DNA of 64,000 bases. Origin: a virus. Positions 1 through 64,000 of the stretch are shown one piece after another. The stretch's first letter is position 1, and each line of letters starts with the position of its first letter. The notes under the pieces are model-generated. The model had not been told where the DNA came from. It did no database searches and worked only from the letters and a program-made list of their open reading frames with translations. The stretch lies in IMG/VR virus record IMGVR_UViG_3300028177_000004, positions 16,232 through 80,231 of that record. One strand, written 5' to 3'. Made by a program: the position numbers and the translations under genes.

Positions 1-2
1 GC

Positions 3-3000
3 GTGTTTATCAATGAGATTGAAGGAGCTACTTATCGTTACCTGATTTCAGGACCGAGTACGGCGGACCCGGTGCTGGTATTCCTCCCTCCCGGGGTGGA
101 GGCATTCTCCGCAGATGTTGAAGAGATTGATATTCCAACTCCGGAAACAGAGAAGCCCAGCTCTACTCAGGACAGGATTAAAGAGGCAATAGAGGAACAG
201 ACAGAAGAAGAAACCGAACAGAAGTTTTCTTTGCTGGTTTTAAACGAAGAGAAATCTGTTCAGATTGAAGCTGTAATCGTAGAAGAAGAAACGCCTGAGC
301 GGTGGGAACAGCCGGAAGAGGAGGGAGAGCCCGAAGAGGTTCAATCATTGTTGAGCTTCTCTGAAGAAGCAGTTGAAATTGCGGAGATTGAAGAAGCCAC
401 TGTCGCTATCGCAGTTGATGCCCTTGAAGTTGAGATCGAATTGGAGGCTGGTCAGCAAATCGAGGTGGCCTTCGCTGCGGAACCCGAACCTCAACCCGAA
501 GTCGAACAGCCCGGCGCTCCGACTCCTGAACCTGAGCCGGTTAGGGACACGCTGGACATTGCTATTCAGGATAATGAGGGTGAGGTGTTGGCTGAGGTAG
601 AGGTCGATATGACCGACTATCGGGTTACCGAACAGGTGTTCGAGGAACCAACTGTCACTGTTCCAGCTCGACCAGACGAGCCAGTCACCACGTTGCCTCC
701 ACAACCGGAACCAGAACCGGTTGTCGTTCCCGTTGTTATCGAACTTACGTTCGACGCAGATGCTGGGGAGATCACCACGGAGGAGGTCGAGGTTGAAGCG
801 TGGGTGGCTTCAGATGCCGAGTATTTCCAAGCAGTCGCCGAAGATCGCATTGAAGAGGTTCTGGGTACTTCTTATGTAGAAGAGATTGAATCGGTTGAGG
901 AATGGGAGGCTCCTGAGTCGTTCGAGGAGGATGAGATCGACTTTGTAGAAATCCTCCTTAGCGTGGACGAAGAATATTGGGAGGACGAACAGTGGGAGGA
1001 GGTTGAATACACAGACGAATGGTTCGAAGATGAGCAGGAGCTGATGGATGACCTCTTTGGTGAGGCTGTCGATGTAGAAGAACTATTCGAAGAAGTTGAA
1101 TCATTCATGGCGGAGGTTGAAGAAGAGCGCATTGTGTTCTTCGAGGAGCATGAAGAGCTTGACGAGGAGGAATTCTGGGAGGAGTACGAAGAAGAATATT
1201 ACGAAGAGGATTTTGCATTTCAGGAATACGACGCTGAATTAGAAGAAGAAATGATTCTCGAAGAGATGGGGCTGGAGGAGTGGAACGAAACACTCTTAGG
1301 TCCGTCTCCCACTGAAACTGTCGATTGGGAAGAAGAGGATTGGATTGTCTACGACGAGGAAATGGATTCCGTCTGGGAAGAAGAGATGGAAGATCCCACA
1401 TCGTGGGAAGAATCACTGCTGGAGGAGCTGGGCGTAGAGGAATGGCCCGAAGACTGGGGTCCGTCACCTACGGAGGCCGCAGAGTGGACTGAGGACGACT
1501 GGGACACCTACGACCAAGAGTGGGCAGCCGACGAAGAAGCCATGATTCTTGAAGAAGAGGGTCTTGATGAGTGGCCAGAAGATTGGGGTCCTTCTCCTAG
1601 TGAAACAGCGCTGTGGGATGACGGTGATTGGCAGGCTTACGACGATGAGATGCACTCTTTGTGGGAAGAGGAGCAGATAGCAGAAGAAGAGTCGTGGGAG
1701 CTTAACACTGAAGAGGAATGGGACGATTGGCAAGAAGAGTTCTGGCCTGATGATGCTGAATGGTGCGACGAGTGTGAAGAGGGTCCATGGGACGAAGAGG
1801 ATTGGGTGACTTATGACGAAGAGCAAGAACAGGCTTTCTTTGAAATGCTTGAAGGTCTCACTGAAGAAGAGGTCGAAGAATTTGAAGAAGAAGTAGAGGA
1901 ATGGACTGCTGAAGACGAAGAAGCCCTCATCCTTGAGGAGATGGGCTTAGAGGAGTGGCCGGAAGATTGGGGTCCATCGCCTAGCGAGTCGTGGGATTGG
2001 ACAGAGGAAGATTGGGTTGCTTACGACGAAGAGAACGAACCCCTTTGGGAAGAGTTTCCCGATGAAGAAGAGTGGGATACTGAAGATGATCCCATAGAGG
2101 AGGACGAATGGTTCGAACCCGGTGACGAAGACGCAGAATCCGACCCAGATACATCTTCAGAAACGCAAGTGGATGAAGAGCAAATGGATGAAACGGAGCT
2201 GCCTTCTGAAGAAATAGAACCAGAACCGGAACCAGAGCCAGAGCCAGAACCAGAGCCGGAACCAGAGGAACCGGAGTGGGTAGACCCCTATGAAGGCTGT
2301 AGGGGCACCTCAGCTTGCGACAGTGCCCCCGGGGGCTTTGAAACTTGGGAGGCTTACGACGCAGCCAACGATCCCACCTACTACGACGATTGGGGTGCAC
2401 CACCGGGCGGCTACACCACATGGGCTGGTTTCACTCTTGAAGTTGAGGCAGGGATAGTTCCAATAGATGTCGCTCAGGAATACCTCCCCGAAGAAGTCCA
2501 AGAGGCGTACATCCCGGTCGTGGTCCCGATAGCGGTCTACTACCCGACCATCACCTACACGACCACGAACGCTGCCTTGTCCGAGACGATCTCTACGAGC
2601 ACCACTACTGCTCAGACGGGGACCGCCACCACAACCGCTGAGAGCGGAATCTTGACCCACAACAGCAACGATGGTCACTGGCATCTTGCAACCACAACGG
2701 CGACGACGGTTACGACGACTCATGTAGACACGACAACCGTGGTGGCTCGCGCCGGATCGGATATGACGACCTGCACGTTCTCAGATGGTGTTCAGCAGAG
2801 TTGCTCAACGGTGCGCGGCTGGAGTCCTCAAACCACGACGGTTACCGCTGGCGACGCCTACACATCAGCGTCTACTACAACGGCTGAGGCTGTGAACACC
2901 GAGGAAGGCTGCTCTGAGGGTGGATGGAGAGGCATGGGCGACTGGTGCATCGTGCAATCCTCTAGCCGCACCGACCGTGACCATATTCAGTTCTCGTTGG

Positions 3001-3440
3001 ACGAGGTAACCAGTGTCCGTATCGACGCCGAATCGAACCTGACTAGCGCCCAGTTCGGGTCCAGCAACGAGGCTGGCGACCCGTACATCTACCTGAACAA
3101 TGACAACGACTCTGACACCGGGGATCATTCCGGGGACACTGGTGCTGTCACGGTTGGTGCCCAGATTGAAACGGACGACGATGGGGGAAGTGACTGTGGA
3201 AGCACCTGCGCTACCCCGCCTAGCAACGCCGTGGATGTAGACGAAACCCCGACGATCACCTACTGCGATACCGGGGGCGCTTGCTCTGATGGTGTCGCCG
3301 TGATCGACAACGTGAGCGATCAGTGGGATGCTCGCATCGTCCGCACGGACATGGCTGTGGGCGACTATGTGGTACAGGCTGCCGTATACAACGGGAACAA
3401 CAGTGGGTGGTATCGACTAACTATCGAAGAGGTTGATTGA
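3..3440 (+). CDS. Large acidic repeat-containing surface/tail-fibre-like protein (5' end probably outside window)
   Basis: The frame is open from the window edge; the GTG at base 3 may be internal, so the N-terminus is uncertain. Roughly residues 30-760 are extremely Glu/Asp/Trp-rich. Four spaced copies of a GPSP[ST]E...W...DW..YD pattern lie near residues 433, 486, 529 and 657, and a Glu-Pro dipeptide run near 740-757. A Thr-rich stretch (about 840-960) follows. The last 150 residues hold a Gly/Asp/Asn-rich beta-type region ending in DYVVQAAVYNGNNSGWYRL, which resembles bacterial pre-peptidase C-terminal (PPC) domains. It sits just upstream of the lysis genes, a usual place for the last tail gene, so a receptor-binding or adhesin role is inferred. 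The real gene is certain; the function is a guess. Confidence 0.85.
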   Translation: MFINEIEGATYRYLISGPSTADPVLVFLPPGVEAFSADVEEIDIPTPETEKPSSTQDRIKEAIEEQTEEETEQKFSLLVLNEEKSVQIEAVIVEEETPERWEQPEEEGEPEEVQSLLSFSEEAVEIAEIEEATVAIAVDALEVEIELEAGQQIEVAFAAEPEPQPEVEQPGAPTPEPEPVRDTLDIAIQDNEGEVLAEVEVDMTDYRVTEQVFEEPTVTVPARPDEPVTTLPPQPEPEPVVVPVVIELTFDADAGEITTEEVEVEAWVASDAEYFQAVAEDRIEEVLGTSYVEEIESVEEWEAPESFEEDEIDFVEILLSVDEEYWEDEQWEEVEYTDEWFEDEQELMDDLFGEAVDVEELFEEVESFMAEVEEERIVFFEEHEELDEEEFWEEYEEEYYEEDFAFQEYDAELEEEMILEEMGLEEWNETLLGPSPTETVDWEEEDWIVYDEEMDSVWEEEMEDPTSWEESLLEELGVEEWPEDWGPSPTEAAEWTEDDWDTYDQEWAADEEAMILEEEGLDEWPEDWGPSPSETALWDDGDWQAYDDEMHSLWEEEQIAEEESWELNTEEEWDDWQEEFWPDDAEWCDECEEGPWDEEDWVTYDEEQEQAFFEMLEGLTEEEVEEFEEEVEEWTAEDEEALILEEMGLEEWPEDWGPSPSESWDWTEEDWVAYDEENEPLWEEFPDEEEWDTEDDPIEEDEWFEPGDEDAESDPDTSSETQVDEEQMDETELPSEEIEPEPEPEPEPEPEPEPEEPEWVDPYEGCRGTSACDSAPGGFETWEAYDAANDPTYYDDWGAPPGGYTTWAGFTLEVEAGIVPIDVAQEYLPEEVQEAYIPVVVPIAVYYPTITYTTTNAALSETISTSTTTAQTGTATTTAESGILTHNSNDGHWHLATTTATTVTTTHVDTTTVVARAGSDMTTCTFSDGVQQSCSTVRGWSPQTTTVTAGDAYTSASTTTAEAVNTEEGCSEGGWRGMGDWCIVQSSSRTDRDHIQFSLDEVTSVRIDAESNLTSAQFGSSNEAGDPYIYLNNDNDSDTGDHSGDTGAVTVGAQIETDDDGGSDCGSTCATPPSNAVDVDETPTITYCDTGGACSDGVAVIDNVSDQWDARIVRTDMAVGDYVVQAAVYNGNNSGWYRLTIEEVD

Positions 3441-3526
3441 TGAATAAAGAGTGTCTTTATACAAAATTGGGAAGTAGTAAAGAAGAGCTCTATTATCTGT
3501 CAGGTACAATGTGTATGGCGTCGTAG
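3440..3526 (+). CDS. Possible 28-residue peptide
   Basis: An ATG overlaps the TGA stop of the preceding gene (TGATG), which would allow translational re-initiation, and the frame ends in TAG before the endolysin. The peptide (MNKECLYTK...MCMAS) has no recognisable motif. Only the coupling arrangement supports it; it could equally be leader sequence of the endolysin gene. Confidence 0.3.
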   Translation: MNKECLYTKLGSSKEELYYLSGTMCMAS

Positions 3527-3556
3527 GTTTTTGACGTAGTTGTCTTTGGAGTAATA

Positions 3557-4318
3557 ATGGTTGAATCCCGCCCATATACGGGTTTTGATAAAACAGCAAA
3601 CAGTAGAAGAGAAGGGACCGAACAGTTGATAAAAGAAATCAACAAAGCCACGAATAACGGCATGTGGCATAACGGTTCTTGGGTTGTCCGCAATAAACGT
3701 GGAAAATCGTCTCCTTCCGTACACGGAACTGGTCGAGCTTTTGATATTTCTTGGCGTGACATGGGCACTAAAGGCAACGGTGACTACGAAATGGCTCGCA
3801 AAGTCATGGACTTTCTTGTAGAACACGCTGAAAAACTGGGCGTGGAAGCTGTCTATGACTACTGGCCTAAGCCATTTGGGCGCGGCTGGAAATGTGACCG
3901 GCAACGATGGACAGCGTATGACCGCAAAGTGATGTCCCTCACACCCGGTGGAGACTGGGTTCACGTCGAAATCTCTAATGAATTCGCTGACGATGCAGAC
4001 CACTATGCAGCAGCCGTAACCCCTCTATGGGGAGGAAGCATCCCTCTGGCGGAGGGAGCAATAGATGGAATGATTGCTGCCCCTGCAAAACCTCGTAAAA
4101 CAACTTGCAAAAAAGGCTCTAAAGGTAAGGCCACTCAATACATGCAGGAACTCTTAAATAGCCATGCATGCAACGTTTGTGGTGGAGCAACTTCTATCAC
4201 TGCAGACGGCGCATTCGGACCTCAAACTGAACAGCGAGTTAAAGCATTTCAACATGATCATGCTTTAGTCGTTGATGGAGTGTGTGGTTCTAAAACTTGG
4301 GCTGTATTGGAATCATAG
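3557..4318 (+). CDS. Endolysin: M15-type peptidase plus C-terminal peptidoglycan-binding domain
   Basis: 253 residues. The N-terminal domain carries the zinc-peptidase pattern of the D-Ala-D-Ala carboxypeptidase/VanY (M15) fold: SVHGTGRAFDISW with His56 and Asp63, and WVHVEI with His136. The last 70 residues match a PG_binding_1 repeat (YMQELLN...DGAFGPQTEQRVKAFQ...DGVCGSKTW). It would cleave peptide cross-links of host peptidoglycan at lysis. A GGAG ribosome-binding site lies 6-7 nt before the ATG. Holin-like membrane genes follow directly. A second protein of the same architecture is at 42038. Confidence 0.85.
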   Translation: MVESRPYTGFDKTANSRREGTEQLIKEINKATNNGMWHNGSWVVRNKRGKSSPSVHGTGRAFDISWRDMGTKGNGDYEMARKVMDFLVEHAEKLGVEAVYDYWPKPFGRGWKCDRQRWTAYDRKVMSLTPGGDWVHVEISNEFADDADHYAAAVTPLWGGSIPLAEGAIDGMIAAPAKPRKTTCKKGSKGKATQYMQELLNSHACNVCGGATSITADGAFGPQTEQRVKAFQHDHALVVDGVCGSKTWAVLES

Positions 4319-4320
4319 TT

Positions 4321-4728
4321 ATGAATGGGGTGGTTGACCGGATCAAGGTGGCACAGCCACAAACGCACCTAAGCAGTACGTTTCTTGGCTGTTTGACTGC
4401 CATGACTGGCGGTGACGTGTCTGCCATCACAGGAGACCATTGGGCTAACGCTCTCAGGTCGGGTGGTTTGACAGCAGCTATCGCAACCGTAGTTGCAGTG
4501 TTTGGACTTCGTGTTAACAACTGGACACGAGCAGCGCTTTGCGGCGTAGCGACCTTCGGGGTCGAAATGATCGCGCAATCGCCGACCTACGGCACCTCAC
4601 GGGCCGACATTGCTCAGACTTCATTGGTTGCAGCAGGAATAGCAACCGTCTTAGCTTTGGTGGCAGGCAGGATGTTTAGTAAATACCTACCAGTAGCTGA
4701 AGATAATCCGGGATGGGACAGGGCGTAA
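4321..4728 (+). CDS. Holin-like small membrane protein
   Basis: 135 residues, starting at the ATG two bases after the endolysin stop. It has three likely hydrophobic segments (around residues 38-60, 66-78 and 95-115) and no cytoplasmic domain. Position between the endolysin and two further small membrane proteins makes a holin the best inference. The sequence itself gives topology only. Confidence 0.6.
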   Translation: MNGVVDRIKVAQPQTHLSSTFLGCLTAMTGGDVSAITGDHWANALRSGGLTAAIATVVAVFGLRVNNWTRAALCGVATFGVEMIAQSPTYGTSRADIAQTSLVAAGIATVLALVAGRMFSKYLPVAEDNPGWDRA

Positions 4729-4730
4729 CT

Positions 4731-4961
4731 ATGACTGAGATCGTTGTTGCCTTAATTGGCTTCTTTGCTATGACATCGGTGGCGTTGATCGAAAAGGTCC
4801 GTAGGGACAATAAGCGCGACCACAGTATTGTCGCCATGAAACTTGACATGATCGCTCGGGGGTTGGGTAGATCTATTGATGAAGTCCGTGAATCCACCCA
4901 ACGAACAGAAGCAAATTTAGATGAGCATGTAGCCGATCATGCCCGAGGGGCATTCAAATGA
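4731..4961 (+). CDS. Small membrane protein, DUF2746-like (lysis cassette)
   Basis: 76 residues: one N-terminal transmembrane helix (TEIVVALIGFFAMTSVALI), then a basic stretch and a charged coiled-coil-like C-terminus. This layout resembles the DUF2746 membrane proteins found beside lysis genes in mycobacteriophages. The start chosen is the ATG two bases after the upstream stop; its last codons overlap the next gene by ATGA. Confidence 0.6.
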   Translation: MTEIVVALIGFFAMTSVALIEKVRRDNKRDHSIVAMKLDMIARGLGRSIDEVRESTQRTEANLDEHVADHARGAFK

Positions 4962-5221
4962 GACGACTTGCCACAATTGTTATGCGCTGTATTGCCGTTT
5001 TTGTGGCGAATGCGTTGAGTGTGATCGGAGCAGGCGCCATTGCTGGTGTCGACATTTTGCAGTCTTGTCTTATCGCTGGCCTGTCAGGTGTGGCGACAGT
5101 TGTCGGTGGGCTAGCTAGGGCCTACCTCGTGGACGGCGAACTATCCAAGGAAGACGTTAACAAGGTTTTCGCTAGTGCTCCTACAGGCAAAAAAGGCGGA
5201 ACAAATACTCAAACCGTCTAA
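4958..5221 (+). CDS. Small membrane protein (holin candidate)
   Basis: 87 residues starting in an ATGA overlap with the upstream gene, so probably translationally coupled. Two hydrophobic helices (about 8-28 and 34-55) are followed by a short charged tail with KEDVNKVF. It resembles class II holins in size and topology. Which of the three neighbouring membrane proteins is the actual holin cannot be decided from sequence. Confidence 0.6.
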   Translation: MRRLATIVMRCIAVFVANALSVIGAGAIAGVDILQSCLIAGLSGVATVVGGLARAYLVDGELSKEDVNKVFASAPTGKKGGTNTQTV

Positions 5222-5231
5222 GGAGGGAATT

Positions 5232-5360
5232 ATGTCAGATTCAGGATGTCCAAATTGCAGTTGTCCATCATGCCCGTGTAGCTGCAATCATTGTGACTGT
5301 TGCGGACATATGGACGGTCTAAGATATACCTATGCACAGAGTCGCAGGCGGTTCCTATAA
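5232..5360 (+). CDS. Cys-rich 42-residue peptide
   Basis: A strong ribosome-binding site (AGGAGGG, 6 nt spacing) precedes ATG 5232. Nine cysteines fall within residues 5-23, mostly in C-x-C, C-x2-C and CC spacing. That could bind zinc, an Fe-S cluster or form disulfides; no family is recognised. Its 3' end overlaps the dioxygenase gene by 29 nt in another frame, so the two are probably coupled. The good RBS is the main evidence that it is translated. Confidence 0.6.
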   Translation: MSDSGCPNCSCPSCPCSCNHCDCCGHMDGLRYTYAQSRRRFL

Positions 5361-6333
5361 CGACCTCATCGATGGCTTTGAGGTCTACGCGGATTTACTA
5401 TTAGAACACAAAGCTCTTGGCTTTGAGGACCCCCTTTACTTGACACCCGAGCAGCACGGAAAAGTACTGCTGCGCCTTTTTGATTTTGATTTATGTCGAA
5501 ATGTTTATTCGACTAGGGGTGCCAGTATCTGGACAGACAACACCTACGAGAACCTTTCTCCCGCTGGTCGGCTGACTGAAGACAAAGATCCGTTGGACTG
5601 CATGAAGTCCAACTGGCACGCAGATTGTGTTGAGTACAAGCGTCCGGTCTCTTATTTGAGTATGAGCATGTTGGAATACGATTGCCCGGAGGGACAAGGG
5701 GACACCGTTCTTGTCAATCTAGAGGATCTGTACGAAAAATGTCCATATAAAGAGTATTTAGAAGATCTGAATCTTGCCCATCCCGCCAAGGGGGGCGTCC
5801 AGATAGACGAGAGTATCGAAGCTCAAATCCATCCAGCTTTAAGAACGCACCCTGTTACCGGTAAAACGAGTTTATGCATCTCGGACAGCCGCATGCTGCC
5901 CATAGGAGCTTCCAAAGATGCGTTGGGGAGTGGATGGGGTGCGGGCTTAGACCCCGCAGCGGGCATAGAAGGCTACGGATATATGGGTTCGGATGAACAG
6001 CCAGAATTTGTGGAATATATGCAGTGGATACACGATCAGATTAATGATCCCGAGAATCAACAGTGGTTTCGTTGGGAAGAAGGAAATTTTTTGATTTGGG
6101 ATAACCGCTGTAACCTTCATTCGTTTTCCGGATGGATGGGTCCTCGCAGTTTCAACCGAGGTCTAGTGGGCATGGACGCGGTTTGGTATGGCGGTAAGCG
6201 CAAGATAGACATAATGGAAGAAGAAAACGCTTTTGAGGTTGACGAAAAAGATGAAATTCACTTTCACAGCATGTCGTCTCCGGAAGATCTAGCGGAGTCT
6301 CGTACCAAGCCGGGCGGAGGTTACGAGGATTGA
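5332..6333 (+). CDS. TauD/TfdA-like 2-oxoglutarate/Fe(II)-dependent dioxygenase
   Basis: 333 residues. The HxD iron ligands are at H96/D98 (NWHADCVEY). The distal ligand region reads LIWDNRCNLHSF with H263 and the 2-oxoglutarate-binding Arg in SFNRG (R276), in the order and spacing of the TauD/TfdA family. The enzyme would hydroxylate a small substrate using O2, Fe(II) and 2-oxoglutarate; the substrate is unknown. It overlaps the Cys-rich peptide upstream and is immediately followed by a second, differently folded 2OG oxygenase, which suggests sequential or parallel chemistry. Confidence 0.8.
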   Translation: MHRVAGGSYNDLIDGFEVYADLLLEHKALGFEDPLYLTPEQHGKVLLRLFDFDLCRNVYSTRGASIWTDNTYENLSPAGRLTEDKDPLDCMKSNWHADCVEYKRPVSYLSMSMLEYDCPEGQGDTVLVNLEDLYEKCPYKEYLEDLNLAHPAKGGVQIDESIEAQIHPALRTHPVTGKTSLCISDSRMLPIGASKDALGSGWGAGLDPAAGIEGYGYMGSDEQPEFVEYMQWIHDQINDPENQQWFRWEEGNFLIWDNRCNLHSFSGWMGPRSFNRGLVGMDAVWYGGKRKIDIMEEENAFEVDEKDEIHFHSMSSPEDLAESRTKPGGGYED

Positions 6334-6881
6334 CCAAGCCTCCGACGATTACAACCTTCCAAGAATTCCATCTCTGGGATCAGGAGCAGTGCCAGCAGGT
6401 TCTTGACATTGCACAAAAGGGAGAAGCCCACGAAGCTCGTGTCATAGCTCAAGGGGCACAGCGGAAACCGGACATTCGATCAACCGAGAGATACAGGGTC
6501 GAAGATCTGGGAGTGCTCAATCAACTCTTAAATGCTTTTGGTGACCACAACGTGTGGGACTTCTGTACTTACTGGGGAACGGATTCACTTCCACTTGTGG
6601 AGGTCCTCCACTACAAGGAGGGCGATTTCTACAAGCCTCACACTGACTGGAGTCCGTTTTACCGGGAACGCAAATTATCTATGACCATCCAATTGTCGGA
6701 CTCCCGACAATATGGGGGTGGAGAAGTTTTACTATACGACGGTCCTGAGCCATGGACTGTTACCCAAATGCAGGGTTATGCCACCGTCTGGCCGTCGTGG
6801 ACTCTTCATGAGGTAAAGCCCTTGATTACGGGTGAACGCTGGGCACTGGTCGCTTGGATGCGCGGACCTGATTTCTACTAG
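6330..6881 (+). CDS. Prolyl-4-hydroxylase/PKHD-type 2OG-Fe(II) oxygenase
   Basis: 183 residues with a TTG start overlapping the upstream stop by 4 nt. The catalytic set is clear: H104-x-D106 (KPHTDW), distal H160 (TLHEV) and R170 for 2-oxoglutarate binding (ITGERWALVAW). A conserved GGGEVLLYD strand lies between them, as in P4H-type enzymes of marine phages. Substrate unknown; phage structural proteins, host surface molecules or nucleotides are possible. It is translationally coupled to the TauD-like enzyme. Confidence 0.8.
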   Translation: MTKPPTITTFQEFHLWDQEQCQQVLDIAQKGEAHEARVIAQGAQRKPDIRSTERYRVEDLGVLNQLLNAFGDHNVWDFCTYWGTDSLPLVEVLHYKEGDFYKPHTDWSPFYRERKLSMTIQLSDSRQYGGGEVLLYDGPEPWTVTQMQGYATVWPSWTLHEVKPLITGERWALVAWMRGPDFY

Positions 6882-7032
6882 AAAAGCGGCGACCTTTTCG
6901 GTTGAATCTAAAAGGGGTTCCAGCGTAAGCCTTCATTAGCTCGCGCTCTAGCGCATCGGTGAAAACCTGATTCTGGTAGTAGTGGGTTCTTGGCTTTAGT
7001 ACGTTCTTCACTTTTTTGATTAGGGTCTTCAT
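6826..7032 (-). CDS. Possible small basic protein
   Basis: 68 codons on the minus strand, beginning MKTLIKKVKNVLKP, with an AGAAAG-type ribosome-binding site. It is rich in Lys/Arg and its 3' end runs 56 nt into the convergent oxygenase gene. No domain is recognised. The convergent overlap lowers confidence. Confidence 0.4.
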   Translation of the reverse strand: MKTLIKKVKNVLKPRTHYYQNQVFTDALERELMKAYAGTPFRFNRKGRRFSSRNQVRASKRPVPSVHP

Positions 7033-7377
7033 TCATTTCTTTCTGATCTTGTCCAACTTCAAAGATACAGGACTGAAGGCCGAACGAGCACAGGTGAGTG
7101 GTGGTCAAACGTCACCGTCAGACAATCGAAAAGTATTTTACATTTAGAGCTTCAAGCCCCCTAGGGGCAAATTTGCAGTTTTCCTGCTTTCCGCACCATC
7201 CACCAGAAGACATACCGCTATAAGGTATACTTTGTGTAGCCAAGGTCTTCGGATCTCGGCGTTAGGGAAAAAGGGCCTTTTCTCCTAATTCATCTGTAAG
7301 CCTCAAGTCTGGAGGTGACCTGTAATTTGGTCGGTGGGGGTAGGGAGGAAAGCAGCGCCCTACCCTCATCTTCCGTT
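7033..7377. promoter_or_regulatory. Intergenic regulatory region with leader hairpins
   Basis: No gene is seen in these 345 bases. A TATACT -10-like box (7226-7231, + strand) would give a leader of about 140 nt for the gene at 7378. The leader has an imperfect GGAAAAAGG/CCTTTTCTCC stem near 7268-7288 and a perfect 8-bp stem GGGTAGGG/CCCTACCC at 7338-7345/7358-7365, 12 nt before the ATG. Attenuation or translational control is possible but inferred only from the folding potential. Confidence 0.45.
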
Positions 7378-7734
7378 ATGATGGTCACCATGCCCGCCTT
7401 GATAGCTGAAGACGAAGTTGCATGGAATAACGACGGCCACAAAATCAGCTTGCGTTTAAATAAGGCTGAACTGGAAGTTGCTGAAATCGAATGTCCTCAC
7501 GAGGACGACGACGAAGCCCCTTGCCGATCTGATCTGGGTTGCGTTGTTTCTTACTTCATAGCCGTTTACGGTCTGGAGTGCAACATAGGTGTTTGCGCAC
7601 CAGAAGAACAGATGGAGATCTGTTGGTGCTTACAGGGTAATTTCGGCGATGTCGAAACCGGGCAACTGTGGTTCGTTCCTATCAAGGATGAGGTTTTCTA
7701 CGCTTGGATGAACCAGCGTCCCACAGATGATTAA
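7378..7734 (+). CDS. Unknown acidic protein
   Basis: 118 residues from ATG 7378; in-frame ATGs at 7381 and 7390 are alternatives. It has several Cys residues (CPHEDDDEAPC, CNIGVC, ICWC) but no clear zinc motif, and a mixed alpha/beta look. No family is recognised. A strong hairpin immediately upstream may control its translation. Its stop overlaps the convergent gene by 4 nt. Confidence 0.6.
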   Translation: MMVTMPALIAEDEVAWNNDGHKISLRLNKAELEVAEIECPHEDDDEAPCRSDLGCVVSYFIAVYGLECNIGVCAPEEQMEICWCLQGNFGDVETGQLWFVPIKDEVFYAWMNQRPTDD

Positions 7735-7859
7735 CGACTTCTTAGTATCTCTTCTTTGGTGATAGCTTCGTTAGCCCATCCGGTCCCATAAGGGTTCGGA
7801 GTAATTTGAGCGTGCTTCTTTTTCCACTTGTCAATTTTTGCTTGACTTAATTTGGGCAT
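7731..7859 (-). CDS. Small basic protein, 42 residues
   Basis: Starts at ATG 7859 preceded by GGAG at suitable spacing. The product (MPKLSQAKIDKWKKKHAQ... TKEEILRSR) is Lys-rich and helical, with no recognised family. The good RBS and termination next to a convergent gene argue for a real small gene. Confidence 0.5.
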   Translation of the reverse strand: MPKLSQAKIDKWKKKHAQITPNPYGTGWANEAITKEEILRSR

Positions 7860-8013
7860 TTCTAAATTTCTCCACTTCTTCTTCGCGTAAGCGCATGAGC
7901 TCTCCACGGGTGTAGGTGTCATGGATACTAGATTTATCGATTCTGGGTATCTTGTTAGCAGGTCGTGGATTTTGCGTCCTGACCTTTTTTTTCTCTGGAG
8001 CTGAACCCATCTC

Positions 8014-8334
8014 TTATCGCTTTCTTTTCCGTCTGTGTTGTGGATTAGAAGGTTTTGGTAAACCTACACGAGATGTCGCTGTGATCAAAGCGTTGTTTCC
8101 TTCGGCAGTGATAGTCCACTTGCCACCTTTCGTGGCCGTGATATATCTATTTTGAAGAAGAACCTTCGCTGATCTCGCAACTTTCGACTTATCGTCAAAT
8201 TTGCCAGCAATCACCTCAAGCGTCAGAGCCGTATCGGCCTTCCCACCCATCGCTTTTATGAAACCAAGCAAACTATGGGTAGGAGATTCGATTTCAAATC
8301 CGAGTTTAGTGATCCATCCAGACTGTATGAGCAT
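8014..8334 (-). CDS. Putative winged-helix DNA-binding protein
   Basis: 106 residues. The middle (LTLEVIAGKFDDKSKVARSAKVLLQNRYITATKGGKWTIT, in pieces) reads as helix-helix-helix-wing and ends in a basic tail (HRRKRKR). This resembles small wHTH regulators, but the match is to a fold, not a named family. It lies just downstream of another winged-helix gene on the same strand. Confidence 0.6.
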   Translation of the reverse strand: MLIQSGWITKLGFEIESPTHSLLGFIKAMGGKADTALTLEVIAGKFDDKSKVARSAKVLLQNRYITATKGGKWTITAEGNNALITATSRVGLPKPSNPQHRRKRKR

Positions 8335-8346
8335 ATTCGGATCTTA

Positions 8347-8874
8347 CTAGAAGATGTCGGCAGTTCCACCGATGGGGGTCATGGGTACGGTTCCGACATC
8401 TCCGAGATCTTTTTCAGACTTTTCAGAGGTGTCCGCTGAATCCAACTGGTTTGGTGACACCTGAGACGCACTCTCTAACTTTTCGAGCAGTTCGAGCACA
8501 CCAGATAAATGGGTGATATCACTATGGTTTTTGACGTTTTGTAGGTCGATTTTGTAAACATTTTTGCGGTTGACTTTTGTCTTTGTAATCAGCCCTGATT
8601 CTGCAAGGGTTTTAACAGTTTTATCGACGAGGGTTTCACTACACCCCAAATACACCGAAATCGCCCTCTGGGTGAGGGTCGGGTCTTCGATAATGGCCGC
8701 TAGTACCTTCCCAGCAGTCGACATCAAGGATACCGACTCATCTTGGTGGTATCTGAATAGCTTTGTCCGGTCAAGAACGCGCATCAAATCCTCAACGGCG
8801 GCTGATTCAACTGGCTGAGAGACGGCTTCCGCCAAAGCGTTGCGTAATTCCCTAGAAGAGAGGTTACTGCTCAT
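8347..8874 (-). CDS. MarR-type winged-helix transcriptional regulator
   Basis: 175 residues from ATG 8874 (an upstream ATG at 8904 would add 10). Residues about 45-115 hold the wHTH signature LAAIIEDPTLTQRAISVYLGCSETLVDKTVKTLAESGLITKTK (in segments). The C-terminal 60 residues are acidic and low-complexity. It probably controls the divergent operon starting at 8966, or early/late switching. The intergenic space of 90 bp is the natural operator location. Confidence 0.65.
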   Translation of the reverse strand: MSSNLSSRELRNALAEAVSQPVESAAVEDLMRVLDRTKLFRYHQDESVSLMSTAGKVLAAIIEDPTLTQRAISVYLGCSETLVDKTVKTLAESGLITKTKVNRKNVYKIDLQNVKNHSDITHLSGVLELLEKLESASQVSPNQLDSADTSEKSEKDLGDVGTVPMTPIGGTADIF

Positions 8875-8965
8875 AATGTACTCATCATAGCCTTGTCCGC
8901 ACACGGACCCCGCCGATGTAATAACATATAAGTAGTTCGCTGCAGGCCATCATTTGGAGATTACC

Positions 8966-9244
8966 ATGCTCAAAGACAAACTCACTGAAATACTCGAATC
9001 ACCGAGCAATCAGTGGAATTGTCGAATGCCGCAGGTCTTCCGCCAACAGGATGAAGAAACCCGCATCATGCTGCGCACTGTCCTCAAGGGACCAGCATCC
9101 ACCCGGTCTATCACCACTGCATTAAACGTCGAAGGACACAAGGTGTCGAGAGATGCCGTTGACCACGCCCGAAGAATCCTCAAAGGACAACTCAAATGCA
9201 GTTGTCTTCTTCTCTTGACTGAAGGTGCCTCAGAAAATGAGTGA
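8966..9244 (+). CDS. Unknown small protein, possible helix-turn-helix
   Basis: 92 residues with GGAG 6 nt before ATG 8966. The central segment (GPASTRSITTALNVEGHKVSRDAVDHARRIL) looks like a helix-turn-helix. No family assigned. It overlaps the metallophosphoesterase gene start (9237) by 8 nt, so the two are co-translated. Confidence 0.55.
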   Translation: MLKDKLTEILESPSNQWNCRMPQVFRQQDEETRIMLRTVLKGPASTRSITTALNVEGHKVSRDAVDHARRILKGQLKCSCLLLLTEGASENE

Positions 9245-10478
9245 TTCCCTTAGGAAGCGCCTTGCAGCAGTCGAGGGTCAAGCCGAAATGCAGGATGCAG
9301 TCAAAAGCAAGATTGCTCCTCCCGGCTGGGAACCCGGAGTTGTCTGGGACGGCGAAAAGGGAGAACTCACCACAAATACCGTGTACGACACGGTCGGCGA
9401 CTGGGATGAACTCCTAGCAGAACGAGGATTAGATCCTGCTATCTACGAAATCGTCGGCGACACAATCAGGTGGACCAGCTACGACGGCTGGAAACGAGAC
9501 GCCCCCGGAGAAGAGGCGTACAGCACCATCTGCTATTCGTACAAAACGGAAATTCGTTTAAGAGCTCACGTCATTAACCAGCAACCCATTCCGGAAGACG
9601 TATATCAGGAAGTTCGAAAGGCCAAAAAGAGCAAAAAGAAGGCCCCTAAGGGAGACACTCATTTTGTCGTTGCACTGAGCGACTGGCAAATGGGCAATCG
9701 CGATGGAGGCGGAGTTGAAGAACAAGCAGAGAAGATCTCAAACCTTGTCGAAGCCATCCCAGATCGGATACAAAACCTTCGAGATAGCGGTCATAATATC
9801 GGGCATGTTGTTATCGCTGGCTTGGGTGATCTTGTCGAAGGCACCTGCGGCCATTACCCAGCCCAACAGTTCCGAATTGAAGTCGACCGACGCGAACAAC
9901 TCAAACTCGTCCGGCGCGGGGTACGCGACATCATCCTTTCCACGGCCCCTACCGTAGACAAAATGACGGTGCTAGCCGTCGGCGGCAACCATGGAGAGAA
10001 CCGTGGCAACGGTGGCGGCAAAGGGTTCACCACCACAGGAGACAACGACGACGTAGCCGTATTTGAGCAAATCGCAGAAATCTTTTCCGTAAACAACAAA
10101 GCATTCGGACACGTCGGATTCAAGCTGCCACTAGACCAGCTAACCCTAAGTATCGAACTCGCAGGCCACATCGTCGGATTTACCCACGGACACCTCAGCA
10201 AAGCAGGAGCAAACGCCGCGCAAGCTGTCTGGACATGGTGGTCTAAACAGGCCATGGGACGCGCCCATAAAGGTGTCGCTGATGCAGACGTGTTGATAAC
10301 CGGCCACTATCACCACCTCAATGTCAAAGAACAAGAAGGTAGAGCCCTCATAATCGCCCCAAGCCTCACCAAAGTAGGAGAATACTTCCAAGACTCCATG
10401 GGAGTTAAGACCCGGCCCGGAACCCTCAACTTCACAGTTGATGCTGACGGCTGGAACAACCTGCACCTCATCAACTAA
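9237..10478 (+). CDS. Calcineurin-like metallophosphoesterase
   Basis: 413 residues. The metal-binding signature is complete: SDWQMG (D149), GDLVEG (D198), GNHGEN (N251-H252), FTHGH (H317/H319) and GHYHH (356-360). About 135 N-terminal residues precede it, including a basic KAKKSKKKAPK linker. Relatives are frequent in actinobacteriophages and resemble Mre11/SbcD-type nucleases, so a DNA end-processing or nucleotide phosphatase role is likely. The start is the ATG overlapping the upstream stop. Confidence 0.8.
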   Translation: MSDSLRKRLAAVEGQAEMQDAVKSKIAPPGWEPGVVWDGEKGELTTNTVYDTVGDWDELLAERGLDPAIYEIVGDTIRWTSYDGWKRDAPGEEAYSTICYSYKTEIRLRAHVINQQPIPEDVYQEVRKAKKSKKKAPKGDTHFVVALSDWQMGNRDGGGVEEQAEKISNLVEAIPDRIQNLRDSGHNIGHVVIAGLGDLVEGTCGHYPAQQFRIEVDRREQLKLVRRGVRDIILSTAPTVDKMTVLAVGGNHGENRGNGGGKGFTTTGDNDDVAVFEQIAEIFSVNNKAFGHVGFKLPLDQLTLSIELAGHIVGFTHGHLSKAGANAAQAVWTWWSKQAMGRAHKGVADADVLITGHYHHLNVKEQEGRALIIAPSLTKVGEYFQDSMGVKTRPGTLNFTVDADGWNNLHLIN

Positions 10479-10567
10479 TGGGCGAAGCGATTCTGGCTCT
10501 TTTCGCAGTTGCAGCAGCCTTCGGTGCATGGGCATGGTCCCTCGGACAATGGCCTAATGGGTCGTGA
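10478..10567 (+). CDS. Tiny membrane peptide, 29 residues, coupled on both sides
   Basis: ATG 10478 shares its A with the TAA stop of the phosphoesterase, and its own TGA overlaps the GTG start of the next gene (GTGA). The product is one transmembrane helix (LALFAVAAAFGAWAW) with short tails. Overlaps at both ends are strong evidence that it is translated. Function unknown. Confidence 0.65.
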   Translation: MGEAILALFAVAAAFGAWAWSLGQWPNGS

Positions 10568-10851
10568 CCCCTCAGCAGAACTACCTACACATGAAGCTTC
10601 GAGAGAGCCATGAAGAGATCGACCGACTTAAAGAAGAACTCGAAGCCAAGAATAAAGCCGCGCAGAATCCTTCAATGATTGCAAAGGCAGAGGGAGACTC
10701 CCCTACAGGGGACAACACTTACTCTCTTGGTGACTATGAGCCCTGTAAAGACATGGGAATGGACTGGTACACGAAAAGGATCATGTATCTGGTTGACCAA
10801 AACAACCATCTCACAGACCTATTAAAAGCACACGAAAACACCAGAACATAA
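10564..10851 (+). CDS. Unknown coiled-coil protein
   Basis: 95 residues, GTG start overlapping the upstream TGA. The first 35 residues form a heptad-like helix (LRESHEEIDRLKEELEAKNK), and a second helix covers the C-terminus (YLVDQNNHLTDLLKAHE). No family recognised. Its stop is fused to the WhiB start, so it belongs to the same operon. Confidence 0.65.
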   Translation: MTPQQNYLHMKLRESHEEIDRLKEELEAKNKAAQNPSMIAKAEGDSPTGDNTYSLGDYEPCKDMGMDWYTKRIMYLVDQNNHLTDLLKAHENTRT

Positions 10852-11168
10852 TGTCCGAGAAAAAAGACCCACCCACTAACCCACTAGCTATACACCGATA
10901 CAAGTGGATGGACGAAGGAAACTGTAAAGGACAAACCCACCTCATGTTCCCCAAGGAACACAAGGATATTACTTACATAGCCGAAGCAAGAGCCCTCTGC
11001 GAAAACTGCCCCCAAAAAAAACCCTGCCTAGAATACGCCCTCGAATACCCACCTGCAGACATGCACGGAGTATGGGCCGGAATGACCTCAAGACAACTCG
11101 CAGCAGAACAAAAACGACGAGGCGTCAAACCAACAAGACCAACCCTCAGTCAAATGTGGTTTGCGTAA
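10851..11168 (+). CDS. WhiB-family iron-sulfur transcription factor (first of three)
   Basis: 105 residues with the four [4Fe-4S]-ligand cysteines C25, C50, C53 and C59 (CENCPQKKPC) and the GVWAG turn (73-77), followed by the basic RRGVK helix. WhiB proteins are found in Actinobacteria and their phages, where they act with the primary sigma factor; mycophage TM4 WhiB down-regulates host whiB2. It is the last gene of the 8966-11168 operon. Confidence 0.9.
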   Translation: MSEKKDPPTNPLAIHRYKWMDEGNCKGQTHLMFPKEHKDITYIAEARALCENCPQKKPCLEYALEYPPADMHGVWAGMTSRQLAAEQKRRGVKPTRPTLSQMWFA

Positions 11169-11598
11169 CCACCTGCAAAATCACCGCATCATCAGGACCA
11201 AACACATCCTCGATGACCCCCTTCACCTCAGACCACTCCAACCCCCCAATACCACAACCAATCTGAGGAATATTCATAGTCTTCACCTCATTCTCCTTCA
11301 TGTGATCCCGCATCTTCGCCAAAGCATCCGCCAAAAACCCCAGCTTCGCATTAGCACCCGGCTCCGCCTGAGAAAACAGGTTATACACCCAAAACGTCTC
11401 GAAATCACAAGGGAAGATGTCTCCACCCTCAAACGTCCCCTGAAGACAGGCCATCTTATAGACCTCCTTCATATCAGGAAGACGCCCAAACACATCAGCA
11501 GCCAAACCACCAATACTCCCCCGAGTATTCACACCATGACAAAAGCCATCAGCAGGCAACTCAAACAGTGAAGTCTCCTCATGATAAGTAACAGCCAT
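11146..11598 (-). CDS. Macro-domain protein (ADP-ribose binding/hydrolysis)
   Basis: 150 residues matching the macro domain: FCHGVNTRGSIGGLAADVF near the N-terminus (nucleotide-binding loop 1), YNLFSQAEPGANA in the middle, and IPQIGCGIGGLEW (loop 2, GxGxGG-like). Such proteins bind or hydrolyse ADP-ribose, ADP-ribose-1''-phosphate or ADP-ribosylated DNA/protein. It ends convergently, overlapping the WhiB gene by 23 nt. In a phage it may counter ADP-ribosylation-based defence, which is inference. Confidence 0.75.
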   Translation of the reverse strand: MAVTYHEETSLFELPADGFCHGVNTRGSIGGLAADVFGRLPDMKEVYKMACLQGTFEGGDIFPCDFETFWVYNLFSQAEPGANAKLGFLADALAKMRDHMKENEVKTMNIPQIGCGIGGLEWSEVKGVIEDVFGPDDAVILQVVTQTTFD

Positions 11599-11603
11599 AA
11601 GGA

Positions 11604-11948
11604 TCAGCCTACCCTCAAATTACAAGTAGCACAAACCTTCATAACCCCAAACGTTTCCACCACCATGTCACACTCCACCTCACCACAAGGCTGAAGAAGG
11701 TTCTCACCCCTCAAATATGCCCGCAAATGCGCGTCAATTGTTGGCAGCTCGATTTTTGTCGTTGTAGGAGGCGGAATACCTTGTTCGTTACGCATTGTTA
11801 CCCATACGCAGTATTTGATGTATTCGCTTAGGGAGAGGTTTTCTTTCTTTGCCGCTTTTAGGATTTTGTTTTTTTCTTTTCCTGTTACCCGGAGCACGAT
11901 GTTGTAGAGGCGTGATGGGTATTTTGCGGGCTTGGCGTTAGCTGGCAT
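11604..11948 (-). CDS. Ribbon-helix-helix-like DNA-binding protein with C-terminal zinc ribbon
   Basis: 114 residues. The N-terminal half (YNIVLRVTGKEKNKILKAAKKENLSLSEYI, in pieces) has the strand-helix-helix pattern of RHH/Arc-type proteins. The C-terminus has C-x4-C and C-x2-C (CGEVEC, CATC). Its ATG overlaps the upstream RHH gene by 11 nt. Confidence 0.55.
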   Translation of the reverse strand: MPANAKPAKYPSRLYNIVLRVTGKEKNKILKAAKKENLSLSEYIKYCVWVTMRNEQGIPPPTTTKIELPTIDAHLRAYLRGENLLQPCGEVECDMVVETFGVMKVCATCNLRVG

Positions 11949-12108
11949 CGCGTTCTACTAGCGTTTGGATGTATTCGGTGATGGTCATTCCGTAGGCGGC
12001 GGCTTGGTCTAGCACTGTCTGTTTGAATTCAGCAGGCACCTTCATGGTTATGGACGATTTGCCGCCGTTTGGTACGACTGGTGGCCGTCCTACGTTACGT
12101 TTCATCAT
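11938..12108 (-). CDS. Small ribbon-helix-helix protein, 56 residues
   Basis: Begins MMKRNVGRPPVVPNGG; the next part (SSITMKVPAEFKQTVLDQAA, then MTITEYIQTLV) is a clear strand-helix-helix RHH fold of the kind found in antitoxins and Arc-type repressors. It overlaps the genes on both sides (11 and 14 nt). A copy of the CTTTCCACCACCGT motif lies 12 nt upstream of its start. Confidence 0.6.
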   Translation of the reverse strand: MMKRNVGRPPVVPNGGKSSITMKVPAEFKQTVLDQAAAYGMTITEYIQTLVERDAS

Positions 12109-12595
12109 CTGAATCGTTCCTTTCCACCACCGTCACACTGAACGCTGTCTCTTGCCAGCTTTCGACGTGTCTTTGGTAGGCTTCGAGCACGAATTGGCGA
12201 TCGCCGTTCGTGTTCATGGAATAGGCGGAAGCCCCGAGTTCGGACATGGTGTTTTGAACACATTCGTGTTCGGATATTTCTTTCGGGAGTTTTAGTGGGA
12301 CACCGGAGTGCTTGCTCCTTATAAGGTCTTGTAGATAGCTCCACATTTGTTGGGATGTTGGTGGCGGGTTTTTTATTCGGGTTTTAAAGTACTGACGCCG
12401 CAATGCCCCCGGATTCGGCATGTACTTTTGTAGGGTACAAAGAGTGGTGAGTTCTTTTCGGGTTTCTTTTTCGGGTAAATCCTGCAGGAGTGCCCACCAA
12501 GCAGCAAAGATCACCTTCTCCTCCGAAGGCAACAAATCCCGATTAAACGACGCATACACCAACCGTACCAACTGTGCCAACTCAGCCTTAGTCAC
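12095..12595 (-). CDS. Putative helicase-loader-like replication protein
   Basis: 166 residues. The first 80 (LVRLVYASFNRDL, FAAWWALLQDL, YMPNPGALRRQYF) recall the all-helical loader/inhibitor domain of phage G39P-type helicase loaders, where a W-x-x-x-L core and a Pro-containing loop are typical. It lies in a four-gene cluster ending with a replication-initiation-like protein. The assignment rests on pattern similarity and neighbours only. Confidence 0.4.
   Translation of the reverse strand: MTKAELAQLVRLVYASFNRDLLPSEEKVIFAAWWALLQDLPEKETRKELTTLCTLQKYMPNPGALRRQYFKTRIKNPPPTSQQMWSYLQDLIRSKHSGVPLKLPKEISEHECVQNTMSELGASAYSMNTNGDRQFVLEAYQRHVESWQETAFSVTVVERNDSDDET
12120..12133 (+). repeat. Dispersed motif copy 1 (CTTTCCACCACCGT)
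   Basis: Exact copy lying in the 3' end of the helicase-loader-like gene and just upstream of the RHH gene that starts at 12108. Confidence 0.75.
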
Positions 12596-13008
12596 CAGCT
12601 ATCACCCCCGGCGTCCCGCACATAGCTTAAAAACCGCTCGACGTGGTCCTGATCCCGGAAGATCAACTCAATATCGTCGTAGCGCTTATTCTGCTTATTC
12701 CGCCCCATATGGAAATCGCTGGTTGCGCAACCGTCGACAGCAAGCTTGCATTCCTCGACCCCATAGTCGGCGATAGCACTGGCAACCTTAAGCCATCTCT
12801 TGGCATCGAGAGCTGGAACCCGCTTCTTCCCCGGACGCATCGTTGAGCACCAGTACTCATAAAGCTCTTGGACTTCGGCTTCAGGTACTTTTTCGGCTTT
12901 TGCCAGCTGCTGGCGGGTGAGCTTCGAAGGTCCTCGTGTTTTCTTAGTGGCCACGAGCTCCCCTGTGATAGTCAGCTGATCCATGGATTTCAGTATATTC
13001 ATGACCAT
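12592..13008 (-). CDS. Replication-initiation-like protein (C-terminal domain)
   Basis: 138 residues. The second half (LAVDGCATSDFHMGRN, YDDIELIFRDQDHVERFL) closely follows the terminal motif seen in many phage replication-initiation/DnaD-like proteins, where GxxxSxxHxGxN is followed by an acidic-aromatic helix. The first 50 residues are basic and could bind DNA. It is the first gene of the leftward cluster, next to a 475-bp palindrome-rich region that may be an origin. A 4-nt ATGA-type overlap couples it to the next gene. Confidence 0.5.
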   Translation of the reverse strand: MVMNILKSMDQLTITGELVATKKTRGPSKLTRQQLAKAEKVPEAEVQELYEYWCSTMRPGKKRVPALDAKRWLKVASAIADYGVEECKLAVDGCATSDFHMGRNKQNKRYDDIELIFRDQDHVERFLSYVRDAGGDSW

Positions 13009-13483
13009 AGCTGATTTCCACCGCGTTGAAGGAAAACTAATCGGTTCCTTCTACATTTATTCAATGTAAATCCCTTTGTCCCTCTTTGGAGGGGGTCTGG
13101 GGGAACCTTTAGAAATGCCCAAACTTATTTTGGGGCAGGCTTCCGCAGAACTTGTATTTACAAGGTGTAGGTGGCTATGAAGGTGAGGTACCTCTAATTG
13201 CTCGTCCTTGACACTACATCAGTTCGCGCAGCTGCGCAAGTCAAAATATCAAAAAGTTTTCGATAGCACCGCCGAGCCCTGTATTTGCAGGCGTATGGTA
13301 TTATTTATTTGACCGACCGAAGTCTCCTTTCCTTCGTCGGGCTGAATGGGGATCGAGTTCTGGGTGCTGTGTGGTTTGCAGGTGGCATCGGCGCCCGGAG
13401 CTCTCCCTTTCCACCACCGTCAGTGCGAAAAACGCACTTTGTGGAAAACTAGCTTTTCTGCAGAAGACTTTTGAGAATTATTC
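13009..13483. other. 475-bp non-coding, palindrome-rich region (candidate origin/operator region)
   Basis: No convincing gene on either strand. Perfect inverted repeats: TACATT/AATGTA (13052-13068), CTTGTA-TT-TACAAG (13151-13164), GCGCAGCTGCGC (13226-13237), AGTGCG/CGCACT (13422-13438) and GAGAAT-T-ATTCTC (13473-13485). TTGACA occurs at 13208-13213 and an AT-rich TATTATTTATTT at about 13299-13310. One copy of the dispersed motif is at 13407. It adjoins replication genes. Either an origin or a multi-operator control region is possible. Confidence 0.45.
13407..13420 (+). repeat. Dispersed motif copy 2 (CTTTCCACCACCGT)
   Basis: Exact copy in the non-coding region, directly before an AGTGCG/CGCACT hairpin. 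Confidence 0.75.
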
Positions 13484-14101
13484 TCACTTCAGGGGGATGA
13501 AGAAAGTCTGATCTTCCCACATGAGGCCGATCGTGCTATAGCCGATCACGTCCATGAGGTTGTCATCTATCGATTCGTTCTCAGGTACCCCCCCGGAGCC
13601 CCGCAGCTCGGCGAGGTGCTCCAATCGAGCGACCTTGTCGTGCATTCGAATCATGAGGCCAATGCGCCCAAAGCGGGAGATGTTCTCAGTGCCGTAGTCT
13701 CGTTGTTTGCGCACGAGAAGCTGTGCCACTTCGTGGGCTGCCGCGACGGGGCTACCGGGTAGAGCTCCCCGGTCTTGAAGTACTTCGCAAGCCGAGGCAG
13801 CTAGGTATTCCCAGATCTGTTCAAAAACTGGAGAATAGGCATCTCGTGTGCCACCCCCCGGGCCTGCAGAACCCAAGTATTCATTAATCAGAAGGTCGAC
13901 CTTTTGGCGAATTTGCTGAAGCTGATCGGAGTCGGAAAGTTGTTTTTCGGAGGTGCTAGCTACAGTGCTGGCAGCGGAATCTTCACTTTTTTTGGATTGT
14001 TCTGCAGCTCCGGGTGACCTGCGAAAACTGTGTAAAAGCTTGTTTTCGCACGAGTCTTCCCAAGAGCCTGCGGGGACACGCATGCCTTTTGGTCCAATCA
14101 C
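13484..14101 (-). CDS. Nmad1/DUF1599-like protein (nucleotide-modification-associated)
   Basis: 205 residues. The C-terminal 90 carry the signature LLVRKQRDYGTENISRFG, then MIRMHDKVARLEHL and NESIDDNLMDVIGYSTIG, which matches the DUF1599/Nmad1 helical domain related to MazG-type all-alpha NTP pyrophosphohydrolases. Such phage proteins are thought to act on nucleotides, possibly with hypermodified bases. The N-terminal half is low-complexity. Coupled to the upstream gene by a 4-nt overlap. Confidence 0.65.
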   Translation of the reverse strand: MIGPKGMRVPAGSWEDSCENKLLHSFRRSPGAAEQSKKSEDSAASTVASTSEKQLSDSDQLQQIRQKVDLLINEYLGSAGPGGGTRDAYSPVFEQIWEYLAASACEVLQDRGALPGSPVAAAHEVAQLLVRKQRDYGTENISRFGRIGLMIRMHDKVARLEHLAELRGSGGVPENESIDDNLMDVIGYSTIGLMWEDQTFFIPLK

Positions 14102-14538
14102 TCGTTATGCCCTACATCTAATAACTGTTCCCATCTAGCGGGTTCAGCCGAATCGGCCAGCTGGGATGCTTGGGTAGCTAGGGAATCAAAGAACTTTTGC
14201 CATTCCTTTTCGCAGAGCTCTGGGTCGGGGTAGAGATTTTTGTAGCTTTCTACCGTCTCTTGGAGATATTCCGTCGCCACAGCAAACAAGATAACAGTTG
14301 GATTAGAGGAAGGCAAGAGAACTGGGCCGTCTTCACCAAGGGAGCTCCTCGATGCGTTTAAGCATTTAATTACACTTGTTCCGTTCGAACCGCAGAAGAC
14401 AACGTCTTGTTCCTTATTGGTTGTACTGAATAGTTCGTATACAAGGACGTTGAGGAGCTCGTGCAGCTGATCTTTCTGTTCTTTTGGTAGAGAATTGATG
14501 AAATCCATCATTTGCTGCTCATCGAACTCTTCATCCAT
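14098..14538 (-). CDS. Unknown acidic helical protein
   Basis: 146 residues, rich in Glu/Asp and Leu, with no recognised motif. It is the first gene of a two-gene leftward unit with the Nmad1-like protein (ATGA overlap). A copy of the dispersed motif, read on this strand as ACGGTGGTGGAAAG, ends two bases before its ATG, where a ribosome-binding site would be. Confidence 0.6.
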   Translation of the reverse strand: MDEEFDEQQMMDFINSLPKEQKDQLHELLNVLVYELFSTTNKEQDVVFCGSNGTSVIKCLNASRSSLGEDGPVLLPSSNPTVILFAVATEYLQETVESYKNLYPDPELCEKEWQKFFDSLATQASQLADSAEPARWEQLLDVGHNE

Positions 14539-14540
14539 TG

Positions 14541-14554
14541 CTTTCCACCACCGT
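14541..14554 (+). repeat. Dispersed motif copy 3 (CTTTCCACCACCGT)
   Basis: Exact copy between two divergent genes; its minus-strand reading abuts the ATG at 14538. Confidence 0.75.
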
Positions 14555-14605
14555 AGCTAGGAACTCGGGTTGCTTCACGAGATTTCTCCCACTATTGTAG
14601 ACGTT

Positions 14606-14974
14606 ATGAATCACGATCAAAGATTCCTTTTGTACATTCGGGCGCTCAACCAGTTCCGACTGCGAGAAGGACACGTCAAAGTCCCGGCAATCCATGTGGA
14701 AGTTCTGGATGAGGAAAGGCTCACTCTTGGCAATTGGGCAAACTACACCCGCCAGAGGAAACGTAGGGGAGAGCTTCCTCCTGAGAGGGTGCGTTCTTTG
14801 GAGATGTTCCCCGGTTGGGAGTGGGGACCGTTGCGTCCCGGGCCTCCCAGAAAAGAGAACAGAGACAAGAACATCAGACAAGCTCGTCTTCGAGGACAGT
14901 CCTTGTCCCAAATTGCCGACACGTTCGGCCTGAGCAGACAGAGGGTGCACCAAATTGTCACTGAAAACGCCTAA
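14606..14974 (+). CDS. Stand-alone helicase-associated (HA) domain plus helix-turn-helix
   Basis: 122 residues. Residues about 6-70 match the helicase-associated domain (RALNQFRLREGHVKVP, LTLGNWANYTRQRKRRGELP, SLEMFPGWEW), normally found as tandem copies behind helicases. The C-terminus (IRQARLRGQSLSQIADTF, GLSRQRVHQIV) is a sigma-region-4-like HTH. The start is chosen because TATTGT (14593-14598) sits 7 nt before ATG 14606, a predicted leaderless arrangement; a TTG at 14570 is the alternative. A DNA-binding regulator is likely. Confidence 0.65.
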   Translation: MNHDQRFLLYIRALNQFRLREGHVKVPAIHVEVLDEERLTLGNWANYTRQRKRRGELPPERVRSLEMFPGWEWGPLRPGPPRKENRDKNIRQARLRGQSLSQIADTFGLSRQRVHQIVTENA

Positions 14975-15179
14975 TACCGAGAGCCCAGCTGCCGTTTGTT
15001 TGGGTTTCGTCTTCACGGTTCTAATACACGCGCTCGGTTTTTGGCTTTTTGCGAAGCTGCTCGACAGCTCACAGCTTGCTGAAAACTCACTTTCTTGGCA
15101 CGCTGCCGCAGGGATAGCAGCCATCTACATTGCCCTCAAAATGTGGAACGTTGCCCTGTTCGGTAGGAGGAAGAACTGA
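14955..15179 (+). CDS. Small two-helix membrane protein
   Basis: 74 residues from TTG 14955, overlapping the upstream gene by 20 nt. Hydrophobic segments at about 13-34 (VCLGFVFTVLIHALGFWLF) and 48-66, then a basic tail (FGRRKN). Function unknown; the start codon is uncertain. Confidence 0.5.
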   Translation: MSLKTPNTESPAAVCLGFVFTVLIHALGFWLFAKLLDSSQLAENSLSWHAAAGIAAIYIALKMWNVALFGRRKN

Positions 15180-15202
15180 CGCCGGGCCGGAAACACCCGG
15201 CG
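15180..15202. terminator. Hairpin between convergent genes
   Basis: Perfect 7-bp stem CGCCGGG/CCCGGCG with a 9-nt loop, directly after the stop at 15179. No T tract follows, so intrinsic termination is weak or assisted. Confidence 0.45.
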
Positions 15203-15258
15203 CCAGTCCTTCATAAGACTGATGGGATGAAAGGCAGGAACATCCCACCAGCCGACCG

Positions 15259-16764
15259 TCATAGCCCTGTGTTCACCGTGAGTCGGGTTCCCATCTGGCG
15301 ATACCAGACGCTCTTGAACATGTAGGGCCAGTTTCGTACTGGCTTCTCGCCACGACTCATCGCCTTGAGCGCCTTGACGCTATCTTCGACGTGTTCGTAG
15401 ACCAGCACGTTGTTCCTGATGATCGTCTTGATGCATTGCATGGCCAGAGCGTCGATGAATCCAGAGTTCTTGCCACAGACACCTCCGTCAGTAATGAAGA
15501 TCACCGGACTGGTTGGGCGTTGTTTTGCCTTGATGCCCCATTCCAGAGCAGGATGATCGACTCCGTTGCCTCCACCCATCTTCGGGATCTCCGCAACCAT
15601 CTTGCCCTTGTGAGCAAGGATGTAGGCGTTCGTGCCCTCGTTGCCAAGATCGGAGTAGCCAAGGATTGTTGCTCCCGGTGCAGCCGACAGGATCTCTTTG
15701 ATCTCTTCAACAGACAGGCTCATGGAGCCGGAGCAGTCGATTACGACTACGCCACCACGTCCATGGATCGTCCGGTCGAAGATTCGACGTTCGGGATCGG
15801 TGAGCAGCCGGTGGAGTCGGCGAGGGTGCTTACCAGTATTGGCAGGAATCCTCTTTTTGCCGATTGACCCGGGAGCGTGGATGGAGAGTTGTTGTGCGCC
15901 GATCCGTAGTTCTTCCCAGCAGGGAATCCCCTTGTAGCCACCCACCCGTTCGTGAGTGACCGACTTGAGTCGTTCCTCCCACCTCTCAAACTTCACAGGG
16001 TCCGTTACTCCGATGTTGGAGTGGCTTCTGCCTTCGACCTCATCGGCATCTTCGTCACCCTCATCAGCCTCGTCGGCCTCTGCGTCGTCTTTAGGGACGA
16101 CAGCCACCGGCTCTGGTTCGGGTGGTGGTGATGCAGCTATCCTGTCGATCCATTCGGCGATGCTCTCTGTGAAGAACATGCCGTAGGGGGCGAGACCGGA
16201 GTCCTCATGGATCTCAGTGGAAGCGAGGTTGTCGTGGTTGTAGTAGTTGCCCATCTCACGTTCGGCTCTGGTAGCGATCCTCTTGAGCGCCTTGCCCCAC
16301 AGCCGGTTGTTACGCCGGATGCCAGTCAGGTACTTCTTGAGCGATGCCGTGCCAGCGCAAGCGATGGTCATGTAGACAGCACCAGCCCAATCAGTGTTGG
16401 CACCGATGCGCTCGCCGTCGTAGGTCTCGCCGTCGTCAGACAGGTGTTCCTTCATGTTGAAGCCAGCCTTCTGGCACAACAGGTTCACCCGTAGTTCTTC
16501 AACGGCTTCCATGCCCTGCTTACTGGCGATGCCACGGGCAATCCACTTCGGCCATTCATCAGCCGGAGAGACTTTGGCATGCATCATCTCATGGGCACGG
16601 ATGACCCGACTCATCTCTGAGTCGTCACCGGGCGAGACCATGCGCCGATTCACAATGTCGGTATGAGGCAGTCCACGCTTAGGTGGGCAATCCTCTACCT
16701 CCCAGCGACCCGGCTCCGTGTCCCCACGGGTCAGGATCTCAGGTTCGGGCGAGTGGAGAGCCAT
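15259..16764 (-). CDS. VWA-domain protein with N-terminal HExxH metallopeptidase-like domain (DUF2201-like)
   Basis: 501 residues. HEMMH at 58-62 with a downstream Glu-rich helix (GMEAVEELRVN) looks like a zincin site. A highly acidic linker (about residues 225-245) follows, then a C-terminal von Willebrand A domain with a MIDAS motif DCSGSMS near residue 345 and FITDGG. The order zincin-acidic linker-VWA is that of DUF2201-type proteins, which pair with MoxR-family AAA+ ATPases. It overlaps the AAA+ gene upstream by 3 nt, so they form one functional pair. The target is unknown. Confidence 0.75.
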   Translation of the reverse strand: MALHSPEPEILTRGDTEPGRWEVEDCPPKRGLPHTDIVNRRMVSPGDDSEMSRVIRAHEMMHAKVSPADEWPKWIARGIASKQGMEAVEELRVNLLCQKAGFNMKEHLSDDGETYDGERIGANTDWAGAVYMTIACAGTASLKKYLTGIRRNNRLWGKALKRIATRAEREMGNYYNHDNLASTEIHEDSGLAPYGMFFTESIAEWIDRIAASPPPEPEPVAVVPKDDAEADEADEGDEDADEVEGRSHSNIGVTDPVKFERWEERLKSVTHERVGGYKGIPCWEELRIGAQQLSIHAPGSIGKKRIPANTGKHPRRLHRLLTDPERRIFDRTIHGRGGVVVIDCSGSMSLSVEEIKEILSAAPGATILGYSDLGNEGTNAYILAHKGKMVAEIPKMGGGNGVDHPALEWGIKAKQRPTSPVIFITDGGVCGKNSGFIDALAMQCIKTIIRNNVLVYEHVEDSVKALKAMSRGEKPVRNWPYMFKSVWYRQMGTRLTVNTGL

Positions 16765-17495
16765 CAGACTCGCTCCACTTTCATGCCGTCCAGAATGTCC
16801 TCTGCACGATCGCCGAACACGATGGTTGCAGCCCTCTCTTCGTCATGGACCTTACGGATCTTGTCGAACGCCATCAGCGTTCTCATGGAAACCCGTCGGG
16901 AGCCAGCGTCGGCCAGCGACACGGCGATCCCACGCAGGTCACGGGAGATCCGCTGCAGAGCGTCGGGATGGGGCTGATCGATACGCACCCGAACAGGGAA
17001 CCGGTCAAGTAGTGCCGGAGGCAACTCTTCCATGTTCTCAATGTTCGTCGTCATCACGGCTGAGAAACCCTGACGGGGACGGTGGATGCGATGGGTCTCA
17101 GGATGCTCCCATGAAGCGGAGTCCTCACCGTCAAGCATGGCGAGAAGGTTCGCGGCTACGTCGCCACCAGCCTTGTCGATCTCATCAGCGATGAGTCGAC
17201 CGCCACGCACACCGTCGCCTTCCCACGCCTTGAGCGCGGCTCCGGCGACCCATGAGAATGAGCCGTTGGAGTTGGGCATGAATGAGCCAGTGACATCACC
17301 ATTGGTCATGTCCTCTGTGCATACCATGCGGAACGCACCTGCTGACGTGTCGCCGAAGGTGAGACCAGCGAAGGTCTTGCCGGTACCCGGGGGACCGAAA
17401 AGTACGATCCGGTCGATACCAGCGTTGAGTGAATCCTCAAGTGTTTGCCAGCACTCAGGAAGTACGACGTTTCCGTCGGAGTCTGTAGTAGTCAT
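16764..17495 (-). CDS. MoxR/CbbQ-like AAA+ ATPase
   Basis: 243 residues from ATG 17495 (AAAGGCAG upstream). Walker A GPPGTGKT at 34-41, Walker B LIADEID, sensor-like VMTTNIEN and arginine finger region PPALLDRFPVRVRI follow in AAA+ order, as in MoxR/CbbQ/CobS. These ATPases act as chaperones that remodel a target through a VWA partner; the partner here is the next gene. CobS/CobT-like and MoxR/VWA pairs occur in many phages without a proven role. Confidence 0.8.
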   Translation of the reverse strand: MTTTDSDGNVVLPECWQTLEDSLNAGIDRIVLFGPPGTGKTFAGLTFGDTSAGAFRMVCTEDMTNGDVTGSFMPNSNGSFSWVAGAALKAWEGDGVRGGRLIADEIDKAGGDVAANLLAMLDGEDSASWEHPETHRIHRPRQGFSAVMTTNIENMEELPPALLDRFPVRVRIDQPHPDALQRISRDLRGIAVSLADAGSRRVSMRTLMAFDKIRKVHDEERAATIVFGDRAEDILDGMKVERV

Positions 17496-17597
17496 AACTG
17501 CCTTTGTTAGTAGTAGTGATAGTGGCGTTGTTGCCACCAAGGGGAATGGTATCCGTAATAAAGCCGTGAGGCAACCTCGGATGCAACATCACCCAAA

Positions 17598-18092
17598 TTA
17601 ATCTGAGCTCTTCTTGTGGGGGTCGCGAGCCTCATAGAGCCCACGCTTGATCTTGTTGTAGTGACGGCTGGTCGCAAGCCATTTAACAACGGTCTGTGCG
17701 CCGAATCCGCTTATCTCAGCGAGTTCAGCGGTAGTGAACTGCTCGCACACATGTTGGACGGCGTGAGCTTCCAAGTCCCGCCAGCGGGCCTTCTGGTTTT
17801 TTTTGCGCTTCTCAGGTGGAGTCAGGTCGTCTTTTTCGCAGAACTTCTTGATTACCCATTCAAGTGTTCCCAGTCGAAGGCTGTAGGGATAGAGGTGAGC
17901 GTAGACCGACCCCTGCTCGCCCTTGCGAATCCACACCTGTAAGCAATACATTGCACGGTCACGTTCGGCGATGAGGTCTGCCTTTTCTTTGGGAATAGCT
18001 ATAGCTGACCCATACCTCTCGATCTCTTTATCCCATGCCTTATGGTGTATACCGTTAATAGTTTCGTCGTCGAGCTTTCTCTTTAAGCTCAT
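17598..18092 (-). CDS. Unknown protein with C-terminal helix-turn-helix
   Basis: 164 residues. The C-terminal part (FTTAELAEISGFGAQTVVKWLATSRHY) is a good HTH match, and the middle is basic (PPEKRKKNQKARWRD). An RBS (AGAAAGG) lies before ATG 18092, and a family promoter with -10 TACGGT is at 18137-18155. It is the first gene of the leftward unit containing the AAA+/VWA pair and may regulate it. Confidence 0.6.
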   Translation of the reverse strand: MSLKRKLDDETINGIHHKAWDKEIERYGSAIAIPKEKADLIAERDRAMYCLQVWIRKGEQGSVYAHLYPYSLRLGTLEWVIKKFCEKDDLTPPEKRKKNQKARWRDLEAHAVQHVCEQFTTAELAEISGFGAQTVVKWLATSRHYNKIKRGLYEARDPHKKSSD

Positions 18093-18136
18093 GTGTTGCC
18101 TTTCTGTTTACCCCTTCTGGGTTTTCCCTCGGTATT

Positions 18137-18155
18137 GGCAACCGTAGCCGTTATT
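18137..18155 (-). promoter_or_regulatory. Family promoter for the 18092 leftward gene
   Basis: Reads AATAACGGCTACGGTTGCC on the minus strand, with a -10-like TACGGT. It matches the TTATnACGGnTAnGnTnGC consensus recurring from 18 to 41 kb. The transcript would have a 40-50 nt leader. Confidence 0.5.
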
Positions 18156-18172
18156 CGAGGTCGTCACAACAC

Positions 18173-18205
18173 TTGACAAAAGATTTGCGTAACGACTGCT
18201 AAAAT
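18173..18205 (+). promoter_or_regulatory. Strong sigma-70-like promoter
   Basis: TTGACA at 18173-18178 and an extended -10 TGCTAAAAT ending at 18205. The 21-nt spacer is long, so the extended -10 may be what matters. It drives the small gene at 18236. Confidence 0.55.
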
Positions 18206-18235
18206 GGGTACGTCCTACAAGGTTCAGGAGACACT

Positions 18236-18358
18236 ATGAAAAAAGCAACTCAGCCAAGCCCCATGGGTGAAGGCACAGAAATGGATACGTCCGGTCACAG
18301 CGACGGCGCAGCCCCGGCGAAAGCAGAGAAGCCTGCTCCCAAAGCTGACAAGAAGTAA
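18236..18358 (+). CDS. Lys/Ala/Pro-rich 40-residue peptide
   Basis: ATG 18236 follows AGGAG at 5-6 nt and a near-consensus promoter, so it should be well expressed. The peptide is Lys/Ala/Pro-rich at its C-terminus (AKAEKPAPKADKK), like a short relative of H1-type proteins. It stands alone and is followed by a dispersed motif copy and a terminator-like hairpin. Function unknown. Confidence 0.6.
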   Translation: MKKATQPSPMGEGTEMDTSGHSDGAAPAKAEKPAPKADKK

Positions 18359-18361
18359 GCC

Positions 18362-18375
18362 CTTTCCACCACCGT
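18362..18375 (+). repeat. Dispersed motif copy 4 (CTTTCCACCACCGT)
   Basis: Exact copy 4 nt after the stop of the 40-residue peptide gene, in non-coding DNA. Confidence 0.75.
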
Positions 18376-18500
18376 AACCCCAAACCGAATCCTTAGCCGG
18401 ATTCCCAGAGGCTACGAATCAAGTGCAAGCACCGAACCCTCGCCCCAGTTTCTCGACTGGCACAGCGGGGCTTCGGCTCTGGGGTAGCTGGTGGGAAATA

Positions 18501-18556
18501 GAGGAGCCCTCTAGGGGTCGACCTTTTTTACGAGGCGACCACCAGAGGGCTCTTCG
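18501..18556. terminator. Long hairpin terminator between convergent genes
   Basis: GAGGAGCCCTCT pairs with AGAGGGCTCTTC, extended by GGGGTCG/CGACCACC. A T6 run lies in the loop. It stands between a rightward small gene and the leftward gene ending at 18566, so it may stop transcription from both sides. The rest of 18376-18500 holds only a small GAATCC/GGATTC hairpin. Confidence 0.6.
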
Positions 18557-18565
18557 TATTGGGTG

Positions 18566-18856
18566 TTAGGCAGAAGCTTTAGCTGTCTTCCGACGCTTGA
18601 TTTCCTTACCAACCTTGAGCCAGACACCATGGGTGCCGTCGGTGTTCTTGCGGGTGGTTACCTCAAGATCCTTATGCTGTTTCTTGAGGGCGTACAAGTA
18701 CGCGATGTTCTTCTTCTTGCGGTCCAACACGGCCCACTGGCCGGGATGCTCCTCACGAAGAGTTTTGATGTAGGTCTGGATAGCTCCGGCTGTTGCGTGG
18801 CGACCACGCTTCGAGTCGGGAGGGTTCTCCAGCCTTATCTTGATTGCATTCGCCAT
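18566..18856 (-). CDS. Unknown small basic protein
   Basis: 96 residues with an excellent RBS (GGAGGT) before ATG 18856. Very basic (KRGRHA, DRKKKNIAYLYALKKQHKDLE, KEIKRRKTAKAS) and of alpha/beta appearance, so possibly nucleic-acid binding. No family recognised. Confidence 0.65.
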   Translation of the reverse strand: MANAIKIRLENPPDSKRGRHATAGAIQTYIKTLREEHPGQWAVLDRKKKNIAYLYALKKQHKDLEVTTRKNTDGTHGVWLKVGKEIKRRKTAKASA

Positions 18857-18890
18857 TTTTTAGTACCTCCGCAGGTGTGAGATGGCGCTG

Positions 18891-19475
18891 TTACTTGATG
18901 ACAGGGCTGTCTTCGTTGAGAATGGTCTCAACTTGAACTTCCATGTCACTCGCTGTGGACTCTTCCACAACTTCTGTAGAAACCTCAGCTGGCGCTGGGG
19001 TTATCGAATTGGTGCTTTCCGTCCAATGGGTGCCGTAGTTGACGCTGGCAGCCGGAATCGGAGCCGGAGCAGGTATGGAAGGTACGGTAACAACTTCTGC
19101 CACCTCTTCCTCAACGATCTCTGCTACCTCTGCGACATATGGTGAAGGAATCGGCATAGGTCCAGCGATTCGCGTAGTTGTGTGGACCGTCGTAGGGACG
19201 GAAGGTTTCACGGGAGTCACGGTCTTGTTACCGGGGTCGTTATGAATAACTAAGTTTTTCAGTTCGACCCAGCGATCGCCGGAACCCTGTGCAGGAGAGA
19301 CCAAGAGATCCAGATGTCCAAATCGCTGGCGTGAGCCGTCGATCCGCATCAGGAACACGAGGTCATTGACGTGGTAGTCAGCCGTTAGGCCGACGTAGGC
19401 GTCAAAGTCGATCTTTCCGTCCGCTGTGCGAGCGAACCGATCCGGGTTGGGTGTTTCAGTATCTACAAGTTTCAT
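18891..19475 (-). CDS. Unknown protein with Pro/Ala/Val-rich C-terminal half
   Basis: 194 residues; RBS GAGGAGG before ATG 19475. The N-terminal 85 residues look like a folded beta-rich domain (DFDAYVGLTADYHVNDLVFLM). The rest is low-complexity Pro/Val/Glu/Thr. No family recognised. Confidence 0.6.
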   Translation of the reverse strand: MKLVDTETPNPDRFARTADGKIDFDAYVGLTADYHVNDLVFLMRIDGSRQRFGHLDLLVSPAQGSGDRWVELKNLVIHNDPGNKTVTPVKPSVPTTVHTTTRIAGPMPIPSPYVAEVAEIVEEEVAEVVTVPSIPAPAPIPAASVNYGTHWTESTNSITPAPAEVSTEVVEESTASDMEVQVETILNEDSPVIK

Positions 19476-19588
19476 ATGCGCCCCTCCTCAGGGGTGTGTC
19501 ATTGTTTAGTATGGAGACGAGACTACAGTTAATGATTGACAGTGACAACCTGCGCTGTAAAGATTTCTAATGACAGTGATGTGATTCA

Positions 19589-19813
19589 TTAGTACTCACA
19601 CACCTGTCCGTCACAGGAGCCAAAGCTTCGGCAAAATAGGTTGTAGTTGACGCAGTCCGGCTCGGATTTGGAGCTATCCCGGGACTTCCGCCCCTTCTTG
19701 CGAACTCTCCGAAAGCCATCCATGCCGAATCTCAGGCTGGTGCCTTCCTTGCTTCTCGGACCACGGGCGATCTTTTTCGCTCTGTGGTAGACGCCTCTCG
19801 GCCAGAAGTCCAT
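19589..19813 (-). CDS. Unknown basic protein with Cys-rich C-terminus
   Basis: 74 residues, starting in a TGATG overlap with the upstream gene. The first 50 residues are strongly basic (RRVRKKGRKSRD). The tail has four Cys (CVNYNLFCRSFGSCDGQVC). Possibly nucleic-acid binding with a metal site; no family recognised. Confidence 0.55.
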   Translation of the reverse strand: MDFWPRGVYHRAKKIARGPRSKEGTSLRFGMDGFRRVRKKGRKSRDSSKSEPDCVNYNLFCRSFGSCDGQVCEY

Positions 19814-20340
19814 CAGTACCACGCATCCATGCCGTCGCACTCTTTGGCGACCCAGCGTAGATACCAGATGGCGAACAGAACGTCGTCAGTACGGTCATCT
19901 TTATTGAATACGAGTTGACCGCCACGCTCATTTAGAGCGGACTCCATCTGATCGGCTAGATCACGACATGCTTGAGGTGGGCGGTACCGCCCCTCAGGGT
20001 CCGTGCCATAGAAACTGGCATCGTCGTCAGCACCGTAAGGGTCTATGTTGTCGATGTTCATTGTTTTGGGGGCGTCAAGAGCGTTGATAAGCCAGTTGCC
20101 GTACTTGCCCCTGTACCAACAGTAGGTACCGAACATGCCTGTTACTGAGCCGGTTTCGGGTGGGCTGGCGTTTGTGTAGGGACAGCCACCAGCTTCGATG
20201 GTCTTGTCGCAGTCCACTGGATAGGAGTTCTCAGATTGGGTGTTGCCATTCTCGTCCTCCCAAGTGTGGGTTTTCTTTTCAATGACTGCTGTGCCTTGTT
20301 CCTTACAAGGATAAGCATGGGGCATGTTGTCTAGTCCCAT
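19813..20340 (-). CDS. Unknown conserved-looking phage protein with Cys pairs
   Basis: 175 residues from ATG 20340 (GAAAGAGG upstream). It has four cysteines in the first half (YPCKEQG, VDCDKT, GGCPYT, TYCWYRG) that may bind metal, an aromatic WYRGKYGNWL motif and a helical C-terminus. No family recognised. A family promoter (-10 TACCCT, 20381-20386, minus strand) gives it a leader of about 40 nt. Confidence 0.6.
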   Translation of the reverse strand: MGLDNMPHAYPCKEQGTAVIEKKTHTWEDENGNTQSENSYPVDCDKTIEAGGCPYTNASPPETGSVTGMFGTYCWYRGKYGNWLINALDAPKTMNIDNIDPYGADDDASFYGTDPEGRYRPPQACRDLADQMESALNERGGQLVFNKDDRTDDVLFAIWYLRWVAKECDGMDAWY

Positions 20341-20446
20341 AGTAAAGGTGCCTCTTTCGTTAGTAAGCCTTGTAAGTGCAAGGGTATCCGAAATGAACAC
20401 CTACGACAACCCTATGGTTAGATTTGTCTGAGGTTGCGTCAGGGTG

Positions 20447-20462
20447 TTATTACGGATACGCT
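20447..20462 (+). promoter_or_regulatory. Family promoter P1, leaderless
   Basis: TTATTACGGATACGCT; -10 TACGCT ends 7 nt before ATG 20470, so the transcript should begin at or next to the start codon. TTGCGT lies at 20434-20439 as a possible -35. Confidence 0.6.
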
Positions 20463-20469
20463 CCCACCC

Positions 20470-20691
20470 ATGAGCAACCAACTGATTTACCACTCAGGCA
20501 CCGGCACCTTCTTTGGGGCCAACGACGGCGCTTACTTCATTGACATTGACATACTCGATGACGATGAGCGTGAAGAGGTCTACGAAGAGATCGAAGCTTG
20601 CGGTGAAATACCGTGGGAGACGGTGGAGAAGATTGCGATACCCATTGCCACATGGGTGCTTTCCACCACCGTCGATGTAAGCACAGCGTAA
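20470..20691 (+). CDS. Unknown acidic protein (accessory cassette)
   Basis: 73 residues from the predicted leaderless ATG 20470. Acidic (DIDILDDDEREEVYEEIEA), no family recognised. The codons for STTV near the C-terminus contain dispersed motif copy 5. First gene of the rightward accessory zone. Confidence 0.6.
   Translation: MSNQLIYHSGTGTFFGANDGAYFIDIDILDDDEREEVYEEIEACGEIPWETVEKIAIPIATWVLSTTVDVSTA
20659..20672 (+). repeat. Dispersed motif copy 5 (CTTTCCACCACCGT)
   Basis: Exact copy inside the 3' end of the gene at 20470, 19 nt before its stop. Confidence 0.75.
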
Positions 20692-20827
20692 TACTTACAC
20701 CTTGTTTGGCACATTCTTCGGTGAGATTTGGGAAACCCGAGGCGGGGCTGTGCCAGCTGCGCTGTCGAAGTTCGAAGAAATCGCTCGACCTGTCAAGAAA
20801 TCTCTATGGAAAGTGAGGGAGTGTCCC

Positions 20828-20843
20828 TTATTACGGATACGCT
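20828..20843 (+). promoter_or_regulatory. Family promoter P2, leaderless
   Basis: Same 16 bases as P1; -10 TACGCT ends 6 nt before ATG 20850. Confidence 0.65.
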
Positions 20844-20849
20844 CTGGTT

Positions 20850-21176
20850 ATGGATGAGAACAGAGAACACCACAGCATTATTCACGAGGTCGATGGCGGC
20901 GTTATTAGCGTCGGCACCACCTACTACGAGTCAGGGCACTACGTCACGATCTGTCCGCACGATGATGCGACCACTTCTGACGTGAGCTACATCGCGCTGG
21001 ATGGTGGGTACAAAACAGCCTCAGTTCATTGGGGCAACGCAACCTACCGCTATGACGACATAGACGCCTTCTGGGCGTTGTCGATCTTCGCAGCGACGCT
21101 CTCTGTCGGCAAGACCGCTAACGCCATCAAAAAGACAGGCACCTTGGTTCACACAACGGAGCACGCAGCAGCATGA
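20850..21176 (+). CDS. Unknown accessory protein, paralogue of the 21806 product
   Basis: 108 residues. A beta-rich body precedes LSVGKTANAIKKTG near the C-terminus, which matches LSLGKTANWVKKN of the protein at 21806; both start MDE and are driven by near-identical promoters. No known family. Predicted leaderless. It ends in an ATGA overlap with the next small gene. Confidence 0.65.
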   Translation: MDENREHHSIIHEVDGGVISVGTTYYESGHYVTICPHDDATTSDVSYIALDGGYKTASVHWGNATYRYDDIDAFWALSIFAATLSVGKTANAIKKTGTLVHTTEHAAA

Positions 21177-21310
21177 GCATGACCGGATATGACGCATGGC
21201 TGGAAAGCCCGTACACGGCGGCAGCGTGCGAGAACTGCGACGACGAGGGCTGCCGTTTCTGCGACAAGGAAATGGCCCACGACTACCTCTCCACCGACCC
21301 GAGGATCTGA
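21173..21310 (+). CDS. Zinc-ribbon-like peptide, 45 residues
   Basis: ATG overlaps the upstream stop (ATGA). The pattern C-x2-C-x4-C-x2-C (CENCDDEGCRFC) forms a compact zinc knuckle. Directly followed by the GTG start of the next gene. Function unknown. Confidence 0.55.
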   Translation: MSMTGYDAWLESPYTAAACENCDDEGCRFCDKEMAHDYLSTDPRI

Positions 21311-21311
21311 C

Positions 21312-21512
21312 GTGACGTGGAACCACGCCTACCTACTCGCCTTCGCAGTTCCGCTGTGCGAGGAAGAGGACGGGTACGCCACGCTGGAAAGCCCCGACGG
21401 GCAAGCCCGAATCCTGACCGCCCTGAAAGAGCGGGTAGCCCAGTTGGATCAAGACAGGGACGAACTCGTAGAAGCTCTTGACGTGAATGACAGTTACGAC
21501 GAAGAGGAGTGA
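21312..21512 (+). CDS. Unknown small protein, 66 residues
   Basis: GTG start one base after the upstream stop. The C-terminal half is a charged amphipathic helix (LKERVAQLDQDRDELVEALD), likely coiled coil. GAGGAG at its 3' end serves as RBS for the next gene. Confidence 0.5.
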   Translation: MTWNHAYLLAFAVPLCEEEDGYATLESPDGQARILTALKERVAQLDQDRDELVEALDVNDSYDEEE

Positions 21513-21514
21513 AC

Positions 21515-21742
21515 ATGATTCCGCATTGGACCGACCCGCCCCCGAATGAGCGCAAGCGCGACGACGGGGCTGTGTTCCAGCTCGGCGATTTGGTGAAAGT
21601 CAAGGATCAAGAGATCCACGGCAAGATCGTGCGCTGGGACGGCGGCAAGGCTGTCGTTCTGGACGACGACGCTGCCGACTGGATGGAGGACGACGACGAC
21701 GGAACGCTGGTGTTCTCTCTGAGCGAGCTGGTGAAGTGGTGA
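21515..21742 (+). CDS. Small SH3/KOW-like protein
   Basis: 75 residues from ATG 21515. The segment FQLGDLVKVKDQEIHGKIV, then GGKAVVLDDD, reads as a small SH3-type beta barrel like KOW or DUF4314 domains (a true DUF4314-like protein is at 25485). Function unknown. Confidence 0.55.
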   Translation: MIPHWTDPPPNERKRDDGAVFQLGDLVKVKDQEIHGKIVRWDGGKAVVLDDDAADWMEDDDDGTLVFSLSELVKW

Positions 21743-21746
21743 AAAG

Positions 21747-21755
21747 TTATCCACA
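21747..21755 (+). promoter_or_regulatory. DnaA-box consensus TTATCCACA
   Basis: Perfect 9-mer between the stop at 21742 and promoter P3. A second perfect copy is at 25516-25524 inside a gene. No cluster, so a role in origin function is doubtful. Confidence 0.3.
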
Positions 21756-21782
21756 GATGTCAAATAATGTAGTGATTGTCGT

Positions 21783-21798
21783 TTATTACGGATACGAT
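21783..21798 (+). promoter_or_regulatory. Family promoter P3, leaderless
   Basis: TTATTACGGATACGAT; -10 TACGAT ends 7 nt before ATG 21806. Confidence 0.65.
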
Positions 21799-21805
21799 TC
21801 GGTAC

Positions 21806-22159
21806 ATGGATGAAACCACTACTGCGGTTATCGCAGACGTAATCATTGAGGACAGCGCCCATAGGCGTATCGAACTTGATGATGGCCACTTGGATCTCTA
21901 CATGAACAAGTGGACTGACGGTTCCTTCAACTTCAAGATTGAAGGCAACGGAACCTCCTCTTGTGTTGACAGGATTCAGGCGCTCCCCGACAACACCATT
22001 GTCGTTGTCTGGAGTGGCAAGGCTTACACCTACGAGGTTAAGGACAGCGTTCTTGTTCTAGCCGAGTTCCTGCTTCACCTGTCGTTGGGCAAGACGGCCA
22101 ACTGGGTCAAGAAGAACAACATCATGCCCATTGAGGTGCAGGAAGCTCTAAAGTCATGA
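21806..22159 (+). CDS. Unknown accessory protein, paralogue of the 20850 product
   Basis: 117 residues. It shares the MDE start, the beta-rich body and the LSLGKTANWVKKN motif with the 20850 protein. Its RRIELDDGHLDLYMN segment also resembles SINLDDGRYLDINI of the protein at 22758. Predicted leaderless; ends in an ATGA overlap with the next gene. Confidence 0.65.
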   Translation: MDETTTAVIADVIIEDSAHRRIELDDGHLDLYMNKWTDGSFNFKIEGNGTSSCVDRIQALPDNTIVVVWSGKAYTYEVKDSVLVLAEFLLHLSLGKTANWVKKNNIMPIEVQEALKS

Positions 22160-22428
22160 TCGCCTGCCCACGATGCGGGAAGAACGCTTTGGAGGAGGAA
22201 CGCCCTGCTCTGAACGCTCTCAGTCGCACGACCAGAACGTCGGAGGACACTCCCGTCTACGTCTGCTCTCCCTGTGGGACAGACGAGGCGATGCAGGACT
22301 GGCTCCAAGGAGGCGCCACTCCCCAAGAGGATTGGCCGATGGACGGATTCGCCGTGCCAGACATGGTGGAGTCGATCCAGAGGGCAACCGATCTTGCCAT
22401 TACGGAGAAGCTGGAGGAGTTGCTGTGA
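22156..22428 (+). CDS. Zinc-ribbon-like protein
   Basis: 90 residues in ATGA overlap. N-terminal CPRCGK and CSPCGT form a C-x2-C...C-x2-C zinc ribbon, followed by an acidic helical tail. Function unknown; part of a coupled three-gene chain. Confidence 0.6.
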   Translation: MIACPRCGKNALEEERPALNALSRTTRTSEDTPVYVCSPCGTDEAMQDWLQGGATPQEDWPMDGFAVPDMVESIQRATDLAITEKLEELL

Positions 22429-22514
22429 CCTCCACGGAGGTGCCCACACACGACTGGGTGACGCTCACCAAACTCGCAGAAAACCTGACCGACGAGAATG
22501 TGATCGTGGGTTAG
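22425..22514 (+). CDS. Short peptide (29 residues) ending at an in-frame TAG
   Basis: GTG start overlaps the upstream TGA (GTGA). The peptide ends at TAG 22512, but the same frame stays open for another 62 codons, so this may be the first half of a split or readthrough gene. Confidence 0.4.
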   Translation: MTSTEVPTHDWVTLTKLAENLTDENVIVG

Positions 22515-22703
22515 TGTGCGGGGCTATCAGCTGTCTTCAGCGTTGAGCCGAGCTCCCTCCTTAGGGGATGGTTGCGCATCGAAACCGAACACGGGCATCT
22601 GTACGCAACGGATAAAGACGAGTTTGAAGTTCTTGACCACGCTCACTACACAGCTTGGGCGGGTGAAGAACCCAAATTGATTGCTGTTGATTACAACGCA
22701 TAG
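22515..22703 (+). pseudogene. In-frame continuation after TAG: remnant or independently started ORF
   Basis: 62 sense codons in the same frame as the peptide upstream, protein-like at the C-terminus (RIETEHGHLYATDKDEFEVL). No ATG or GTG start; a TTG at 22573 has AGGGGATGG just before it and would give about 43 residues. Either an amber-interrupted gene, readthrough product, or short TTG-started gene. Confidence 0.4.
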
Positions 22704-22717
22704 GTTGTAAGCGACAC

Positions 22718-22733
22718 CTATTACAGTTACGCT
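22718..22733 (+). promoter_or_regulatory. Family promoter with leader
   Basis: CTATTACAGTTACGCT with -10 TACGCT ending at 22733. Unlike P1-P3 it is followed by a leader with a full AGGAGG ribosome-binding site before ATG 22758. Confidence 0.5.
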
Positions 22734-22757
22734 CTTATTCAGGAGGTACTACTACTA

Positions 22758-22964
22758 ATGAGCGAACCAACTATTACCGTAGAGGGGTGTGCATCCCCAT
22801 GCCGATCCAGCATCAATTTGGATGATGGTCGGTACCTAGACATCAACATTACCCATGAGGGTGTCATCATGGATGTGTACCTGCGAGGGTTCACGCCGGA
22901 AACGGACACCCATCTGGGCACAGTCGGCATGACCTTTGAGGAGTGGGCGGACTGGACATTCTGA
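22758..22964 (+). CDS. Unknown small acidic protein
   Basis: 68 residues with a strong AGGAGG RBS. The SINLDDGRYLDINI segment resembles the 21806 protein, suggesting a shortened paralogue. No family recognised. Confidence 0.65.
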   Translation: MSEPTITVEGCASPCRSSINLDDGRYLDINITHEGVIMDVYLRGFTPETDTHLGTVGMTFEEWADWTF

Positions 22965-23010
22965 TCCCGGCTTTGGAGTCGCACCGTGATTGCGCAAGGC
23001 AGGGTCTGTG

Positions 23011-23250
23011 ATGGCAACGATACACACGGACACGATGGCCGGGATGCTGGCAAGGGTGCGGGAATCTTCCGGCAACCTTGCGGACCAGCAGATCTGGGCG
23101 ACAGATGAGGAGCGGGATGCGTTCCGGCAGGGCATGAACGCTACGTGGCACATGGTCACATATGGGGTGGCGGCGTCAATGGTGGCGGATCATCCCCGGT
23201 GGGACCGGGACCGGTTCTACGATCTGGCAGACGGGGTGGACCACGCGTAG
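23011..23250 (+). CDS. Unknown helical protein, 79 residues
   Basis: Start at ATG 23011 chosen over an upstream TTG. Two amphipathic helices (MAGMLARVRESSGNLADQQIW and FRQGMNATWHMV, listed separately). No motif recognised. Confidence 0.5.
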   Translation: MATIHTDTMAGMLARVRESSGNLADQQIWATDEERDAFRQGMNATWHMVTYGVAASMVADHPRWDRDRFYDLADGVDHA

Positions 23251-23287
23251 CAACCTGACCAATCTGACCGACAAGGAAGGGAAGATT

Positions 23288-23659
23288 ATGGGCACTGACC
23301 ACACGGTAGACATTCTGGAATTTAGGGGGGGATTGGAACGAGATCTCCGGGAAGTGCTTGATGCCATGAAGGCCTTGCATGGGTATGACGAGCGGCTGAT
23401 CGAAGAGCAGAGGCTGCATGACATGTTTCTGGAGGTGCTGACGTGGAGGGGCGACGATTTTCGGAACAAGGCCGAATTGGTTCTGACGGTCGGCGGTCCC
23501 ACCGTTCGCGTTGAGTGGGATTCTCGCTGGTCGTCGGAGCATAGTGGGGCTACGCTCACCCATTCGTGGGGTACTCAGTGGGGCGTGGAGCGTACTAGCG
23601 TGGAGATGTCGGGCGATCTGGTCGATGAGGTTTTGCAGGCTTTGGGCGTGTGGGTTTGA
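23288..23659 (+). CDS. Unknown protein, 123 residues
   Basis: AAGGAAGGGAAG ribosome-binding site before ATG 23288. N-terminal helix (RDLREVLDAMKALHGYDERL) followed by a beta-rich half (AELVLTVGGPTVRVEW). No family recognised. Confidence 0.6.
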   Translation: MGTDHTVDILEFRGGLERDLREVLDAMKALHGYDERLIEEQRLHDMFLEVLTWRGDDFRNKAELVLTVGGPTVRVEWDSRWSSEHSGATLTHSWGTQWGVERTSVEMSGDLVDEVLQALGVWV

Positions 23660-23750
23660 CGCCCTGAGGTTTCCCCCGGGTAGTCCATCTTCGGAGCGTG
23701 GCCGGAGCGGGGACGATAGTAAGTCAACCAACTAGAGAGGGATACACGCT

Positions 23751-23918
23751 ATGGAAAACGTAAGCGAGCAAGTAGCGGAGATACTGCTGGAGGTGCTGCT
23801 AGACGCCAGCACCGGCAAGGCTCCGAACATGGATCTAGGGACGGTGCACCTAGACCTTGCCGAGTGGGCGGACGATATTCTGTCCTCCGACGTGATCACC
23901 ATGATCAACAAGTCATGA
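23751..23918 (+). CDS. Unknown acidic helical protein, 55 residues
   Basis: ATG 23751 follows AGAGAGGG. Leu-rich amphipathic helix (QVAEILLEVLLDASTGKAP) then an acidic tail. Overlaps the next gene by ATGA. Confidence 0.5.
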   Translation: MENVSEQVAEILLEVLLDASTGKAPNMDLGTVHLDLAEWADDILSSDVITMINKS

Positions 23919-24145
23919 GGACTGACCCAGAACGCCGACTGGAGTGGCGATCAGCACCGGCATTGAGGGACTACATCAAGCGCCCCTACTTCTGCCCGTT
24001 CTGCGAGCACCCGGTCATCGAGGCCACGAAGTTGGAAGCCTTCGAGAACATGGTGTACCAATGGGTGCGCTGCCCTGAGTGCGAGACAGAGTGGCACGAC
24101 CTGTTCGAGCTGTACGGCATTGAGGAAGTGGTGGCAGGTAAGTGA
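23915..24145 (+). CDS. Zinc-ribbon protein
   Basis: 76 residues with a canonical zinc ribbon: CPFCEHP and CPECETEW separated by about 25 residues. ATGA overlap upstream and GTGA overlap downstream. Possibly nucleic-acid binding; function unknown. Confidence 0.6.
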   Translation: MRTDPERRLEWRSAPALRDYIKRPYFCPFCEHPVIEATKLEAFENMVYQWVRCPECETEWHDLFELYGIEEVVAGK

Positions 24146-24537
24146 GAGTTCGGGTCTACTGGAATCTTCACAAGGACTGTTATTCCGTGCTTGATTGGGA
24201 GCCCCGCTCTCGCAAGAAGGGCAGACTGGTTTGCCATTTGAGCGAGCTGATGTTGAAAGACGCAAAGTTCGTTGTTCAACTGTCCGGGAATAAAAGAGTT
24301 CGCGGTGAAAAGCGCAAAAACGTACATGCGTTTATCGAAGGCGATTGGTACGAGTATTCAGCGCGCAGCACCTTTGCGATGATGGGCAGAGTAAGGTACA
24401 ACCCGTATCAGGACACAGCCTTTGTCTTGACTCAGGATGGGCAAGAGGTTGAGCTAGCTAGTGAGGTACATCTCTCGACTTGCGTGACCTATTCTGTTGA
24501 AAAGGTAGGTCCGCAGGTGTTAGTCCCCCTCTATTGA
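24142..24537 (+). CDS. Unknown beta-rich protein
   Basis: 131 residues, GTG start overlapping the upstream stop. Alternating hydrophobic pattern and many aromatic and basic residues suggest a beta-barrel nucleic-acid-binding fold, but no family is recognised. It converges with the leftward gene at 24520, overlapping by 18 nt. Confidence 0.55.
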   Translation: MRVRVYWNLHKDCYSVLDWEPRSRKKGRLVCHLSELMLKDAKFVVQLSGNKRVRGEKRKNVHAFIEGDWYEYSARSTFAMMGRVRYNPYQDTAFVLTQDGQEVELASEVHLSTCVTYSVEKVGPQVLVPLY

Positions 24538-24867
24538 GCCCTTTCCTCCACCGTAACGAGTTAGAAGCGCTGTTGTGATGAGCGCTTGTTCGTGGTGAGT
24601 TCTGCTGGTTAGCTGCCGATCCGGGGCTTCGCCTTCCGGGGCGTGAACTCGGATGATTTCGTCAGTCCAAAGGTCAATCGTGTAGAACGTGCCTGCGTTC
24701 TCGAAGATGGCGACATCAGAGCCGACGCCTTCTGCCTCTATCTGCCCCTTGGACCGGTACACAGCCCCGATGGGGAGCCCGCCGTATTTGGCATCGCTCC
24801 ACCAGACAACTCGACTACCGGGTGGGATGAACCCTCCCAGTTCTTCCTGTGTGTACGTTTTTACCAC
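24520..24867 (-). CDS. Unknown protein of a two-gene inverted island
   Basis: 115 residues from GTG 24867, overlapping the upstream gene's stop. The first half reads SRVVWWSDAKYGGLPIGAVY and FYTIDLWTDEIIRV, beta-rich; the end is Gly-rich. No family recognised. Dispersed motif copy 6 overlaps its last codons. Confidence 0.5.
   Translation of the reverse strand: MVKTYTQEELGGFIPPGSRVVWWSDAKYGGLPIGAVYRSKGQIEAEGVGSDVAIFENAGTFYTIDLWTDEIIRVHAPEGEAPDRQLTSRTHHEQALITTALLTRYGGGKGSIEGD
24541..24554 (+). repeat. Dispersed motif copy 6 (CTTTCCTCCACCGT)
   Basis: One substitution (A to T) relative to the consensus; located at the junction of two convergent genes. Confidence 0.7.
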
Positions 24868-25154
24868 AGCTGTGATGCTTTCCAATCTACGACGGTTTTT
24901 CCATCGTAGTCGATCCAGACATGCCCGAATACCTCGTACTCGGCAGGACTTTCTAGGGTTTGTCTGTAGGTGCATCGTGTCTCAAGGTGGTAGCCCCAAG
25001 TCCAGCCACGCCACGGGTGGGTACCCTCGTCGAAGTCGCCAAGATCTTCGTTTAGATCCTCGCACTCGGAGGAGGGGTCGTAACCGTCTGCCTGTGCGGC
25101 AGCTTCTTGGACTGCTTCTTCTAGTCCATCTGGTATGACAAGTGTTTCGCTCAT
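24861..25154 (-). CDS. Unknown acidic protein
   Basis: 97 residues, strongly acidic first half (SSECEDLNEDLGDFDEG) and an aromatic beta-rich second half (WGYHLETRCTYRQ, FGHVWIDYDGKTVVDW). No family recognised. Driven by a family promoter on the minus strand and predicted leaderless. Confidence 0.65.
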   Translation of the reverse strand: MSETLVIPDGLEEAVQEAAAQADGYDPSSECEDLNEDLGDFDEGTHPWRGWTWGYHLETRCTYRQTLESPAEYEVFGHVWIDYDGKTVVDWKASQLW

Positions 25155-25160
25155 AATGGC

Positions 25161-25176
25161 ATCCTATCGGTAATAA
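25161..25176 (-). promoter_or_regulatory. Family promoter, minus strand, leaderless
   Basis: TTATTACCGATAGGAT on the minus strand; -10 TAGGAT ends 6 nt before ATG 25154. Shows that the promoter family also serves leftward genes. Confidence 0.65.
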
Positions 25177-25228
25177 CTAATAACGTCTACCTAATAATAA
25201 AGATTGTTCAAATGTTGTGTCACGTTGC

Positions 25229-25243
25229 CTTTACGGCTAGATT
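25229..25243 (+). promoter_or_regulatory. Family promoter, leaderless
   Basis: CTTTACGGCTAGATT; -10 TAGATT (25238-25243) ends 6 nt before ATG 25250. Confidence 0.6.
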
Positions 25244-25249
25244 CCCATT

Positions 25250-25420
25250 ATGAAGCAAAGCATACCCACTTGCACGATCTGCGGAGGATCGGGAGCCGGT
25301 TACGAGTTTCCACTATTCCCCCGTTGCTCTGACAAGACATTCGGCGCAATCTGCGCTGAGTGCGACCATGAGCGAGCCAACGAATACGGACTCGCCCGAC
25401 CCGGGAGGCACACACGGTGA
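25250..25420 (+). CDS. Zinc-ribbon-like peptide, 56 residues
   Basis: Predicted leaderless. CTICGG and CAECDH give a C-x2-C...C-x2-C zinc ribbon. The CxxCGGSGAG start recalls DnaJ-type zinc motifs. GTGA overlap with the next gene. Function unknown. Confidence 0.6.
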   Translation: MKQSIPTCTICGGSGAGYEFPLFPRCSDKTFGAICAECDHERANEYGLARPGRHTR

Positions 25421-25485
25421 TTGCGTTTTTCCTATTGGGGGTAGTTCTCTACCTCTGTTCCGACAAACATCCGTGGGGCGTCTGA
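25417..25485 (+). CDS. Minimal membrane peptide, 22 residues
   Basis: GTG 25417 with GGGAGG at good spacing, overlapping the upstream TGA; its TGA overlaps the next ATG (TGATG). One hydrophobic helix (IAFFLLGVVLYLC). Overlaps at both ends and the RBS support translation. Confidence 0.5.
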   Translation: MIAFFLLGVVLYLCSDKHPWGV

Positions 25486-25688
25486 TGACGCCGCAGAAAG
25501 GCGACCGAGTTCGCCTTATCCACACATCCGACTTCGCAACAAAGCTTCAGGCCGGGGCTATGGGCACGGTTCGCAAGTTCCGAGAGAACGTCATGGATGA
25601 ATACGACCAACTACACGTTGACTGGGACGATGGTTCAGGGCTATCCTTGATTCCAGAGTCAGGCGACAGATGGGAGATCGTCCAGTGA
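25485..25688 (+). CDS. DUF4314-like protein
   Basis: 67 residues: KGDRVRLIHTSDF, LQAGAMGTVRKF, LHVDWDDGSGLSLIPESGD and W follow the DUF4314 pattern (GDrVrL...G..GTV...v.WD.G..L.li...D.W). It is an SH3-like barrel common in phages and plasmids; function unknown. Coupled on both sides. Confidence 0.7.
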   Translation: MTPQKGDRVRLIHTSDFATKLQAGAMGTVRKFRENVMDEYDQLHVDWDDGSGLSLIPESGDRWEIVQ

Positions 25689-25861
25689 AGTGTGGTTTTT
25701 GTGGGTTGCCCTGCCGCCCCGAAGAAGGGGACGTGGAAGTCCCGGTTCCGAACGACCTGAAAACGATGTGGGTGCACAAGGTGTGCCACATGCAGTTTCT
25801 CTCTGATCGTTGGTCAGACGAGGTTGACCGTCGATTAGACAACACAGTTGCTACGGGTTGA
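25685..25861 (+). CDS. Zinc-finger-like peptide, 58 residues
   Basis: GTG overlaps the upstream TGA. KCGFCGLPC at the N-terminus and a later HKVCH give a likely C-x2-C...H/C site. Last gene of the four-gene chain beginning at 25250. Confidence 0.55.
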   Translation: MKCGFCGLPCRPEEGDVEVPVPNDLKTMWVHKVCHMQFLSDRWSDEVDRRLDNTVATG

Positions 25862-25866
25862 GAGGG

Positions 25867-25880
25867 CTTTCCTCCACCGT
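25867..25880 (+). repeat. Dispersed motif copy 7 (CTTTCCTCCACCGT)
   Basis: Same A-to-T variant as copy 6; intergenic, 5 nt after one stop and 18 nt before the next ATG. Confidence 0.7.
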
Positions 25881-25897
25881 AAGAAGAAGCGCGTGTT

Positions 25898-26116
25898 ATG
25901 TCAATGAATCATTTACCCGACCAGTTTGTCTGTGTCCAATGCGGTAGCCCCGTTACGAAGTCCAGCTCTAACACGCTTCGTTTGATTAGGGGTTGGGTGA
26001 AGGGTGAGGGCAAGTCTATTCAGTATGTGGAAAACGACGAATACAAATACCTTCACGATTGGTGTTTGCGGGGCTACCGGGACGGTGGTCCAGAAACCAT
26101 GAGCCTTTTCGAGTAA
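25898..26116 (+). CDS. Zinc-ribbon-like protein
   Basis: 72 residues. CVQCGSP near the N-terminus and HDWCLRG near the C-terminus could form a treble-clef-like site. Function unknown. Confidence 0.55.
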   Translation: MSMNHLPDQFVCVQCGSPVTKSSSNTLRLIRGWVKGEGKSIQYVENDEYKYLHDWCLRGYRDGGPETMSLFE

Positions 26117-26134
26117 GGCGCGTTGCCCTTATAC

Positions 26135-26151
26135 CTTATTACGGGTAGGGT
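26135..26151 (+). promoter_or_regulatory. Family promoter with leader
   Basis: CTTATTACGGGTAGGGT with -10 TAGGGT ending at 26151; the first plausible start (26190) is 38 nt further and has its own purine-rich RBS. Confidence 0.55.
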
Positions 26152-26189
26152 TGCATTACCTACTAGATGAGGGAAAGGGGGTGTTACTT

Positions 26190-26333
26190 ATGCCAAATCC
26201 ACGCGACGATAGCGAGTTCGATAGCTCCGACGATGATGGCGGGGCTGCCTTCTCTTCTGAGGAGGCGCGGGGCGACTTCTACTACGACATGTGGGATGCC
26301 GACCCCGACATGGTCGGTTCGGGTATCTGCTGA
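26190..26333 (+). CDS. Very acidic 47-residue peptide
   Basis: GGGAAAGGGGG precedes ATG 26190. Asp/Glu-rich (DDSEFDSSDDDGGAAF, FYYDMWDADPDM). Such phage peptides can act as DNA mimics, but there is no specific evidence. The following 26334-26552 holds a CGCC-TTCG-GGCG hairpin, two AGCCCCG-type motifs and a protein-like fragment without a start. Confidence 0.45.
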   Translation: MPNPRDDSEFDSSDDDGGAAFSSEEARGDFYYDMWDADPDMVGSGIC

Positions 26334-26552
26334 CCCCAGTTGACCTTCGCCTTCGGGCGGGGGTCTCCTGTAGCCCCGAAGTTAAGCCCGCTCCGGAGCG
26401 AAGCGTCAAGCGGGGCTGCCCGCATTCGCAACGCTGCCGACTATCTGGAAGCTCGGTGAGTTGCCCAAGGTTGCGTATGGTGGGCTTTAACGTTAGCCTG
26501 TTATCACAAGCGAGACTGGAGTCTTGCAAGGACTACACAAGGAGTGTATCGA

Positions 26553-26882
26553 ATGAGTCAGATTCTGACTGATAAACCCACTTGGGCGAAGACGGTTGAT
26601 CCGTTGGGTCGCCCGTGCAAATACCCGTGGCACAAATGGTTCGACGGACAGACCCACCTGCTGGTGCGTCAACCAAAGCGCTCTCTGAGCGGCGGCTACA
26701 CCCATGGCGACTATGAGACTGAAAGCCGGTTCTTTCGCCATACTGTCATCAGGGCAGCCGAAAAGCGCAACAAGAACGTCGAAGTGATCTGGCGTAACGG
26801 TCACAACTTCGAAGACGGTTGTGACCGGATGATCGTGACCGCCCAAGACATCGCGCCTCTTGACACGCAGCTCTACACCTGA
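26553..26882 (+). CDS. Unknown basic protein
   Basis: 109 residues; RBS AAGGAGTG before ATG 26553. Begins MSQILTDKPTWAKTVDPLGRP; basic central part and a final beta-strand region. No family recognised. Confidence 0.6.
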   Translation: MSQILTDKPTWAKTVDPLGRPCKYPWHKWFDGQTHLLVRQPKRSLSGGYTHGDYETESRFFRHTVIRAAEKRNKNVEVIWRNGHNFEDGCDRMIVTAQDIAPLDTQLYT

Positions 26883-26912
26883 TTACTACTATCACGATAG
26901 GGGAAATGACCG

Positions 26913-27065
26913 ATGAGTGAACTGGCACCAATGGAGGGACCGGGATTCGTCTCATGCCGCAAATGCGGCGACGACATGGTCTACTCCCCCAGCATGGAGC
27001 CCATCAAGACCGAGACTGGTCGCAACCGGGTCATGTGTGTACCCTGCATCTACGCCATGCTGTAG
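26913..27065 (+). CDS. Zinc-ribbon peptide, 50 residues
   Basis: SCRKCGDD and CVPCIYAM form a C-x2-C...C-x2-C ribbon. GGGGA lies before ATG 26913. A strong terminator follows at 27112. Confidence 0.6.
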   Translation: MSELAPMEGPGFVSCRKCGDDMVYSPSMEPIKTETGRNRVMCVPCIYAML

Positions 27066-27111
27066 ACTGGTAACACGGCGAGCCGGTCAACTTCTCGGAG
27101 TCGATCAAAGG

Positions 27112-27145
27112 GAACCCTCACTTCGGTGGGGGTTTTCTGCTTTTT
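27112..27145 (+). terminator. Intrinsic terminator
   Basis: AACCCTCAC-TTCG-GTGGGGGTT stem with a UUCG-type tetraloop, followed by TTTTCTGCTTTTT. Ends the transcription unit that includes the 26913 gene. Confidence 0.8.
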
Positions 27146-27195
27146 GGTGAGCTGCAGCTGGAAGCCCCGTTCGGGGATGTCTTCTTGATTTGTTG

Positions 27196-27201
27196 TAGAC
27201 T
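27196..27201 (+). promoter_or_regulatory. -10 box TAGACT, leaderless
   Basis: Ends 7 nt before ATG 27209. The same TAGACT and ATGAGCGAC start context is seen on the minus strand at 54288-54275. Confidence 0.5.
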
Positions 27202-27208
27202 GTAAGAC

Positions 27209-27325
27209 ATGAGCGACACACCAGATCCAGACGATAACGATATGACCCGAGAGGACAACTCTCGACCGATTACTTCTCCGGCGCCGCCTGTCGAACCGCC
27301 CAGCCCTGTGCCTCCTTCTGCCTGA
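27209..27325 (+). CDS. Pro/Asp-rich peptide, 38 residues
   Basis: Predicted leaderless ATG. Starts MSDTPDPDDNDMTRED and ends Pro-rich (SPAPPVEPPSPVPPSA). No domain; disordered. Confidence 0.45.
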   Translation: MSDTPDPDDNDMTREDNSRPITSPAPPVEPPSPVPPSA

Positions 27326-27365
27326 GCTGCAGATCAGAGCCCCGCTCTTCGTGTAAAATGATTAC

Positions 27366-27518
27366 ATGAGTAATGAAGGGGAGGAGAGCTCACCCGACGA
27401 ACCCATCGGTAAAACCGAAGCCGAACTGAATGGCTTGGGTCGTCAAATGACGGTAGGTGAAAGGATCGTCAAAGCGGTGATGGGGCAAAGACCCCGATGT
27501 GCTGGCTGCCGCAAATAG
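27366..27518 (+). CDS. Small peptide, 50 residues
   Basis: TAAAAT (27354-27359) lies 6 nt before the ATG, so a leaderless transcript is likely. Acidic start, basic end with RPRCAGCRK (a lone C-x2-C). Function unknown. Confidence 0.5.
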   Translation: MSNEGEESSPDEPIGKTEAELNGLGRQMTVGERIVKAVMGQRPRCAGCRK

Positions 27519-27584
27519 CGGGACTCAGCGAGGAGCTCCTCAAACACGTTGTCGTTGTCAGTTATAAAGGATAAGATTGTCGCT

Positions 27585-27791
27585 ATGAGGAAGAAGGACC
27601 GTACCCCGATTGGCAAGACCAGTCGCCGCATCGCCAAGGAGGACTTGAAGTCCATCCGACGGGCGAGCCGCGACGCACAGGTCAACGCCCTGCGAGAAGG
27701 CCGGAAGTGCCGTGCCGCAACATTCGTTGATCGCAAAAAAGAGGGGAATCGAACCATCTGCCGAGACAAGATCCGGTACTGGACTGGCTAA
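27585..27791 (+). CDS. Strongly basic small protein
   Basis: 68 residues, about one third Lys/Arg. TAAGAT (27572-27577) is 7 nt before the ATG, predicted leaderless. Probably nucleic-acid binding; no family recognised. Confidence 0.55.
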   Translation: MRKKDRTPIGKTSRRIAKEDLKSIRRASRDAQVNALREGRKCRAATFVDRKKEGNRTICRDKIRYWTG

Positions 27792-27860
27792 GACAACTGT
27801 TACTTCATTACCTCAACGTAACGACGGGAAGAGTCCCGCATAACACTGAGGAGAAATCAA

Positions 27861-27983
27861 ATGGAGTTCAACATAACCCTTGACTTACACAGCGGATGGG
27901 TACTAATCTGCGTAGCAGGACTACTATCAGCCACCGCATTTATTTTGTGGCATCGCAAGAAGGGGAGTGGGAAATATAAATGA
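27861..27983 (+). CDS. Small membrane peptide, 40 residues
   Basis: GAGGAG precedes ATG 27861. One transmembrane helix (WVLICVAGLLSATAFILW) and a basic tail (HRKKGSGKYK), giving a positive-inside topology. ATGA overlap with the next gene. Confidence 0.55.
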   Translation: MEFNITLDLHSGWVLICVAGLLSATAFILWHRKKGSGKYK

Positions 27984-28306
27984 CCACATCAACCGGTTCA
28001 GAGAGTTCATCCGAAACAACCGTTGGCTCTAAACGGGAGCTAGCGGAACGGGGCTGCCAAGAGCTCAACCCGGGGGCACTGTTTATGGATGGGCTTGATG
28101 ACGCCATTCTGGGTATTGGAAACCAATATTCCAAACCTCCCGTAGTGGTCTACGACGAAGGTCGCATCCTGAACGTGTTGATGGATGAACAGGGCATGTC
28201 CCATGACGAAGCGTGGGAATGGTATTCGTTCAACATCGCTGGGGCATGGATCGGCGAGAACACGCCAATCATTATGGCAGGACTTCACTCGTTGGAGGAG
28301 TTGTAA
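27980..28306 (+). CDS. Conserved phage protein of unknown function
   Basis: 108 residues. FMDGLDDAILGIG, PVVVYDEGRILNVLM, GMSHDEAWEWYSFNI and WIGENTPIIM form a motif string that I recognise as recurring in uncharacterised phage proteins. The first 30 residues are Ser/Thr-rich. Coupled to the membrane peptide upstream. Confidence 0.7.
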   Translation: MTTSTGSESSSETTVGSKRELAERGCQELNPGALFMDGLDDAILGIGNQYSKPPVVVYDEGRILNVLMDEQGMSHDEAWEWYSFNIAGAWIGENTPIIMAGLHSLEEL

Positions 28307-28322
28307 GTGTCATAATGAGTTT

Positions 28323-28475
28323 ATGACTGACTCATCCACCACCGTACTAAGAAGTGGGGTAATTCCTGACGTGGTTGATGACGATTTGGACTTTTGGGAT
28401 AACCAAATCGTCATGGTTGAAGCCGGGGCTTTGGAGCTCAAAGGTCTTCTTGACGAGGATTTAGCTGGGCTCTAG
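28323..28475 (+). CDS. Acidic peptide, 50 residues
   Basis: CATAAT (28311-28316) ends 6 nt before ATG 28323, predicted leaderless. The codons for SSTTV contain dispersed motif copy 8. Acidic and helical C-terminus. Function unknown. Confidence 0.5.
   Translation: MTDSSTTVLRSGVIPDVVDDDLDFWDNQIVMVEAGALELKGLLDEDLAGL
28335..28345 (+). repeat. Dispersed motif copy 8 (partial, TCCACCACCGT)
   Basis: The last 11 bases of the 14-bp motif are exact, located in codons 5-8 of the gene at 28323. Confidence 0.6.
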
Positions 28476-28512
28476 TAATAACGGTTATTATCGTTGACTG
28501 ACGAGTCAGTCA
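28476..28512. promoter_or_regulatory. Two adjacent perfect inverted repeats
   Basis: TAATAAC-G-GTTATTA (28476-28490) and, 4 bp on, TGACTGAC-GA-GTCAGTCA (28495-28512). Located right after a stop codon. They look like dimeric operator sites or a cruciform-capable terminator without a T tract. Confidence 0.5.
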
Positions 28513-28638
28513 GGTGAGGGAAAACCCAGATCCTCCTCAAAATCTTGCAAAAGTGATCAGCGGGGCTGCGTTTGCAGTCTACTGCACTAGATCAAAAGAA
28601 AGTCAAGAGATGTTGCGTAAGAGGTTGCGTTGACCTTT

Positions 28639-28653
28639 CTTATCGGCTAGGGT
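28639..28653 (+). promoter_or_regulatory. Family promoter, leaderless
   Basis: CTTATCGGCTAGGGT; -10 TAGGGT ends 7 nt before ATG 28661. GGTTGCGTTGACC upstream may contain the -35. Confidence 0.65.
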
Positions 28654-28660
28654 TGCTCCT

Positions 28661-28804
28661 ATGAGCGACACACTGCTACGGACTACTAACTGGGAAGGCT
28701 ATGACTCTCTGACGGAAGATCAGAAAGTCCGGTACAACCAGTTCAAGTTCGTCGCCAACTTGCGGCTAGCCATCTGGCAGAAGTCGCCCGAAGAAGGGTG
28801 CTGA
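28661..28804 (+). CDS. Small protein, 47 residues
   Basis: Predicted leaderless. MSDTLLRTTNWEGYDSLTED then a helical basic part (QFKFVANLRLAIWQK). No family recognised. Confidence 0.5.
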   Translation: MSDTLLRTTNWEGYDSLTEDQKVRYNQFKFVANLRLAIWQKSPEEGC

Positions 28805-28805
28805 C

Positions 28806-29324
28806 ATGGGCATGGATATCTACGGCAAAGAGCCGACAAACGAGACTGGCGAACACTTCCGCCGGAACGTCTGGGGATGGCGACCACTCTGGGAGTGCGT
28901 TGAAGCGCTCGTCCCCGATGTCGCCACGAAAGTCGAGTCGCCACACACAAACGACGGCGACGGACTGGGAGCCATAGACGCTGCCGCTCTTGGCTATGCG
29001 CTGCACAACGCAGTCGAAAAGGGCAAGGCGTTGCAATGGATCGAGGAGTTTCGAGCCGCACAAGCCGACCTTCCGCTGGAAGAGTGCCAGTTCTGCGACT
29101 CAACTGGCATCCGCACCGATGAGGTCGGGATGAACGCCGGACAGCACGACAAGAAGTTAGACGACGAAGTAGCCATCATCGTCGGACGAGAGTTCGGCTG
29201 GTGCAACGGCTGCAACGGACTGGGGAAGCAAGAGTCCATCTGGACTTCATACGGAGTCGAAGAGGGATGCGTAACAGAGTTCGCAGACTTTCTCATTCAC
29301 TCAGGTGGATTCGAGATCTGCTAA
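28806..29324 (+). CDS. Conserved phage protein with zinc-binding cysteine pairs
   Basis: 172 residues. Starts MGMDIYGKEPTNETGEHFRRNVW and WRPLWECV, a beginning shared by a recurrent uncharacterised phage family. CQFCDSTG and CNGCNGLG in the second half resemble DnaJ-type CxxCxGxG zinc motifs. Function unknown. Confidence 0.7.
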   Translation: MGMDIYGKEPTNETGEHFRRNVWGWRPLWECVEALVPDVATKVESPHTNDGDGLGAIDAAALGYALHNAVEKGKALQWIEEFRAAQADLPLEECQFCDSTGIRTDEVGMNAGQHDKKLDDEVAIIVGREFGWCNGCNGLGKQESIWTSYGVEEGCVTEFADFLIHSGGFEIC

Positions 29325-29338
29325 CAGAACGGAAAGAC

Positions 29339-29851
29339 ATGAAGACTGAACTGAAGACCAAAGCAGAAGATCAACCGAAGCGACCCGAAGCATGGGCGTG
29401 GGCAGAGCGCGAGGTAACCCGACAGGGAGCCCCGGGCTTAGCTCCGCAGTTCATTCAAGCTTGGGATTACTCACGGAATAACTTTTTCATGAGCGACCAC
29501 ATGGATCTGGAACGTCAGATCGTGTATGTCAACATGATGGTGACCGACGAGTGGGACAATTCCAAGCGAGATCTGCGTCATCAGGGCTACAGGACTACAC
29601 CCGTGGTGTTTTCCAACGGCAACGATGGCGCTGACTGGCGAGAGATCCCTCGCCTCGTGAACCAGTTGTGCAAAAGTCATCTGTTCTGGGATGGAAGAAT
29701 CGAGGAGTTCTGTATTGAGTTCCTACGGATTCATCCCTTCGCAGACGGAAATGGTCGGACTGCAGCGATTCTCCTGAATCGGAGGACACACCATCGAGAC
29801 TTCATTTGTGTCCCCACTGTTGACGGATGGATCGAAGACGCTAAGGTCTAA
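29339..29851 (+). CDS. Fic-domain protein (putative AMP-transferase)
   Basis: 170 residues from ATG 29339 (ACGGAAAG upstream). It has the Fic signature HPFADGNGRTA (residues 132-142), with the catalytic His and the GNGR anion hole intact, and the preceding helix IEEFCIEFLRI. Fic enzymes usually transfer AMP (or other phosphate groups) from a nucleotide to protein hydroxyls. No [ST]xxxE[GN] inhibitory motif is obvious, so self-inhibition may be absent. Host target or defence function in a phage is unknown. Confidence 0.8.
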   Translation: MKTELKTKAEDQPKRPEAWAWAEREVTRQGAPGLAPQFIQAWDYSRNNFFMSDHMDLERQIVYVNMMVTDEWDNSKRDLRHQGYRTTPVVFSNGNDGADWREIPRLVNQLCKSHLFWDGRIEEFCIEFLRIHPFADGNGRTAAILLNRRTHHRDFICVPTVDGWIEDAKV

Positions 29852-29853
29852 CC

Positions 29854-30069
29854 ATGAATTTGGGGCGCAGCCGCCGCCAGTACATCGTGCTGGGATACAA
29901 CGAATACAACAGTGAGTCCCACAATTGGTACATCACTGACAACCTGCAAGAAGCCTTGTCTCTCAAATCAAAATGGGAGACAAGGTTTCTTCAGGTTCAG
30001 ATTCGCTGGATTGGCGATGTCGTGAACAACCCACTAGCGAACGAAGCGGACAGGATTGACCTTGGCTGA
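29854..30069 (+). CDS. Unknown small protein
   Basis: 71 residues, beginning MNLGRSRRQYIVLGYNEYN and containing WYITDNLQEALSLKSKW. Mixed alpha/beta, no family. It overlaps the helicase start by 14 nt, so it is co-translated with it. Confidence 0.55.
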   Translation: MNLGRSRRQYIVLGYNEYNSESHNWYITDNLQEALSLKSKWETRFLQVQIRWIGDVVNNPLANEADRIDLG

Positions 30070-31993
30070 CGCCGACCTGTTCCTCTTCGACAGCAGAGAA
30101 CTGGCGATCGACTTCCCGTATGTCGCAGAACAGGTGGCAGAGGTCAAACAGATCGCTGGCGCAAAGTGGGATAGGCGCAACAAACTGTGGCGCTTCCCAA
30201 TGTCTGCGGTAACTGAAGTACGGGACTTCGCTGCAGCTCACGGTTACACGATTTCGAATGAGGTGTTGCTGTTCAATCCGCCCAAGCACAAGAACGACGG
30301 ATCGTCGGTGACATTGGGGATAGACGGCTACATCCACATGGCGTTCGGGTATGACCGTGTGAAGATCGAGTCGGTCAAGCAGATCCCCGGCGTCACATGG
30401 GATGACAAGACGATGGCGTGGAGAGCGCCGTTGACTTCGGTTGAGGAGGCGCTGAGATGGGCGGAAATCTTCGGAATCCCTGTTCACCCCGAGGTGCAGG
30501 TCGAGGGAGAGTCGGTCAAAGCGCAACTGGGGGCACTTCTCGATGCAAGTCGGGCTACTGATGCTGAACTAGAGGTAGCGGGGCTCCAAGCTGAGCTCTT
30601 CCCGTATCAGAAGGCGGGGATCAACTATGCGGTCGCAGCGGAACGATGTTTCATCGCAGATGAGATGGGACTCGGCAAGACCCTGCAGGGGATAGCGGCG
30701 TTGGAAATTTTGCACGCTTATCCGGCAGTGGTCGTATGCCCCCCCAACCTTGTTCTGAACTGGGAGAGCGAGTATTCCCGCTTTTTGCCGCATCGGACTA
30801 CTGCGGTGGTGGCGAATCGCAAAGAATTCCCTACGGACTATGAGGTAGTCATTGTAGGTTATAGCAACACTAACACATGGGTGAGGGAGTTGTCAAGGCA
30901 CAATGGCTACATATTCGATGAAAGCCACTACGCCAAAACCAAGACCTCGCAGCGGACAAAGGCTTGCAAGAAGATAGCTAAGAGCTCCCCGGAGGCCCCG
31001 GTCTTCATGCTCACCGGTACGCCCATCACGAACAGGCCCATGGAATACGCAGCCCAACTGGACATCATCGGACAGATCGACAAGTTTGGGGGAGAGTGGG
31101 GCTTTTACCGACGATATTGCGGAGCATTCAAGGACAAGTGGGGCCAGTGGCATCTGGAGGGACACTCCAACCTTGATGAACTCAACGATAAGTTGCGATC
31201 CACCTGCTACATCCGTCGTACCAAGGACGAGGTAATGAAAGAGTTGCCTCCCGTTCTGCACGATCCGGTTGTTGTTGACGGGACTGTCGCAGCTATGAAG
31301 GAGTACAAGAAGGCTGAGGCTGACATCGTTCAGTACCTCGTTGATCGAGCGAAGGCAATAGCCCGAGAGTTGGGTGAACCCGTGGGGTCAGCAGCCGTTC
31401 GGGCACGCTTCCGTGCTGAATCGAACCAGCATCTTGTGAAGTTGTCGATTCTGAGGAGACTGGCAGCGAAGGCCAAGATGCCTCACGTCGAAGAGTGGAT
31501 TACGCAGAGGGTAGAAGAAGGTCGAAAAGTCGTGGTTGCTGCGCACCACAGGGACATCGTGGATGAGATTGCCAACCGACACGGAGGGCTCAAGATCCAA
31601 GGAGGGATGTCGGTCGAAGCGGTTGAAGCAGCGAAGCGGCGTTTCCAAGACGAACCAGTCGAAGAAGCTCCGGTGATCGTGTTGAGCATCCAAGCAGCAA
31701 AGACGGGTCACACACTGACGGCAGCACAGGACATCTTGTTCGTTGAGCAACCGTGGACGCCTGCCGATGTTGACCAAACCTACTCACGGCTACACCGCAT
31801 CGGACAGCAGGGTTCGGTGACGGCGACGTACATGCTGGCCTCCAACACGGTGGATCAAGACATCTATGACCTGATTGAAGCGAAGCGAGCGGTCGTGGAT
31901 CTGGCAACCGAAGGAGAACTTGGGGAGCTAGAGCTAGCGAGTCCCGCTGCATCCCTTGTGGAAAACCTGTTGAATCAAAATATTGTTGCCTGA
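30056..31993 (+). CDS. SNF2-family helicase, SMARCAL1-like
   Basis: 645 residues, TTG start. Two N-terminal repeats with KWDRRNKLWRFP (about 40-50) and TWDDKTMAWRAP (about 121-132) resemble HARP-type DNA-binding repeats of SMARCAL1. The ATPase core follows: DEMGLGKT (motif I, about 202-209), FDESH (II, about 288), LTGTP (III), and QTYSRLHRIGQ (VI, about 574-584). Such ATP-driven enzymes anneal DNA or remodel forks; here a role in replication or recombination is likely. Overlaps the small gene upstream. Confidence 0.85.
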   Translation: MTLADADLFLFDSRELAIDFPYVAEQVAEVKQIAGAKWDRRNKLWRFPMSAVTEVRDFAAAHGYTISNEVLLFNPPKHKNDGSSVTLGIDGYIHMAFGYDRVKIESVKQIPGVTWDDKTMAWRAPLTSVEEALRWAEIFGIPVHPEVQVEGESVKAQLGALLDASRATDAELEVAGLQAELFPYQKAGINYAVAAERCFIADEMGLGKTLQGIAALEILHAYPAVVVCPPNLVLNWESEYSRFLPHRTTAVVANRKEFPTDYEVVIVGYSNTNTWVRELSRHNGYIFDESHYAKTKTSQRTKACKKIAKSSPEAPVFMLTGTPITNRPMEYAAQLDIIGQIDKFGGEWGFYRRYCGAFKDKWGQWHLEGHSNLDELNDKLRSTCYIRRTKDEVMKELPPVLHDPVVVDGTVAAMKEYKKAEADIVQYLVDRAKAIARELGEPVGSAAVRARFRAESNQHLVKLSILRRLAAKAKMPHVEEWITQRVEEGRKVVVAAHHRDIVDEIANRHGGLKIQGGMSVEAVEAAKRRFQDEPVEEAPVIVLSIQAAKTGHTLTAAQDILFVEQPWTPADVDQTYSRLHRIGQQGSVTATYMLASNTVDQDIYDLIEAKRAVVDLATEGELGELELASPAASLVENLLNQNIVA

Positions 31994-32012
31994 CGGCGTT
32001 GTGTTGTCTGTC

Positions 32013-32027
32013 CATAACCGATAGGGT
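32013..32027 (+). promoter_or_regulatory. Family promoter, leaderless GTG
   Basis: CATAACCGATAGGGT; -10 TAGGGT ends 7 nt before GTG 32035. Confidence 0.6.
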
Positions 32028-32034
32028 TGCGCTT

Positions 32035-33651
32035 GTGGGTACAGAACTGACTCCCAGACTGAAACTGGCGATCGGCAGAGACACTGCTGCCCTGCGAGAG
32101 TGGGTCAACAGCGAGCTAGGTCGCATGTATCTGGACTGGTGGATGCTTCAAGTTGACCAGACGGGTCAGTGGGCGGCATCACGGACGGGTGTAGGCACAG
32201 GCATACAGCCCGTTGTCGATCAGTTTGAACAGGCAAGATCGTTGGTCGATGAAATCTTCAAGCCGCAGGCAACGATGGGAGGGCTCACCTCAGGATGGGA
32301 CCTTCCTACAAGTGCGGTACACGCAGGCACCGGGATCGTTGGACCCGAAGGCGAGATTTGCGGTGGACTGGCTAGTTCTATCGTCAGGAGTGCCATTCGG
32401 TCATACAACAAGGCCGTGCACGGACGCATGTATTACGTCACTCCCGAAATGGGAGATCAGGCAGCCCGACGGATGGTCCGTCGAACCGAAGCGTTTATCG
32501 AGCCCCATGAGTTGGTGACCCCAACGGGCATCGTGTGGTTACCCGTAACGGATGACATGAACTTCCAACAACAGGACGTAGCCCCCACTGGGCAGCAAGA
32601 GATCACACCTGCTATCGCATGGAACCTAGACGGGAACAAGATCACGATCTTCTGGATCTGCGATGCTGGATGGAACCACGCAAGCAACTCGATCAAATGG
32701 TTAGCGGGTGAAGGGTTCTGGTCGAACAGCGAGTTCGACAATGGCTCGATGTTGACGAGCAATAAGGTCATTCCGCCCCAGCCGCCACTGGCGGGCACCA
32801 GCGAGTTTGCACAGATCATGGACTTGGCGACCAATCACGCCGAACTGTGGCAGATAATGATGAACGAAGCTCAGGAGTCATACAAGTATGGTCCGAGCCT
32901 CGATGACAGTGAGGACCAGAACCACAACTATCGAGGTAGCAGCGGACCCCAGCGTTTGATTCCGTACCACTTCTGGTCGCCACGGATGAACACGTTTGAT
33001 GTGGACTCTGCACCCAAAGACGGTAGGAGTTTCAGTCCTACCGGTGAGGCAAACGTGCCACTGTTGCGCCCAGACCAGCCCGGCGCTCCTTCACCGGACG
33101 AGTTCGGTGCAGGCCACGAACTGTGGTGGAACGAGAACGGCAAGTCGACACTGGTGCCGTTTCCGCATGAGCCGGAGACAGAGCAAGAAACCGCTGATCG
33201 GACTGCCGACCAGTGGACGATGATTGCTTTCGCCTGCGAGGTCATCCGGATGTTGGGCGAGGACTACCTGTACGCAGAAGATGTTTACCCGTCCGAAGGC
33301 GCTCCTCGCGATGTTCAACGAGGGCTCAAGAAGCGGGGAATCGCTAAAGACACTGCTCTCCGTGTCTACACATTGCGTAAGCCCGTAGAAGAGGGACTGC
33401 GTCGTGAAGGCCGGTACCTGAGCCGTGGTCCATTGACGACTCGTCATCATCGGATGAGCCATTGGAGAGGTAATCAGGGCAAGGCGGGCGACCGCACCTG
33501 TAGGCATGTGTACCGTCCCCATAAGGACGAGTACGACTGGCGCATCTGCGATGAGTGTGGCCGAGTTGAGCATCGGGTCATAGACACTGACGTTGGACCG
33601 GAACATGCGCCATTTATCAAAGATCGATCGATTGGAGTGTTGCGACGATGA
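32035..33651 (+). CDS. Large unknown protein with C-terminal zinc motif
   Basis: 538 residues from GTG 32035, predicted leaderless. No recognised domain in the first 400 residues, which are aromatic- and Trp-rich. The C-terminal part has RHHRMSHWRGNQ, reminiscent of an RGHWR motif seen near the end of other uncharacterised actinophage and plasmid proteins, followed by CRHVY and CDECGRVEH (zinc ligands). It is the largest orphan in the accessory zone. Confidence 0.7.
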   Translation: MGTELTPRLKLAIGRDTAALREWVNSELGRMYLDWWMLQVDQTGQWAASRTGVGTGIQPVVDQFEQARSLVDEIFKPQATMGGLTSGWDLPTSAVHAGTGIVGPEGEICGGLASSIVRSAIRSYNKAVHGRMYYVTPEMGDQAARRMVRRTEAFIEPHELVTPTGIVWLPVTDDMNFQQQDVAPTGQQEITPAIAWNLDGNKITIFWICDAGWNHASNSIKWLAGEGFWSNSEFDNGSMLTSNKVIPPQPPLAGTSEFAQIMDLATNHAELWQIMMNEAQESYKYGPSLDDSEDQNHNYRGSSGPQRLIPYHFWSPRMNTFDVDSAPKDGRSFSPTGEANVPLLRPDQPGAPSPDEFGAGHELWWNENGKSTLVPFPHEPETEQETADRTADQWTMIAFACEVIRMLGEDYLYAEDVYPSEGAPRDVQRGLKKRGIAKDTALRVYTLRKPVEEGLRREGRYLSRGPLTTRHHRMSHWRGNQGKAGDRTCRHVYRPHKDEYDWRICDECGRVEHRVIDTDVGPEHAPFIKDRSIGVLRR

Positions 33652-33767
33652 AGGACCGCACCGTGGACAACCGTGTCTGGAGCATCTCGCACCAGCCTGC
33701 ATGCCCAGTGCCGGAGCATCTTGACGACACACCCGAAGATTGCCTGTTCGATGAGGAGGAAGCATGA
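33648..33767 (+). CDS. Acidic peptide, 39 residues
   Basis: ATGA overlap with the orphan upstream and with the gene downstream. Acidic C-terminus (CLFDEEEA). Function unknown; supported by coupling at both ends. Confidence 0.5.
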   Translation: MKDRTVDNRVWSISHQPACPVPEHLDDTPEDCLFDEEEA

Positions 33768-34207
33768 CTCCGAATGATTGGTACCGATGCGACAGGTGTG
33801 ACACGCCAACCCGACCAGAGTTCTTGGACATGCCAGAGTTCGTAACCCAGTTGCGGGGCGGGCTACACCTCCAAGTTATTGGCTATGACGGTGGGTTTTA
33901 CGACTCGCTGTCTTTCATGGGGAAACCACTCGTGACGCTTCACCTGTGCCACGACTGTTGCTTGTGGCTGGTTAGAGAGATCCCGAAGTTGACCGAAGAG
34001 TCGAAGGGTGGACACCCAGTTGACTTGATGGACTCAACCGACGAGAATCCGTGTTGTGAGTTTGCATGGACGATGAAGACGACACCTCGTGAGTATCCGG
34101 TGAAGAAGATTGGAGCCGATTGGCCCGATCCTCCAAGCCTTGAAATCGTGAACAGCGACCCATTTATGAACGGAGAAACCCATGGGTTCGATGGCAAAAA
34201 CCAGTAA
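33764..34207 (+). CDS. Zinc-binding protein of unknown function
   Basis: 147 residues. CDRCDTP and CHDCC form two C-x2-C pairs about 55 residues apart, with aromatic stretches between. Start in an ATGA overlap; tail overlaps the next gene by 26 nt. Confidence 0.6.
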   Translation: MTPNDWYRCDRCDTPTRPEFLDMPEFVTQLRGGLHLQVIGYDGGFYDSLSFMGKPLVTLHLCHDCCLWLVREIPKLTEESKGGHPVDLMDSTDENPCCEFAWTMKTTPREYPVKKIGADWPDPPSLEIVNSDPFMNGETHGFDGKNQ

Positions 34208-34718
34208 TAGACAGTCGACGCCTTGTTGCTGCGGCAAGTACACGTTCCCGACGTTTGAGTTGGAAACCTTGGATTGGTCGTGGGAACCAATAACAGATGA
34301 CGACGGTGTGCATGAGCGGGATAGGTGCTTGTCGGGGTTGCGGGACGACGCAATGGACGACGTTGTGCGGCCATCCGATGTAGTCGAAGAATGCCGCTGC
34401 CAAGACCGTCCGTCTGGTAGCGCAGATCCAGTTGGGCGTTCATTCGATGAGGTCGAAGGATCGCCCAAGAATGATGTCACGTTGTCCCGCCGCCAAGCGG
34501 AGGATCTGTTGGAGATTCTTGGCGAGTTTCGGAGCCAACATCTGCGGGAGGCAGCATGGAGGCGACACTCATGGATGATTTTGGCCGGTTCAAACCGGAC
34601 ATCAAAGAGGCGCGGCGCAACGGATTACCCGCAGTTCGACTTCCAGCGCCGCATGTTGGCCAACTTGGATGAGATTGAGACTCAGGTTTATCAGAGTATG
34701 CAGGGTTTATCAGAATGA
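34182..34718 (+). CDS. Unknown protein with N-terminal Cys cluster
   Basis: 178 residues; ATG 34182 or 34191. CCCGKYTFP near the start and CRCQD later may bind metal. A helical, basic C-terminal half contains SRRQAEDLLEILGEFRSQHL. A short alternative frame inside it (34556 onward) is less convincing. Confidence 0.5.
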   Translation: MGSMAKTSNRQSTPCCCGKYTFPTFELETLDWSWEPITDDDGVHERDRCLSGLRDDAMDDVVRPSDVVEECRCQDRPSGSADPVGRSFDEVEGSPKNDVTLSRRQAEDLLEILGEFRSQHLREAAWRRHSWMILAGSNRTSKRRGATDYPQFDFQRRMLANLDEIETQVYQSMQGLSE

Positions 34719-34737
34719 AAGAAAGGTTGCTGTAACG

Positions 34738-35004
34738 ATGCCAAGTGAAAGAAAACCTCCACCCATCGATACGGGTTACGGCGTGGCAGATGAGGACATG
34801 ACCTACGGCGTTGAGGATTCAGTGACTGAATCGTTTTGTGACCCCAACGGTGAGGAATGCGACAAATGCAGCGGCCACGCGCACGACCCGTGCCACACAT
34901 GGCGGCGGGCGAGAGTGACCGAGGAGTTTGGTGTCAGTGCCGTGTGGACGCACTGTGTTGTGTGTCGGCGGTTGCGGCTGCAAACCAAGGAGGACGACCA
35001 GTGA
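34738..35004 (+). CDS. Zinc-ribbon-like protein
   Basis: 88 residues. CDKCSGHAHDPCHTW and CVVCRRL provide a C-x2-C...H/C...C-x2-C site. Start at ATG 34738 with GAAAGG upstream. GTGA overlap with the next gene. Confidence 0.6.
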   Translation: MPSERKPPPIDTGYGVADEDMTYGVEDSVTESFCDPNGEECDKCSGHAHDPCHTWRRARVTEEFGVSAVWTHCVVCRRLRLQTKEDDQ

Positions 35005-35150
35005 GTGACTCGGAGATGGTGCCGTTGTCTACTGCTGACCGACGACTGATCGTGTCCGCTCTGTGGTGGGTGCGACAGATACAACCGACAGCCCCGATGG
35101 CTGTTGAGATGGAGGCTCTAATGGGCCGACTGGAGGCAGCAGATGAGTGA
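35001..35150 (+). CDS. Small helical protein, 49 residues
   Basis: GTG overlaps the upstream TGA. TADRRLIVSALWWVRQ and MAVEMEALMGRLEA are two amphipathic helices. Overlaps the next ATG by 8 nt. Function unknown. Confidence 0.5.
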   Translation: MSDSEMVPLSTADRRLIVSALWWVRQIQPTAPMAVEMEALMGRLEAADE

Positions 35151-35247
35151 CCTGACACCTGTGGCGCATGTGGCTCTCTCTGGTGGATCGTTTTATGTGT
35201 ACGAGGGTGTGGCCAAACTGGATAAGGCAGCGGGCGACAGTGGATGA
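35143..35247 (+). CDS. Small peptide, 34 residues
   Basis: ATG within the end of the previous gene, stop within the start of the next. Hydrophobic beta-type sequence (VAHVALSGGSFYVYEG). Only the overlapping layout supports it. Confidence 0.4.
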   Translation: MSDLTPVAHVALSGGSFYVYEGVAKLDKAAGDSG

Positions 35248-35626
35248 GGTAGCGATTTACTATCGCAAAGACCCAAGCTGGATGGCGAAGACGCCTCTGA
35301 ACCCACCCGTCGAACACAGTCCTTATTCGTTGGTTGAGGTTTTTCACGAAGAGATAGCGAACGTCGCCATTATCGCTAACGTGCCCGAATGGCAGGACTA
35401 CTACTTTAGGAAGCTTCAGAACATCGAACGTGGCGACCTACCCGAGAAGTTGGGCATTCGCTCGATGATGCATGGTGACATCATCACCCTCATCGGTAAG
35501 AGTGAACGCCGAGCATGGCAGTGCGAGATGATTGGATGGAGAGAGATCCGTCCTGAGTGGTTGGTCAATGGTGATCTTCCGCATCCATCTCCTGCGCTAG
35601 TCTCGTTGAATGCGAAAGAAACGTAA
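35240..35626 (+). CDS. Unknown protein, 128 residues
   Basis: GTG 35240 overlapping the upstream stop. Sequence YSLVEVFHEEIANVAIIANVP and FRKLQNIERGDLPEKLGI suggests a helical core with a beta C-terminus. No family recognised. Confidence 0.55.
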   Translation: MDEVAIYYRKDPSWMAKTPLNPPVEHSPYSLVEVFHEEIANVAIIANVPEWQDYYFRKLQNIERGDLPEKLGIRSMMHGDIITLIGKSERRAWQCEMIGWREIRPEWLVNGDLPHPSPALVSLNAKET

Positions 35627-35774
35627 GAAGACGCAACAACATGTAAGGAACAGGGCCAAGTTGAGTCCTGCTAAAGCGAAGCGTCGTGCCTTGCGTAAGA
35701 AAGAAGCCGATGCTAGACGCAAGGCTTACTACGAAGAGTTGATTACCGTCAACAAGATAGGAACGAACAAGTGA
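35610..35774 (+). CDS. Very basic peptide, 54 residues
   Basis: Begins MRKKRKKTQQHVRNRAKLSP; Lys/Arg make up over a third. Probably nucleic-acid binding. Overlaps upstream by 17 nt and downstream by GTGA. Confidence 0.5.
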   Translation: MRKKRKKTQQHVRNRAKLSPAKAKRRALRKKEADARRKAYYEELITVNKIGTNK

Positions 35775-35935
35775 ACAGCGGGGCTGAAGAGCTCGACGAT
35801 GACGAGGTGGTGACTGAGTGGGTCACTCCGTTTGGGAAGGTGACTCTCGATCCGAAACAGGGGACGACGAAGACCGAGTATTTCGATGTGAAGCCACGGT
35901 CAATCGGGTTGAGAAAGAAATACCGCAAGTTCTAA
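35771..35935 (+). CDS. Small protein, 54 residues
   Basis: GTG overlaps the upstream TGA. Acidic start (EELDDDEVVTEWVTPFGKVTL) and basic end (RSIGLRKKYRKF). No family recognised. Confidence 0.5.
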   Translation: MNSGAEELDDDEVVTEWVTPFGKVTLDPKQGTTKTEYFDVKPRSIGLRKKYRKF

Positions 35936-35968
35936 AGAAAAAGCGTCATAAAGGTTGGCAGTAGTCGC

Positions 35969-35983
35969 AATAACGACTAGGTT
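35969..35983 (+). promoter_or_regulatory. Family promoter with leader
   Basis: AATAACGACTAGGTT; -10 TAGGTT ends at 35983. The gene starts at 36023 with a GGAAGGGG RBS, so this copy is leadered. Confidence 0.5.
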
Positions 35984-36022
35984 GTTTGTTGTAAGGCAAA
36001 TCAACCCATGGAAGGGGTTTAA

Positions 36023-36220
36023 ATGGAAACCGAAGCAAGGCCAAGAGTCCGCATGAAGGGAACACTGACCGGAACCGAAGTTGTGGGTAACTACCTACAC
36101 CTCTGGTTCGCCAGTCCTGACGGCGACTCGTCCGATTCGCAGATCTTTCGAATGCGCTGTGTCGATGAGGTACAAGCCAAGTTCATCGAAGATCAGCACC
36201 GTTCTGTCTGGGGCATCTAG
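36023..36220 (+). CDS. Small OB-like protein, 65 residues
   Basis: RBS GGAAGGGG. RMKGTLTGTEVVGNYLHLWF and a final helix suggest a small beta barrel. Last gene of the rightward accessory zone. Function unknown. Confidence 0.55.
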   Translation: METEARPRVRMKGTLTGTEVVGNYLHLWFASPDGDSSDSQIFRMRCVDEVQAKFIEDQHRSVWGI

Positions 36221-36263
36221 GAACCCCTTCCCCCCTCATCCACCTAGGGGTCACGGACGGGTT

Positions 36264-36313
36264 AGCGGCTCCACTCTCAGGCTACGGCTTGGGGGTGGGG
36301 CCGCTTTCTTTTT
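36264..36313. terminator. Strong terminator between convergent units
   Basis: AGCGGCTCCACTCTCA pairs with TTGGGGGTGGGGCCGCT, followed by TTCTTTTTG on the + strand. It closes the accessory zone and overlaps the end of the leftward gene at 36282. Confidence 0.8.
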
Positions 36314-36563
36314 GCTGTAGCAACTCTTCTAACGTGAGCTCCTCCGGGGGAGTCCCGCATGGGTAGCTAGAAGCGTGATGCCGAGCAAGGATTCCGCATT
36401 TCGAACACTCGGTAACTTTGAGGGCAGAGTTGTTGACCTCGTTGAATCGGTCGGCGAGACGAACGGTTCTCCAGCTGTGCGATTGCGTGTTGTCTTTTGC
36501 TTCTTCAGGGGTACCCGTGAACGTTGGAACCAGACGAGTAAGTTTTCCCCAGAAGTGGGACAC
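36282..36563 (-). CDS. Zinc-finger-like protein
   Basis: 93 residues. CSKCG followed by HH and CGTPP gives a possible C2HC site. ATGA overlap with the upstream gene. Function unknown. Confidence 0.55.
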   Translation of the reverse strand: MSHFWGKLTRLVPTFTGTPEEAKDNTQSHSWRTVRLADRFNEVNNSALKVTECSKCGILARHHASSYPCGTPPEELTLEELLQQKESGPTPKP

Positions 36564-37006
36564 TACTCAGTCTCGGGTTCGACAGGTTGGGGAGCGTTGT
36601 TCTCTTCGAAGATCTCATCGACAATCAGCTTGGCGTAGCGTTTCCGAAGTCGCCAAATCTTCTTGTTCATCTCGTACATGGCCTTGGTGTCACGAGCTTT
36701 ATGGGTGACTTGCGGGTCAAAGACGCCGAACTTGTCGAACATGGCGTTCTCCAGATCCGGGGCTTCTAGCAAGATGTCAGAGATCCACCCGCCAGTTTCG
36801 TCGATTTTGATCATCATCTCTGCGAGTCCTTCGGGTCCGAATTCTGAGTGAACCCGTTGGACAAGGGTTGAGCAGAGGTGTGAGCGATACACCTGCTCGA
36901 TACGCATAGTGCCCGACATGAAGTCGCCAAGGAACTCAATTAGCTCCTGACGGCTAACTTCGCCGGTATCCGAACTCGATTCTCCGCCTTCGATTTCATC
37001 AGACAT
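36563..37006 (-). CDS. Unknown helical protein
   Basis: 147 residues: acidic Ser-rich start, then a mainly helical body (RQELIEFLGDFMSGTMRIEQV, basic helix MNKKIWRLRKRYAKLIVDEI). RBS AAGGAAGGG. No family recognised. Confidence 0.6.
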   Translation of the reverse strand: MSDEIEGGESSSDTGEVSRQELIEFLGDFMSGTMRIEQVYRSHLCSTLVQRVHSEFGPEGLAEMMIKIDETGGWISDILLEAPDLENAMFDKFGVFDPQVTHKARDTKAMYEMNKKIWRLRKRYAKLIVDEIFEENNAPQPVEPETE

Positions 37007-37063
37007 ACCAGTCCCTTCCTTTCGACAAGCGCAGCCTCCCCTATTGTGCCATGCGGGGATGCT

Positions 37064-38086
37064 CTAAAGAGACAGTAGGTATTCTTCTGCAGCCGATTTC
37101 TTACTCGACACCCATGAATTGTGGGTCATTGAGGCCAGTGCACGGTCCTTGGGTTCGGCGTCACGGGTGTGGTCGAAGTACTCAACTACTGCGTTGTAGG
37201 CAGACCATGCGTTGTACCCGTAGCCACCTGCGTTCCGGGAAGAAGTGAACAAACGGCGAATAACCGATCCGGTTTCTTCACGATTCGACCGTTGCCTGCT
37301 GGTTTCGTTGCCCTTGGGAGGAAGTACAACATTTAGAAGTCTGTCAAATTGACGTGAACCCGCAATCATTGGTGTGGCCAACATCTCGTTGGCTGTGGTC
37401 TTGAAACCGTCAGCCCAGTCCGTGGATATCCCGAGAACTTCTTTGGCGTGATCAACAGCAAGCTTGGCATTGCGAGTGTGCTTAGCGGTGAAGACAGACT
37501 TGGCAGTTTTCTTGCCGAGGGTGACCGTGTTGTTGCACACGCTTCGGATAGCCGTGTTGGCGTAGGTCATAGCGATCTTGCCGTCATGACCCGTGTGTAC
37601 TAGTAGGTATCGTTCCAACCTGTCGTTGATACCCGTGGGGTCGATGATCAATCCGCCCATGTCGATGCAGGCGAAGAATTGGCGACCTCCATGCAGTACT
37701 CCACATGTGTCGACGACTGCATCTCCGGCTGAGGCGCCGACGATGTCTAATGCGTACTGAATGCAGTCCCTGTTCTGCTGAACGACGTATCGGGTCCCTA
37801 CGGTCGCTAATCCGTTAAAGCTTCCGTCGTTGTTTTGTCGCAGAGTGGCTCGTGAGTCTTCAACAATGATTTTGCTGCCATCCGGATTGAGAATCCAATT
37901 GCCGTCGTCATCAACAGCGGCGACTTTGGCGAGAATTACGTCGTAATCGGCTTCTGCCGCTTCAAGCATTGCTTCAGCAGTTTGAAGTCCACTCATGGGT
38001 TTGCCTAGGCGATGCCATGGAATTTCTCGGTTGGAATAGGCGAATTTGGCCGTTCCATCGGTGCGTAGTTCTAGGTCGTGGCTCAT
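37064..38086 (-). CDS. DUF932 / phage-plasmid TIGR03299-like protein
   Basis: 340 residues. The IPWHRLGKP start, ATVGTRYVVQQNRDC, the long central LERYLLVHTGHDGKIAMTY and NTVTLGKK region are typical of the DUF932 phage/plasmid family. That family is widespread, often in replication or accessory zones, with unknown biochemistry. -10 TACGCT (minus strand, 38093-38098) lies 6 nt before the ATG, so it is predicted leaderless. A GGAACCC-type hairpin stands upstream at 38132. Confidence 0.8.
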   Translation of the reverse strand: MSHDLELRTDGTAKFAYSNREIPWHRLGKPMSGLQTAEAMLEAAEADYDVILAKVAAVDDDGNWILNPDGSKIIVEDSRATLRQNNDGSFNGLATVGTRYVVQQNRDCIQYALDIVGASAGDAVVDTCGVLHGGRQFFACIDMGGLIIDPTGINDRLERYLLVHTGHDGKIAMTYANTAIRSVCNNTVTLGKKTAKSVFTAKHTRNAKLAVDHAKEVLGISTDWADGFKTTANEMLATPMIAGSRQFDRLLNVVLPPKGNETSRQRSNREETGSVIRRLFTSSRNAGGYGYNAWSAYNAVVEYFDHTRDAEPKDRALASMTHNSWVSSKKSAAEEYLLSL

Positions 38087-38131
38087 GGGTCAAGCGTACA
38101 CCGAATACCAGTTGAATCCAACCAGAAAGGC

Positions 38132-38169
38132 GGAACCCCCCAGTGACAGGGCAGAAACTGGAGGGTTCC
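38132..38169 (-). terminator. Hairpin upstream of the DUF932 gene
   Basis: GGAACCCCCCAGT pairs with ACTGGAGGGTTCC around a 12-nt loop. On the minus strand it is followed by GCCTTTCTGG, so it may end transcription of the 38215 gene. Confidence 0.55.
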
Positions 38170-38214
38170 ATGATTTCACCCGTGAGCGCTTCTAGAGCTC
38201 ATCGGTAGTCCCGC

Positions 38215-38463
38215 TTACGAGGGAACGATCCACATGTGTTCTTCTCCAAAGAGCGATTGCATCCTCTTGTTGTACTCCTCCAACAAATGCGGACGATAGA
38301 AGCGTCCCCTGTACGGTTTGTCACCGCTGGGGTGGTTCTTGACACACCAAGAGCAGACATGTTGGAGTTCAGTCCATGTGCTGCTCCTTTGAGAAATGAC
38401 GGACGGACCACCTTTAATCGAGGCCGGTCCTCCAGCCTGCCAGCCTCTTTCGACGGAGAGCAA
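38215..38463 (-). CDS. Possible zinc-binding protein
   Basis: The end of the frame looks protein-like (CSWCVKNHPSG, RPHLLEEYNKRMQSLFGEEH). The only start codon in frame is a TTG at 38463, and an overlapping frame from ATG 38474 is the alternative. No gene is seen in 38475-38684. Confidence 0.4.
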   Translation of the reverse strand: MLSVERGWQAGGPASIKGGPSVISQRSSTWTELQHVCSWCVKNHPSGDKPYRGRFYRPHLLEEYNKRMQSLFGEEHMWIVPS

Positions 38464-38684
38464 CGCAGGCTCATGAAAATGGAGGACTCTTAGTTGACTT
38501 TGACGAATGTCTTGTACTCGTTGTGCTAACCCGGCTCCGTCAAGTGGTGACCGAGATAGCTACGGCACTCACAGTCCCGCCTTTTGGCTAGCGCGGCGAC
38601 GCCATGGCGAGTGGCATCAGTGGCTGGGTGCGACAAGAGATCCGCAGGTGGTCCATAAGGGGCGAAAGTGTTCCCCGTAGTCCG

Positions 38685-39938
38685 TCAGATTGTGTCCCTT
38701 CTGGGTGCGAGTGTGTCGATGTAGTCGATGGTGTTGGCTAGGCCGACCTTGCGCATGCTGGCCGTCTCAGTGTGACCACCTCGCATGTGCGCCTTCTCAA
38801 CATTGGGCGGTGCGTTCAGGTCTTGTCGCCAGTGCCGTATGACTTCTTGTTCGATGTCCTCTGCCTCTTGACCTGTTGTGATGTCCCAAGTCTTTACGAT
38901 GGCGAATCCATTGCGAACGTTGTCACCCATTCTGCGGTCAGCGGACTCTGCGCCTGCAACGCCTACCTTCAATGCGTTATGTCCCGTGTGCTTCAAGAGG
39001 TAGACGATGGCTTCCTCCATGTAGTTGAACGAGGAGTGGCAAGCTTTGCAACCTGAGCCCCCTTTAAGGTTCGTGAGAGAGGGGGTGACGACAGCGCCAC
39101 ATGAGTGCTTCATCTTCCACTTCTTCTGAGAGCCGCTGTATTCGTCGATGGGTTCGAACCCTCTGGAACGAACGTAGTCTGCTGCTGCTTCTGGACTGAT
39201 GGTGTGTGGGTGTGACCATCTAGGGCTGGCACCACCCGTGAGGCTGCTGGGGTCGATTGACTTTCGTGAACATGGGTAGCAACCTGAGCCTCCACGTCTG
39301 ATTAGTTCAAGGGTGGAGTGACGTTCGCCGCCGCATTCGACATGGATGGTTCGCCAAGGTGACTTGATGGACAGGAACGGCTCCAGAGGTTCGTGCCCTG
39401 CTTGCCTCATCTCTTCGAACACTGCTTCCTGAGAGATTCGTGGCTTAGCGCCTGTTCCCTTTTGGCACTCACATTGCGTGATGGTCCAACCCTTCTTGAT
39501 GGCCTGCTTGATCATGACTGGCTTGACCGTGACTGTGGCCCCACAGGTGTGTCGGCATTTCATGGGAACCTTGCTGCCTGTGTACTCCTCTAGAGGGGTG
39601 AAGCCATTGTCGATCATCAAAGCCGTTGCGTCGACTGCTGCCTTCTTGATGCGTTCTGCTACCAGACGCTGGTATCCACATGTCCTGCATCCGCCTGTAG
39701 CGAAGAGACTTCCGATAGTGGGCGATCCTTTGGTGTCGCAGGTCAAGCACTTGACCTTCCAAGGTTGGGTGGTGCGTCCATGCCAAGGCTCCAGTGCGAC
39801 GAGGTTCTTCTCTTTCAGCCGAGCGTTGGCTTCTTTAGCGGAGAGCGATCGGTTGCGCATGGGTGCGGCGTGTCGATCACAGGTGCAGTCCTTCTTACAC
39901 TTCAGTGCCTTGCTTCGGGCTGCGGTGTCGTATGCCAT
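38685..39938 (-). CDS. Zinc-ribbon-repeat protein with C-terminal GIY-YIG-like nuclease domain
   Basis: 417 residues. Four tandem units follow a G..PLE.Y.GS...W..KC..CG...C..C plan (for example FTPLEEYTGSKVPMKCRHTCG and FEPIDEYSGSQKKWKMKHSCG), each a likely treble-clef/zinc ribbon. The last 120 residues (YLLKHTGHNALKVGVAG, RRMGDN, WDITTGQEAEDIEQEV) follow the GIY-YIG nuclease pattern. Homing or restriction-type activity is possible. Promoter TTGACA-17-TAAGGT lies 6 nt before the ATG. Confidence 0.6.
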   Translation of the reverse strand: MAYDTAARSKALKCKKDCTCDRHAAPMRNRSLSAKEANARLKEKNLVALEPWHGRTTQPWKVKCLTCDTKGSPTIGSLFATGGCRTCGYQRLVAERIKKAAVDATALMIDNGFTPLEEYTGSKVPMKCRHTCGATVTVKPVMIKQAIKKGWTITQCECQKGTGAKPRISQEAVFEEMRQAGHEPLEPFLSIKSPWRTIHVECGGERHSTLELIRRGGSGCYPCSRKSIDPSSLTGGASPRWSHPHTISPEAAADYVRSRGFEPIDEYSGSQKKWKMKHSCGAVVTPSLTNLKGGSGCKACHSSFNYMEEAIVYLLKHTGHNALKVGVAGAESADRRMGDNVRNGFAIVKTWDITTGQEAEDIEQEVIRHWRQDLNAPPNVEKAHMRGGHTETASMRKVGLANTIDYIDTLAPRRDTI

Positions 39939-39944
39939 GTGCGT

Positions 39945-39973
39945 ACCTTAGTTGGATGTCAACGTCGTGTCAA
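39945..39973 (-). promoter_or_regulatory. Near-consensus sigma-70 promoter, leaderless
   Basis: TTGACA (39973-39968), 17-nt spacer, TAAGGT (39950-39945), then 6 nt to ATG 39938. Confidence 0.7.
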
Positions 39974-39985
39974 GGAGAGGCAACA

Positions 39986-40270
39986 TCAGTCAAGGCTGCG
40001 GATGACAGCGAGGACATCAGCGAAAGACATGGAGGGCGAAAGCTTCTCCTGATGTCGGATGTTCCTACGTTCCCTCCGAGTAGTGCCGCCCCAGATACCA
40101 AGGAGGTCAGGTTGAACGAGGGCCTCAGCGAGACAGGAATCTCTCACATCACAATGATGGCAGTACTCCAAGGCTGGACCTCTACTGCCTCCACGTTTGG
40201 AGAAGAAGATGGTGGTGTTAGCAGAGATGCAGGCTGCCTTGTGCTTCCACGGCTCTCTACTCATCAGCAT
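39986..40270 (-). CDS. WhiB-family protein (second copy)
   Basis: 94 residues from ATG 40270. Cluster cysteines C14, C37, C40 and C46 (YCHHCDVRDSC) and the GIWGG turn at 58-62 followed by the basic TTRRERR helix. Its 5' end overlaps the LysM-like gene by 14 nt, so it is co-transcribed with a membrane protein. Confidence 0.85.
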   Translation of the reverse strand: MLMSREPWKHKAACISANTTIFFSKRGGSRGPALEYCHHCDVRDSCLAEALVQPDLLGIWGGTTRRERRNIRHQEKLSPSMSFADVLAVIRSLD

Positions 40271-40544
40271 TACCCGTGGAGGGCACGCGAATTTCCTGAC
40301 CAATCTGGATCGACGCCGTCCCACCATTGAGTTGGACGAAGTGGTACACGGCGTTCTCAAGGTTGCCTTCACACCGGGTGCGTGCAATCTCCCAGATGGT
40401 GTCGAACGCTTCAGCCACATGGGTCCCACTCTCACAAGTGAAACGGGAGTGGCGTTCGTTCGTCCAACCGAGGCCCCAGATAGCAAAGACCATGAACGCT
40501 GCGATGGCTGTAGCCGCCGCCGTGAATCTGATTAGCCCTGTCAT
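40257..40544 (-). CDS. Membrane-anchored LysM-like protein
   Basis: 95 residues. An N-terminal transmembrane helix (TAAATAIAAFMVFAIWGLG) is followed by a LysM-like fold: DTIWEIARTRCEGN, HFVQLNGG, IGQEIRVP. It could bind peptidoglycan at the cell envelope. -10 TAGGCT (minus strand, 40552-40557) in family promoter context lies 7 nt before the ATG. Confidence 0.65.
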   Translation of the reverse strand: MTGLIRFTAAATAIAAFMVFAIWGLGWTNERHSRFTCESGTHVAEAFDTIWEIARTRCEGNLENAVYHFVQLNGGTASIQIGQEIRVPSTGNADE

Positions 40545-40551
40545 GGGGATA

Positions 40552-40567
40552 AGCCTAGCGGTTATGC
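40552..40567 (-). promoter_or_regulatory. Family promoter, minus strand, leaderless
   Basis: GGCATAACCGCTAGGCT; -10 TAGGCT ends 7 nt before ATG 40544. Nearly the same as the 32013 copy. Confidence 0.6.
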
Positions 40568-40691
40568 CAACAACAAGCAACCTCGCAACACGATTTGCTG
40601 GGAAAAGCCAAGGAATACCATCCCCCCCCTCGACACGCCGAGAACCGAGTTGTCTTCTGCCCCGCTTCGCAAGCTCAACCGGCGAGCAACA

Positions 40692-40732
40692 CCCAAACGA
40701 AACCGTGAGGCAACCCAAACGAAACCGTGAGG
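40692..40732. repeat. Two tandem copies of a 19-bp sequence, 22-bp period
   Basis: CCCAAACGAAACCGTGAGG at 40692-40710 and again at 40714-40732, followed by the partly similar GAACGAATCCGAACG. It lies in the 316-bp gene-free stretch 40545-40860, which otherwise shows only an AACACACGTT-type palindrome. Iteron-like spacing of two helical turns. Confidence 0.6.
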
Positions 40733-40860
40733 CAACCCTGAACGAATCCGAACGAAGTTACCGAACCGTCACTTCATAGTCCCGCAAACTTTTCGAACAC
40801 ACGTTCGGGCTGTGGGGGCACGCATACAGAATTTTGGTGTGTATGTTTCTCTGGTTTAAT

Positions 40861-41223
40861 TCAGGAGAGTGCGGAGTAGAGGATGGTTGCGAGTGCGATG
40901 GTTGTGATGAGTGTGAGTGTCCATTGCAGGTGGAGTTGGTTCTTTTTTTTGTTGTAGAGCTTGATGCCTTTTTTGTAGGCGTCTTTGGTGAGTTCGTCTC
41001 TGTCGATGATGATGCCGTGTGTTTCGTAGTTGTGGCTGTTTAGGAGGATTTCGAGGAGGTTCTCTATGACGAGGCTTGTTTTTAGGTAGTCGTCTGGTTC
41101 TTCGTTGAAGGATAGGTGGCTGAGTTCGTTGATATAAATTTCTAGGGCTTCGTAGATTGTGTTTTGTCCGGGTCCCGTGGGGCCTTTTTGGGAGGGGGGT
41201 GTGGGTTGTTCAGCCCCGGTCAT
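40861..41223 (-). CDS. C-terminally anchored membrane protein
   Basis: 120 residues. Helical cytoplasmic part with basic KKGIKLYNKKKNQ, then one C-terminal transmembrane helix (LTLITTIALATILYSAL). Function unknown. Confidence 0.6.
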   Translation of the reverse strand: MTGAEQPTPPSQKGPTGPGQNTIYEALEIYINELSHLSFNEEPDDYLKTSLVIENLLEILLNSHNYETHGIIIDRDELTKDAYKKGIKLYNKKKNQLHLQWTLTLITTIALATILYSALS

Positions 41224-41282
41224 GTTGTGGGGTGCCTAAAAATTTTTGAGGGGTTTGTTTTCTTTTGTTGTTGCATGGGTTT

Positions 41283-41441
41283 TTAGGGGTTGCGCGGTTT
41301 GCGTTCTCCGAGTGTCCATCCTGCGTAGGCTCCGGCGGGGATGAGGATTGCGAAGGCCCACCATTCGCCGACGAGCCCTCCGGAGATGATTCCGCCTGAG
41401 ATGGCGAGGATGGTGCCGAAGAAGAGTGATTTGAGGTTCAT
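41283..41441 (-). CDS. Small membrane protein, 52 residues
   Basis: ATG overlaps the upstream stop (ATGA). Two hydrophobic Gly-rich helices (LFFGTILAISGGIISGGL and AFAILIPAGAYAGW) separated by VGEWW, then a basic tail. Function unknown. Confidence 0.55.
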   Translation of the reverse strand: MNLKSLFFGTILAISGGIISGGLVGEWWAFAILIPAGAYAGWTLGERKPRNP

Positions 41442-41953
41442 CCGCTTTCGCCTCCGTATTCGAAGTTGGGGTTGTATCCGCTTAGACCGATTCTTCTTTT
41501 AATTTTTTTTTTGGTAACGATTGGTCGGACAAGTCGGACCACTCTGAACATCTCGGCTCCGTCGATCAGGTCTTGGAGGTCTGTTTTGGAGTCGAGCATT
41601 TTGGGGGTGATTTTGTTTCCGTCGGTGGGGAGAGCTTTGGCGATGTTGTCTGTGGCGACGTGTGTTTCTCTCTCTAGGCTTTTGTCGATGATGCCGTTGG
41701 GGGAGTTCCGCATTGTGGCATCACAGATCGCCGGTCGAAGATCGAGTTTGAGGATGCCCTCGACAACTTCAACGACGCAGTCGGCAACGATGAGGAAATC
41801 TTGGTAGTCAAGTTCCTTTTGCTGAATCCATTTGCGACGCATGAGACCCTCTAGTGGGGGCATGCCGGATTTGGCTACAGCTTGAGCTCGTTCGGTGAAT
41901 CGGGCTTGCATGGCTTCGATTTTGATGATGGCTTCTGCGCTGACTTCATCCAT
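41438..41953 (-). CDS. Unknown helical protein
   Basis: 171 residues, helical N-terminal two thirds (AEAIIKIEAMQARFTERAQAV) and a basic tail (TKKKIKRRIG). -10 TAACGT (minus strand, 41961-41966) is 7 nt before the ATG, predicted leaderless. Coupled to the small membrane gene downstream. Confidence 0.6.
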   Translation of the reverse strand: MDEVSAEAIIKIEAMQARFTERAQAVAKSGMPPLEGLMRRKWIQQKELDYQDFLIVADCVVEVVEGILKLDLRPAICDATMRNSPNGIIDKSLERETHVATDNIAKALPTDGNKITPKMLDSKTDLQDLIDGAEMFRVVRLVRPIVTKKKIKRRIGLSGYNPNFEYGGESG

Positions 41954-42037
41954 AGATGTGACGTTAGCAGCTTTACCCCCACCTGTAAACCCAAGCTGCT
42001 AGTCTTTATTTACGTTAACGATTGAAGGTGATAGCGA

Positions 42038-42814
42038 GTGGACATAGACCTGCCAGTGACATCCCGTTGGGTGCGGCTCGATGAGTTGCATCCTCGGTTC
42101 AAATTACGCTTGGGGGCGTTTTTTGACGATCCGATTATTCGTGGCCGGGTGGCTATCGTGTCGGGCGTGAGAACGATGGCTGCACAGCAGGCGTTATACG
42201 ATAAATATAAATCAGGCAAGGGAAACTTAGCTGCCAATCCTCAAAGACGTTTTGGAAATGGCTTTCAGGGTAGCTGGCATATGGCTCAGCCTGCATTTGA
42301 CAATTACGGATTTGCTGTCGATTTTCGCATTACCGGTAAAGGCTTATCCACTTGGGAAGTCAATAATACTGCTAAGCAGTATGGCTTACACCCTACAGTG
42401 AGTGGCGAGTGGTGGCATCATCAACCATATGGGCGTTTTCTAAACGGACAGTGGAATTGGTTTGATGCTCCGGCGCTGAAGGGCGAGCAGTCTGAAAAGG
42501 CGATTCGCGTAAAAGATCAAGAATTGGCAAAAGCGAAGCATCCTCTCCAAGAACTTGCTGAGGCTATTGCTCGTGCCCGCCGTCAAGTTTTGCGCAAGGG
42601 TGATCGCGGAGAAGCTGTAAAGCTACTTCAAATGTTGTTGGAGAAACAGGGCATTAGCACGGCCAAAACTTCTAGTCGCACGATGACCGGAAAAGGTATA
42701 GACGGGATCTTTGGACGCGGTACTGAACGTGCCGTAAAGCAGTTCCAAAGGAATGAGAGCCTTACGATGGATGGCATTGTTGGTCCTGCGTCTTGGCAGG
42801 AGCTCTTCGACTAG
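42038..42814 (+). CDS. Second endolysin-like protein: VanY-type peptidase plus PG-binding domain
   Basis: 258 residues, GTG start with GAAGGTGAT upstream. VanY-type M15 motifs: SGVRTMAAQQALYDKY, GSWHMA, NYGFAVDF and EWWHHQP (zinc ligands His/Asp/His). A Lys-rich linker leads to a PG_binding_1 repeat (LLQMLLEKQG, DGIFGRGTERAVKQFQ, DGIVGPASWQ). Same architecture as the 3557 gene but divergent, so not a recent duplication. One may be virion-associated. Confidence 0.8.
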   Translation: MDIDLPVTSRWVRLDELHPRFKLRLGAFFDDPIIRGRVAIVSGVRTMAAQQALYDKYKSGKGNLAANPQRRFGNGFQGSWHMAQPAFDNYGFAVDFRITGKGLSTWEVNNTAKQYGLHPTVSGEWWHHQPYGRFLNGQWNWFDAPALKGEQSEKAIRVKDQELAKAKHPLQELAEAIARARRQVLRKGDRGEAVKLLQMLLEKQGISTAKTSSRTMTGKGIDGIFGRGTERAVKQFQRNESLTMDGIVGPASWQELFD

Positions 42815-42981
42815 ATTTGTCGCCGCTTCGCGGTCTCTTTGAGCATCAACCCTTGTTGCTGCTCAAGCGTGACAATTTTAGATTCCAGCATCTGCAAACG
42901 TCGTCGAACATCGTTTACGGTGTCGCGTAAAGCGCCGATGACGGCTTCAATTTCCTGCAGTTCCCCGTCCCAAGTGGCCAT
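42811..42981 (-). CDS. Small coiled-coil protein, 56 residues
   Basis: Starts MATWDGELQEIEAVIGALRD; a continuous amphipathic helix with heptad spacing (VRRRLQMLESKIVTLEQQQG). Predicted leaderless: TATACT is 6 nt before the ATG. It is convergent with the endolysin, with 4 nt overlap. Possibly a spanin or regulator; unknown. Confidence 0.6.
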   Translation of the reverse strand: MATWDGELQEIEAVIGALRDTVNDVRRRLQMLESKIVTLEQQQGLMLKETAKRRQI

Positions 42982-42986
42982 CGTAC

Positions 42987-42993
42987 TAGTATA
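42987..42993. promoter_or_regulatory. Bidirectional promoter with overlapping -10 boxes
   Basis: TAGTAT (+, 42987-42992) and TATACT (-, 42993-42988) occupy the same 7 bp. Each lies 6-7 nt from its own ATG (43000 rightward, 42981 leftward). Only 18 bp separate the two start codons. Confidence 0.6.
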
Positions 42994-42999
42994 CCTGAT

Positions 43000-43233
43000 A
43001 TGCCTCCCGAGTCCACTCCAAATATGTCATGGGAAGTCACACCAAGGACGCCTAAAGCCGATGCGTCATTAGACGAATTGGCCGCAGAAGCTAAAACTTT
43101 GGTGGATGATTTCTTTAAAACTGCCGAAAGGTTGCCTCACTGGGGAATTGTGCTGCGTCGTATCCGTTTGGCTGCGATGCGTGAAAAATTTGATTCTTGG
43201 CTTGAAGATTTAACAACAATTTCTGACAAGTAA
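43000..43233 (+). CDS. Unknown helical protein, 77 residues
   Basis: Predicted leaderless. Helical (LDELAAEAKTLVDDFFKTAE, RRIRLAAMREKFDSWLED). Convergent with the tRNA cluster. Function unknown. Confidence 0.6.
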   Translation: MPPESTPNMSWEVTPRTPKADASLDELAAEAKTLVDDFFKTAERLPHWGIVLRRIRLAAMREKFDSWLEDLTTISDK

Positions 43234-43242
43234 ATCAAATAG

Positions 43243-43315
43243 CGCCCCCGGCAGGATTCGAACCTACAACCTTCGGGATAGAAGCCCGCTGCGCTATCCG
43301 TTGCGCCACGGGGGC
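43243..43315 (-). tRNA. tRNA-Arg (anticodon TCT)
   Basis: 73 nt, acceptor GCCCCCG/CGGGGGC fully paired, discriminator G. T-loop TTCGAAT. Anticodon loop CTTCTAT, reads AGA/AGG. Confidence 0.9.
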
Positions 43316-43319
43316 CTAG

Positions 43320-43392
43320 CTCGGCGGGGAGGGCTCGAACCTCCAACCTTCGGGTCCAAAGCCCGACGTTCTGCCAGTTGAACTACCGCCGA
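43320..43392 (-). tRNA. tRNA-Gln (anticodon TTG)
   Basis: 73 nt, acceptor TCGGCGG/CCGCCGA with the weak U1-A72 pair and G73 typical of tRNA-Gln. Anticodon loop CTTTGGA. T-loop TTCGAGC. Confidence 0.9.
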
Positions 43393-43396
43393 TTGG

Positions 43397-43468
43397 TACC
43401 CCCAACGGGGATCGAACCCGTGTTCCCAGCGTGAAAGGCTGGTGTCCTGACCACTAGACGATGGGGGC
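43397..43468 (-). tRNA. tRNA-Glu (anticodon TTC)
   Basis: 72 nt beginning GCCCCCATCGTCTAGTGG, typical of tRNA-Glu. Anticodon loop CTTTCAC, T-loop TTCGATC. Terminal G-U acceptor pair. Confidence 0.9.
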
Positions 43469-43472
43469 TGAG

Positions 43473-43545
43473 TGGGAGCGGCGGGAATCGAACCCGCAAC
43501 CGTCGGATTAAAAGTCCGCTACTCTGCCAATTGAGTTACGCTCCC
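43473..43545 (-). tRNA. tRNA-Lys (anticodon TTT)
   Basis: 73 nt, acceptor GGGAGCG/CGCTCCC, anticodon loop CTTTTAA, T-loop TTCGATT, discriminator A. Confidence 0.9.
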
Positions 43546-43549
43546 GAAG

Positions 43550-43633
43550 TGGCGATGGCGGGATTCGAACCCGCATGACTCAAGAGTCGGGAGATTTTAA
43601 GTCTCCTGTGTATGCCTATTCCACCACACCGCC
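43550..43633 (-). tRNA. tRNA-Leu (anticodon TAA)
   Basis: 84 nt with a long variable arm (CGACTCTTGAGTC), acceptor GGCGGTG/CATCGCC, anticodon loop CTTAAAA, T-loop TTCGAAT. Reads TTA/TTG. Confidence 0.9.
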
Positions 43634-43724
43634 CGTGCCTTAGTAATAGTTGCTTATACCTCCAAGGGGCTAGTAAGAAGGTGGGAACGCCTTAGGAGGG
43701 CTGTGTGGCTGTCTGAGAGAGAAA

Positions 43725-43786
43725 TAGGGACCCCCTCCGGGTTGCCCATGCATCTCTGTACCGGGCAATGCCAGAAGAGGTCCCTA
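43725..43786. ncRNA. Structured RNA candidate
   Basis: Perfect outer stem TAGGGACC/GGTCCCTA (43725-43732/43779-43786) and inner stem TTGCCC/GGGCAA around a 15-nt loop, with purine-rich internal loops. It lies between the tRNA cluster and the end of the leftward ssb gene. The remainder of 43634-43825 shows no gene. Could be a small RNA, a processing structure, or a large terminator without a T tract. Confidence 0.45.
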
Positions 43787-43825
43787 AATCCTCGCGCTGT
43801 GGTTTCCGCGTTACCTACGCGCGAC

Positions 43826-44272
43826 CTAGAACGGGTCTTTGACCAGTTCCTCTTCTACTTGTTTGCGCGGAGACGTAGCCGTAGCTCTCTTGGAGCCACC
43901 TTCTGCGTTGTCCCCAGCGCGCTTGCGAGTGAAGTCGGAGATGCTGCGAGTCTGGATGGCGATGTTCTCAGCCACCACTTCGACGATGTTTTGTTTGGTC
44001 CCATCATCTTTTTCCCAGACGCGCTGTTCCATGCGACCGGTGACGATAACGCCAACACCCTTCTCTAGAACGTCTGCGGTATCGTCGGCGAGCTTTCGCC
44101 ATGCGATGACGTTGAAGTAGGAGGTGTCCTCTTCCCATTCGTCTGTCTTGGCGTTCTTCCAGCTGCGGTTACAGGCAATGCTGAACTTGAGCTTGGAGAT
44201 GCCCGAATCGGTGTATTTCATTTCCGGGTCTTGGGTTACGTTGCCGCAACCGGTGAATGTCGAATTGTTCAT
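43826..44272 (-). CDS. ssb: Single-stranded DNA-binding protein
   Basis: 148 residues from ATG 44272. OB-fold motifs of bacterial SSB: GCGNVTQDPEMKYTDSG, FSIACNRSW, TSYFNVIAWRKLADDTADVLEKG, VTGRMEQRVW. Disordered Ser/Arg tail, ending EELVKDPF, which keeps the acidic-hydrophobic tip used to recruit replication partners. Functions in phage DNA replication and repair. Confidence 0.92.
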   Translation of the reverse strand: MNNSTFTGCGNVTQDPEMKYTDSGISKLKFSIACNRSWKNAKTDEWEEDTSYFNVIAWRKLADDTADVLEKGVGVIVTGRMEQRVWEKDDGTKQNIVEVVAENIAIQTRSISDFTRKRAGDNAEGGSKRATATSPRKQVEEELVKDPF

Positions 44273-44359
44273 TTCAGCTCGCTTCTCTTGGGTTTGGGGG
44301 AGAACCCCCATCGTTGTGTAGGTTGCACTCTAACACCGATTCGGTTAGCATTGTCAACC

Positions 44360-44638
44360 ATGCCTACGAAAAATGCTGACTTGCGACTGAAGGTTATGAA
44401 GCACATCACCGTGATGCTGCTGGCCATTTCGGACGATGACGAGAGTCTTACCGACGCCGAGCTGGACGAACAGTACAATGACGCAGAGGAGTGGGCAGAC
44501 TTGCTGTTGGAATCCATGGGATTCACCATTACAGAAACAACAGATGACGATACTATTACGGCTACCTGCAAGCTTGAGGACATTGAGGCGTTCTTCACGG
44601 CCAAGTCCAAGGAGTATTTGGTAGCCGAAAACTTGTAG
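44360..44638 (+). CDS. Unknown acidic protein
   Basis: 92 residues from ATG 44360; TAGCAT ends 8 nt upstream, so probably leaderless. Acidic helical centre (DDDESLTDAELDEQYNDAEEW). Function unknown. Followed by an AGGAGG RBS for the transglycosylase gene. Confidence 0.6.
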   Translation: MPTKNADLRLKVMKHITVMLLAISDDDESLTDAELDEQYNDAEEWADLLLESMGFTITETTDDDTITATCKLEDIEAFFTAKSKEYLVAENL

Positions 44639-44647
44639 GAGGACCAA

Positions 44648-45667
44648 GTGCGATACGACATCCGCAGCCGTGTCAAAGCTTTGACAATCTTTTCGGTTTC
44701 AGTTCTAAGCCTTTACGGTTTGACAATATGGGCCGACAGCAGGAGTGTTGCCGACCAACCTTTTAATCTCACGCGAGAAGATCTGCCCGTATCGGGGTTG
44801 AGCGTCAGTGGCGCTACCACTACGACCGCTCAGCCGGTGATCACTTGGGTGGCCACCTCGACCACGACTACAACCACCACGACGACTGCGAACCTTCCGA
44901 CAGTGGAGGTGTTGGAGCCACCTCCGGATTGTGTGGTGTTGAGTGAAATACCAGAAGGATGGGCTCACCCTCTTCCAGAGTGGCCTCCCCATTGGGGAGA
45001 CATCAATAACTATCCAGAATGTCCCCCAGATAACCACACTCCAGAGTTCTATGACGATGAATTCAATCAGGAAGTAACGGTTACCGAATTATCACCTGAA
45101 TTTGTAGAGACCTTTATCGAAGAGACAATCTTGGAGATTCTCAAAAGCGAGTACACATTTTTTCGCTTTGACGAGGATGTGAAGATTCTCCAACACTATT
45201 TAGAAGTAGATGTAGACGGCATTTATGGCCCGATCACTCGTGGAGAACACATCAGGGCTCTTGTCCGGCTAGGACAATGGCAGCCTGTTGATATGACCTT
45301 CAGCTTGGATGAAATAGTTGGAGATGGCGGGTACGACTATCCGATGGACCCCGAGAAGCGTTGCCCCGAGTGGGAGGACACGTTCGTTGCTTATGGCCTC
45401 GTCCCTGTCGACGTTTGGTCGTATGTTGCTTGGAAGGAAAGTCGCTGTAGGCCGACGGTCGTCAACGACACGTTGAATTCAGACGGTTCGATTGATTATG
45501 GCCTTGTGCAGATCAACTCGATTCACCGCAGGGCCGTATTCAAGGTGTGTGAGGGATGGGATCTGGAGGTAATGCTGCTTGATGTCGATTGCAACCTGCG
45601 TATGGCGCGATATTTGATGGACAACACCCGCAACCGGTTAGGAAACTGGCGCATCTACATGTACTAA
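44648..45667 (+). CDS. Secreted/anchored lytic transglycosylase-like protein
   Basis: 339 residues, GTG start with AGGAGG. An N-terminal hydrophobic signal or anchor (LTIFSVSVLSLYGLTIW), a Thr-repeat stalk (about 55-85) and a PG_binding-like element (VKILQHYLEVDVDGIYGPIT) precede a C-terminal SLT fold. The SLT part has catalytic Glu264 in WKESRC, then DYGLVQINS and NLRMARYLM. It would cleave glycan strands, either from the virion or from the infected cell. Confidence 0.75.
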   Translation: MRYDIRSRVKALTIFSVSVLSLYGLTIWADSRSVADQPFNLTREDLPVSGLSVSGATTTTAQPVITWVATSTTTTTTTTTANLPTVEVLEPPPDCVVLSEIPEGWAHPLPEWPPHWGDINNYPECPPDNHTPEFYDDEFNQEVTVTELSPEFVETFIEETILEILKSEYTFFRFDEDVKILQHYLEVDVDGIYGPITRGEHIRALVRLGQWQPVDMTFSLDEIVGDGGYDYPMDPEKRCPEWEDTFVAYGLVPVDVWSYVAWKESRCRPTVVNDTLNSDGSIDYGLVQINSIHRRAVFKVCEGWDLEVMLLDVDCNLRMARYLMDNTRNRLGNWRIYMY

Positions 45668-45676
45668 CCAGTACTA

Positions 45677-46702
45677 ATGAAATCACTACTACTAGCAATA
45701 CCCCTACTAATGAATCAATGCTCTGCGGCGGATCACATCGCCTATTGGAGTGAACCTCCGCCGCCCGTATGGGAACAGGTGTACGAGGATGTCCGCGATC
45801 TTGCGACTGACCGTCACAGGCCGGGTCAAGAAATTGATTTACGGGTAGCTCCCGATTTTCCCGCTGATCGTTTAGACGCCGTAATGGGCTTGTACGAAGA
45901 GGCCATCGGGTTTTGGTCAGGGGTGTTCGATTTTGATGTAGCACTTCCCCTTACGGTGATGGATTCAGGGGACCGAGACTGGTGGGAGTCAACCACTACC
46001 AGAGGACCGCGTGATTTGTTCTCCCCACATTGGTGGAAAAGTTCCGTCCGGTCAGGGGGAACTGTTGGGATGGTGGATGCCGACGAGACTGGAATGCCGC
46101 ACGTCATTGTGGTATCCGGAAGCAAGACGGATTTTGAACATTTTGGTGCGTTTAGTGCCGCGTTGATAGCCCATCATGAAAGCGCTCATTGGTACCAATA
46201 TCAGGTAAGCGGTTGGATGACCGACAAGTGTTCAAACCCGAATTGGGAAACGGTAATGGGGTGGGAGAACTGGTCGATGCCGTGTCCGTGGACGCTGTTG
46301 CCCTGCTGGTTTATTGAGGGACACGCGGAGTTGTACACGATTCCATTTGGGTCGGAGCCCGGTACCTTGCGCGGTCTACGAATCTGGCAGATTACGAATT
46401 CTGACAGGTTGACTGAAAATGACCTATTGGAACGTTTGCAGCGTACCCAACACAATTCGGTGACGAAGAACTATGAATGCACACGAGAGATCCAGTATTC
46501 GATGGGTCTGCTCGTCAACGAGAAATTGTTTTACGACTTTGGGGACGCGAAAGTTAACGAACTGTGGTTAGCGATAAACCAGCCGAGTAGTTCAACCCGG
46601 TCGGCTTGGGAGGTCGCGTTCAGCGACACATTTGGCATGACTGCTGAAGATTGGTATACAATTTCAGCTATTCCCTATCTTCTAGGAGTATTCGAAGACT
46701 AG
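45677..46702 (+). CDS. Secreted zinc metalloprotease (gluzincin-like)
   Basis: 341 residues with an N-terminal signal peptide (LLLAIPLLMNQCSAA; cleavage or lipidation uncertain). HESAH at 167-171 is an HExxH zinc site, and FIEGHAELY (E214/E218) supplies the third ligand as in gluzincins. Otherwise novel. It directly follows the transglycosylase gene and may degrade host surface proteins, assist lysis or entry. Confidence 0.7.
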   Translation: MKSLLLAIPLLMNQCSAADHIAYWSEPPPPVWEQVYEDVRDLATDRHRPGQEIDLRVAPDFPADRLDAVMGLYEEAIGFWSGVFDFDVALPLTVMDSGDRDWWESTTTRGPRDLFSPHWWKSSVRSGGTVGMVDADETGMPHVIVVSGSKTDFEHFGAFSAALIAHHESAHWYQYQVSGWMTDKCSNPNWETVMGWENWSMPCPWTLLPCWFIEGHAELYTIPFGSEPGTLRGLRIWQITNSDRLTENDLLERLQRTQHNSVTKNYECTREIQYSMGLLVNEKLFYDFGDAKVNELWLAINQPSSSTRSAWEVAFSDTFGMTAEDWYTISAIPYLLGVFED

Positions 46703-46878
46703 CCGTGCCAGTGCTGGCTATTTTCGGCAGTCTGATATTCCCTATTGGAAGGTTCTTTAACTGCTTCCTTGATGATGTCTATTTGGGTTTGTGCATCATC
46801 ACCTAAAGTGAGTTTCTCTAATTCAAGGCATGCATTCCAGCAGGCTGTCTGAATTTCATCAGAAATAGTTGAATACAT
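46699..46878 (-). CDS. Small acidic protein, 59 residues
   Basis: AGGAGA before ATG 46878. MYSTISDEIQTACWNACLEL then a helical acidic stretch. Convergent with the protease gene (4 nt overlap). Function unknown. Confidence 0.55.
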   Translation of the reverse strand: MYSTISDEIQTACWNACLELEKLTLGDDAQTQIDIIKEAVKEPSNREYQTAENSQHWHG

Positions 46879-46888
46879 GTTTTATCTC

Positions 46889-47032
46889 CTAGCGGCGAGT
46901 CACAGAGCTGTCGACCCACTTTTCGACTGTTTCGGGTTTTATCTTTAAGTTCCAACAAATTGATTCTACTGAAATTCCGTGGTCATATAATTCACGGATG
47001 TAATCAGAGTATGTGTATGGCTTGTAAGACAC
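46889..47032 (-). CDS. Small helix-turn-helix peptide, 47 residues
   Basis: GTG start at 47032. YIRELYDHGISVESICWNL and KIKPETVEKWVDS form a plausible HTH. Member of a chain of tiny leftward genes; no clear RBS. Confidence 0.45.
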   Translation of the reverse strand: MSYKPYTYSDYIRELYDHGISVESICWNLKIKPETVEKWVDSSVTRR

Positions 47033-47034
47033 GG

Positions 47035-47139
47035 TTAAGACCGGTTCTTGCGACTAGGAAGCCAACCCTTGTTGTCGGCCAGTGTAAGTAGAAGAAACAC
47101 GAGACAGCTGCCGATGACGAAAGCGATTAATGAGCCCAT
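47035..47139 (-). CDS. Small membrane peptide, 34 residues
   Basis: TAAAAT (minus strand, 47153-47148) ends 8 nt before ATG 47139. One transmembrane helix (LIAFVIGSCLVFLLLTLA) and a basic tail (RKNRS). Confidence 0.5.
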   Translation of the reverse strand: MGSLIAFVIGSCLVFLLLTLADNKGWLPSRKNRS

Positions 47140-47145
47140 GACTAA

Positions 47146-47298
47146 TCATTTTACTATGTTCGCGTCTGGCGGAATGATGGCTGCGAGTGAGCGTGGAGTG
47201 TGATGAACCTCGCCGTTGATATCGACCCATTCAATCCAGAGGTTGGGGTCCGCAAGAACTGGGATAATCAGGCTGGCGTCGTACTTTTCTCTGGCCAC
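47146..47298 (-). CDS. Small protein, 50 residues
   Basis: GTG one base after the upstream stop. Beta-rich sequence (ASLIIPVLADPNLWIEWVDI) with HH. Function unknown; supported by tight packing. Confidence 0.45.
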   Translation of the reverse strand: MAREKYDASLIIPVLADPNLWIEWVDINGEVHHTPRSLAAIIPPDANIVK

Positions 47299-47299
47299 C

Positions 47300-48157
47300 C
47301 TATGAGTCTAGAGCGTCAATCTGGTCTGCGATTCTCCTGAGTTGATCAGACAAACTCGGAGTCATCTCTGCCATCGTGTCTACCGGTTTCGGAGACGCTT
47401 TAATGAATGGCACCGGATTTTCAGATTCTGCGGTTTCCCTAGCAGCTTCTTCTTTTTCGGCGATCATCTTGGCGAGGCCCGCCCAGTCGATGCCCGGGTC
47501 GGCGACATCAGGGCCGAGGTTCTCCAACTTGTAATCGGAAATGTCCCACGCCATGTTCTCAGGGGCCACGGCTGGACCACCGTAGTAGGCATCTAACCAC
47601 GCCCATGTGACAGCGGTCTTGTCGGTAACGACAAGGTTGTGACGAACCCAGTCGCCACCATCGACGCGAGCCCGAATGAAGCCCTCGTCGAAATCGGCTT
47701 CACATTCAAAGAGAACGGGATTACCGCCTACCTTGAGTTGTCCGACCTTGACCGAATCACCCCACTTGGGGACCTGTCCAAGATGGTAGAAATACATGCC
47801 GATGGGCATGTAGCCATCCTTAGTCTTACCGAACCATGTACGGAATGAGAAGCCGTCAGGATCAGGCTGTCGGTTTCCGTGCCCGTAGGACCGGCCTCTG
47901 GCGTCCTTGTAGCGCAGATCAGCGAACCCCAGTGTCTTGCCAGTGCTGTGGGAGTTCCAGTTGCTGAGTGCCCTGACCATGTAGGACACCTTCACATGGC
48001 GGCAGGGTGGCACTTCCTTGTAGAGAGCGCACCCGTAGTGGTCGCCGGTTCGGAACATCAGCCGCAAAGAGTCGCCACTTACATAAGCGTTGTGGACCTT
48101 CCCCTTCCATGAATCCTGCCAACCATCTTCAAATGTCTCGTGAACTAAGAGGCTCAT
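47300..48157 (-). CDS. Polysaccharide-lyase-like (PL14-type) beta-jelly-roll protein
   Basis: 285 residues. GKTLGFADLRYKDARGRSYG, DGFSFRTWFGKTKDGYM, MYFYHLGQVPKWGDSV and the final beta-strand and Trp-rich region follow the plan of PL14/alginate-lyase-type jelly rolls. A helical C-terminal tail ends in LRRIADQIDAL. It may be a virion depolymerase or simple carbohydrate-binding protein. Catalytic residues cannot be confirmed. ATGA overlap with the H1-like gene upstream. Confidence 0.5.
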   Translation of the reverse strand: MSLLVHETFEDGWQDSWKGKVHNAYVSGDSLRLMFRTGDHYGCALYKEVPPCRHVKVSYMVRALSNWNSHSTGKTLGFADLRYKDARGRSYGHGNRQPDPDGFSFRTWFGKTKDGYMPIGMYFYHLGQVPKWGDSVKVGQLKVGGNPVLFECEADFDEGFIRARVDGGDWVRHNLVVTDKTAVTWAWLDAYYGGPAVAPENMAWDISDYKLENLGPDVADPGIDWAGLAKMIAEKEEAARETAESENPVPFIKASPKPVDTMAEMTPSLSDQLRRIADQIDALDS

Positions 48158-48540
48158 TGGCGGCGCCCAAACAGTCGGGAGAAGAAACCTCGTTTCTTCA
48201 CGACAATTGGTGATTCCATTTTCTCAGCAGCAGGAGGAGGTTTCGGAGCGTAAGGCAGCGGATCTTTCTTTTTCGCCGCTTTCTTTGCCGGGGGTGCCGA
48301 AGCACGTTCTTTCGCTGCCGGATTCCGTGGTGGAGTAGTAGCGCGAGTTCCAGATTTTGCTGCTGGCTTTTGGGCCGCAGGCTTTTTCGCCGCTGGCTTA
48401 CTGGCTGCTGCCTTTTTCGCCGCTGGCTTACTGGCTGCTGCCTTTTTCGCCGCTGGCTTTTTGGCTGCTGCCTTTTTTGCCGCTGGCTTTTTGGCTGGAG
48501 CCTTCTTTTTAGCTGCGGGTTGTTTTTTCTTTTCAGCCAT
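48154..48540 (-). CDS. Histone-H1-like Lys/Ala/Pro repeat protein
   Basis: 128 residues. The first 60 consist of PAAKK-type repeats, as in bacterial H1-like and mycobacterial HupB C-terminal tails, and probably bind DNA or RNA non-specifically. The C-terminus is different: RGFFSRLFGRRQ is an amphipathic membrane-active-looking helix. The repeats are also visible as near-identical 30-nt units in the DNA (about 48370-48500). Confidence 0.75.
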   Translation of the reverse strand: MAEKKKQPAAKKKAPAKKPAAKKAAAKKPAAKKAAASKPAAKKAAASKPAAKKPAAQKPAAKSGTRATTPPRNPAAKERASAPPAKKAAKKKDPLPYAPKPPPAAEKMESPIVVKKRGFFSRLFGRRQ

Positions 48541-48588
48541 AAATAGGGTGTCCTTTGTCAGTCTGTACCTTGTGTAGTCTACATAACA

Positions 48589-49221
48589 ATGGAGAACTAC
48601 CCGGATACCTATTCCAAGCTGGCTCTTTCAATGACTGCAGCCCAACATGCCAAAGAAAATCTCGTTGATGAGCTCGGAGTGGGCGAGGATCTCCCCTTCA
48701 ACTTTTTTGGTTGGTGTGAGGATGAATTGATATTAATAATTCAGTGTTCTAAGGCGGATATGAAGAAGCCTGCCGCTGCGCGTTTAGAAAAATGTGAACA
48801 CGCAATACAAGCGATGCGTAAATTTTGGCAATGTGATGCAATCACACTCGTTGCAGAAGGGTTTCAATCAAAAACTCCAGAACTACATAAAGGGGAGGAC
48901 ATCTTCAAGGCATTTCTTGATAAAAGTGCGGAAATTGAAGAAGTTCTAACAGCTACGCATGTCGAGATGGATGATTTTAATACACCTATGGCGACATTGG
49001 TTAGCGTGCCATATCAATACCTTTTGGGCAGGCATGTCGTGTGGGGTGACGCCTTAGGATTCGAGAGGGGCGTTGGAGATGTCCTTACGAATGCGAAAAT
49101 TCCAGCGACAATCGCTCGCTGTATTTCCGAATACCCCGATCCGGACATTATGGGTCAAGACATAGACATGGTTATGGGTGTGTTGACCGAAAATGGATTT
49201 AATGTTCAGGAATTTGGGTGA
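48589..49221 (+). CDS. Unknown protein, 210 residues
   Basis: TAGTCT ends 8 nt before ATG 48589, probably leaderless. Mixed alpha/beta with DLPFNFFGWCEDELILIIQ early and LVSVPYQYLLGRHVVW later. No family recognised. GTGA overlap with the next gene. Confidence 0.6.
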   Translation: MENYPDTYSKLALSMTAAQHAKENLVDELGVGEDLPFNFFGWCEDELILIIQCSKADMKKPAAARLEKCEHAIQAMRKFWQCDAITLVAEGFQSKTPELHKGEDIFKAFLDKSAEIEEVLTATHVEMDDFNTPMATLVSVPYQYLLGRHVVWGDALGFERGVGDVLTNAKIPATIARCISEYPDPDIMGQDIDMVMGVLTENGFNVQEFG

Positions 49222-49517
49222 CCCCTAACGATTTCGTAAAGGGGTATCTGGGTCCTATCGACTTGGAGAAGGGGCAACGAAAGACGGGGGTGATGGGGTG
49301 GCTCCTTCTTAGTGCGACGGTGATCCTTTGGGACTTATGGGCTATAAGGACCCAGAGGGTAGAAACCCTTACTAGGAGCTTCTGGAGGCTTAGCAAAACC
49401 TCTTGGGGAGGGTTTGCCCTTCAAGCAATTTGGGGTATCCTGACAGCCCACCTACTAGTTGAAGCGCGACTGCGGCAAGCGTTAGAAGGCCGCAGGACTA
49501 ATAAGGCGCGTTCATAG
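49218..49517 (+). CDS. Small membrane protein
   Basis: 99 residues, GTG overlapping the upstream TGA. Two hydrophobic segments (GWLLLSATVILWDLWAI and GFALQAIWGILTAHLLV) and basic ends. Function unknown. Confidence 0.6.
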   Translation: MTPNDFVKGYLGPIDLEKGQRKTGVMGWLLLSATVILWDLWAIRTQRVETLTRSFWRLSKTSWGGFALQAIWGILTAHLLVEARLRQALEGRRTNKARS

Positions 49518-49525
49518 GAATCAAC

Positions 49526-50452
49526 ATGAAAAAAATAACGTTGCCATTTTTGACGGCAGGCGTTCTCGCAGGTTTACTGATGTTTGCGACCCCTGCGACC
49601 GCTACTCACGACGCGATCTACTCACCCTGCTCCACGGAGTACGGGTTCATCCACATGACTTACGACGAGTGGGCCGCACACATCACCACGATGGAAGCTG
49701 ACGGCACGATCCCTCCCGGCATCGTCTTCCGCTACTACGAAGAACTCCACGGAGGCAAGGGCACAAACGTCCAAGAGGATGGGACTATCCCGGCGTGGGA
49801 TAACTGGGCTGGCGGTCTGACCGACGGGCAGATTCTGTCCATTGACGATTGGGCCAACGGTAACTACCCAGAGATCGAAGCGTTGATGTTCAGTTCGGGT
49901 CTAATCCCCGAATGGATTCTGGACGCCAACATGGTTATTCGCCGGTTCAACGATCCCTACTGGGCCGCAGCGAACCCGATGACCCCAACCTTTACCGTCT
50001 GGCAGTCGCTCTGCATGGGTGACTACGGGTATTCCATACCTGTCATGGAGATCAACGAAGACGGTGTGTGGGTTTCGAACCTTCCAGCGACCACAACGAC
50101 GGTGGCTCCAGCTACGACTACTACGACAGTCGCACCGGCCACGACTACGACGGCTGCTCCAGCTACTACTACGACGACCCAAGCTCCCCTGCCCGATCCC
50201 GAACCCGGACCCGCACCCGAACAAAGCACTCCTGCCCCACCGCCTTCTTCGTCGGGTCTCCCTGACGGGTATGACCTGTTCGACGCCGAGTGGGACGGGT
50301 ACCCCTTCGAGTACACGGTCCTTCTGTTGGAGGAACGGTACCCACCGGGGACACCGGGCAAGTTCCATTTCCGGCTGTCATACGCCGTTGAGTTTCTCCG
50401 CAACGGGGGGATGGTCAGGGGATTGGACAACCTGTGGGAGTCCACTTCCTGA
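49526..50452 (+). CDS. Secreted protein with Thr/Pro stalk
   Basis: 308 residues. Signal peptide MKKITLPFLTAGVLAGLLMF with an ATATHD cleavage site; an N-terminal globular domain to about 185; a TTTTxAPA repeat stalk (190-225) and Pro-rich linker; then a C-terminal globular domain containing YPFEYTVLLLEERYPPGT and FRLSYAVEFLRNGGM. An extracellular or virion surface role is inferred. No family recognised. Confidence 0.65.
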   Translation: MKKITLPFLTAGVLAGLLMFATPATATHDAIYSPCSTEYGFIHMTYDEWAAHITTMEADGTIPPGIVFRYYEELHGGKGTNVQEDGTIPAWDNWAGGLTDGQILSIDDWANGNYPEIEALMFSSGLIPEWILDANMVIRRFNDPYWAAANPMTPTFTVWQSLCMGDYGYSIPVMEINEDGVWVSNLPATTTTVAPATTTTTVAPATTTTAAPATTTTTQAPLPDPEPGPAPEQSTPAPPPSSSGLPDGYDLFDAEWDGYPFEYTVLLLEERYPPGTPGKFHFRLSYAVEFLRNGGMVRGLDNLWESTS

Positions 50453-50466
50453 TGTAATGTTGGGGG

Positions 50467-50787
50467 ATGGTTGGTTACCCCCCGGACAGTGCCTATGAGC
50501 AACGCATGTCGGAAGCGATACGCATAGGCGAGTACAACATTGAGGTACTTCGTGCTGCCCCTATTGCCTGTCCTGTTTGCGGTGACCCTTCAGGTAACTG
50601 CAAGCCGGAAGGTGTCGATTCCTCTCCAGATCATATTTCTGGATATGGAGATGGACAAACGCATCTAGTTGAAGAAGATATAACCGAAGAACGTCAGCTA
50701 GCGGGTGGCATTACCATTACAGTTTTGAAATATGCTAAGGGGAAACTCATCTCTATAGATGAGGCTAGAAACTTAGGATTGATTTGA
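50467..50787 (+). CDS. Unknown protein with N-terminal Cys pair
   Basis: 106 residues. TAATGT ends 6 nt before ATG 50467, predicted leaderless. CPVCGDPSGNCKP may bind zinc; the C-terminus (ISIDEARNLGLI) is common in small phage proteins with a KLISIDEA-type ending. Function unknown. Confidence 0.6.
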   Translation: MVGYPPDSAYEQRMSEAIRIGEYNIEVLRAAPIACPVCGDPSGNCKPEGVDSSPDHISGYGDGQTHLVEEDITEERQLAGGITITVLKYAKGKLISIDEARNLGLI

Positions 50788-50857
50788 CAGTTTCCGCAAT
50801 TTCTGATTCGATACAATCAGAAGGCTGAACAAGTTTAGAAGCCCGAGAGAACTAATT

Positions 50858-52783
50858 ATGACCCTGCTAACCCAAGAATTCGTAGACCGTTACGCCCTAG
50901 AGACGCCCCCATGGGGTTTTGGGGGGATGGGTGAAGTTGTCTATCTACGAACGTACAGCCGATCAAAAGGCGATGGGACAATCGAGATATGGCCAGAGAC
51001 GTTACAGCGGGTCATTAACGGCGCAGCTGACATCGGAGTTGACTACACGCAGAAGGAGGCCGAACGTCTGTTCGACCACATGTTCAATCTGCGCTGCTCC
51101 TTCTCAGGTCGCGCACTGTGGCAACTAGGGACGCCGCTGGTTCAGAAGCTCAACGGTGCAAGTTTGAATAACTGTTACTACGTCAATATCGAAACTATCG
51201 AGGACTTTGAATTTCTGTTCGACATGCTCATGTTGGGTGGTGGCGTTGGTTATTCAGTTGAACGTGCAAAGATCCACGAATTTCCCAAAGTCAAAGTGGG
51301 AGTGGAAATCACCCACGAGCGGACCAACGATGCCGACATTATCGTGCCCGATTCGCGACAGGGATGGTCGCGGATGCTTCACTCTACGTTGAAGTCTTAC
51401 TTGGACACAGGTAAATCCTTCAGCTATTCCACCATTTTGGTTAGGGAGTTTGGAGCGAAACTAAAAACTTTTGGGGGAACAGCTTCTGGCCCTGCAGCCC
51501 TTATCGACGGATTAAAAGACATCTGCGGTGTTATGGATAATCGCGCAGGTAAGAAACTTCGTAGCGTAGATGTTTTAGATATTTGTAACATAATCGGAAG
51601 AATTGTTGTTTCTGGTTCATCTCGTCGATCTGCACAGATCGCCATAGGGGACCCGGACGACGTGCTGTTTCTGAGAGCTAAGAACTGGGGAACCGGAAAG
51701 ATCCCGGCATGGCGCTCTAGCAGTAATAATTCAATTTATGCCGATTCATTTGATGAAATCATGCCTGAATTCTGGAATGGGTATGACGGGAGTGGGGAAC
51801 CATATGGACTCGTTAATCGTAAACTGGCTCGCCGGGTTGGAAGGCTCGGAGAGGCAAAGACAGATAACAGCGTGGAGGGGTTTAACCCCTGCGCTGAGAT
51901 CGCGCTCGGTGACGGCGAGAGCTGCAATTTGGCGACGATTTTTCTCCCGAATATTGAATCGCTGAAAGAGTTCCGTGAGATTTCGTATCTCTTATACAAG
52001 ACACAGAAGGCCGTTACCCAACTCGAATATCCTTATGAAAAAACCACAAACATCGTAAGTAAAAATACTCGGCTTGGACAATCGATTACGGGAGTATTGC
52101 AATCATCTGAGAAGCAGCTGGCTTGGTTGCCGACGATGTATGAATATTTGGATGATTTAGATAAGCGAGAGTCAGAGAAAATGGGACTGCCAGAGTCGGT
52201 ACGAATTACAACAATTCAACCTTCGGGCACATTGTCTCTCTTGCCGGGGATTACGCCGGGAATTCATCCCGGGTTCGCTAAGTATTACATTCGCCGTGTT
52301 CGATTTCGTTCTACCGACCCCTTAGTTGAAGCGTGTCGCAAGCGTGGGCACAATGTCCAATACGACGTTGGGCTAGATGGGCGCGAGGACCACACCTCCT
52401 ATGTGGTGGAATTTCCATGTCAATCTCCAGAGGGTGCCATTTTGGCTGCCGATATGACTGCTGTGGATCAGCTGGAATGGGTTAAGCGAATGCAAACAGA
52501 CTGGGCGGACAACTGTGTGTCTGTCACGGTGTATTACCGGAAAGACGAACTTCCGGAGATAAAAGAGTGGCTAAAGAATAACTATACAAAATCAATTAAG
52601 TCTGTTTCATTTTTGTTACATGCAGATCATAATTTCCCTATGCCCCCATATGAAGAGTTTTCTGAGGCAGAATATATAAAGATGCTTTCTAAGATTGACT
52701 TTTCAGTTCCGTTGTCACAAACGAATGGCAACCACGAAGTTGAAATAGACGATTGTGAAGGGGGAGCTTGTCCCATCAAGTAA
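50858..52783 (+). CDS. nrdJ: Adenosylcobalamin-dependent (class II) ribonucleotide reductase
   Basis: 641 residues. It has the N-terminal redox Cys region LNNCYYVN, the active-site NPCAEIALGDGESCNLATI (about 343-361), the IQPSGTLSLLPG motif and a C-terminal redox pair C633/C638 (DCEGGACPIK), as in monomeric class II triphosphate reductases. It makes dNTPs for phage DNA synthesis and needs host B12. No NrdA/B partner is present. RBS AGAGAA before ATG 50858. Confidence 0.93.
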   Translation: MTLLTQEFVDRYALETPPWGFGGMGEVVYLRTYSRSKGDGTIEIWPETLQRVINGAADIGVDYTQKEAERLFDHMFNLRCSFSGRALWQLGTPLVQKLNGASLNNCYYVNIETIEDFEFLFDMLMLGGGVGYSVERAKIHEFPKVKVGVEITHERTNDADIIVPDSRQGWSRMLHSTLKSYLDTGKSFSYSTILVREFGAKLKTFGGTASGPAALIDGLKDICGVMDNRAGKKLRSVDVLDICNIIGRIVVSGSSRRSAQIAIGDPDDVLFLRAKNWGTGKIPAWRSSSNNSIYADSFDEIMPEFWNGYDGSGEPYGLVNRKLARRVGRLGEAKTDNSVEGFNPCAEIALGDGESCNLATIFLPNIESLKEFREISYLLYKTQKAVTQLEYPYEKTTNIVSKNTRLGQSITGVLQSSEKQLAWLPTMYEYLDDLDKRESEKMGLPESVRITTIQPSGTLSLLPGITPGIHPGFAKYYIRRVRFRSTDPLVEACRKRGHNVQYDVGLDGREDHTSYVVEFPCQSPEGAILAADMTAVDQLEWVKRMQTDWADNCVSVTVYYRKDELPEIKEWLKNNYTKSIKSVSFLLHADHNFPMPPYEEFSEAEYIKMLSKIDFSVPLSQTNGNHEVEIDDCEGGACPIK

Positions 52784-52794
52784 GGGATGTGCGA

Positions 52795-53013
52795 CTAGTT
52801 TTCGTCAGGCGTTTCTGGCCCAGAACCAAATGGTGATTCCGAATGGTCTCGAATCGCCGCATCTTGTATCTCGTTGACCTTCCCACAATGGGGACAATGC
52901 CAGCTTTTTTGAACATATTGAAGTCCGGGCAGGCTCAAAGACCATGACCACCAGTTTTTACAGTCTGAACAGGTGAAGTGGTATAGCCATTCACAAGTGT
53001 ATTTGTGAGCCAT
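52795..53013 (-). CDS. Zinc-ribbon protein
   Basis: 72 residues. FTCSDCKNW and CPHCGKVN form a C-x2-C...C-x2-C ribbon with aromatic residues between. Function unknown. Confidence 0.6.
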   Translation of the reverse strand: MAHKYTCEWLYHFTCSDCKNWWSWSLSLPGLQYVQKSWHCPHCGKVNEIQDAAIRDHSESPFGSGPETPDEN

Positions 53014-53029
53014 GTATTAAAGTTACCAC

Positions 53030-53536
53030 TTACCGATAAGACAACGAACTAGACGGCGCCTGATGCGTCAGGTCAGCGATCCTGACATTGAAGCAATCGG
53101 CTGATGCCACCCAGCCATTTGAGTGATCTATCTCGCCCTTCTTGACAGGGCGGGCTTCTGCAAAGAACAAGTCTTTGAACATCGCTCCGCAGTACCAACC
53201 TTGGGTCATGTCCTCGTGTACCCGAACGAAGGCGTACACGTCACAGTCCTGCTTAGTGTTAGACGCGGCGATAGAGCATTCGTAATGGGGGCGTGGGGCG
53301 GACGTAACCATCTTGGTCTTCACATCGACACGCATACCGCTACGCATGACAACGTCGAAGTCATAGGTGTTCTCATGGTTACCTCCGACGAGGCGTAAGA
53401 ACACCAGCTCGCCGAGGAACCCGTAAACCGTTCCCTCGCCTTTCCGAATGGAATGGGGGAGAAGAGGAACCTCCGCTGCCAGTCGCTTGGCTTCTTCGAT
53501 CATCTGATCGTCAATAGCGCAGCTGAGGATAGGCAT
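53030..53536 (-). CDS. PD-(D/E)XK-like nuclease
   Basis: 168 residues. GFLGELVFLRLVG, NTYDFDVVM and MRVDVKTKMV match the E...D...x-K core of the PD-(D/E)XK nuclease fold. The later beta strands (DVYAFVRVHEDMTQGWYCG) fit. Phage relatives act in recombination, host DNA degradation or restriction-like roles. Located in the leftward replication cluster. Confidence 0.6.
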   Translation of the reverse strand: MPILSCAIDDQMIEEAKRLAAEVPLLPHSIRKGEGTVYGFLGELVFLRLVGGNHENTYDFDVVMRSGMRVDVKTKMVTSAPRPHYECSIAASNTKQDCDVYAFVRVHEDMTQGWYCGAMFKDLFFAEARPVKKGEIDHSNGWVASADCFNVRIADLTHQAPSSSLSYR

Positions 53537-53541
53537 TCAGA

Positions 53542-53727
53542 TCACCATTTATCGATAGGACAGTGAAGACCCGGAACACGAACCTTTAACGGCATAAAGC
53601 AACCACATTCTTTGCAACGCTTGGTGAGCCTCTTGAATCTATCGCACTCAAGACAGAATGCGTACTTTTCCGCAGGGCGGAGCTCAATCACCGTCGGTTC
53701 TCGATGTGGGTTTCGTTTGAGCTCCAT
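53542..53727 (-). CDS. Zinc-ribbon protein, 61 residues
   Basis: CLECDRF and CKECGCFMP form a rubredoxin-like zinc ribbon with basic spacer RLTKR. The start (ATG 53727) lies inside the upstream gene (40-nt overlap). Function unknown. Confidence 0.55.
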   Translation of the reverse strand: MELKRNPHREPTVIELRPAEKYAFCLECDRFKRLTKRCKECGCFMPLKVRVPGLHCPIDKW

Positions 53728-54275
53728 AGGCGAGTGTCGCATTTAAGACATCGTTCGGACCATGGATAGCTCTCTCGGTATTCCATGGGGTGAGAACAGT
53801 CTAAAATTTCCGTAACTGAAGTATTGACGATGTCACGAACAAATCCAGATAACGACTTACCTTCACGCTCGGCTGCGACTTTCCAGCGCTCATGATCTTT
53901 TTGCGTGGAGCGAATAAGAATCTGCTTATCAGCCGGGCCGTCGTCGTCACTGATCTTTGTAGAAATTTTGGGATCTAAGGTTTCTGCCAGTTTGTCCATA
54001 GCCGCTTCGACGTTGTCCTGTTGAGTAGCAATCTCATTGTCGTCGTGGATTTTTTGGGACAGTTGAGCGGCAGCCGCAAGTGGGTCATATTGAACTGTTG
54101 GTTCTGGTTTTGGCTCTGGTTCTGATTCCATAGCGAGCTCAATCCCCCCCATCTCGTCGAGAAAAGCTTGGAGCTCGTCGGTCTCAACAGTTTCTGTCTG
54201 TTCAGGTTCCTCGGCGTCGTCCTCGGCATCTGCGGGGAGGTATTGAGACATCGGGATATTCGTTGAGTCGCTCAT
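53688..54275 (-). CDS. Acidic protein with RHH-like and zinc-ribbon C-terminal parts
   Basis: 195 residues. Acidic N-terminal half; a segment KQILIRSTQKDHERWKVAA, GKSLSGFVRDIV that reads as ribbon-helix-helix; and a final zinc site (CSHPM, CLKCDTRLW). TAGACT lies 7 nt before its ATG, though inside the upstream gene's end. Function unknown, likely DNA binding. Confidence 0.55.
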   Translation of the reverse strand: MSDSTNIPMSQYLPADAEDDAEEPEQTETVETDELQAFLDEMGGIELAMESEPEPKPEPTVQYDPLAAAAQLSQKIHDDNEIATQQDNVEAAMDKLAETLDPKISTKISDDDGPADKQILIRSTQKDHERWKVAAEREGKSLSGFVRDIVNTSVTEILDCSHPMEYRESYPWSERCLKCDTRLWSSNETHIENRR

Positions 54276-54280
54276 GTATA

Positions 54281-54961
54281 TCAGTCTAGGTCTTCAGACT
54301 GGGCTGGTAGGGGAAGCTCTATAATCTCCGCTTCGACGATGCCGTCATCGGCGGAATCCAAGATGTCTTCTTCAGGAACATCTAATACTTTGGAACCCAA
54401 CATTTGGTCTACTTCTTCTTGTGGCAAAACACCGCTTTTGGCCATCAATTGCAACAATTCTTTGGCTTCTTGCTCGGGAGAGAACTGGGCTAGTGGTGCA
54501 GCATCATTGTCGCCAACCATAGACACTCGAATGGGGTCGGAAAGGTTGGTCGACATGTCCATTTGAATGGAAATATTATTACTTTCCATACCTAAGAGCT
54601 TCGAGCGTCGGTCCATAATCGACAGAACTTGCTGAATTGCCTTCATGTCTGGCTCCACTTGAATTTCCGTGCCATCGTCTAGAGAAACCCTGCGATGTTG
54701 GGTCATGGGCCAAATTGCCGCTTGTAGCGAATCAAGACGTTCCAATTCCATTCGTAGAACTTCTGGATAAGCCATAAGGGCTTCACGGTTCATGCGTTCT
54801 AGCTGCCGACCGATGGATTTTGAAACTACAGAAGTGGATACCCCAAAACGACGACCTATTTCTTGGGAAGTTACGCCACCCTGCCGCATTTTGAACATGC
54901 GAAGGTCGCGTTCTGCCAGAAACTCCCTAGTCAGGGCTTTGCTTGTTCCGTCTGCTGCCAT
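54281..54961 (-). CDS. Terminase-small-subunit-like DNA-binding protein
   Basis: 226 residues. N-terminal HTH (RQGGVTSQEIGRRFGVSTSVV), then a long helical part (MELERLDSLQAAIWPMTQ, IQQVLSIMDRRSKLLGM), an arrangement frequent in small terminase subunits that bind the packaging site. Acidic C-terminal tail. The large subunit is not in the window, so the call is provisional. Confidence 0.55.
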   Translation of the reverse strand: MAADGTSKALTREFLAERDLRMFKMRQGGVTSQEIGRRFGVSTSVVSKSIGRQLERMNREALMAYPEVLRMELERLDSLQAAIWPMTQHRRVSLDDGTEIQVEPDMKAIQQVLSIMDRRSKLLGMESNNISIQMDMSTNLSDPIRVSMVGDNDAAPLAQFSPEQEAKELLQLMAKSGVLPQEEVDQMLGSKVLDVPEEDILDSADDGIVEAEIIELPLPAQSEDLD

Positions 54962-54963
54962 AA

Positions 54964-56748
54964 TTAACTTACGTCCATAAACTGTGTTACTTCAAAGGGA
55001 AACTTTTTCCCGCGCTTCATTTGCAACGGCCAATATCTTATGTCGCGTGCGCCTCTGAAGTGATTAACTTCATATACATATTCTCCCATATGGGTGGGAT
55101 CTGGTTGTAAAGCAAGCCCGAATTCGGGCCAACGAGACCAAACGGCTGACCCGAAAGGACGCAACTCTCGGCTAGTCATGGAGCTCCCTAAAGGGGCGTG
55201 ATGTTCTAACCACAGGGCACATCCATAGATAGTGCGGAGCGTGTCTAAGTATCGGGCTACCTCGACGGCCACAGCTTCGGAAGTTCGGGTTCCCGGATCT
55301 AGGAAAGCTTTGTAGAGCGGTCCCATTACCAGCATGTCTGGTTTGGTTTCCTCTATGTGTTGCTCTAGCAGAATTCGGTCATGAGCATTTAGTAGATCAA
55401 GCCCGTCTGGCTTAATGAATAAATGTGCATGCATTTTGTCAGCGAAGCCCATGGACTTGGCCGCACCAACGATGTTTCTGGATGTGCGCCGGATGATTCT
55501 TTCGGGATTTTCTAAGTCAACTGTCAGTGTTCGGATTTGGGGCATCTTCTGGAATGTAAATGGGTTTACGCCCAAACCAGAACAAATGGCGACTTGTCGG
55601 GCGAGCATTGTTTTGCCGACACCTTCTGCAGCTACCACCATTACCCGTTCTCTACGTTCTAGAAGGCCGGGAATCAACCAGTCATAATCGTCGTTGACAG
55701 TTTCTTGGAGGAACTCGTCCCATACGACCAAACGACCCTCATCTCTGAGAGTCGTTTCTTCACGGGTCTGGGTTAGTTGTTGTGCCTTATTAAGTATTTG
55801 TGTTGGGGTTTTGTTGGGGTCATCAAGAAGTTGCCGTATTTGTTCGAGAGCCAGTTCTTCCGGTGAAGGTGGGGGAAGCTCTTCTTCTGGTGTTTCTTCT
55901 AGCTCTGGCTGTGATTCTTGCCCCTCAAACTCAGACTTGAGTATGTCTGACTCAACTTTTATGAGTTCGGTTGTAGAACCCCCAGCTTCGATATGGTCAG
56001 TGATGTCTTTTGCTTCTGGACATTTGAAAATCTCAACATCACAGCCCGCCTTTTTGAGTTCCCCATAGACATGAAGAGCGTGCTTTCTTCCGATTTCATC
56101 GTTGTCGGCGATGATGTCTACCGTTGCCCCAGCAAGAGCTTCAGTATGTATTTCTAACCACTTTCCCGCACCACCCGGCATCGTTGTAGCGCAGGCACCC
56201 AGTTCGGTCAGTGTGTCGCAGTCCTTCTCGCCCTCCACGACGAAGATGGACTCGCCGTTCTCTTTCTGTCTAAGCACCTTAGGCAAATTGTAAAGAACCT
56301 TAGGCGTGCTGCCCAGCTTGTAGGTCCATCCACCAGAACCGTCAGGTCGTCTTTGACGAAACGTTTTCTTACCATCAGGTTCAACAAAACGAACTTTTTC
56401 GAAAAGAAGCACATTGTCGGCATCTTTGTATTCATATTTACTTACAAAAGTAAGTTTTTTAGGTGTTGACTTTTCGTACTTAGGCGGGTCGAAATCTGTT
56501 GACGAATTCTTGCTGTCTGGTCGTAAATCTGCCAGAGTTAAACCAATAGACGCAACTATTTCTGCAGCGCCACACGCTCCTGCAGATCGATGACAGTGGA
56601 CCAATATTTGTCCGTCATCTTTTTCGTGTATGGATAACGATGGATTATTGTCGTCTTGTCTACAAGGACAACGGGCTTCCCATCCATTACTGGAAGTAGT
56701 GACACCATCGAGACGTTCTAAGAAGGAAGCGGTGTGGTTATAGTTCAT
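54964..56748 (-). CDS. Primase-helicase (TOPRIM plus RepA/DnaB-like ATPase)
   Basis: 594 residues. N-terminal zinc-finger-like CPCRQDDNNPSLSIH and HCHRSAGACG, then TOPRIM motifs (VVEGEKDCDTL, about 170-180; IIADNDEIGRKH, about 215), an acidic linker, and a C-terminal RepA-type ATPase with Walker A AAEGVGKTML (about 372-381) and later LWLEHHAP. It would prime and unwind at the fork. GTG/ATG overlap couples it to the WhiB gene upstream. Confidence 0.8.
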   Translation of the reverse strand: MNYNHTASFLERLDGVTTSSNGWEARCPCRQDDNNPSLSIHEKDDGQILVHCHRSAGACGAAEIVASIGLTLADLRPDSKNSSTDFDPPKYEKSTPKKLTFVSKYEYKDADNVLLFEKVRFVEPDGKKTFRQRRPDGSGGWTYKLGSTPKVLYNLPKVLRQKENGESIFVVEGEKDCDTLTELGACATTMPGGAGKWLEIHTEALAGATVDIIADNDEIGRKHALHVYGELKKAGCDVEIFKCPEAKDITDHIEAGGSTTELIKVESDILKSEFEGQESQPELEETPEEELPPPSPEELALEQIRQLLDDPNKTPTQILNKAQQLTQTREETTLRDEGRLVVWDEFLQETVNDDYDWLIPGLLERRERVMVVAAEGVGKTMLARQVAICSGLGVNPFTFQKMPQIRTLTVDLENPERIIRRTSRNIVGAAKSMGFADKMHAHLFIKPDGLDLLNAHDRILLEQHIEETKPDMLVMGPLYKAFLDPGTRTSEAVAVEVARYLDTLRTIYGCALWLEHHAPLGSSMTSRELRPFGSAVWSRWPEFGLALQPDPTHMGEYVYEVNHFRGARDIRYWPLQMKRGKKFPFEVTQFMDVS

Positions 56749-57125
56749 CTTTGCTTAGGTCTGCCCGGGCTATACCCTGTTGGATTCGAAGATCGTGTTC
56801 CACCACGCCCACTTCGGGCACCCGGTAAATACACTCGTGCAGAACGATCAGCGTAAATGTTTCTAGAGCGTCTTAGTATTGCACGTTCTGTTTCATCCAT
56901 GCCACCCCATATTCCTAGGGGCTCATGATGAAGAGAATATTCCAAACACTCACTAATACTAGAACACGACTGACAGATCAACTTTGCTACAATTGCGTTT
57001 TCTTTGGCTTCTGCTAGAGCTGCTCCCTGTGTTTCTTTCTTTCGGAGAGGAAACCACCAGTCTGTGGGTTTCCCGGTACAGGCCCCCGTGTCGGGCGGCA
57101 TAAGAGGCGGTTTCTCTATAATCAC
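56745..57125 (-). CDS. WhiB-family protein (third copy)
   Basis: 126 residues. Cys ligands C16, C51, C54 and C60 (CQSCSSISEC), GIWGG at 71-75, then an RRSR basic helix and an Arg/Gly-rich tail. Embedded in the replication cluster, overlapping the primase-helicase gene by 4 nt. Confidence 0.88.
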   Translation of the reverse strand: MIIEKPPLMPPDTGACTGKPTDWWFPLRKKETQGAALAEAKENAIVAKLICQSCSSISECLEYSLHHEPLGIWGGMDETERAILRRSRNIYADRSARVYLPGARSGRGGTRSSNPTGYSPGRPKQR

Positions 57126-57126
57126 G

Positions 57127-57552
57127 CTATCCCTTCCGCCTAGTAATCCGATTTACGTCGTCAGCTGATAGAAACACCAACGCAGACTGGATTTCCAGAT
57201 TTCCCCCAGCGTCCACGGCGACTATGTCGATGACATCGGACGGAACCGAAAGCTCTCTGGCGAGTGCTGCACGAGTCTGCTCGATGACCAACTCATCTTG
57301 TCCTAGATCGGCGGCGTAGTCAATGCTTATGATGGAATTTTTTTCAGCGGCCCCCGGATTTTTCCACTCAGCATCTCGCTCGGCTGTCTTCAAACACCAA
57401 ACGCAAGCAATCTTGGGTGCCGTAGACGCCCTGTTACGGACCTCTATGTGGCCACACTCTAAGTGGTGATGGTATTTGACTTTCCCCCAACCACCGAGTC
57501 GCTCGATTCGCTCAACGGAACGTCGGGGAGATTTGCGGTGCTCCGTCGTCAT
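57127..57552 (-). CDS. Unknown protein with zinc-type motif
   Basis: 141 residues from ATG 57552. HHHLECGHIEVRNR and ACVWC give a C...H...C-x2-C cluster; the C-terminal half is acidic alpha/beta. Function unknown; just upstream of WhiB. Confidence 0.55.
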   Translation of the reverse strand: MTTEHRKSPRRSVERIERLGGWGKVKYHHHLECGHIEVRNRASTAPKIACVWCLKTAERDAEWKNPGAAEKNSIISIDYAADLGQDELVIEQTRAALARELSVPSDVIDIVAVDAGGNLEIQSALVFLSADDVNRITRRKG

Positions 57553-57617
57553 GCCTACATTGAACCACAAGGGGGTCGCTTTGCGGCGTCTTTTAGCTTA
57601 AGATTCTGAAATGACGA

Positions 57618-58019
57618 TCAGCGCTTACCGCCATGATAAACCGTGGCATGACCCCCGTCGACCAGATCCTCATTCAAGCAGGCGCTCTTATTCTCATCAC
57701 AATAGATGTCGGCCAATATTCGTCCGAACTTGCCGCTCTTGTCTTTGTGAGTTTGAATGTAGATCGTGTCGAGACCATCAAGCCAATCGATGGCGTAAGC
57801 CGTGGCAGCCTTACCCGCAGCCTTTTCAACCAAATCCTTGGTACGAGTCTCGGGAGTGTTTATCCCGAGGAGGCGAAGACGAGCTTTGTGATGAATGTCG
57901 AAACCGACATCGATCATGGCGTCGATAGTGTCACCGTCGACTACTCGTAAAACTTTTGCTGCGTAGAAGTATTTAGATTCTGTACGGCAGTCACAATTGG
58001 GATCACATTGACATTCCAC
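57618..58019 (-). CDS. Staphylococcal-nuclease-like (SNase) nuclease
   Basis: 133 residues. Thermonuclease motifs: VVDGDTIDA (metal Asp), RLRLLGINTPETR (catalytic Arg/Glu) and GKFGRILADIY (second Arg), LNEDLVDGGHATVYHGG. A short Cys-rich N-terminus (CQCDPNCDC) replaces a signal peptide, so it acts in the cytoplasm and may carry a metal or be redox-sensitive. May degrade DNA/RNA of the host. Confidence 0.8.
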   Translation of the reverse strand: MECQCDPNCDCRTESKYFYAAKVLRVVDGDTIDAMIDVGFDIHHKARLRLLGINTPETRTKDLVEKAAGKAATAYAIDWLDGLDTIYIQTHKDKSGKFGRILADIYCDENKSACLNEDLVDGGHATVYHGGKR

Positions 58020-58030
58020 AGGCGCCTCTC

Positions 58031-58201
58031 CTAATCATTCTGGGTGAACTTTGTGTTCTCGACCCGCTTTTTTCTTATAGCTCGCGGATGCTCTTCTTCG
58101 ACAACTAAATCTTCAAAGTCTTCAGGGTCACCCCTGAAGTCCTTACCGAGACGCCGGTATTCTTCCCAGTAGTCATTGTCTGCGTTCGCATTCTTCGCCA
58201 C
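58031..58201 (-). CDS. Small charged protein, 56 residues
   Basis: GTG start. Reads VAKNANADNDYWEEYRRLGK, acidic middle and basic end (RKKRVENTKF). Function unknown; sits between the capsid terminator and the nuclease gene. Confidence 0.5.
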   Translation of the reverse strand: MAKNANADNDYWEEYRRLGKDFRGDPEDFEDLVVEEEHPRAIRKKRVENTKFTQND

Positions 58202-58239
58202 GGCTAAATATTACTACTTGTAAGCCCCAATAGAAGTAG

Positions 58240-58273
58240 AAAACCCCCGGCCCGTAGTGGACCGGGGGCTTTC
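58240..58273 (-). terminator. Strong intrinsic terminator after the capsid gene
   Basis: On the minus strand AGCCCCCGGTCC pairs with CGGGCCGGGGGT, tetra-loop-like ACTA, followed by TTTTCT. Placed 60-95 nt after the capsid stop. Confidence 0.85.
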
Positions 58274-58334
58274 TGTTGTGCTTTTCTGTGTGCTACTTAG
58301 CCATTTGCTAAGTAGAGCTTCTCCCTAAGTCAGA

Positions 58335-59669
58335 TTAGGAAGTCGGAGCGTTGTTGAAGGTAACCTTCACAAACGCTTCAGGGCGCTTCACAGCAAGAGC
58401 GAGCCTCTGCTCCGCAAGCACCACGATGGCGTTGCGAATGAAGAAGTCCGAGTGCTGTTCACTGATCCGAATGCTGGCCTGCTCACGGTCATAGAGCTGT
58501 GCACCGGTACCGAATGCGCCGACGACACAAGTGCCTTCAGCGATGGCCGGAGTCTCAATGACAGGGAGTCGCCACACGCGAGGCTCGCCGCCGAGCGCCA
58601 CAGAAACCGCGACCAAGTACTGGCCGTTGGAATCTTTGGTGAGCTCAACGTCTTCCCAGTCGTTCGGGTGCATCACGACGCCTGTGGGCTCGTAGTATGC
58701 GAGGAACGACAAGGTTGCCGCACGCCGGATGGCGTCCGCTTTGGTGTCGGGTACTGGAGTGAATGCACCTGCAGACCAGTTGTAGGTCTGGATACCAGTG
58801 GTGGCGGTGATACCAGTGAGGTTTTCACCGGTACCGGCACCGCTGATGATCTGTGCATCTTCCTGAAGGCGAAGGCCGTAAAGAAGCTCGTTGTCGATGA
58901 TCGACCGGAGCTGCGGCTCGTCTGCCAGCACGTTGCGGTGAGCAGCTTCCCAGTGTGCAAGGGTGCGCACGGGTGCTTGCTCGCCGACGAACGCCAAGGT
59001 CGACTGCGGCTTGGCGGTGAACGCCTCAGGCGTACCTGAGCGCTCAGACACTGCAGCAGCGTTGTTGGTGAAGCCGGACATCCGGAAGTACTCGATGACA
59101 GCAGCGTTGGTTGTGCGGCTCGGGAACAAGTCACGAACGCGCTTTGTACGCTGTGGGGGCATGACGATTGGGTCACGCTGGATGGTGCCGAAAGAACCCG
59201 GAGTGCCCGTGGGCAAAGCGGAGTAAACATCCTTCTGGCCGTAAAGGTCTTTGGAAGCAAGGCTTCCGGGGACACTGAACGGAGCAGGCATGTTCGCGCC
59301 AGCAGCGCCATTGGCAAGAGCTTTGAACTCAGCAGAGTCTAGAAAAGCCTCACCGACAGTGCGGTACTGCTGAACAGCCTCTTTGACTTCGCTGCTGTTT
59401 GCCCATTCGGCTGCAGCTTCTGCGGCGACGGACTCGGTCGAGGGCTGTGAACCCCACTCGCGAGCTTTTTCCATCTCCTGAATGCCATCAATGAGACCTT
59501 TGATCTCTTTGATGTCTTTCATGTTTGTGTCGAACGCAGCTTTTTGGTCTGCATCGACTTGGACAACGCCGTCTTCGATTTCGAAAGAATCGGCGATCTC
59601 CTTGTTTGTATCCATCTTCGTCCGCATTGCGGTTTGCAACTCGGAAAGACGGGAGGTGTCCTCGCTCAT
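58335..59669 (-). CDS. Major capsid protein, HK97 fold
   Basis: 444 residues. The N-terminal 110 residues are helical and charged (delta/scaffold domain, KEIKGLIDGIQEMEKAREW). They are followed by the HK97-type core: RDPIVMPPQRTKRVRDLFP, VGEQAPVRTLAHWEAAHRNVLADEP, then QEDAQIISGAGTGENLTGI and a P-domain containing GVVMHPNDWEDVELTK, as in phage phi-C31/HK97-type proteins. Forms the head shell. RBS GAGGGA before ATG 59669. Confidence 0.9.
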   Translation of the reverse strand: MSEDTSRLSELQTAMRTKMDTNKEIADSFEIEDGVVQVDADQKAAFDTNMKDIKEIKGLIDGIQEMEKAREWGSQPSTESVAAEAAAEWANSSEVKEAVQQYRTVGEAFLDSAEFKALANGAAGANMPAPFSVPGSLASKDLYGQKDVYSALPTGTPGSFGTIQRDPIVMPPQRTKRVRDLFPSRTTNAAVIEYFRMSGFTNNAAAVSERSGTPEAFTAKPQSTLAFVGEQAPVRTLAHWEAAHRNVLADEPQLRSIIDNELLYGLRLQEDAQIISGAGTGENLTGITATTGIQTYNWSAGAFTPVPDTKADAIRRAATLSFLAYYEPTGVVMHPNDWEDVELTKDSNGQYLVAVSVALGGEPRVWRLPVIETPAIAEGTCVVGAFGTGAQLYDREQASIRISEQHSDFFIRNAIVVLAEQRLALAVKRPEAFVKVTFNNAPTS

Positions 59670-59820
59670 ATTTCCCTCCTCGGGATTAATTATTGGACGT
59701 AATTGTTAGTTGTTCGTCCGATCCCAAGGTAAGCACCCGAGCCGGTACAAGTAATAGCATACTAGTGATAGTGGTACCAGTAGGGGAAGACTGTCAAATA
59801 TTCAGGTGTTTTTTTCTGGT

Positions 59821-59895
59821 TTATTTTTTAAACCAGTAATACCAATAGATGGCTATCGCGAATGACGAAGCGCAAATCAGTGAAGCAATTTTCAT
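59821..59895 (-). CDS. Tiny membrane peptide, 24 residues
   Basis: ATG overlaps the upstream stop (ATGA); GGAAAG is the RBS. One helix (SLICASSFAIAIYWYYWF) with a KK end. Only gene in the 222-bp gap before the capsid gene; 59670-59820 shows no gene. Confidence 0.5.
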   Translation of the reverse strand: MKIASLICASSFAIAIYWYYWFKK

Positions 59896-62633
59896 TGGTT
59901 ATCTTTCCAATACCTTTCTACATACTTTGCACCGATGTCACCGAAGAAGGCATCGAACTCAGTTTTGCTATTGATTTCGAAATGCCCATCTCTATTTCTG
60001 AACGCTATCAGTCTTGGCGCATCTCCAGTGTTCTCCCACAGGAAGAACTCGTCATATAGGCCTTCTGTTATTTGTCTACTTACATGGCCTCTTAGTTCTC
60101 CAGCGATTTGGGTACCAAAACCGGTTGGGATATCAGGCCCACCAGCTGCTTTTCGTTGGGCGATCCTCTTATTTGCTACATCGCCGGGGACATGAACAAA
60201 ATGACCAACAGTCGAATAACCGCGCGATCTAGCAGTACGGAGGTGTTCGGCTCGTTTCCCCGTGCCCTGCACTACAGCATCCATCTTGGCGTTGATGGCA
60301 CTATCCAGAACGCCGCGAGTCGCTGTAACGGATGCTCCGTGGAATGCCATAGCGTTTTTGGGGTCCCAGCCCTCTAGGCCCGTTTTGATGAAATCCGGAT
60401 CTATGTGGGCAGCTTCAGTGTCGTTTGGAACACTTATGGAGCCATTGCTAATCAAAGTGGACTTACCGGAACCCGTTGTACCACCAATGAAGTAAAGGGT
60501 TCTATCTTCCTTGTCTCTGTGTTCTGGCTTGACCTTGGCAAGTATTCGTTGGCCCATTGCTTTTCCGCCGCTACCAAAGCGTCCGCTTCGCATCCCACCT
60601 GAAAAATCATTGCGTATCTGGAGTGCTTCACGTTTCATCTTGTCTGAAGCAACCGCTCGCACACTTGCTGGGGCTTCAGCCCAAAGACCGGGATTATCTT
60701 GAAGTATCTTAAGCCACTCTTTTTCACTAGGGCTTAAACGATCTCTACGCGAACGCAGACCCTGACCGGGGTCGAGGGCAATTCGCCCTTCAGCGAGCTC
60801 GCCCCTGATTGCGTCTGCGTTGGCCCTTTGAGCCAACTTGGCTTCTAGGGCTTCGCGATAATTGTCTCTGGCGGATTCAGTGCCGTTCCCGTGGTATTTA
60901 CTAATCTGATCCTGAATGAAGTCTATTTCACGTTGTATATCTGAAGTTTCTTCTCGTATCCGAATCAAATCATCCCAGTAGCCGGTGTATTCGTTGAAGG
61001 TATCCCTTCCCCATTGATCTTCACGCCACTCAGGTTCACTACTGCCACCGTATGGCAGATCTGCTTCGTTGGTTTCGAAGGGACCGTATTCACGCTCAAT
61101 AAAGGTATCCCTATCTTCGTCGCCGTCGATAGCCGCTAAGAAATTTCTAGTGTCTGCGTGATATGGCCTTGAAGCGCTTTCCGTTGCGCTATCGAGCTCA
61201 TCTTCTTTTTCCCTGAGTTCAGTTGTTAAGTCGTTGCGTTCAATCCCTGAATTTTCAATAAAGTCTGCCCACCACTCGACCTGACTCCAAAGCTCGTCAT
61301 GCTCTTCGATAATGTTTTGATCTATTTCGGGTAAATCTGCGAACTCGTCTCCACTCGCATATTCGTCTGTTGACGGTTCTCCTACTTGCCGAATTCGCCT
61401 ATCGTTAGGTCGATGAATGGAATATCTATGAAAATCAATTCGATTATGTTCATCTAAGAAAGCGAAATACTCATCTATGTCAGCTCCCATATCTTCAATA
61501 TTTTGCTCAGGGGTCTGAAGCATATGATCGATTTGCCGTCGAGAACGTATGCCACCATTTGCAGAAGCTCCTAACGATAGAGCCGATCTGCTTTTACCCA
61601 TGGCGGTACCGAGTTCTTCACGAAGACGCGATTCTTCCTGTTGAAGTGGCGCCATCATGCCCCTAATGCGAGCAACGTCAGCGTGACTACCTTCCTTTTG
61701 GGCTTTCTTGAGTTGTTGAAGGAGAGGGTCGAGTTTCTCCGTTCGCAACTTGTCAATTTCCTTGCTAAGAGACGCCATTCTGACTTCGTCGGTTACGGGT
61801 TCTGGCTTTGCTTTAGGTTCTGGACGTTTCAGCGTGCCGGGTTTCCCATCCCAAACGGAACGCACACCTCTTTTTTTCCCGGGGAGGTTGGTGTTAAGCC
61901 CGGGGATGGCAGGGCGTGCGTATGGGGTGCCCTCTTGAACTATCCCGTCGTTGTCGCCATCCCAAGCCTTTGGGTCAAACCGTGCGGTACGTCCGATACG
62001 GCGACCAATACCTTTAACTTCGTACACTTCTTCGAATAGACGCTTTTTACGTCGTTTCATTTTAGATAGCTCGTCACGAACAATGTTTCGTATTCGTTGA
62101 CGTTCCAGTCTTTGCTGGTAGCGCCTTCCAAGAGCTGTACTGCCAGTGGCTCGTGCATAGTCCGTCATGTTGGTGCACGGGGTCCAAACCCTACGTCCGC
62201 TACGGGATATACGTCTAGATACACCGATACATCCCAATTGGCGTGCTCTACGACGCGCTTGGTTGATGTTGTCGAAAACGTCCGTGTCACCGTCTACAGG
62301 TCGAAAAGTCATACCCTTGCCGGATACGAGTCCGCCACCAGACAGAGTGTCAATTCCAGTGACACCCCGTTCTCTCAATTTGTCCCATTGGCGCTTAGTT
62401 TTCTTCTTGCGTTTGCGACCCTTTTGGGAACGGATCTTCTGAGTTTCTTCAACGACATCTAAAGCGCTTTTTTCTTTTTCGCCGTTGGTGAGGCGCTCGT
62501 ATTCTTCCATGGTGCTGCACGCCATCCATGTTCCATCGGGATGACGGTGCGCACCGGTACAGCCGAGTTCAGCAGCCTCTCTTAGAGCCTGCGCTTTCTT
62601 GGCAGTTTCGGAGTCCGTGCGTGCCTCGGGCAT
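59892..62633 (-). CDS. Head-region polymorphic protein with C-terminal zeta-toxin-type kinase domain
   Basis: 913 residues. Two N-terminal repeats (GCTGAHRHPDGTWMACSTMEEY and GCIGVSRRISRSGRRVWTPC) and the motif FDPKAWDGDNDGIVQEG, common in actinophage head-maturation proteins, precede a long coiled-coil, acidic middle. The C-terminal domain (about 710-880) has a P-loop GGTTGSGKST, HIDPDFIKTGLEG and AVVQGTGKR, as in zeta toxins that phosphorylate UDP-activated sugars. Upstream of the capsid gene, so probably a virion component. Confidence 0.7.
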   Translation of the reverse strand: MPEARTDSETAKKAQALREAAELGCTGAHRHPDGTWMACSTMEEYERLTNGEKEKSALDVVEETQKIRSQKGRKRKKKTKRQWDKLRERGVTGIDTLSGGGLVSGKGMTFRPVDGDTDVFDNINQARRRARQLGCIGVSRRISRSGRRVWTPCTNMTDYARATGSTALGRRYQQRLERQRIRNIVRDELSKMKRRKKRLFEEVYEVKGIGRRIGRTARFDPKAWDGDNDGIVQEGTPYARPAIPGLNTNLPGKKRGVRSVWDGKPGTLKRPEPKAKPEPVTDEVRMASLSKEIDKLRTEKLDPLLQQLKKAQKEGSHADVARIRGMMAPLQQEESRLREELGTAMGKSRSALSLGASANGGIRSRRQIDHMLQTPEQNIEDMGADIDEYFAFLDEHNRIDFHRYSIHRPNDRRIRQVGEPSTDEYASGDEFADLPEIDQNIIEEHDELWSQVEWWADFIENSGIERNDLTTELREKEDELDSATESASRPYHADTRNFLAAIDGDEDRDTFIEREYGPFETNEADLPYGGSSEPEWREDQWGRDTFNEYTGYWDDLIRIREETSDIQREIDFIQDQISKYHGNGTESARDNYREALEAKLAQRANADAIRGELAEGRIALDPGQGLRSRRDRLSPSEKEWLKILQDNPGLWAEAPASVRAVASDKMKREALQIRNDFSGGMRSGRFGSGGKAMGQRILAKVKPEHRDKEDRTLYFIGGTTGSGKSTLISNGSISVPNDTEAAHIDPDFIKTGLEGWDPKNAMAFHGASVTATRGVLDSAINAKMDAVVQGTGKRAEHLRTARSRGYSTVGHFVHVPGDVANKRIAQRKAAGGPDIPTGFGTQIAGELRGHVSRQITEGLYDEFFLWENTGDAPRLIAFRNRDGHFEINSKTEFDAFFGDIGAKYVERYWKDNQ

Positions 62634-62635
62634 CG

Positions 62636-62950
62636 TTATTCATCGCCGCTGGCAGCTTTTGCGGCGGCAGCGAAATCGTCGCCATGTCTGGATTGGTAGA
62701 GTTCAGCCTCTTCAAGTTCTTCTTTCCATTTTTCTCTGAACTCTTCGAAGGGTTCGCCTTCTAGTTCCCAATCTAGTTTTCCGCCCTCGGATGCTGGCGC
62801 GATAACTTCGTCGTGGTAGGCCATTAGTTCTTTACCAGCGATGTAATTCAATTCGTCGCCATTCTCGTCGTCTTCGGTGGAGAACGGGGGGTACCGCAGA
62901 AGCGTTGAGAGCATTATGTGATATTCCTTATGATTTTCTGGAGTAATCAT
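62636..62950 (-). CDS. Unknown acidic helical protein
   Basis: 104 residues. PFEEFREKWKEELEEAELYQ and AAAAKAASGDE indicate a helical acidic protein. ATGA overlap with the upstream head gene; next to the zeta-domain gene. Function unknown. Confidence 0.6.
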   Translation of the reverse strand: MITPENHKEYHIMLSTLLRYPPFSTEDDENGDELNYIAGKELMAYHDEVIAPASEGGKLDWELEGEPFEEFREKWKEELEEAELYQSRHGDDFAAAAKAASGDE

Positions 62951-64000
62951 GCTCTAGCCCTTCTGCCTTCGCTGCGTACATCTGATGCTTGCTTGAAGAA
63001 TTGACTCAATCCTGAAGAACCAAGGGTTCTGCCTAGGGTGATGACGGCACTGCGGTTCATCACCAACTCTACGCTACCCGACTGGATTGTGTCATAACCC
63101 AAGATGGGGGCAATAAGGTTTCTGCCGTTGCTGGTGTTATTAATTTTGTTAAGCAGCAACATGGCATTCAAAGAGTCGGGGTTGCCGCTGGTGCGGATCG
63201 AATCCAACAAGTGTGTCCAGAGTTGACCAACTTCGGTTTCCCAAATAGGGGCACCTTCGGCAAGATCTGTTATTTTTGCTATTTCAGCATCCATTCTGGA
63301 GACGACTTCGGCAATGTCCGCTTTTTCCAATTCATCTCCGGGATAGGTTGCTCGTACAAGCTCGAATGCCCGACTAACGGATCTATTAGCGGTAAATTCG
63401 GCGTCTAGGGTGTCTCCGTCCATGCGGCGAACATTGGGTGTAAGAACAGCAACCGTGTTGCCTCCTTCTACGGTTTGCCAACTACCCCAACTGCCTTGAC
63501 CGGTTGACCAGTATTCGCCCTTGCCTGAGGCTTCTCCGCCTCCTCCGGGGAGGAAACGCAATTCGTCATCAAGATAATCGGTTGCATTGGAAGCGCTTCC
63601 GTGTCCTCGACCTATGACGGGATGGCCAGCATCAATTAGGGCTTCGAAGTTGTCATCGTCTACAACAACCGGCAAATCATTCATGCCCATAGCGTCCCAA
63701 ATGACAGCCATTTCTGGGTTCTGATTGAGTATCTTCTCGACCTCATCTTCGCTAGCTCCGTCTGTGCCCTTACCGCCACGACCCTTCATTCTGACATCTT
63801 TCAGAACCGACTTGTCGCCAAGTAGTGCTCTGGAGGCTTTGCCGAGACGTGCGATACCTTCGTCGCTTGTAACCAACTTGCCATCTGCGTCGAAATCGAC
63901 TGCTTTCTTGATTTGTTTCTTTTCAGAAGCATTAATTGCACCTTGGATACCTTTACGACCCTTAACGACCCGCAACTTGCGTCGCAGTTGAGCGACACGG
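62947..64000 (-). CDS. Head-associated protein, possible ADP-ribosyltransferase-like domain (5' end outside window)
   Basis: At least 342 residues; the frame remains open to the window edge, so the start is outside. A central segment PVIGRGHGSASNATDYLDD, GKGEYWSTGQGSWGSW and GGNTVAVLTPNVRRMDGD has the R...G-x-G-x-YW[ST]...beta-strand order of VIP2/ART-type domains that end many MuF head proteins. The catalytic Glu is not certain. The remainder is helical. A DFDADGKLVTSDEG loop near the visible N-terminus may bind Ca. Confidence 0.5.
   Translation of the reverse strand, partial: RVAQLRRKLRVVKGRKGIQGAINASEKKQIKKAVDFDADGKLVTSDEGIARLGKASRALLGDKSVLKDVRMKGRGGKGTDGASEDEVEKILNQNPEMAVIWDAMGMNDLPVVVDDDNFEALIDAGHPVIGRGHGSASNATDYLDDELRFLPGGGGEASGKGEYWSTGQGSWGSWQTVEGGNTVAVLTPNVRRMDGDTLDAEFTANRSVSRAFELVRATYPGDELEKADIAEVVSRMDAEIAKITDLAEGAPIWETEVGQLWTHLLDSIRTSGNPDSLNAMLLLNKINNTSNGRNLIAPILGYDTIQSGSVELVMNRSAVITLGRTLGSSGLSQFFKQASDVRSEGRRARA

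Follow-up and report, generated by a model that had tools for sequence, protein, structure and literature searches.

A one-way motif in a replication and early-gene segment

The analysed stretch of 64,000 nt (the window), part of an 80,231-base phage record, encodes a NikA/ribbon-helix-helix-like protein of 114 aa whose C-terminal cysteines are conserved (RHH114; 11604-11948, minus strand), a 56-aa ribbon-helix-helix-like protein (MKRNxGRP..., RHH56; 11938-12108, minus), a helicase-loader-like protein with a weak PHROG match (12095-12595, minus), an O-like replication initiation protein (12592-13008, minus), a 122-aa protein with an HA domain and a sigma70_r4-like HTH (HA-HTH; 14606-14971, plus), and two conserved markers of the block, a 501-aa protein of unknown function (PHROG 33218; 15259-16764, minus) and an AAA ATPase (16764-17540, minus). 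The pattern CTTTCC[AT]CCACCGT has seven exact matches in the window, all on the plus strand, codirectional with HA-HTH, and none on the minus strand; five match the A form of CTTTCCWCCACCGT and two the T form. The exact and one-mismatch search of the full genome that the first-pass annotation had proposed returned seven forward and no reverse matches in the whole record at ≤1 mismatch, and none for the reversed-pattern control. An eighth, weaker copy is identical to the pattern at 11 of 14 positions, with the final ten bases exact, and is a regular TCA variant of the same motif family. With seven exact plus-strand copies and this variant, the repeated same-orientation motif described earlier is real. 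When three mismatches were allowed, the window gave 18 matches against 10.8 expected, a number reached in 1 of 100 shuffles, so it is the strict copies alone that are distinctive in their own right; a plus-strand match with two mismatches at 11653 (GTTTCCACCACCAT) may be a decayed copy.

Among the A-form copies (CTTTCCACCACCGT), site 1 (12120-12133, plus) falls in the last codons of the minus-strand gene 12095-12595, 11 nt upstream of the ATG of the minus-strand gene 11938-12108; site 2 (13407-13420, plus) lies between the minus-strand genes 12592-13008 and 13484-14101; site 3 (14541-14554, plus) lies 2 nt upstream of the ATG of the minus-strand gene 14098-14538 and ~50 nt upstream of the plus-strand gene 14606-14971; site 4 (18362-18375, plus) lies 3 nt past the TAA of a short plus-strand ORF; and site 5 (20659-20672, plus) lies within the last codons of a plus-strand ORF ending at 20691. 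The T-form copies (CTTTCCTCCACCGT) lie 3 nt past the TGA of the plus-strand ORF 24142-24537 (site 6, 24541-24554, plus) and 5 nt past the TGA of the plus-strand gene 25670-25861 (site 7, 25867-25880, plus), and the variant TCATCCACCACCGT occupies the first codons of a short plus-strand ORF (site 8, 28332-28345, plus). At site 6, a simple gene scorer called an opposite-strand ORF across the site instead.

Distribution, strand bias and gene context

The motif is not peculiar to this phage: many uncultured bacterial viruses, forming a large group, have it in common. At least 119 stretches from other viral contigs carried the exact 14-mer, so the earlier remark that it was seen nowhere else holds for this record at ≤1 mismatch and fails beyond it. 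Among the matches listed, 44 of the 119 loci carried two or more copies at ≤1 mismatch, 43 of them on a single strand only. In 28 cluster representatives, a near twin of this phage among them, the core TCCNCCACCGT occurred 171 times on one strand and never on the other (0.41 expected), a dereplicated count. Larger counts include repeated loci from a single contig as well as near-identical contigs. In 84 loci, 486 core sites lay on the strand of the HA gene and none opposite; of 142 loci found via the AAA and 501-aa proteins, the 133 with HA gave 872:0, with overlapping loci from one contig counted apart. Fourteen of 16 further records (90-173 kb) held 7-13 core sites on one strand, mostly within one 11-23 kb segment, and 4 of these 14 had one opposite-strand core match outside the segment. 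Strandedness is imperfect, with two sites on each strand in G030 and 1 and 16 in G011, and the sites spread more widely in G011 (~51 of 57 kb) and G017 (~37 of 60 kb). The sites cluster in the replication block and the early genes next to it. Seven cultured actinophages had 0-2 scattered core matches each, no near DNA matches to window positions 10000-30000 were found in cultured phages, and none of the listed titles and abstract openings of open-licence papers mentioned such a motif. The motif marks a lineage of uncultured, probably actinobacterial phages; that so short a site keeps almost entirely to one strand in dozens of divergent phages makes it a strong and simple handle.

With genes called by simple ORF scorers rather than a standard gene finder, here as for G011 and the breakpoints below, 83 of 98 sites in nine genomes were intergenic, and 437 of 572 sites in 79 taxa lay outside called genes in spans of which 28% is intergenic. 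Of 89 sites that follow a codirectional gene, 39% came ≤10 nt after its stop codon versus 5% of random intergenic positions, a preference that could alternatively arise from promoters filling the rest of the gap, and in the nine genomes sites were most often flanked by two codirectional genes (41 of 98 sites). In the 79 taxa, whose loci were centred on the opposite-strand replication block, 419 of 572 sites lay inside or between antisense genes, indicating that orientation follows the DNA segment and not each gene. In G011, one site right after a gene that by eye looks SNF2-like runs in the direction of that gene and against the other 16 exact copies. The flanks of 117 sites had C or G before the motif in 95% and, by eye, an A/T pair 6-7 bases past its end; a promoter was rejected, as the same profile was by eye without a -10-like element at a fixed distance.

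Concerted drift and candidate readers

The 5′ part of the core varies, reading for example CTT, TCT or TCA, and in two lineages the sites changed together to TACG, found in all seven sites of L372 and in six of seven of L374 (TGCG in the other), implying a trans-acting reader. A host-borne reader is unlikely, as core matches lie mostly on the phage contig: in the actinobacterial MAG of L226 (1.5 Mb), 6 of 8 core matches were on one contig (control 4), and one contig held 6 of 8 in G042 and at least 10 of 34 in G043. Core matches numbered 24 against 21 for the control in G044, 15 against 5 in G045, and 113 against 30 in G046, with both strands alike in the last. We infer that the reader is probably phage-encoded and comes from the replication/early block, where HA-HTH, the two ribbon-helix-helix-like proteins (11604-12108) and the O-like initiator are candidates. 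The motif also delimits a segment for regulation or replication and points to a few proteins open to direct testing.

HA-HTH as the sole reader is weakened by nine HA-negative loci that retain 47 sites; in four site-keeping contigs the gene is absent from its syntenic spot, which is covered and holds other genes, and these contigs keep O in three of four cases and RHH56 in three. The Cluster A mycobacteriophage (L5, Bxb1) repressor combines HTH and stoperator domains. Searched by sequence against solved structures, the HA-HTH profile yielded no repressor chain of this composition up to E 1, and its fold comparison, which matched HTH domains over residues 79-122 only, had no stoperator repressor among the 50 matches listed; HA-HTH had no match in cultured phages, and the ribbon-helix-helix profiles had no solved relative up to E 0.1. 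Partial Mantel values over 58 loci were 0.30 for RHH114, 0.26 for O, 0.22 for AAA, 0.16 for HA, -0.04 for the 17598 gene and -0.15 for the 501-aa protein, and neither these nor the PGLS columns single out one protein.

A putative polar regulator site and its alternatives

Near-strict confinement to one strand, concentration in the replication and early region, proximity to stop codons and concerted drift within genomes were all observed for the motif, and we favour, with a probability of roughly 45%, a multi-copy asymmetric site bound by a phage-encoded regulator, probably stoperator-like. The binding site suggested in the first-pass annotation is thereby upheld as a putative one, the motif being polar, common to divergent phages of one lineage and subject to concerted drift. 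By analogy with stoperators, the bound protein may block RNA polymerase arriving from one direction: a phage DNA-binding protein from the replication/early block would occupy CTTTCCNCCACCGT and stop polymerase on that approach, and the roadblock would end codirectional early transcription units past their last stop codon and prevent antisense read-through into the oppositely oriented replication genes, whose own transcription would stay free. If the sites are stoperator-like, they would extend polar transcription roadblocks beyond temperate Cluster A phages.

Rather unlikely, in our judgement, is a role in replication or partition, with the sites serving as dispersed directional iterons or as centromere-like repeats close to the origin, bound by the O-like initiator or by the NikA-like ribbon-helix-helix proteins; orientation would then reflect fork or segregation polarity. 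If the initiator reads them, the sites would represent a new type of origin element, dispersed and directional. Iterons of phage and plasmid replication initiators are one-orientation direct repeats near the initiator gene, as is the motif, but they form a tandem cluster at the origin, whereas the sites here are dispersed at spacings of 0.2 to >10 kb and tied to gene ends, and the tie to stop codons is left unexplained. The segment holds the O-like and helicase-loader-like genes, the sites look densest there by eye, and the HA-negative contigs mostly keep O and RHH56, as noted above. A site lies ≤150 nt upstream of the O start in 36 of 79 taxa, 27 of them at 13-30 nt, but in 33 of 70 taxa a site is equally near another gene, 17598-18092. 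The 5′ form of the sites also tracks residue 58 of the aligned O fragment (mean CTT-type fraction 0.79 with D, 0.14 with other residues; PGLS with lambda fixed at 0.8 gave t 7.1, above every other column tried for four proteins and three labels), although few independent changes underlie this correlation, and L287, L290 and L339 break it. ParA (PF13614) was found in 1 of 35 records, several of them fragments, which also argues against partition.

The positions of sense copies after stop codons suit an RNA element, in which the motif acts in the transcript, either as a site for 3′-end processing or for a protein, or through pairing of the CUUUCCNCCACCGU of early 3′ UTRs with the complementary GGUGGNGGAAAG close to where opposite-strand replication genes start. 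In its favour, too, of 347 sites with an antisense 5′ neighbour, 24% lay ≤35 nt from its start against 16% at random. We consider this reading improbable: the start bias is weak; L011 has a separate GGAGG between motif and ATG; 116 of 572 copies are antisense inside genes; and RNA folding downstream (mean z -0.76) did not exceed that upstream (-0.72), which also led us to reject a terminator hairpin. That the motif is an opposite-strand start-associated or Shine-Dalgarno sequence (ACGGTGGNGGAAAG) is scarcely credible; sites 1 and 3, 11 and 2 nt upstream of minus-strand starts, and by eye some L290 junctions show such spacing, but the remaining six of the eight do not directly precede a minus-strand start, and the commonest context, between codirectional genes, disfavours it. 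The start-associated sequences of Cluster K mycobacteriophages are likewise a repeated short motif at gene junctions, but codirectional copies here follow stops and do not closely precede starts. A recombination boundary for cassette exchange, raised in the first-pass annotation, is very improbable and at best weakly favoured by the comparison of relatives: within the motif span, 11% of the 1375 alignment breakpoints lay ≤25 bp from a site versus 3% of uniform positions, and 17% of 855 intergenic breakpoints versus 8% of random intergenic positions, but most breakpoints fall elsewhere, the genome pairs are not independent, and the peak reflects homology beginning at the motif itself, as site conservation alone would produce. 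Nor was a tyrosine integrase (PF00589) found in 42 records, 7 of them single-copy and probably unrelated, or a serine recombinase (PF00239) in 36, several records in both sets being fragments, which leaves a lysogeny repressor without an obvious place.

Doubtful, too, is the broader proposal of an undescribed polar site system of an uncultured actinophage lineage, in which a conserved one-way sign of 11-14 bp over the replication/early segment would organise the direction of replication or transcription and be read by one or more replication-block proteins, the sign being kept as neighbouring regulators such as HA-HTH are lost. The favoured regulator site resembles Cluster A stoperators (L5, Bxb1) in its shortness, asymmetry and many copies, in lying mostly between genes or at their ends, and in keeping one orientation per segment. 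Passages of two papers describe stoperators as 13-bp, asymmetric, mainly intergenic and in one orientation relative to transcription (PMC3029335, PMC9283540), whereas the orientation here is constant along the DNA, with many copies antisense to replication genes. Cluster A sites are also spread genome-wide in temperate phages with integrase or partition genes, whereas ours lie mostly in one segment of large phages with the integrase, recombinase and ParA counts given above, and the candidate proteins differ, no Cluster A repressor relative being detected by sequence. We did not class the motif as a Cluster A stoperator system because its orientation follows the DNA segment, its sites are local and no integrase was found. 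The L5 stoperator consensus, as quoted in the first of those papers, is GGTGGMTGTCAAG (PMC3029335), and its reverse complement CTTGACAKCCACC resembles, by eye, the CTTTCCRCCACC of the motif.

Strandedness of the sites in this phage and its relatives

Seven strict copies of the 14-bp motif CTTTCC[AT]CCACCGT and a weak eighth, all on the + strand, were confirmed at the positions described in the first-pass annotation, and the full-record search it proposed, run at ≤1 mismatch, revealed no copies on the opposite strand of the 80 kb record. A + strand sequence at window 11653-11666, GTTTCCACCACCAT, has 2 mismatches and may be a decayed ninth site. The accompanying remark that no copy is seen elsewhere does not extend beyond this record, as the exact 14-mer was present in at least 119 stretches of other viral contigs; among the 119 loci listed, 44 carried two or more copies (≤1 mismatch), which were one-stranded in 43 of the 44. 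Thirty records from the motif-bearing set were then counted whole, a count that measures strandedness and not frequency because the records were selected for containing the motif. CTTTCCNCCACCGT occurred in 2-17 copies in 23 of these records and as a single copy in the remaining 7, and was one-stranded in 21 of the 23 multi-copy records (exceptions, G011 with 1 and 16 copies on the two strands and G030 with 2 and 2), with a reversed-pattern control of zero in 30/30.

The third site adjoins a gene for a 122-aa protein with an HA domain and an HTH (HA-HTH; window 14606-14971, +), relatives of which occur in multi-motif contigs. A search of viral contigs returned 309 relatives, of which 80 were kept and 79 counted (L023 omitted), giving 84 HA-HTH loci together with 5 full-length loci out of 11 from genome contigs, all MAGs. 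At ≤1 mismatch, CTTTCCNCCACCGT was found 232 times on the strand of the gene and 0 times on the opposite strand (shuffled patterns, ~1.2), and was present in 57/84 loci, the remaining 27 having TCTTCC or TCATCC forms. Sites with the core TCCNCCACCGT were present in 84/84 loci at a strand ratio of 486 to 0, and in 28/28 when one locus was taken per 80%-identity HA-HTH cluster (171 to 0; expected, 0.41 per strand), including L146, which is almost identical to this phage. Two proteins encoded on the − strand across window 15259-17540 were each found in 27 of the 28 clusters, an AAA ATPase (16764-17540) and a 501-aa protein (15259-16764) that contains a DxSGSM-like stretch.

Selection by these two proteins yielded 142 newly named loci (the known L067 and L114 excluded; some contigs represented twice), of which 133 were HA-positive, with the core in 131 of the 133 at a strand ratio of 872 to 0; L372 and L374, the two exceptions, carried other site forms instead. 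All nine HA-negative loci kept sites (47, on one strand), and in L267, L287, L290 and L366 the expected HA-HTH spot was covered and occupied by other genes. Among 31 records searched, HA-HTH was present in 19, namely 18 of the 23 multi-copy records and this phage, and in 0/7 single-copy records; it was not found in multi-copy records G004, G014, G015, G022 and G030. HA-HTH therefore accompanies the lineage and is dispensable for persistence of the sites.

Gene context and possible function

In this phage, where gene limits around the sites are uncertain, sites 18362, 24541 and 25867 (all sites +) lie 3-5 nt past the stops of + ORFs, 20659 and 28332 within the end or beginning of + ORFs, 12120 and 14541 directly upstream of − gene starts, and 13407 between − genes; one ORF scorer placed 12120 and 24541 inside antisense ORFs. 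Across nine genomes, 83/98 sites were intergenic, and 53 of these followed a codirectional gene, at 2-12 nt in 19/53; where the following gene was codirectional (also 53 sites), it started 100-180 nt downstream in 32/53. Across 79 taxa (loci that differ in their 501-aa protein), 89 sites came after a codirectional gene, and 39% of these lay within 10 nt of its stop, compared with 5% of random intergenic positions, and the tie to starts of preceding antisense genes was weak (≤35 nt, 24% versus 16%). Most sites (419/572) were inside or between antisense genes, because the replication block, which runs on the opposite strand, forms the centre of these loci. A site lay ≤150 nt upstream of the start of the O-like replication initiation gene (12592-13008, −) in 36/79, the 17598-18092 gene in 33/70, HA-HTH in 25/77, the DUF1599 gene in 23/61, the 14098-14538 (−) gene in 22/77, the ribbon-helix-helix-like RHH56 (11938-12108, −) in 9/79, the helicase-loader-like gene (12095-12595, −) in 9/78, the AAA ATPase in 7/77 and the ribbon-helix-helix-like RHH114 (11604-11948, −) in 1/75, and never upstream of the 501-aa protein (0/79) or WhiB (0/59).

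Sites past the stops of codirectional genes could act as polar roadblocks, and those inside opposite-strand blocks would guard against read-through. A roadblock would also fit the flip in site orientation after a gene that appears SNF2-like by eye in G011; G030 has a flank similar to that of the flip site. The stoperator comparison draws on PMC9283540, PMC6550527 and PMC3029335. The main rival explanation is that these are replication or partition sites. For the first-pass proposal of a boundary for cassette exchange, the excess of breakpoints at the sites was weak and confounded, and L146, the nearest relative, showed no breakpoint along 16.8 kb at 99.99% identity.

Candidate readers of the sites

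A TACG form was present at 7/7 sites of L372 and 6/7 of L374 (the remaining one TGCG), a replacement across sites that calls for a trans-acting factor; L370 and L337 had mixed forms. Candidate readers are HA-HTH, RHH56, RHH114 and the O-like initiator. The AlphaFold model of HA-HTH has two domains (mean pLDDT 88.7), that of RHH114, the larger ribbon-helix-helix-like protein, has a pLDDT of 78.8, and Pfam matches of the ribbon-helix-helix-like pair were weak only. RHH114 has conserved C-terminal cysteines, zinc-ribbon-like by eye. PGLS over the 79 taxa, run for four proteins and three labels with lambda set to 0.8, scored O residue 58 highest (t 7.1), followed by RHH114 residues 42 (−6.5) and 10 (−6.3), RHH56 (5.4) and HA-HTH (5.2), scores that are correlations over few independent changes.

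Extent along genomes, probable host and other repeats

Of 16 records counted whole for the core, 14 (90-173 kb) had a segment of 11-23 kb carrying 7-13 one-stranded sites, and 2/14 of these segments overran contig ends; the core was absent from the records of L372 and L374. Outside the segment, four of the 14 had a single opposite-strand hit and G051 a same-strand hit, and the reversed control matched once in 4/16. Sites spread wider in G017 (~37 of 60 kb) and G011 (~51 of 57 kb). Six of eight core hits in the L226 MAG fell on a single contig, and G046, a genome found via a partial HTH match only, had 113 hits versus 30 for the control, on both strands. Seven cultured actinophages had 0-2 scattered hits.

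The WhiB gene (window 10851-11168) and relatives point to an actinobacterial host. Lake actinophages encoding whiB are described in PMC10914622, and the word 'motif' is absent from its main text. Lineage contigs L225, L227, L228 and L229 were binned in Poseidoniaceae, Planctomycetaceae, Phycisphaerae and Gammaproteobacteria MAGs, probably through binning errors. A 913-aa protein adjoining the capsid gene (window 59892-62633) has domain matches to Zeta_toxin and DUF3721.

Other repeats were also observed. The DnaA-box-like TTATCCACA (window near 21748; G011, G017, G023, G012 and G001) was far over expectation in most of nine genomes (G017, 33 over 60 kb with ~0.5 expected; G000, 2; G005, 0), and 38 of 43 occurrences in either orientation ≤300 nt after a site lay at 50-125 nt. 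AGCCCCG/CGGGGCT (window 12230-41212, densest at 18-30 kb) was enriched (G000, 29 versus 11 expected; maximum, 64 versus 6 in G017), and by eye often formed inverted pairs in the gap separating the motif from the next gene. A promoter-like repeat, TTATTACGGATACG, which translates as 'LITDTV' in over-extended ORFs, occurs at window 20452, 20833 and 21788, a few bases before the ATGs of small genes, a placement which suggests that early genes are near-leaderless.
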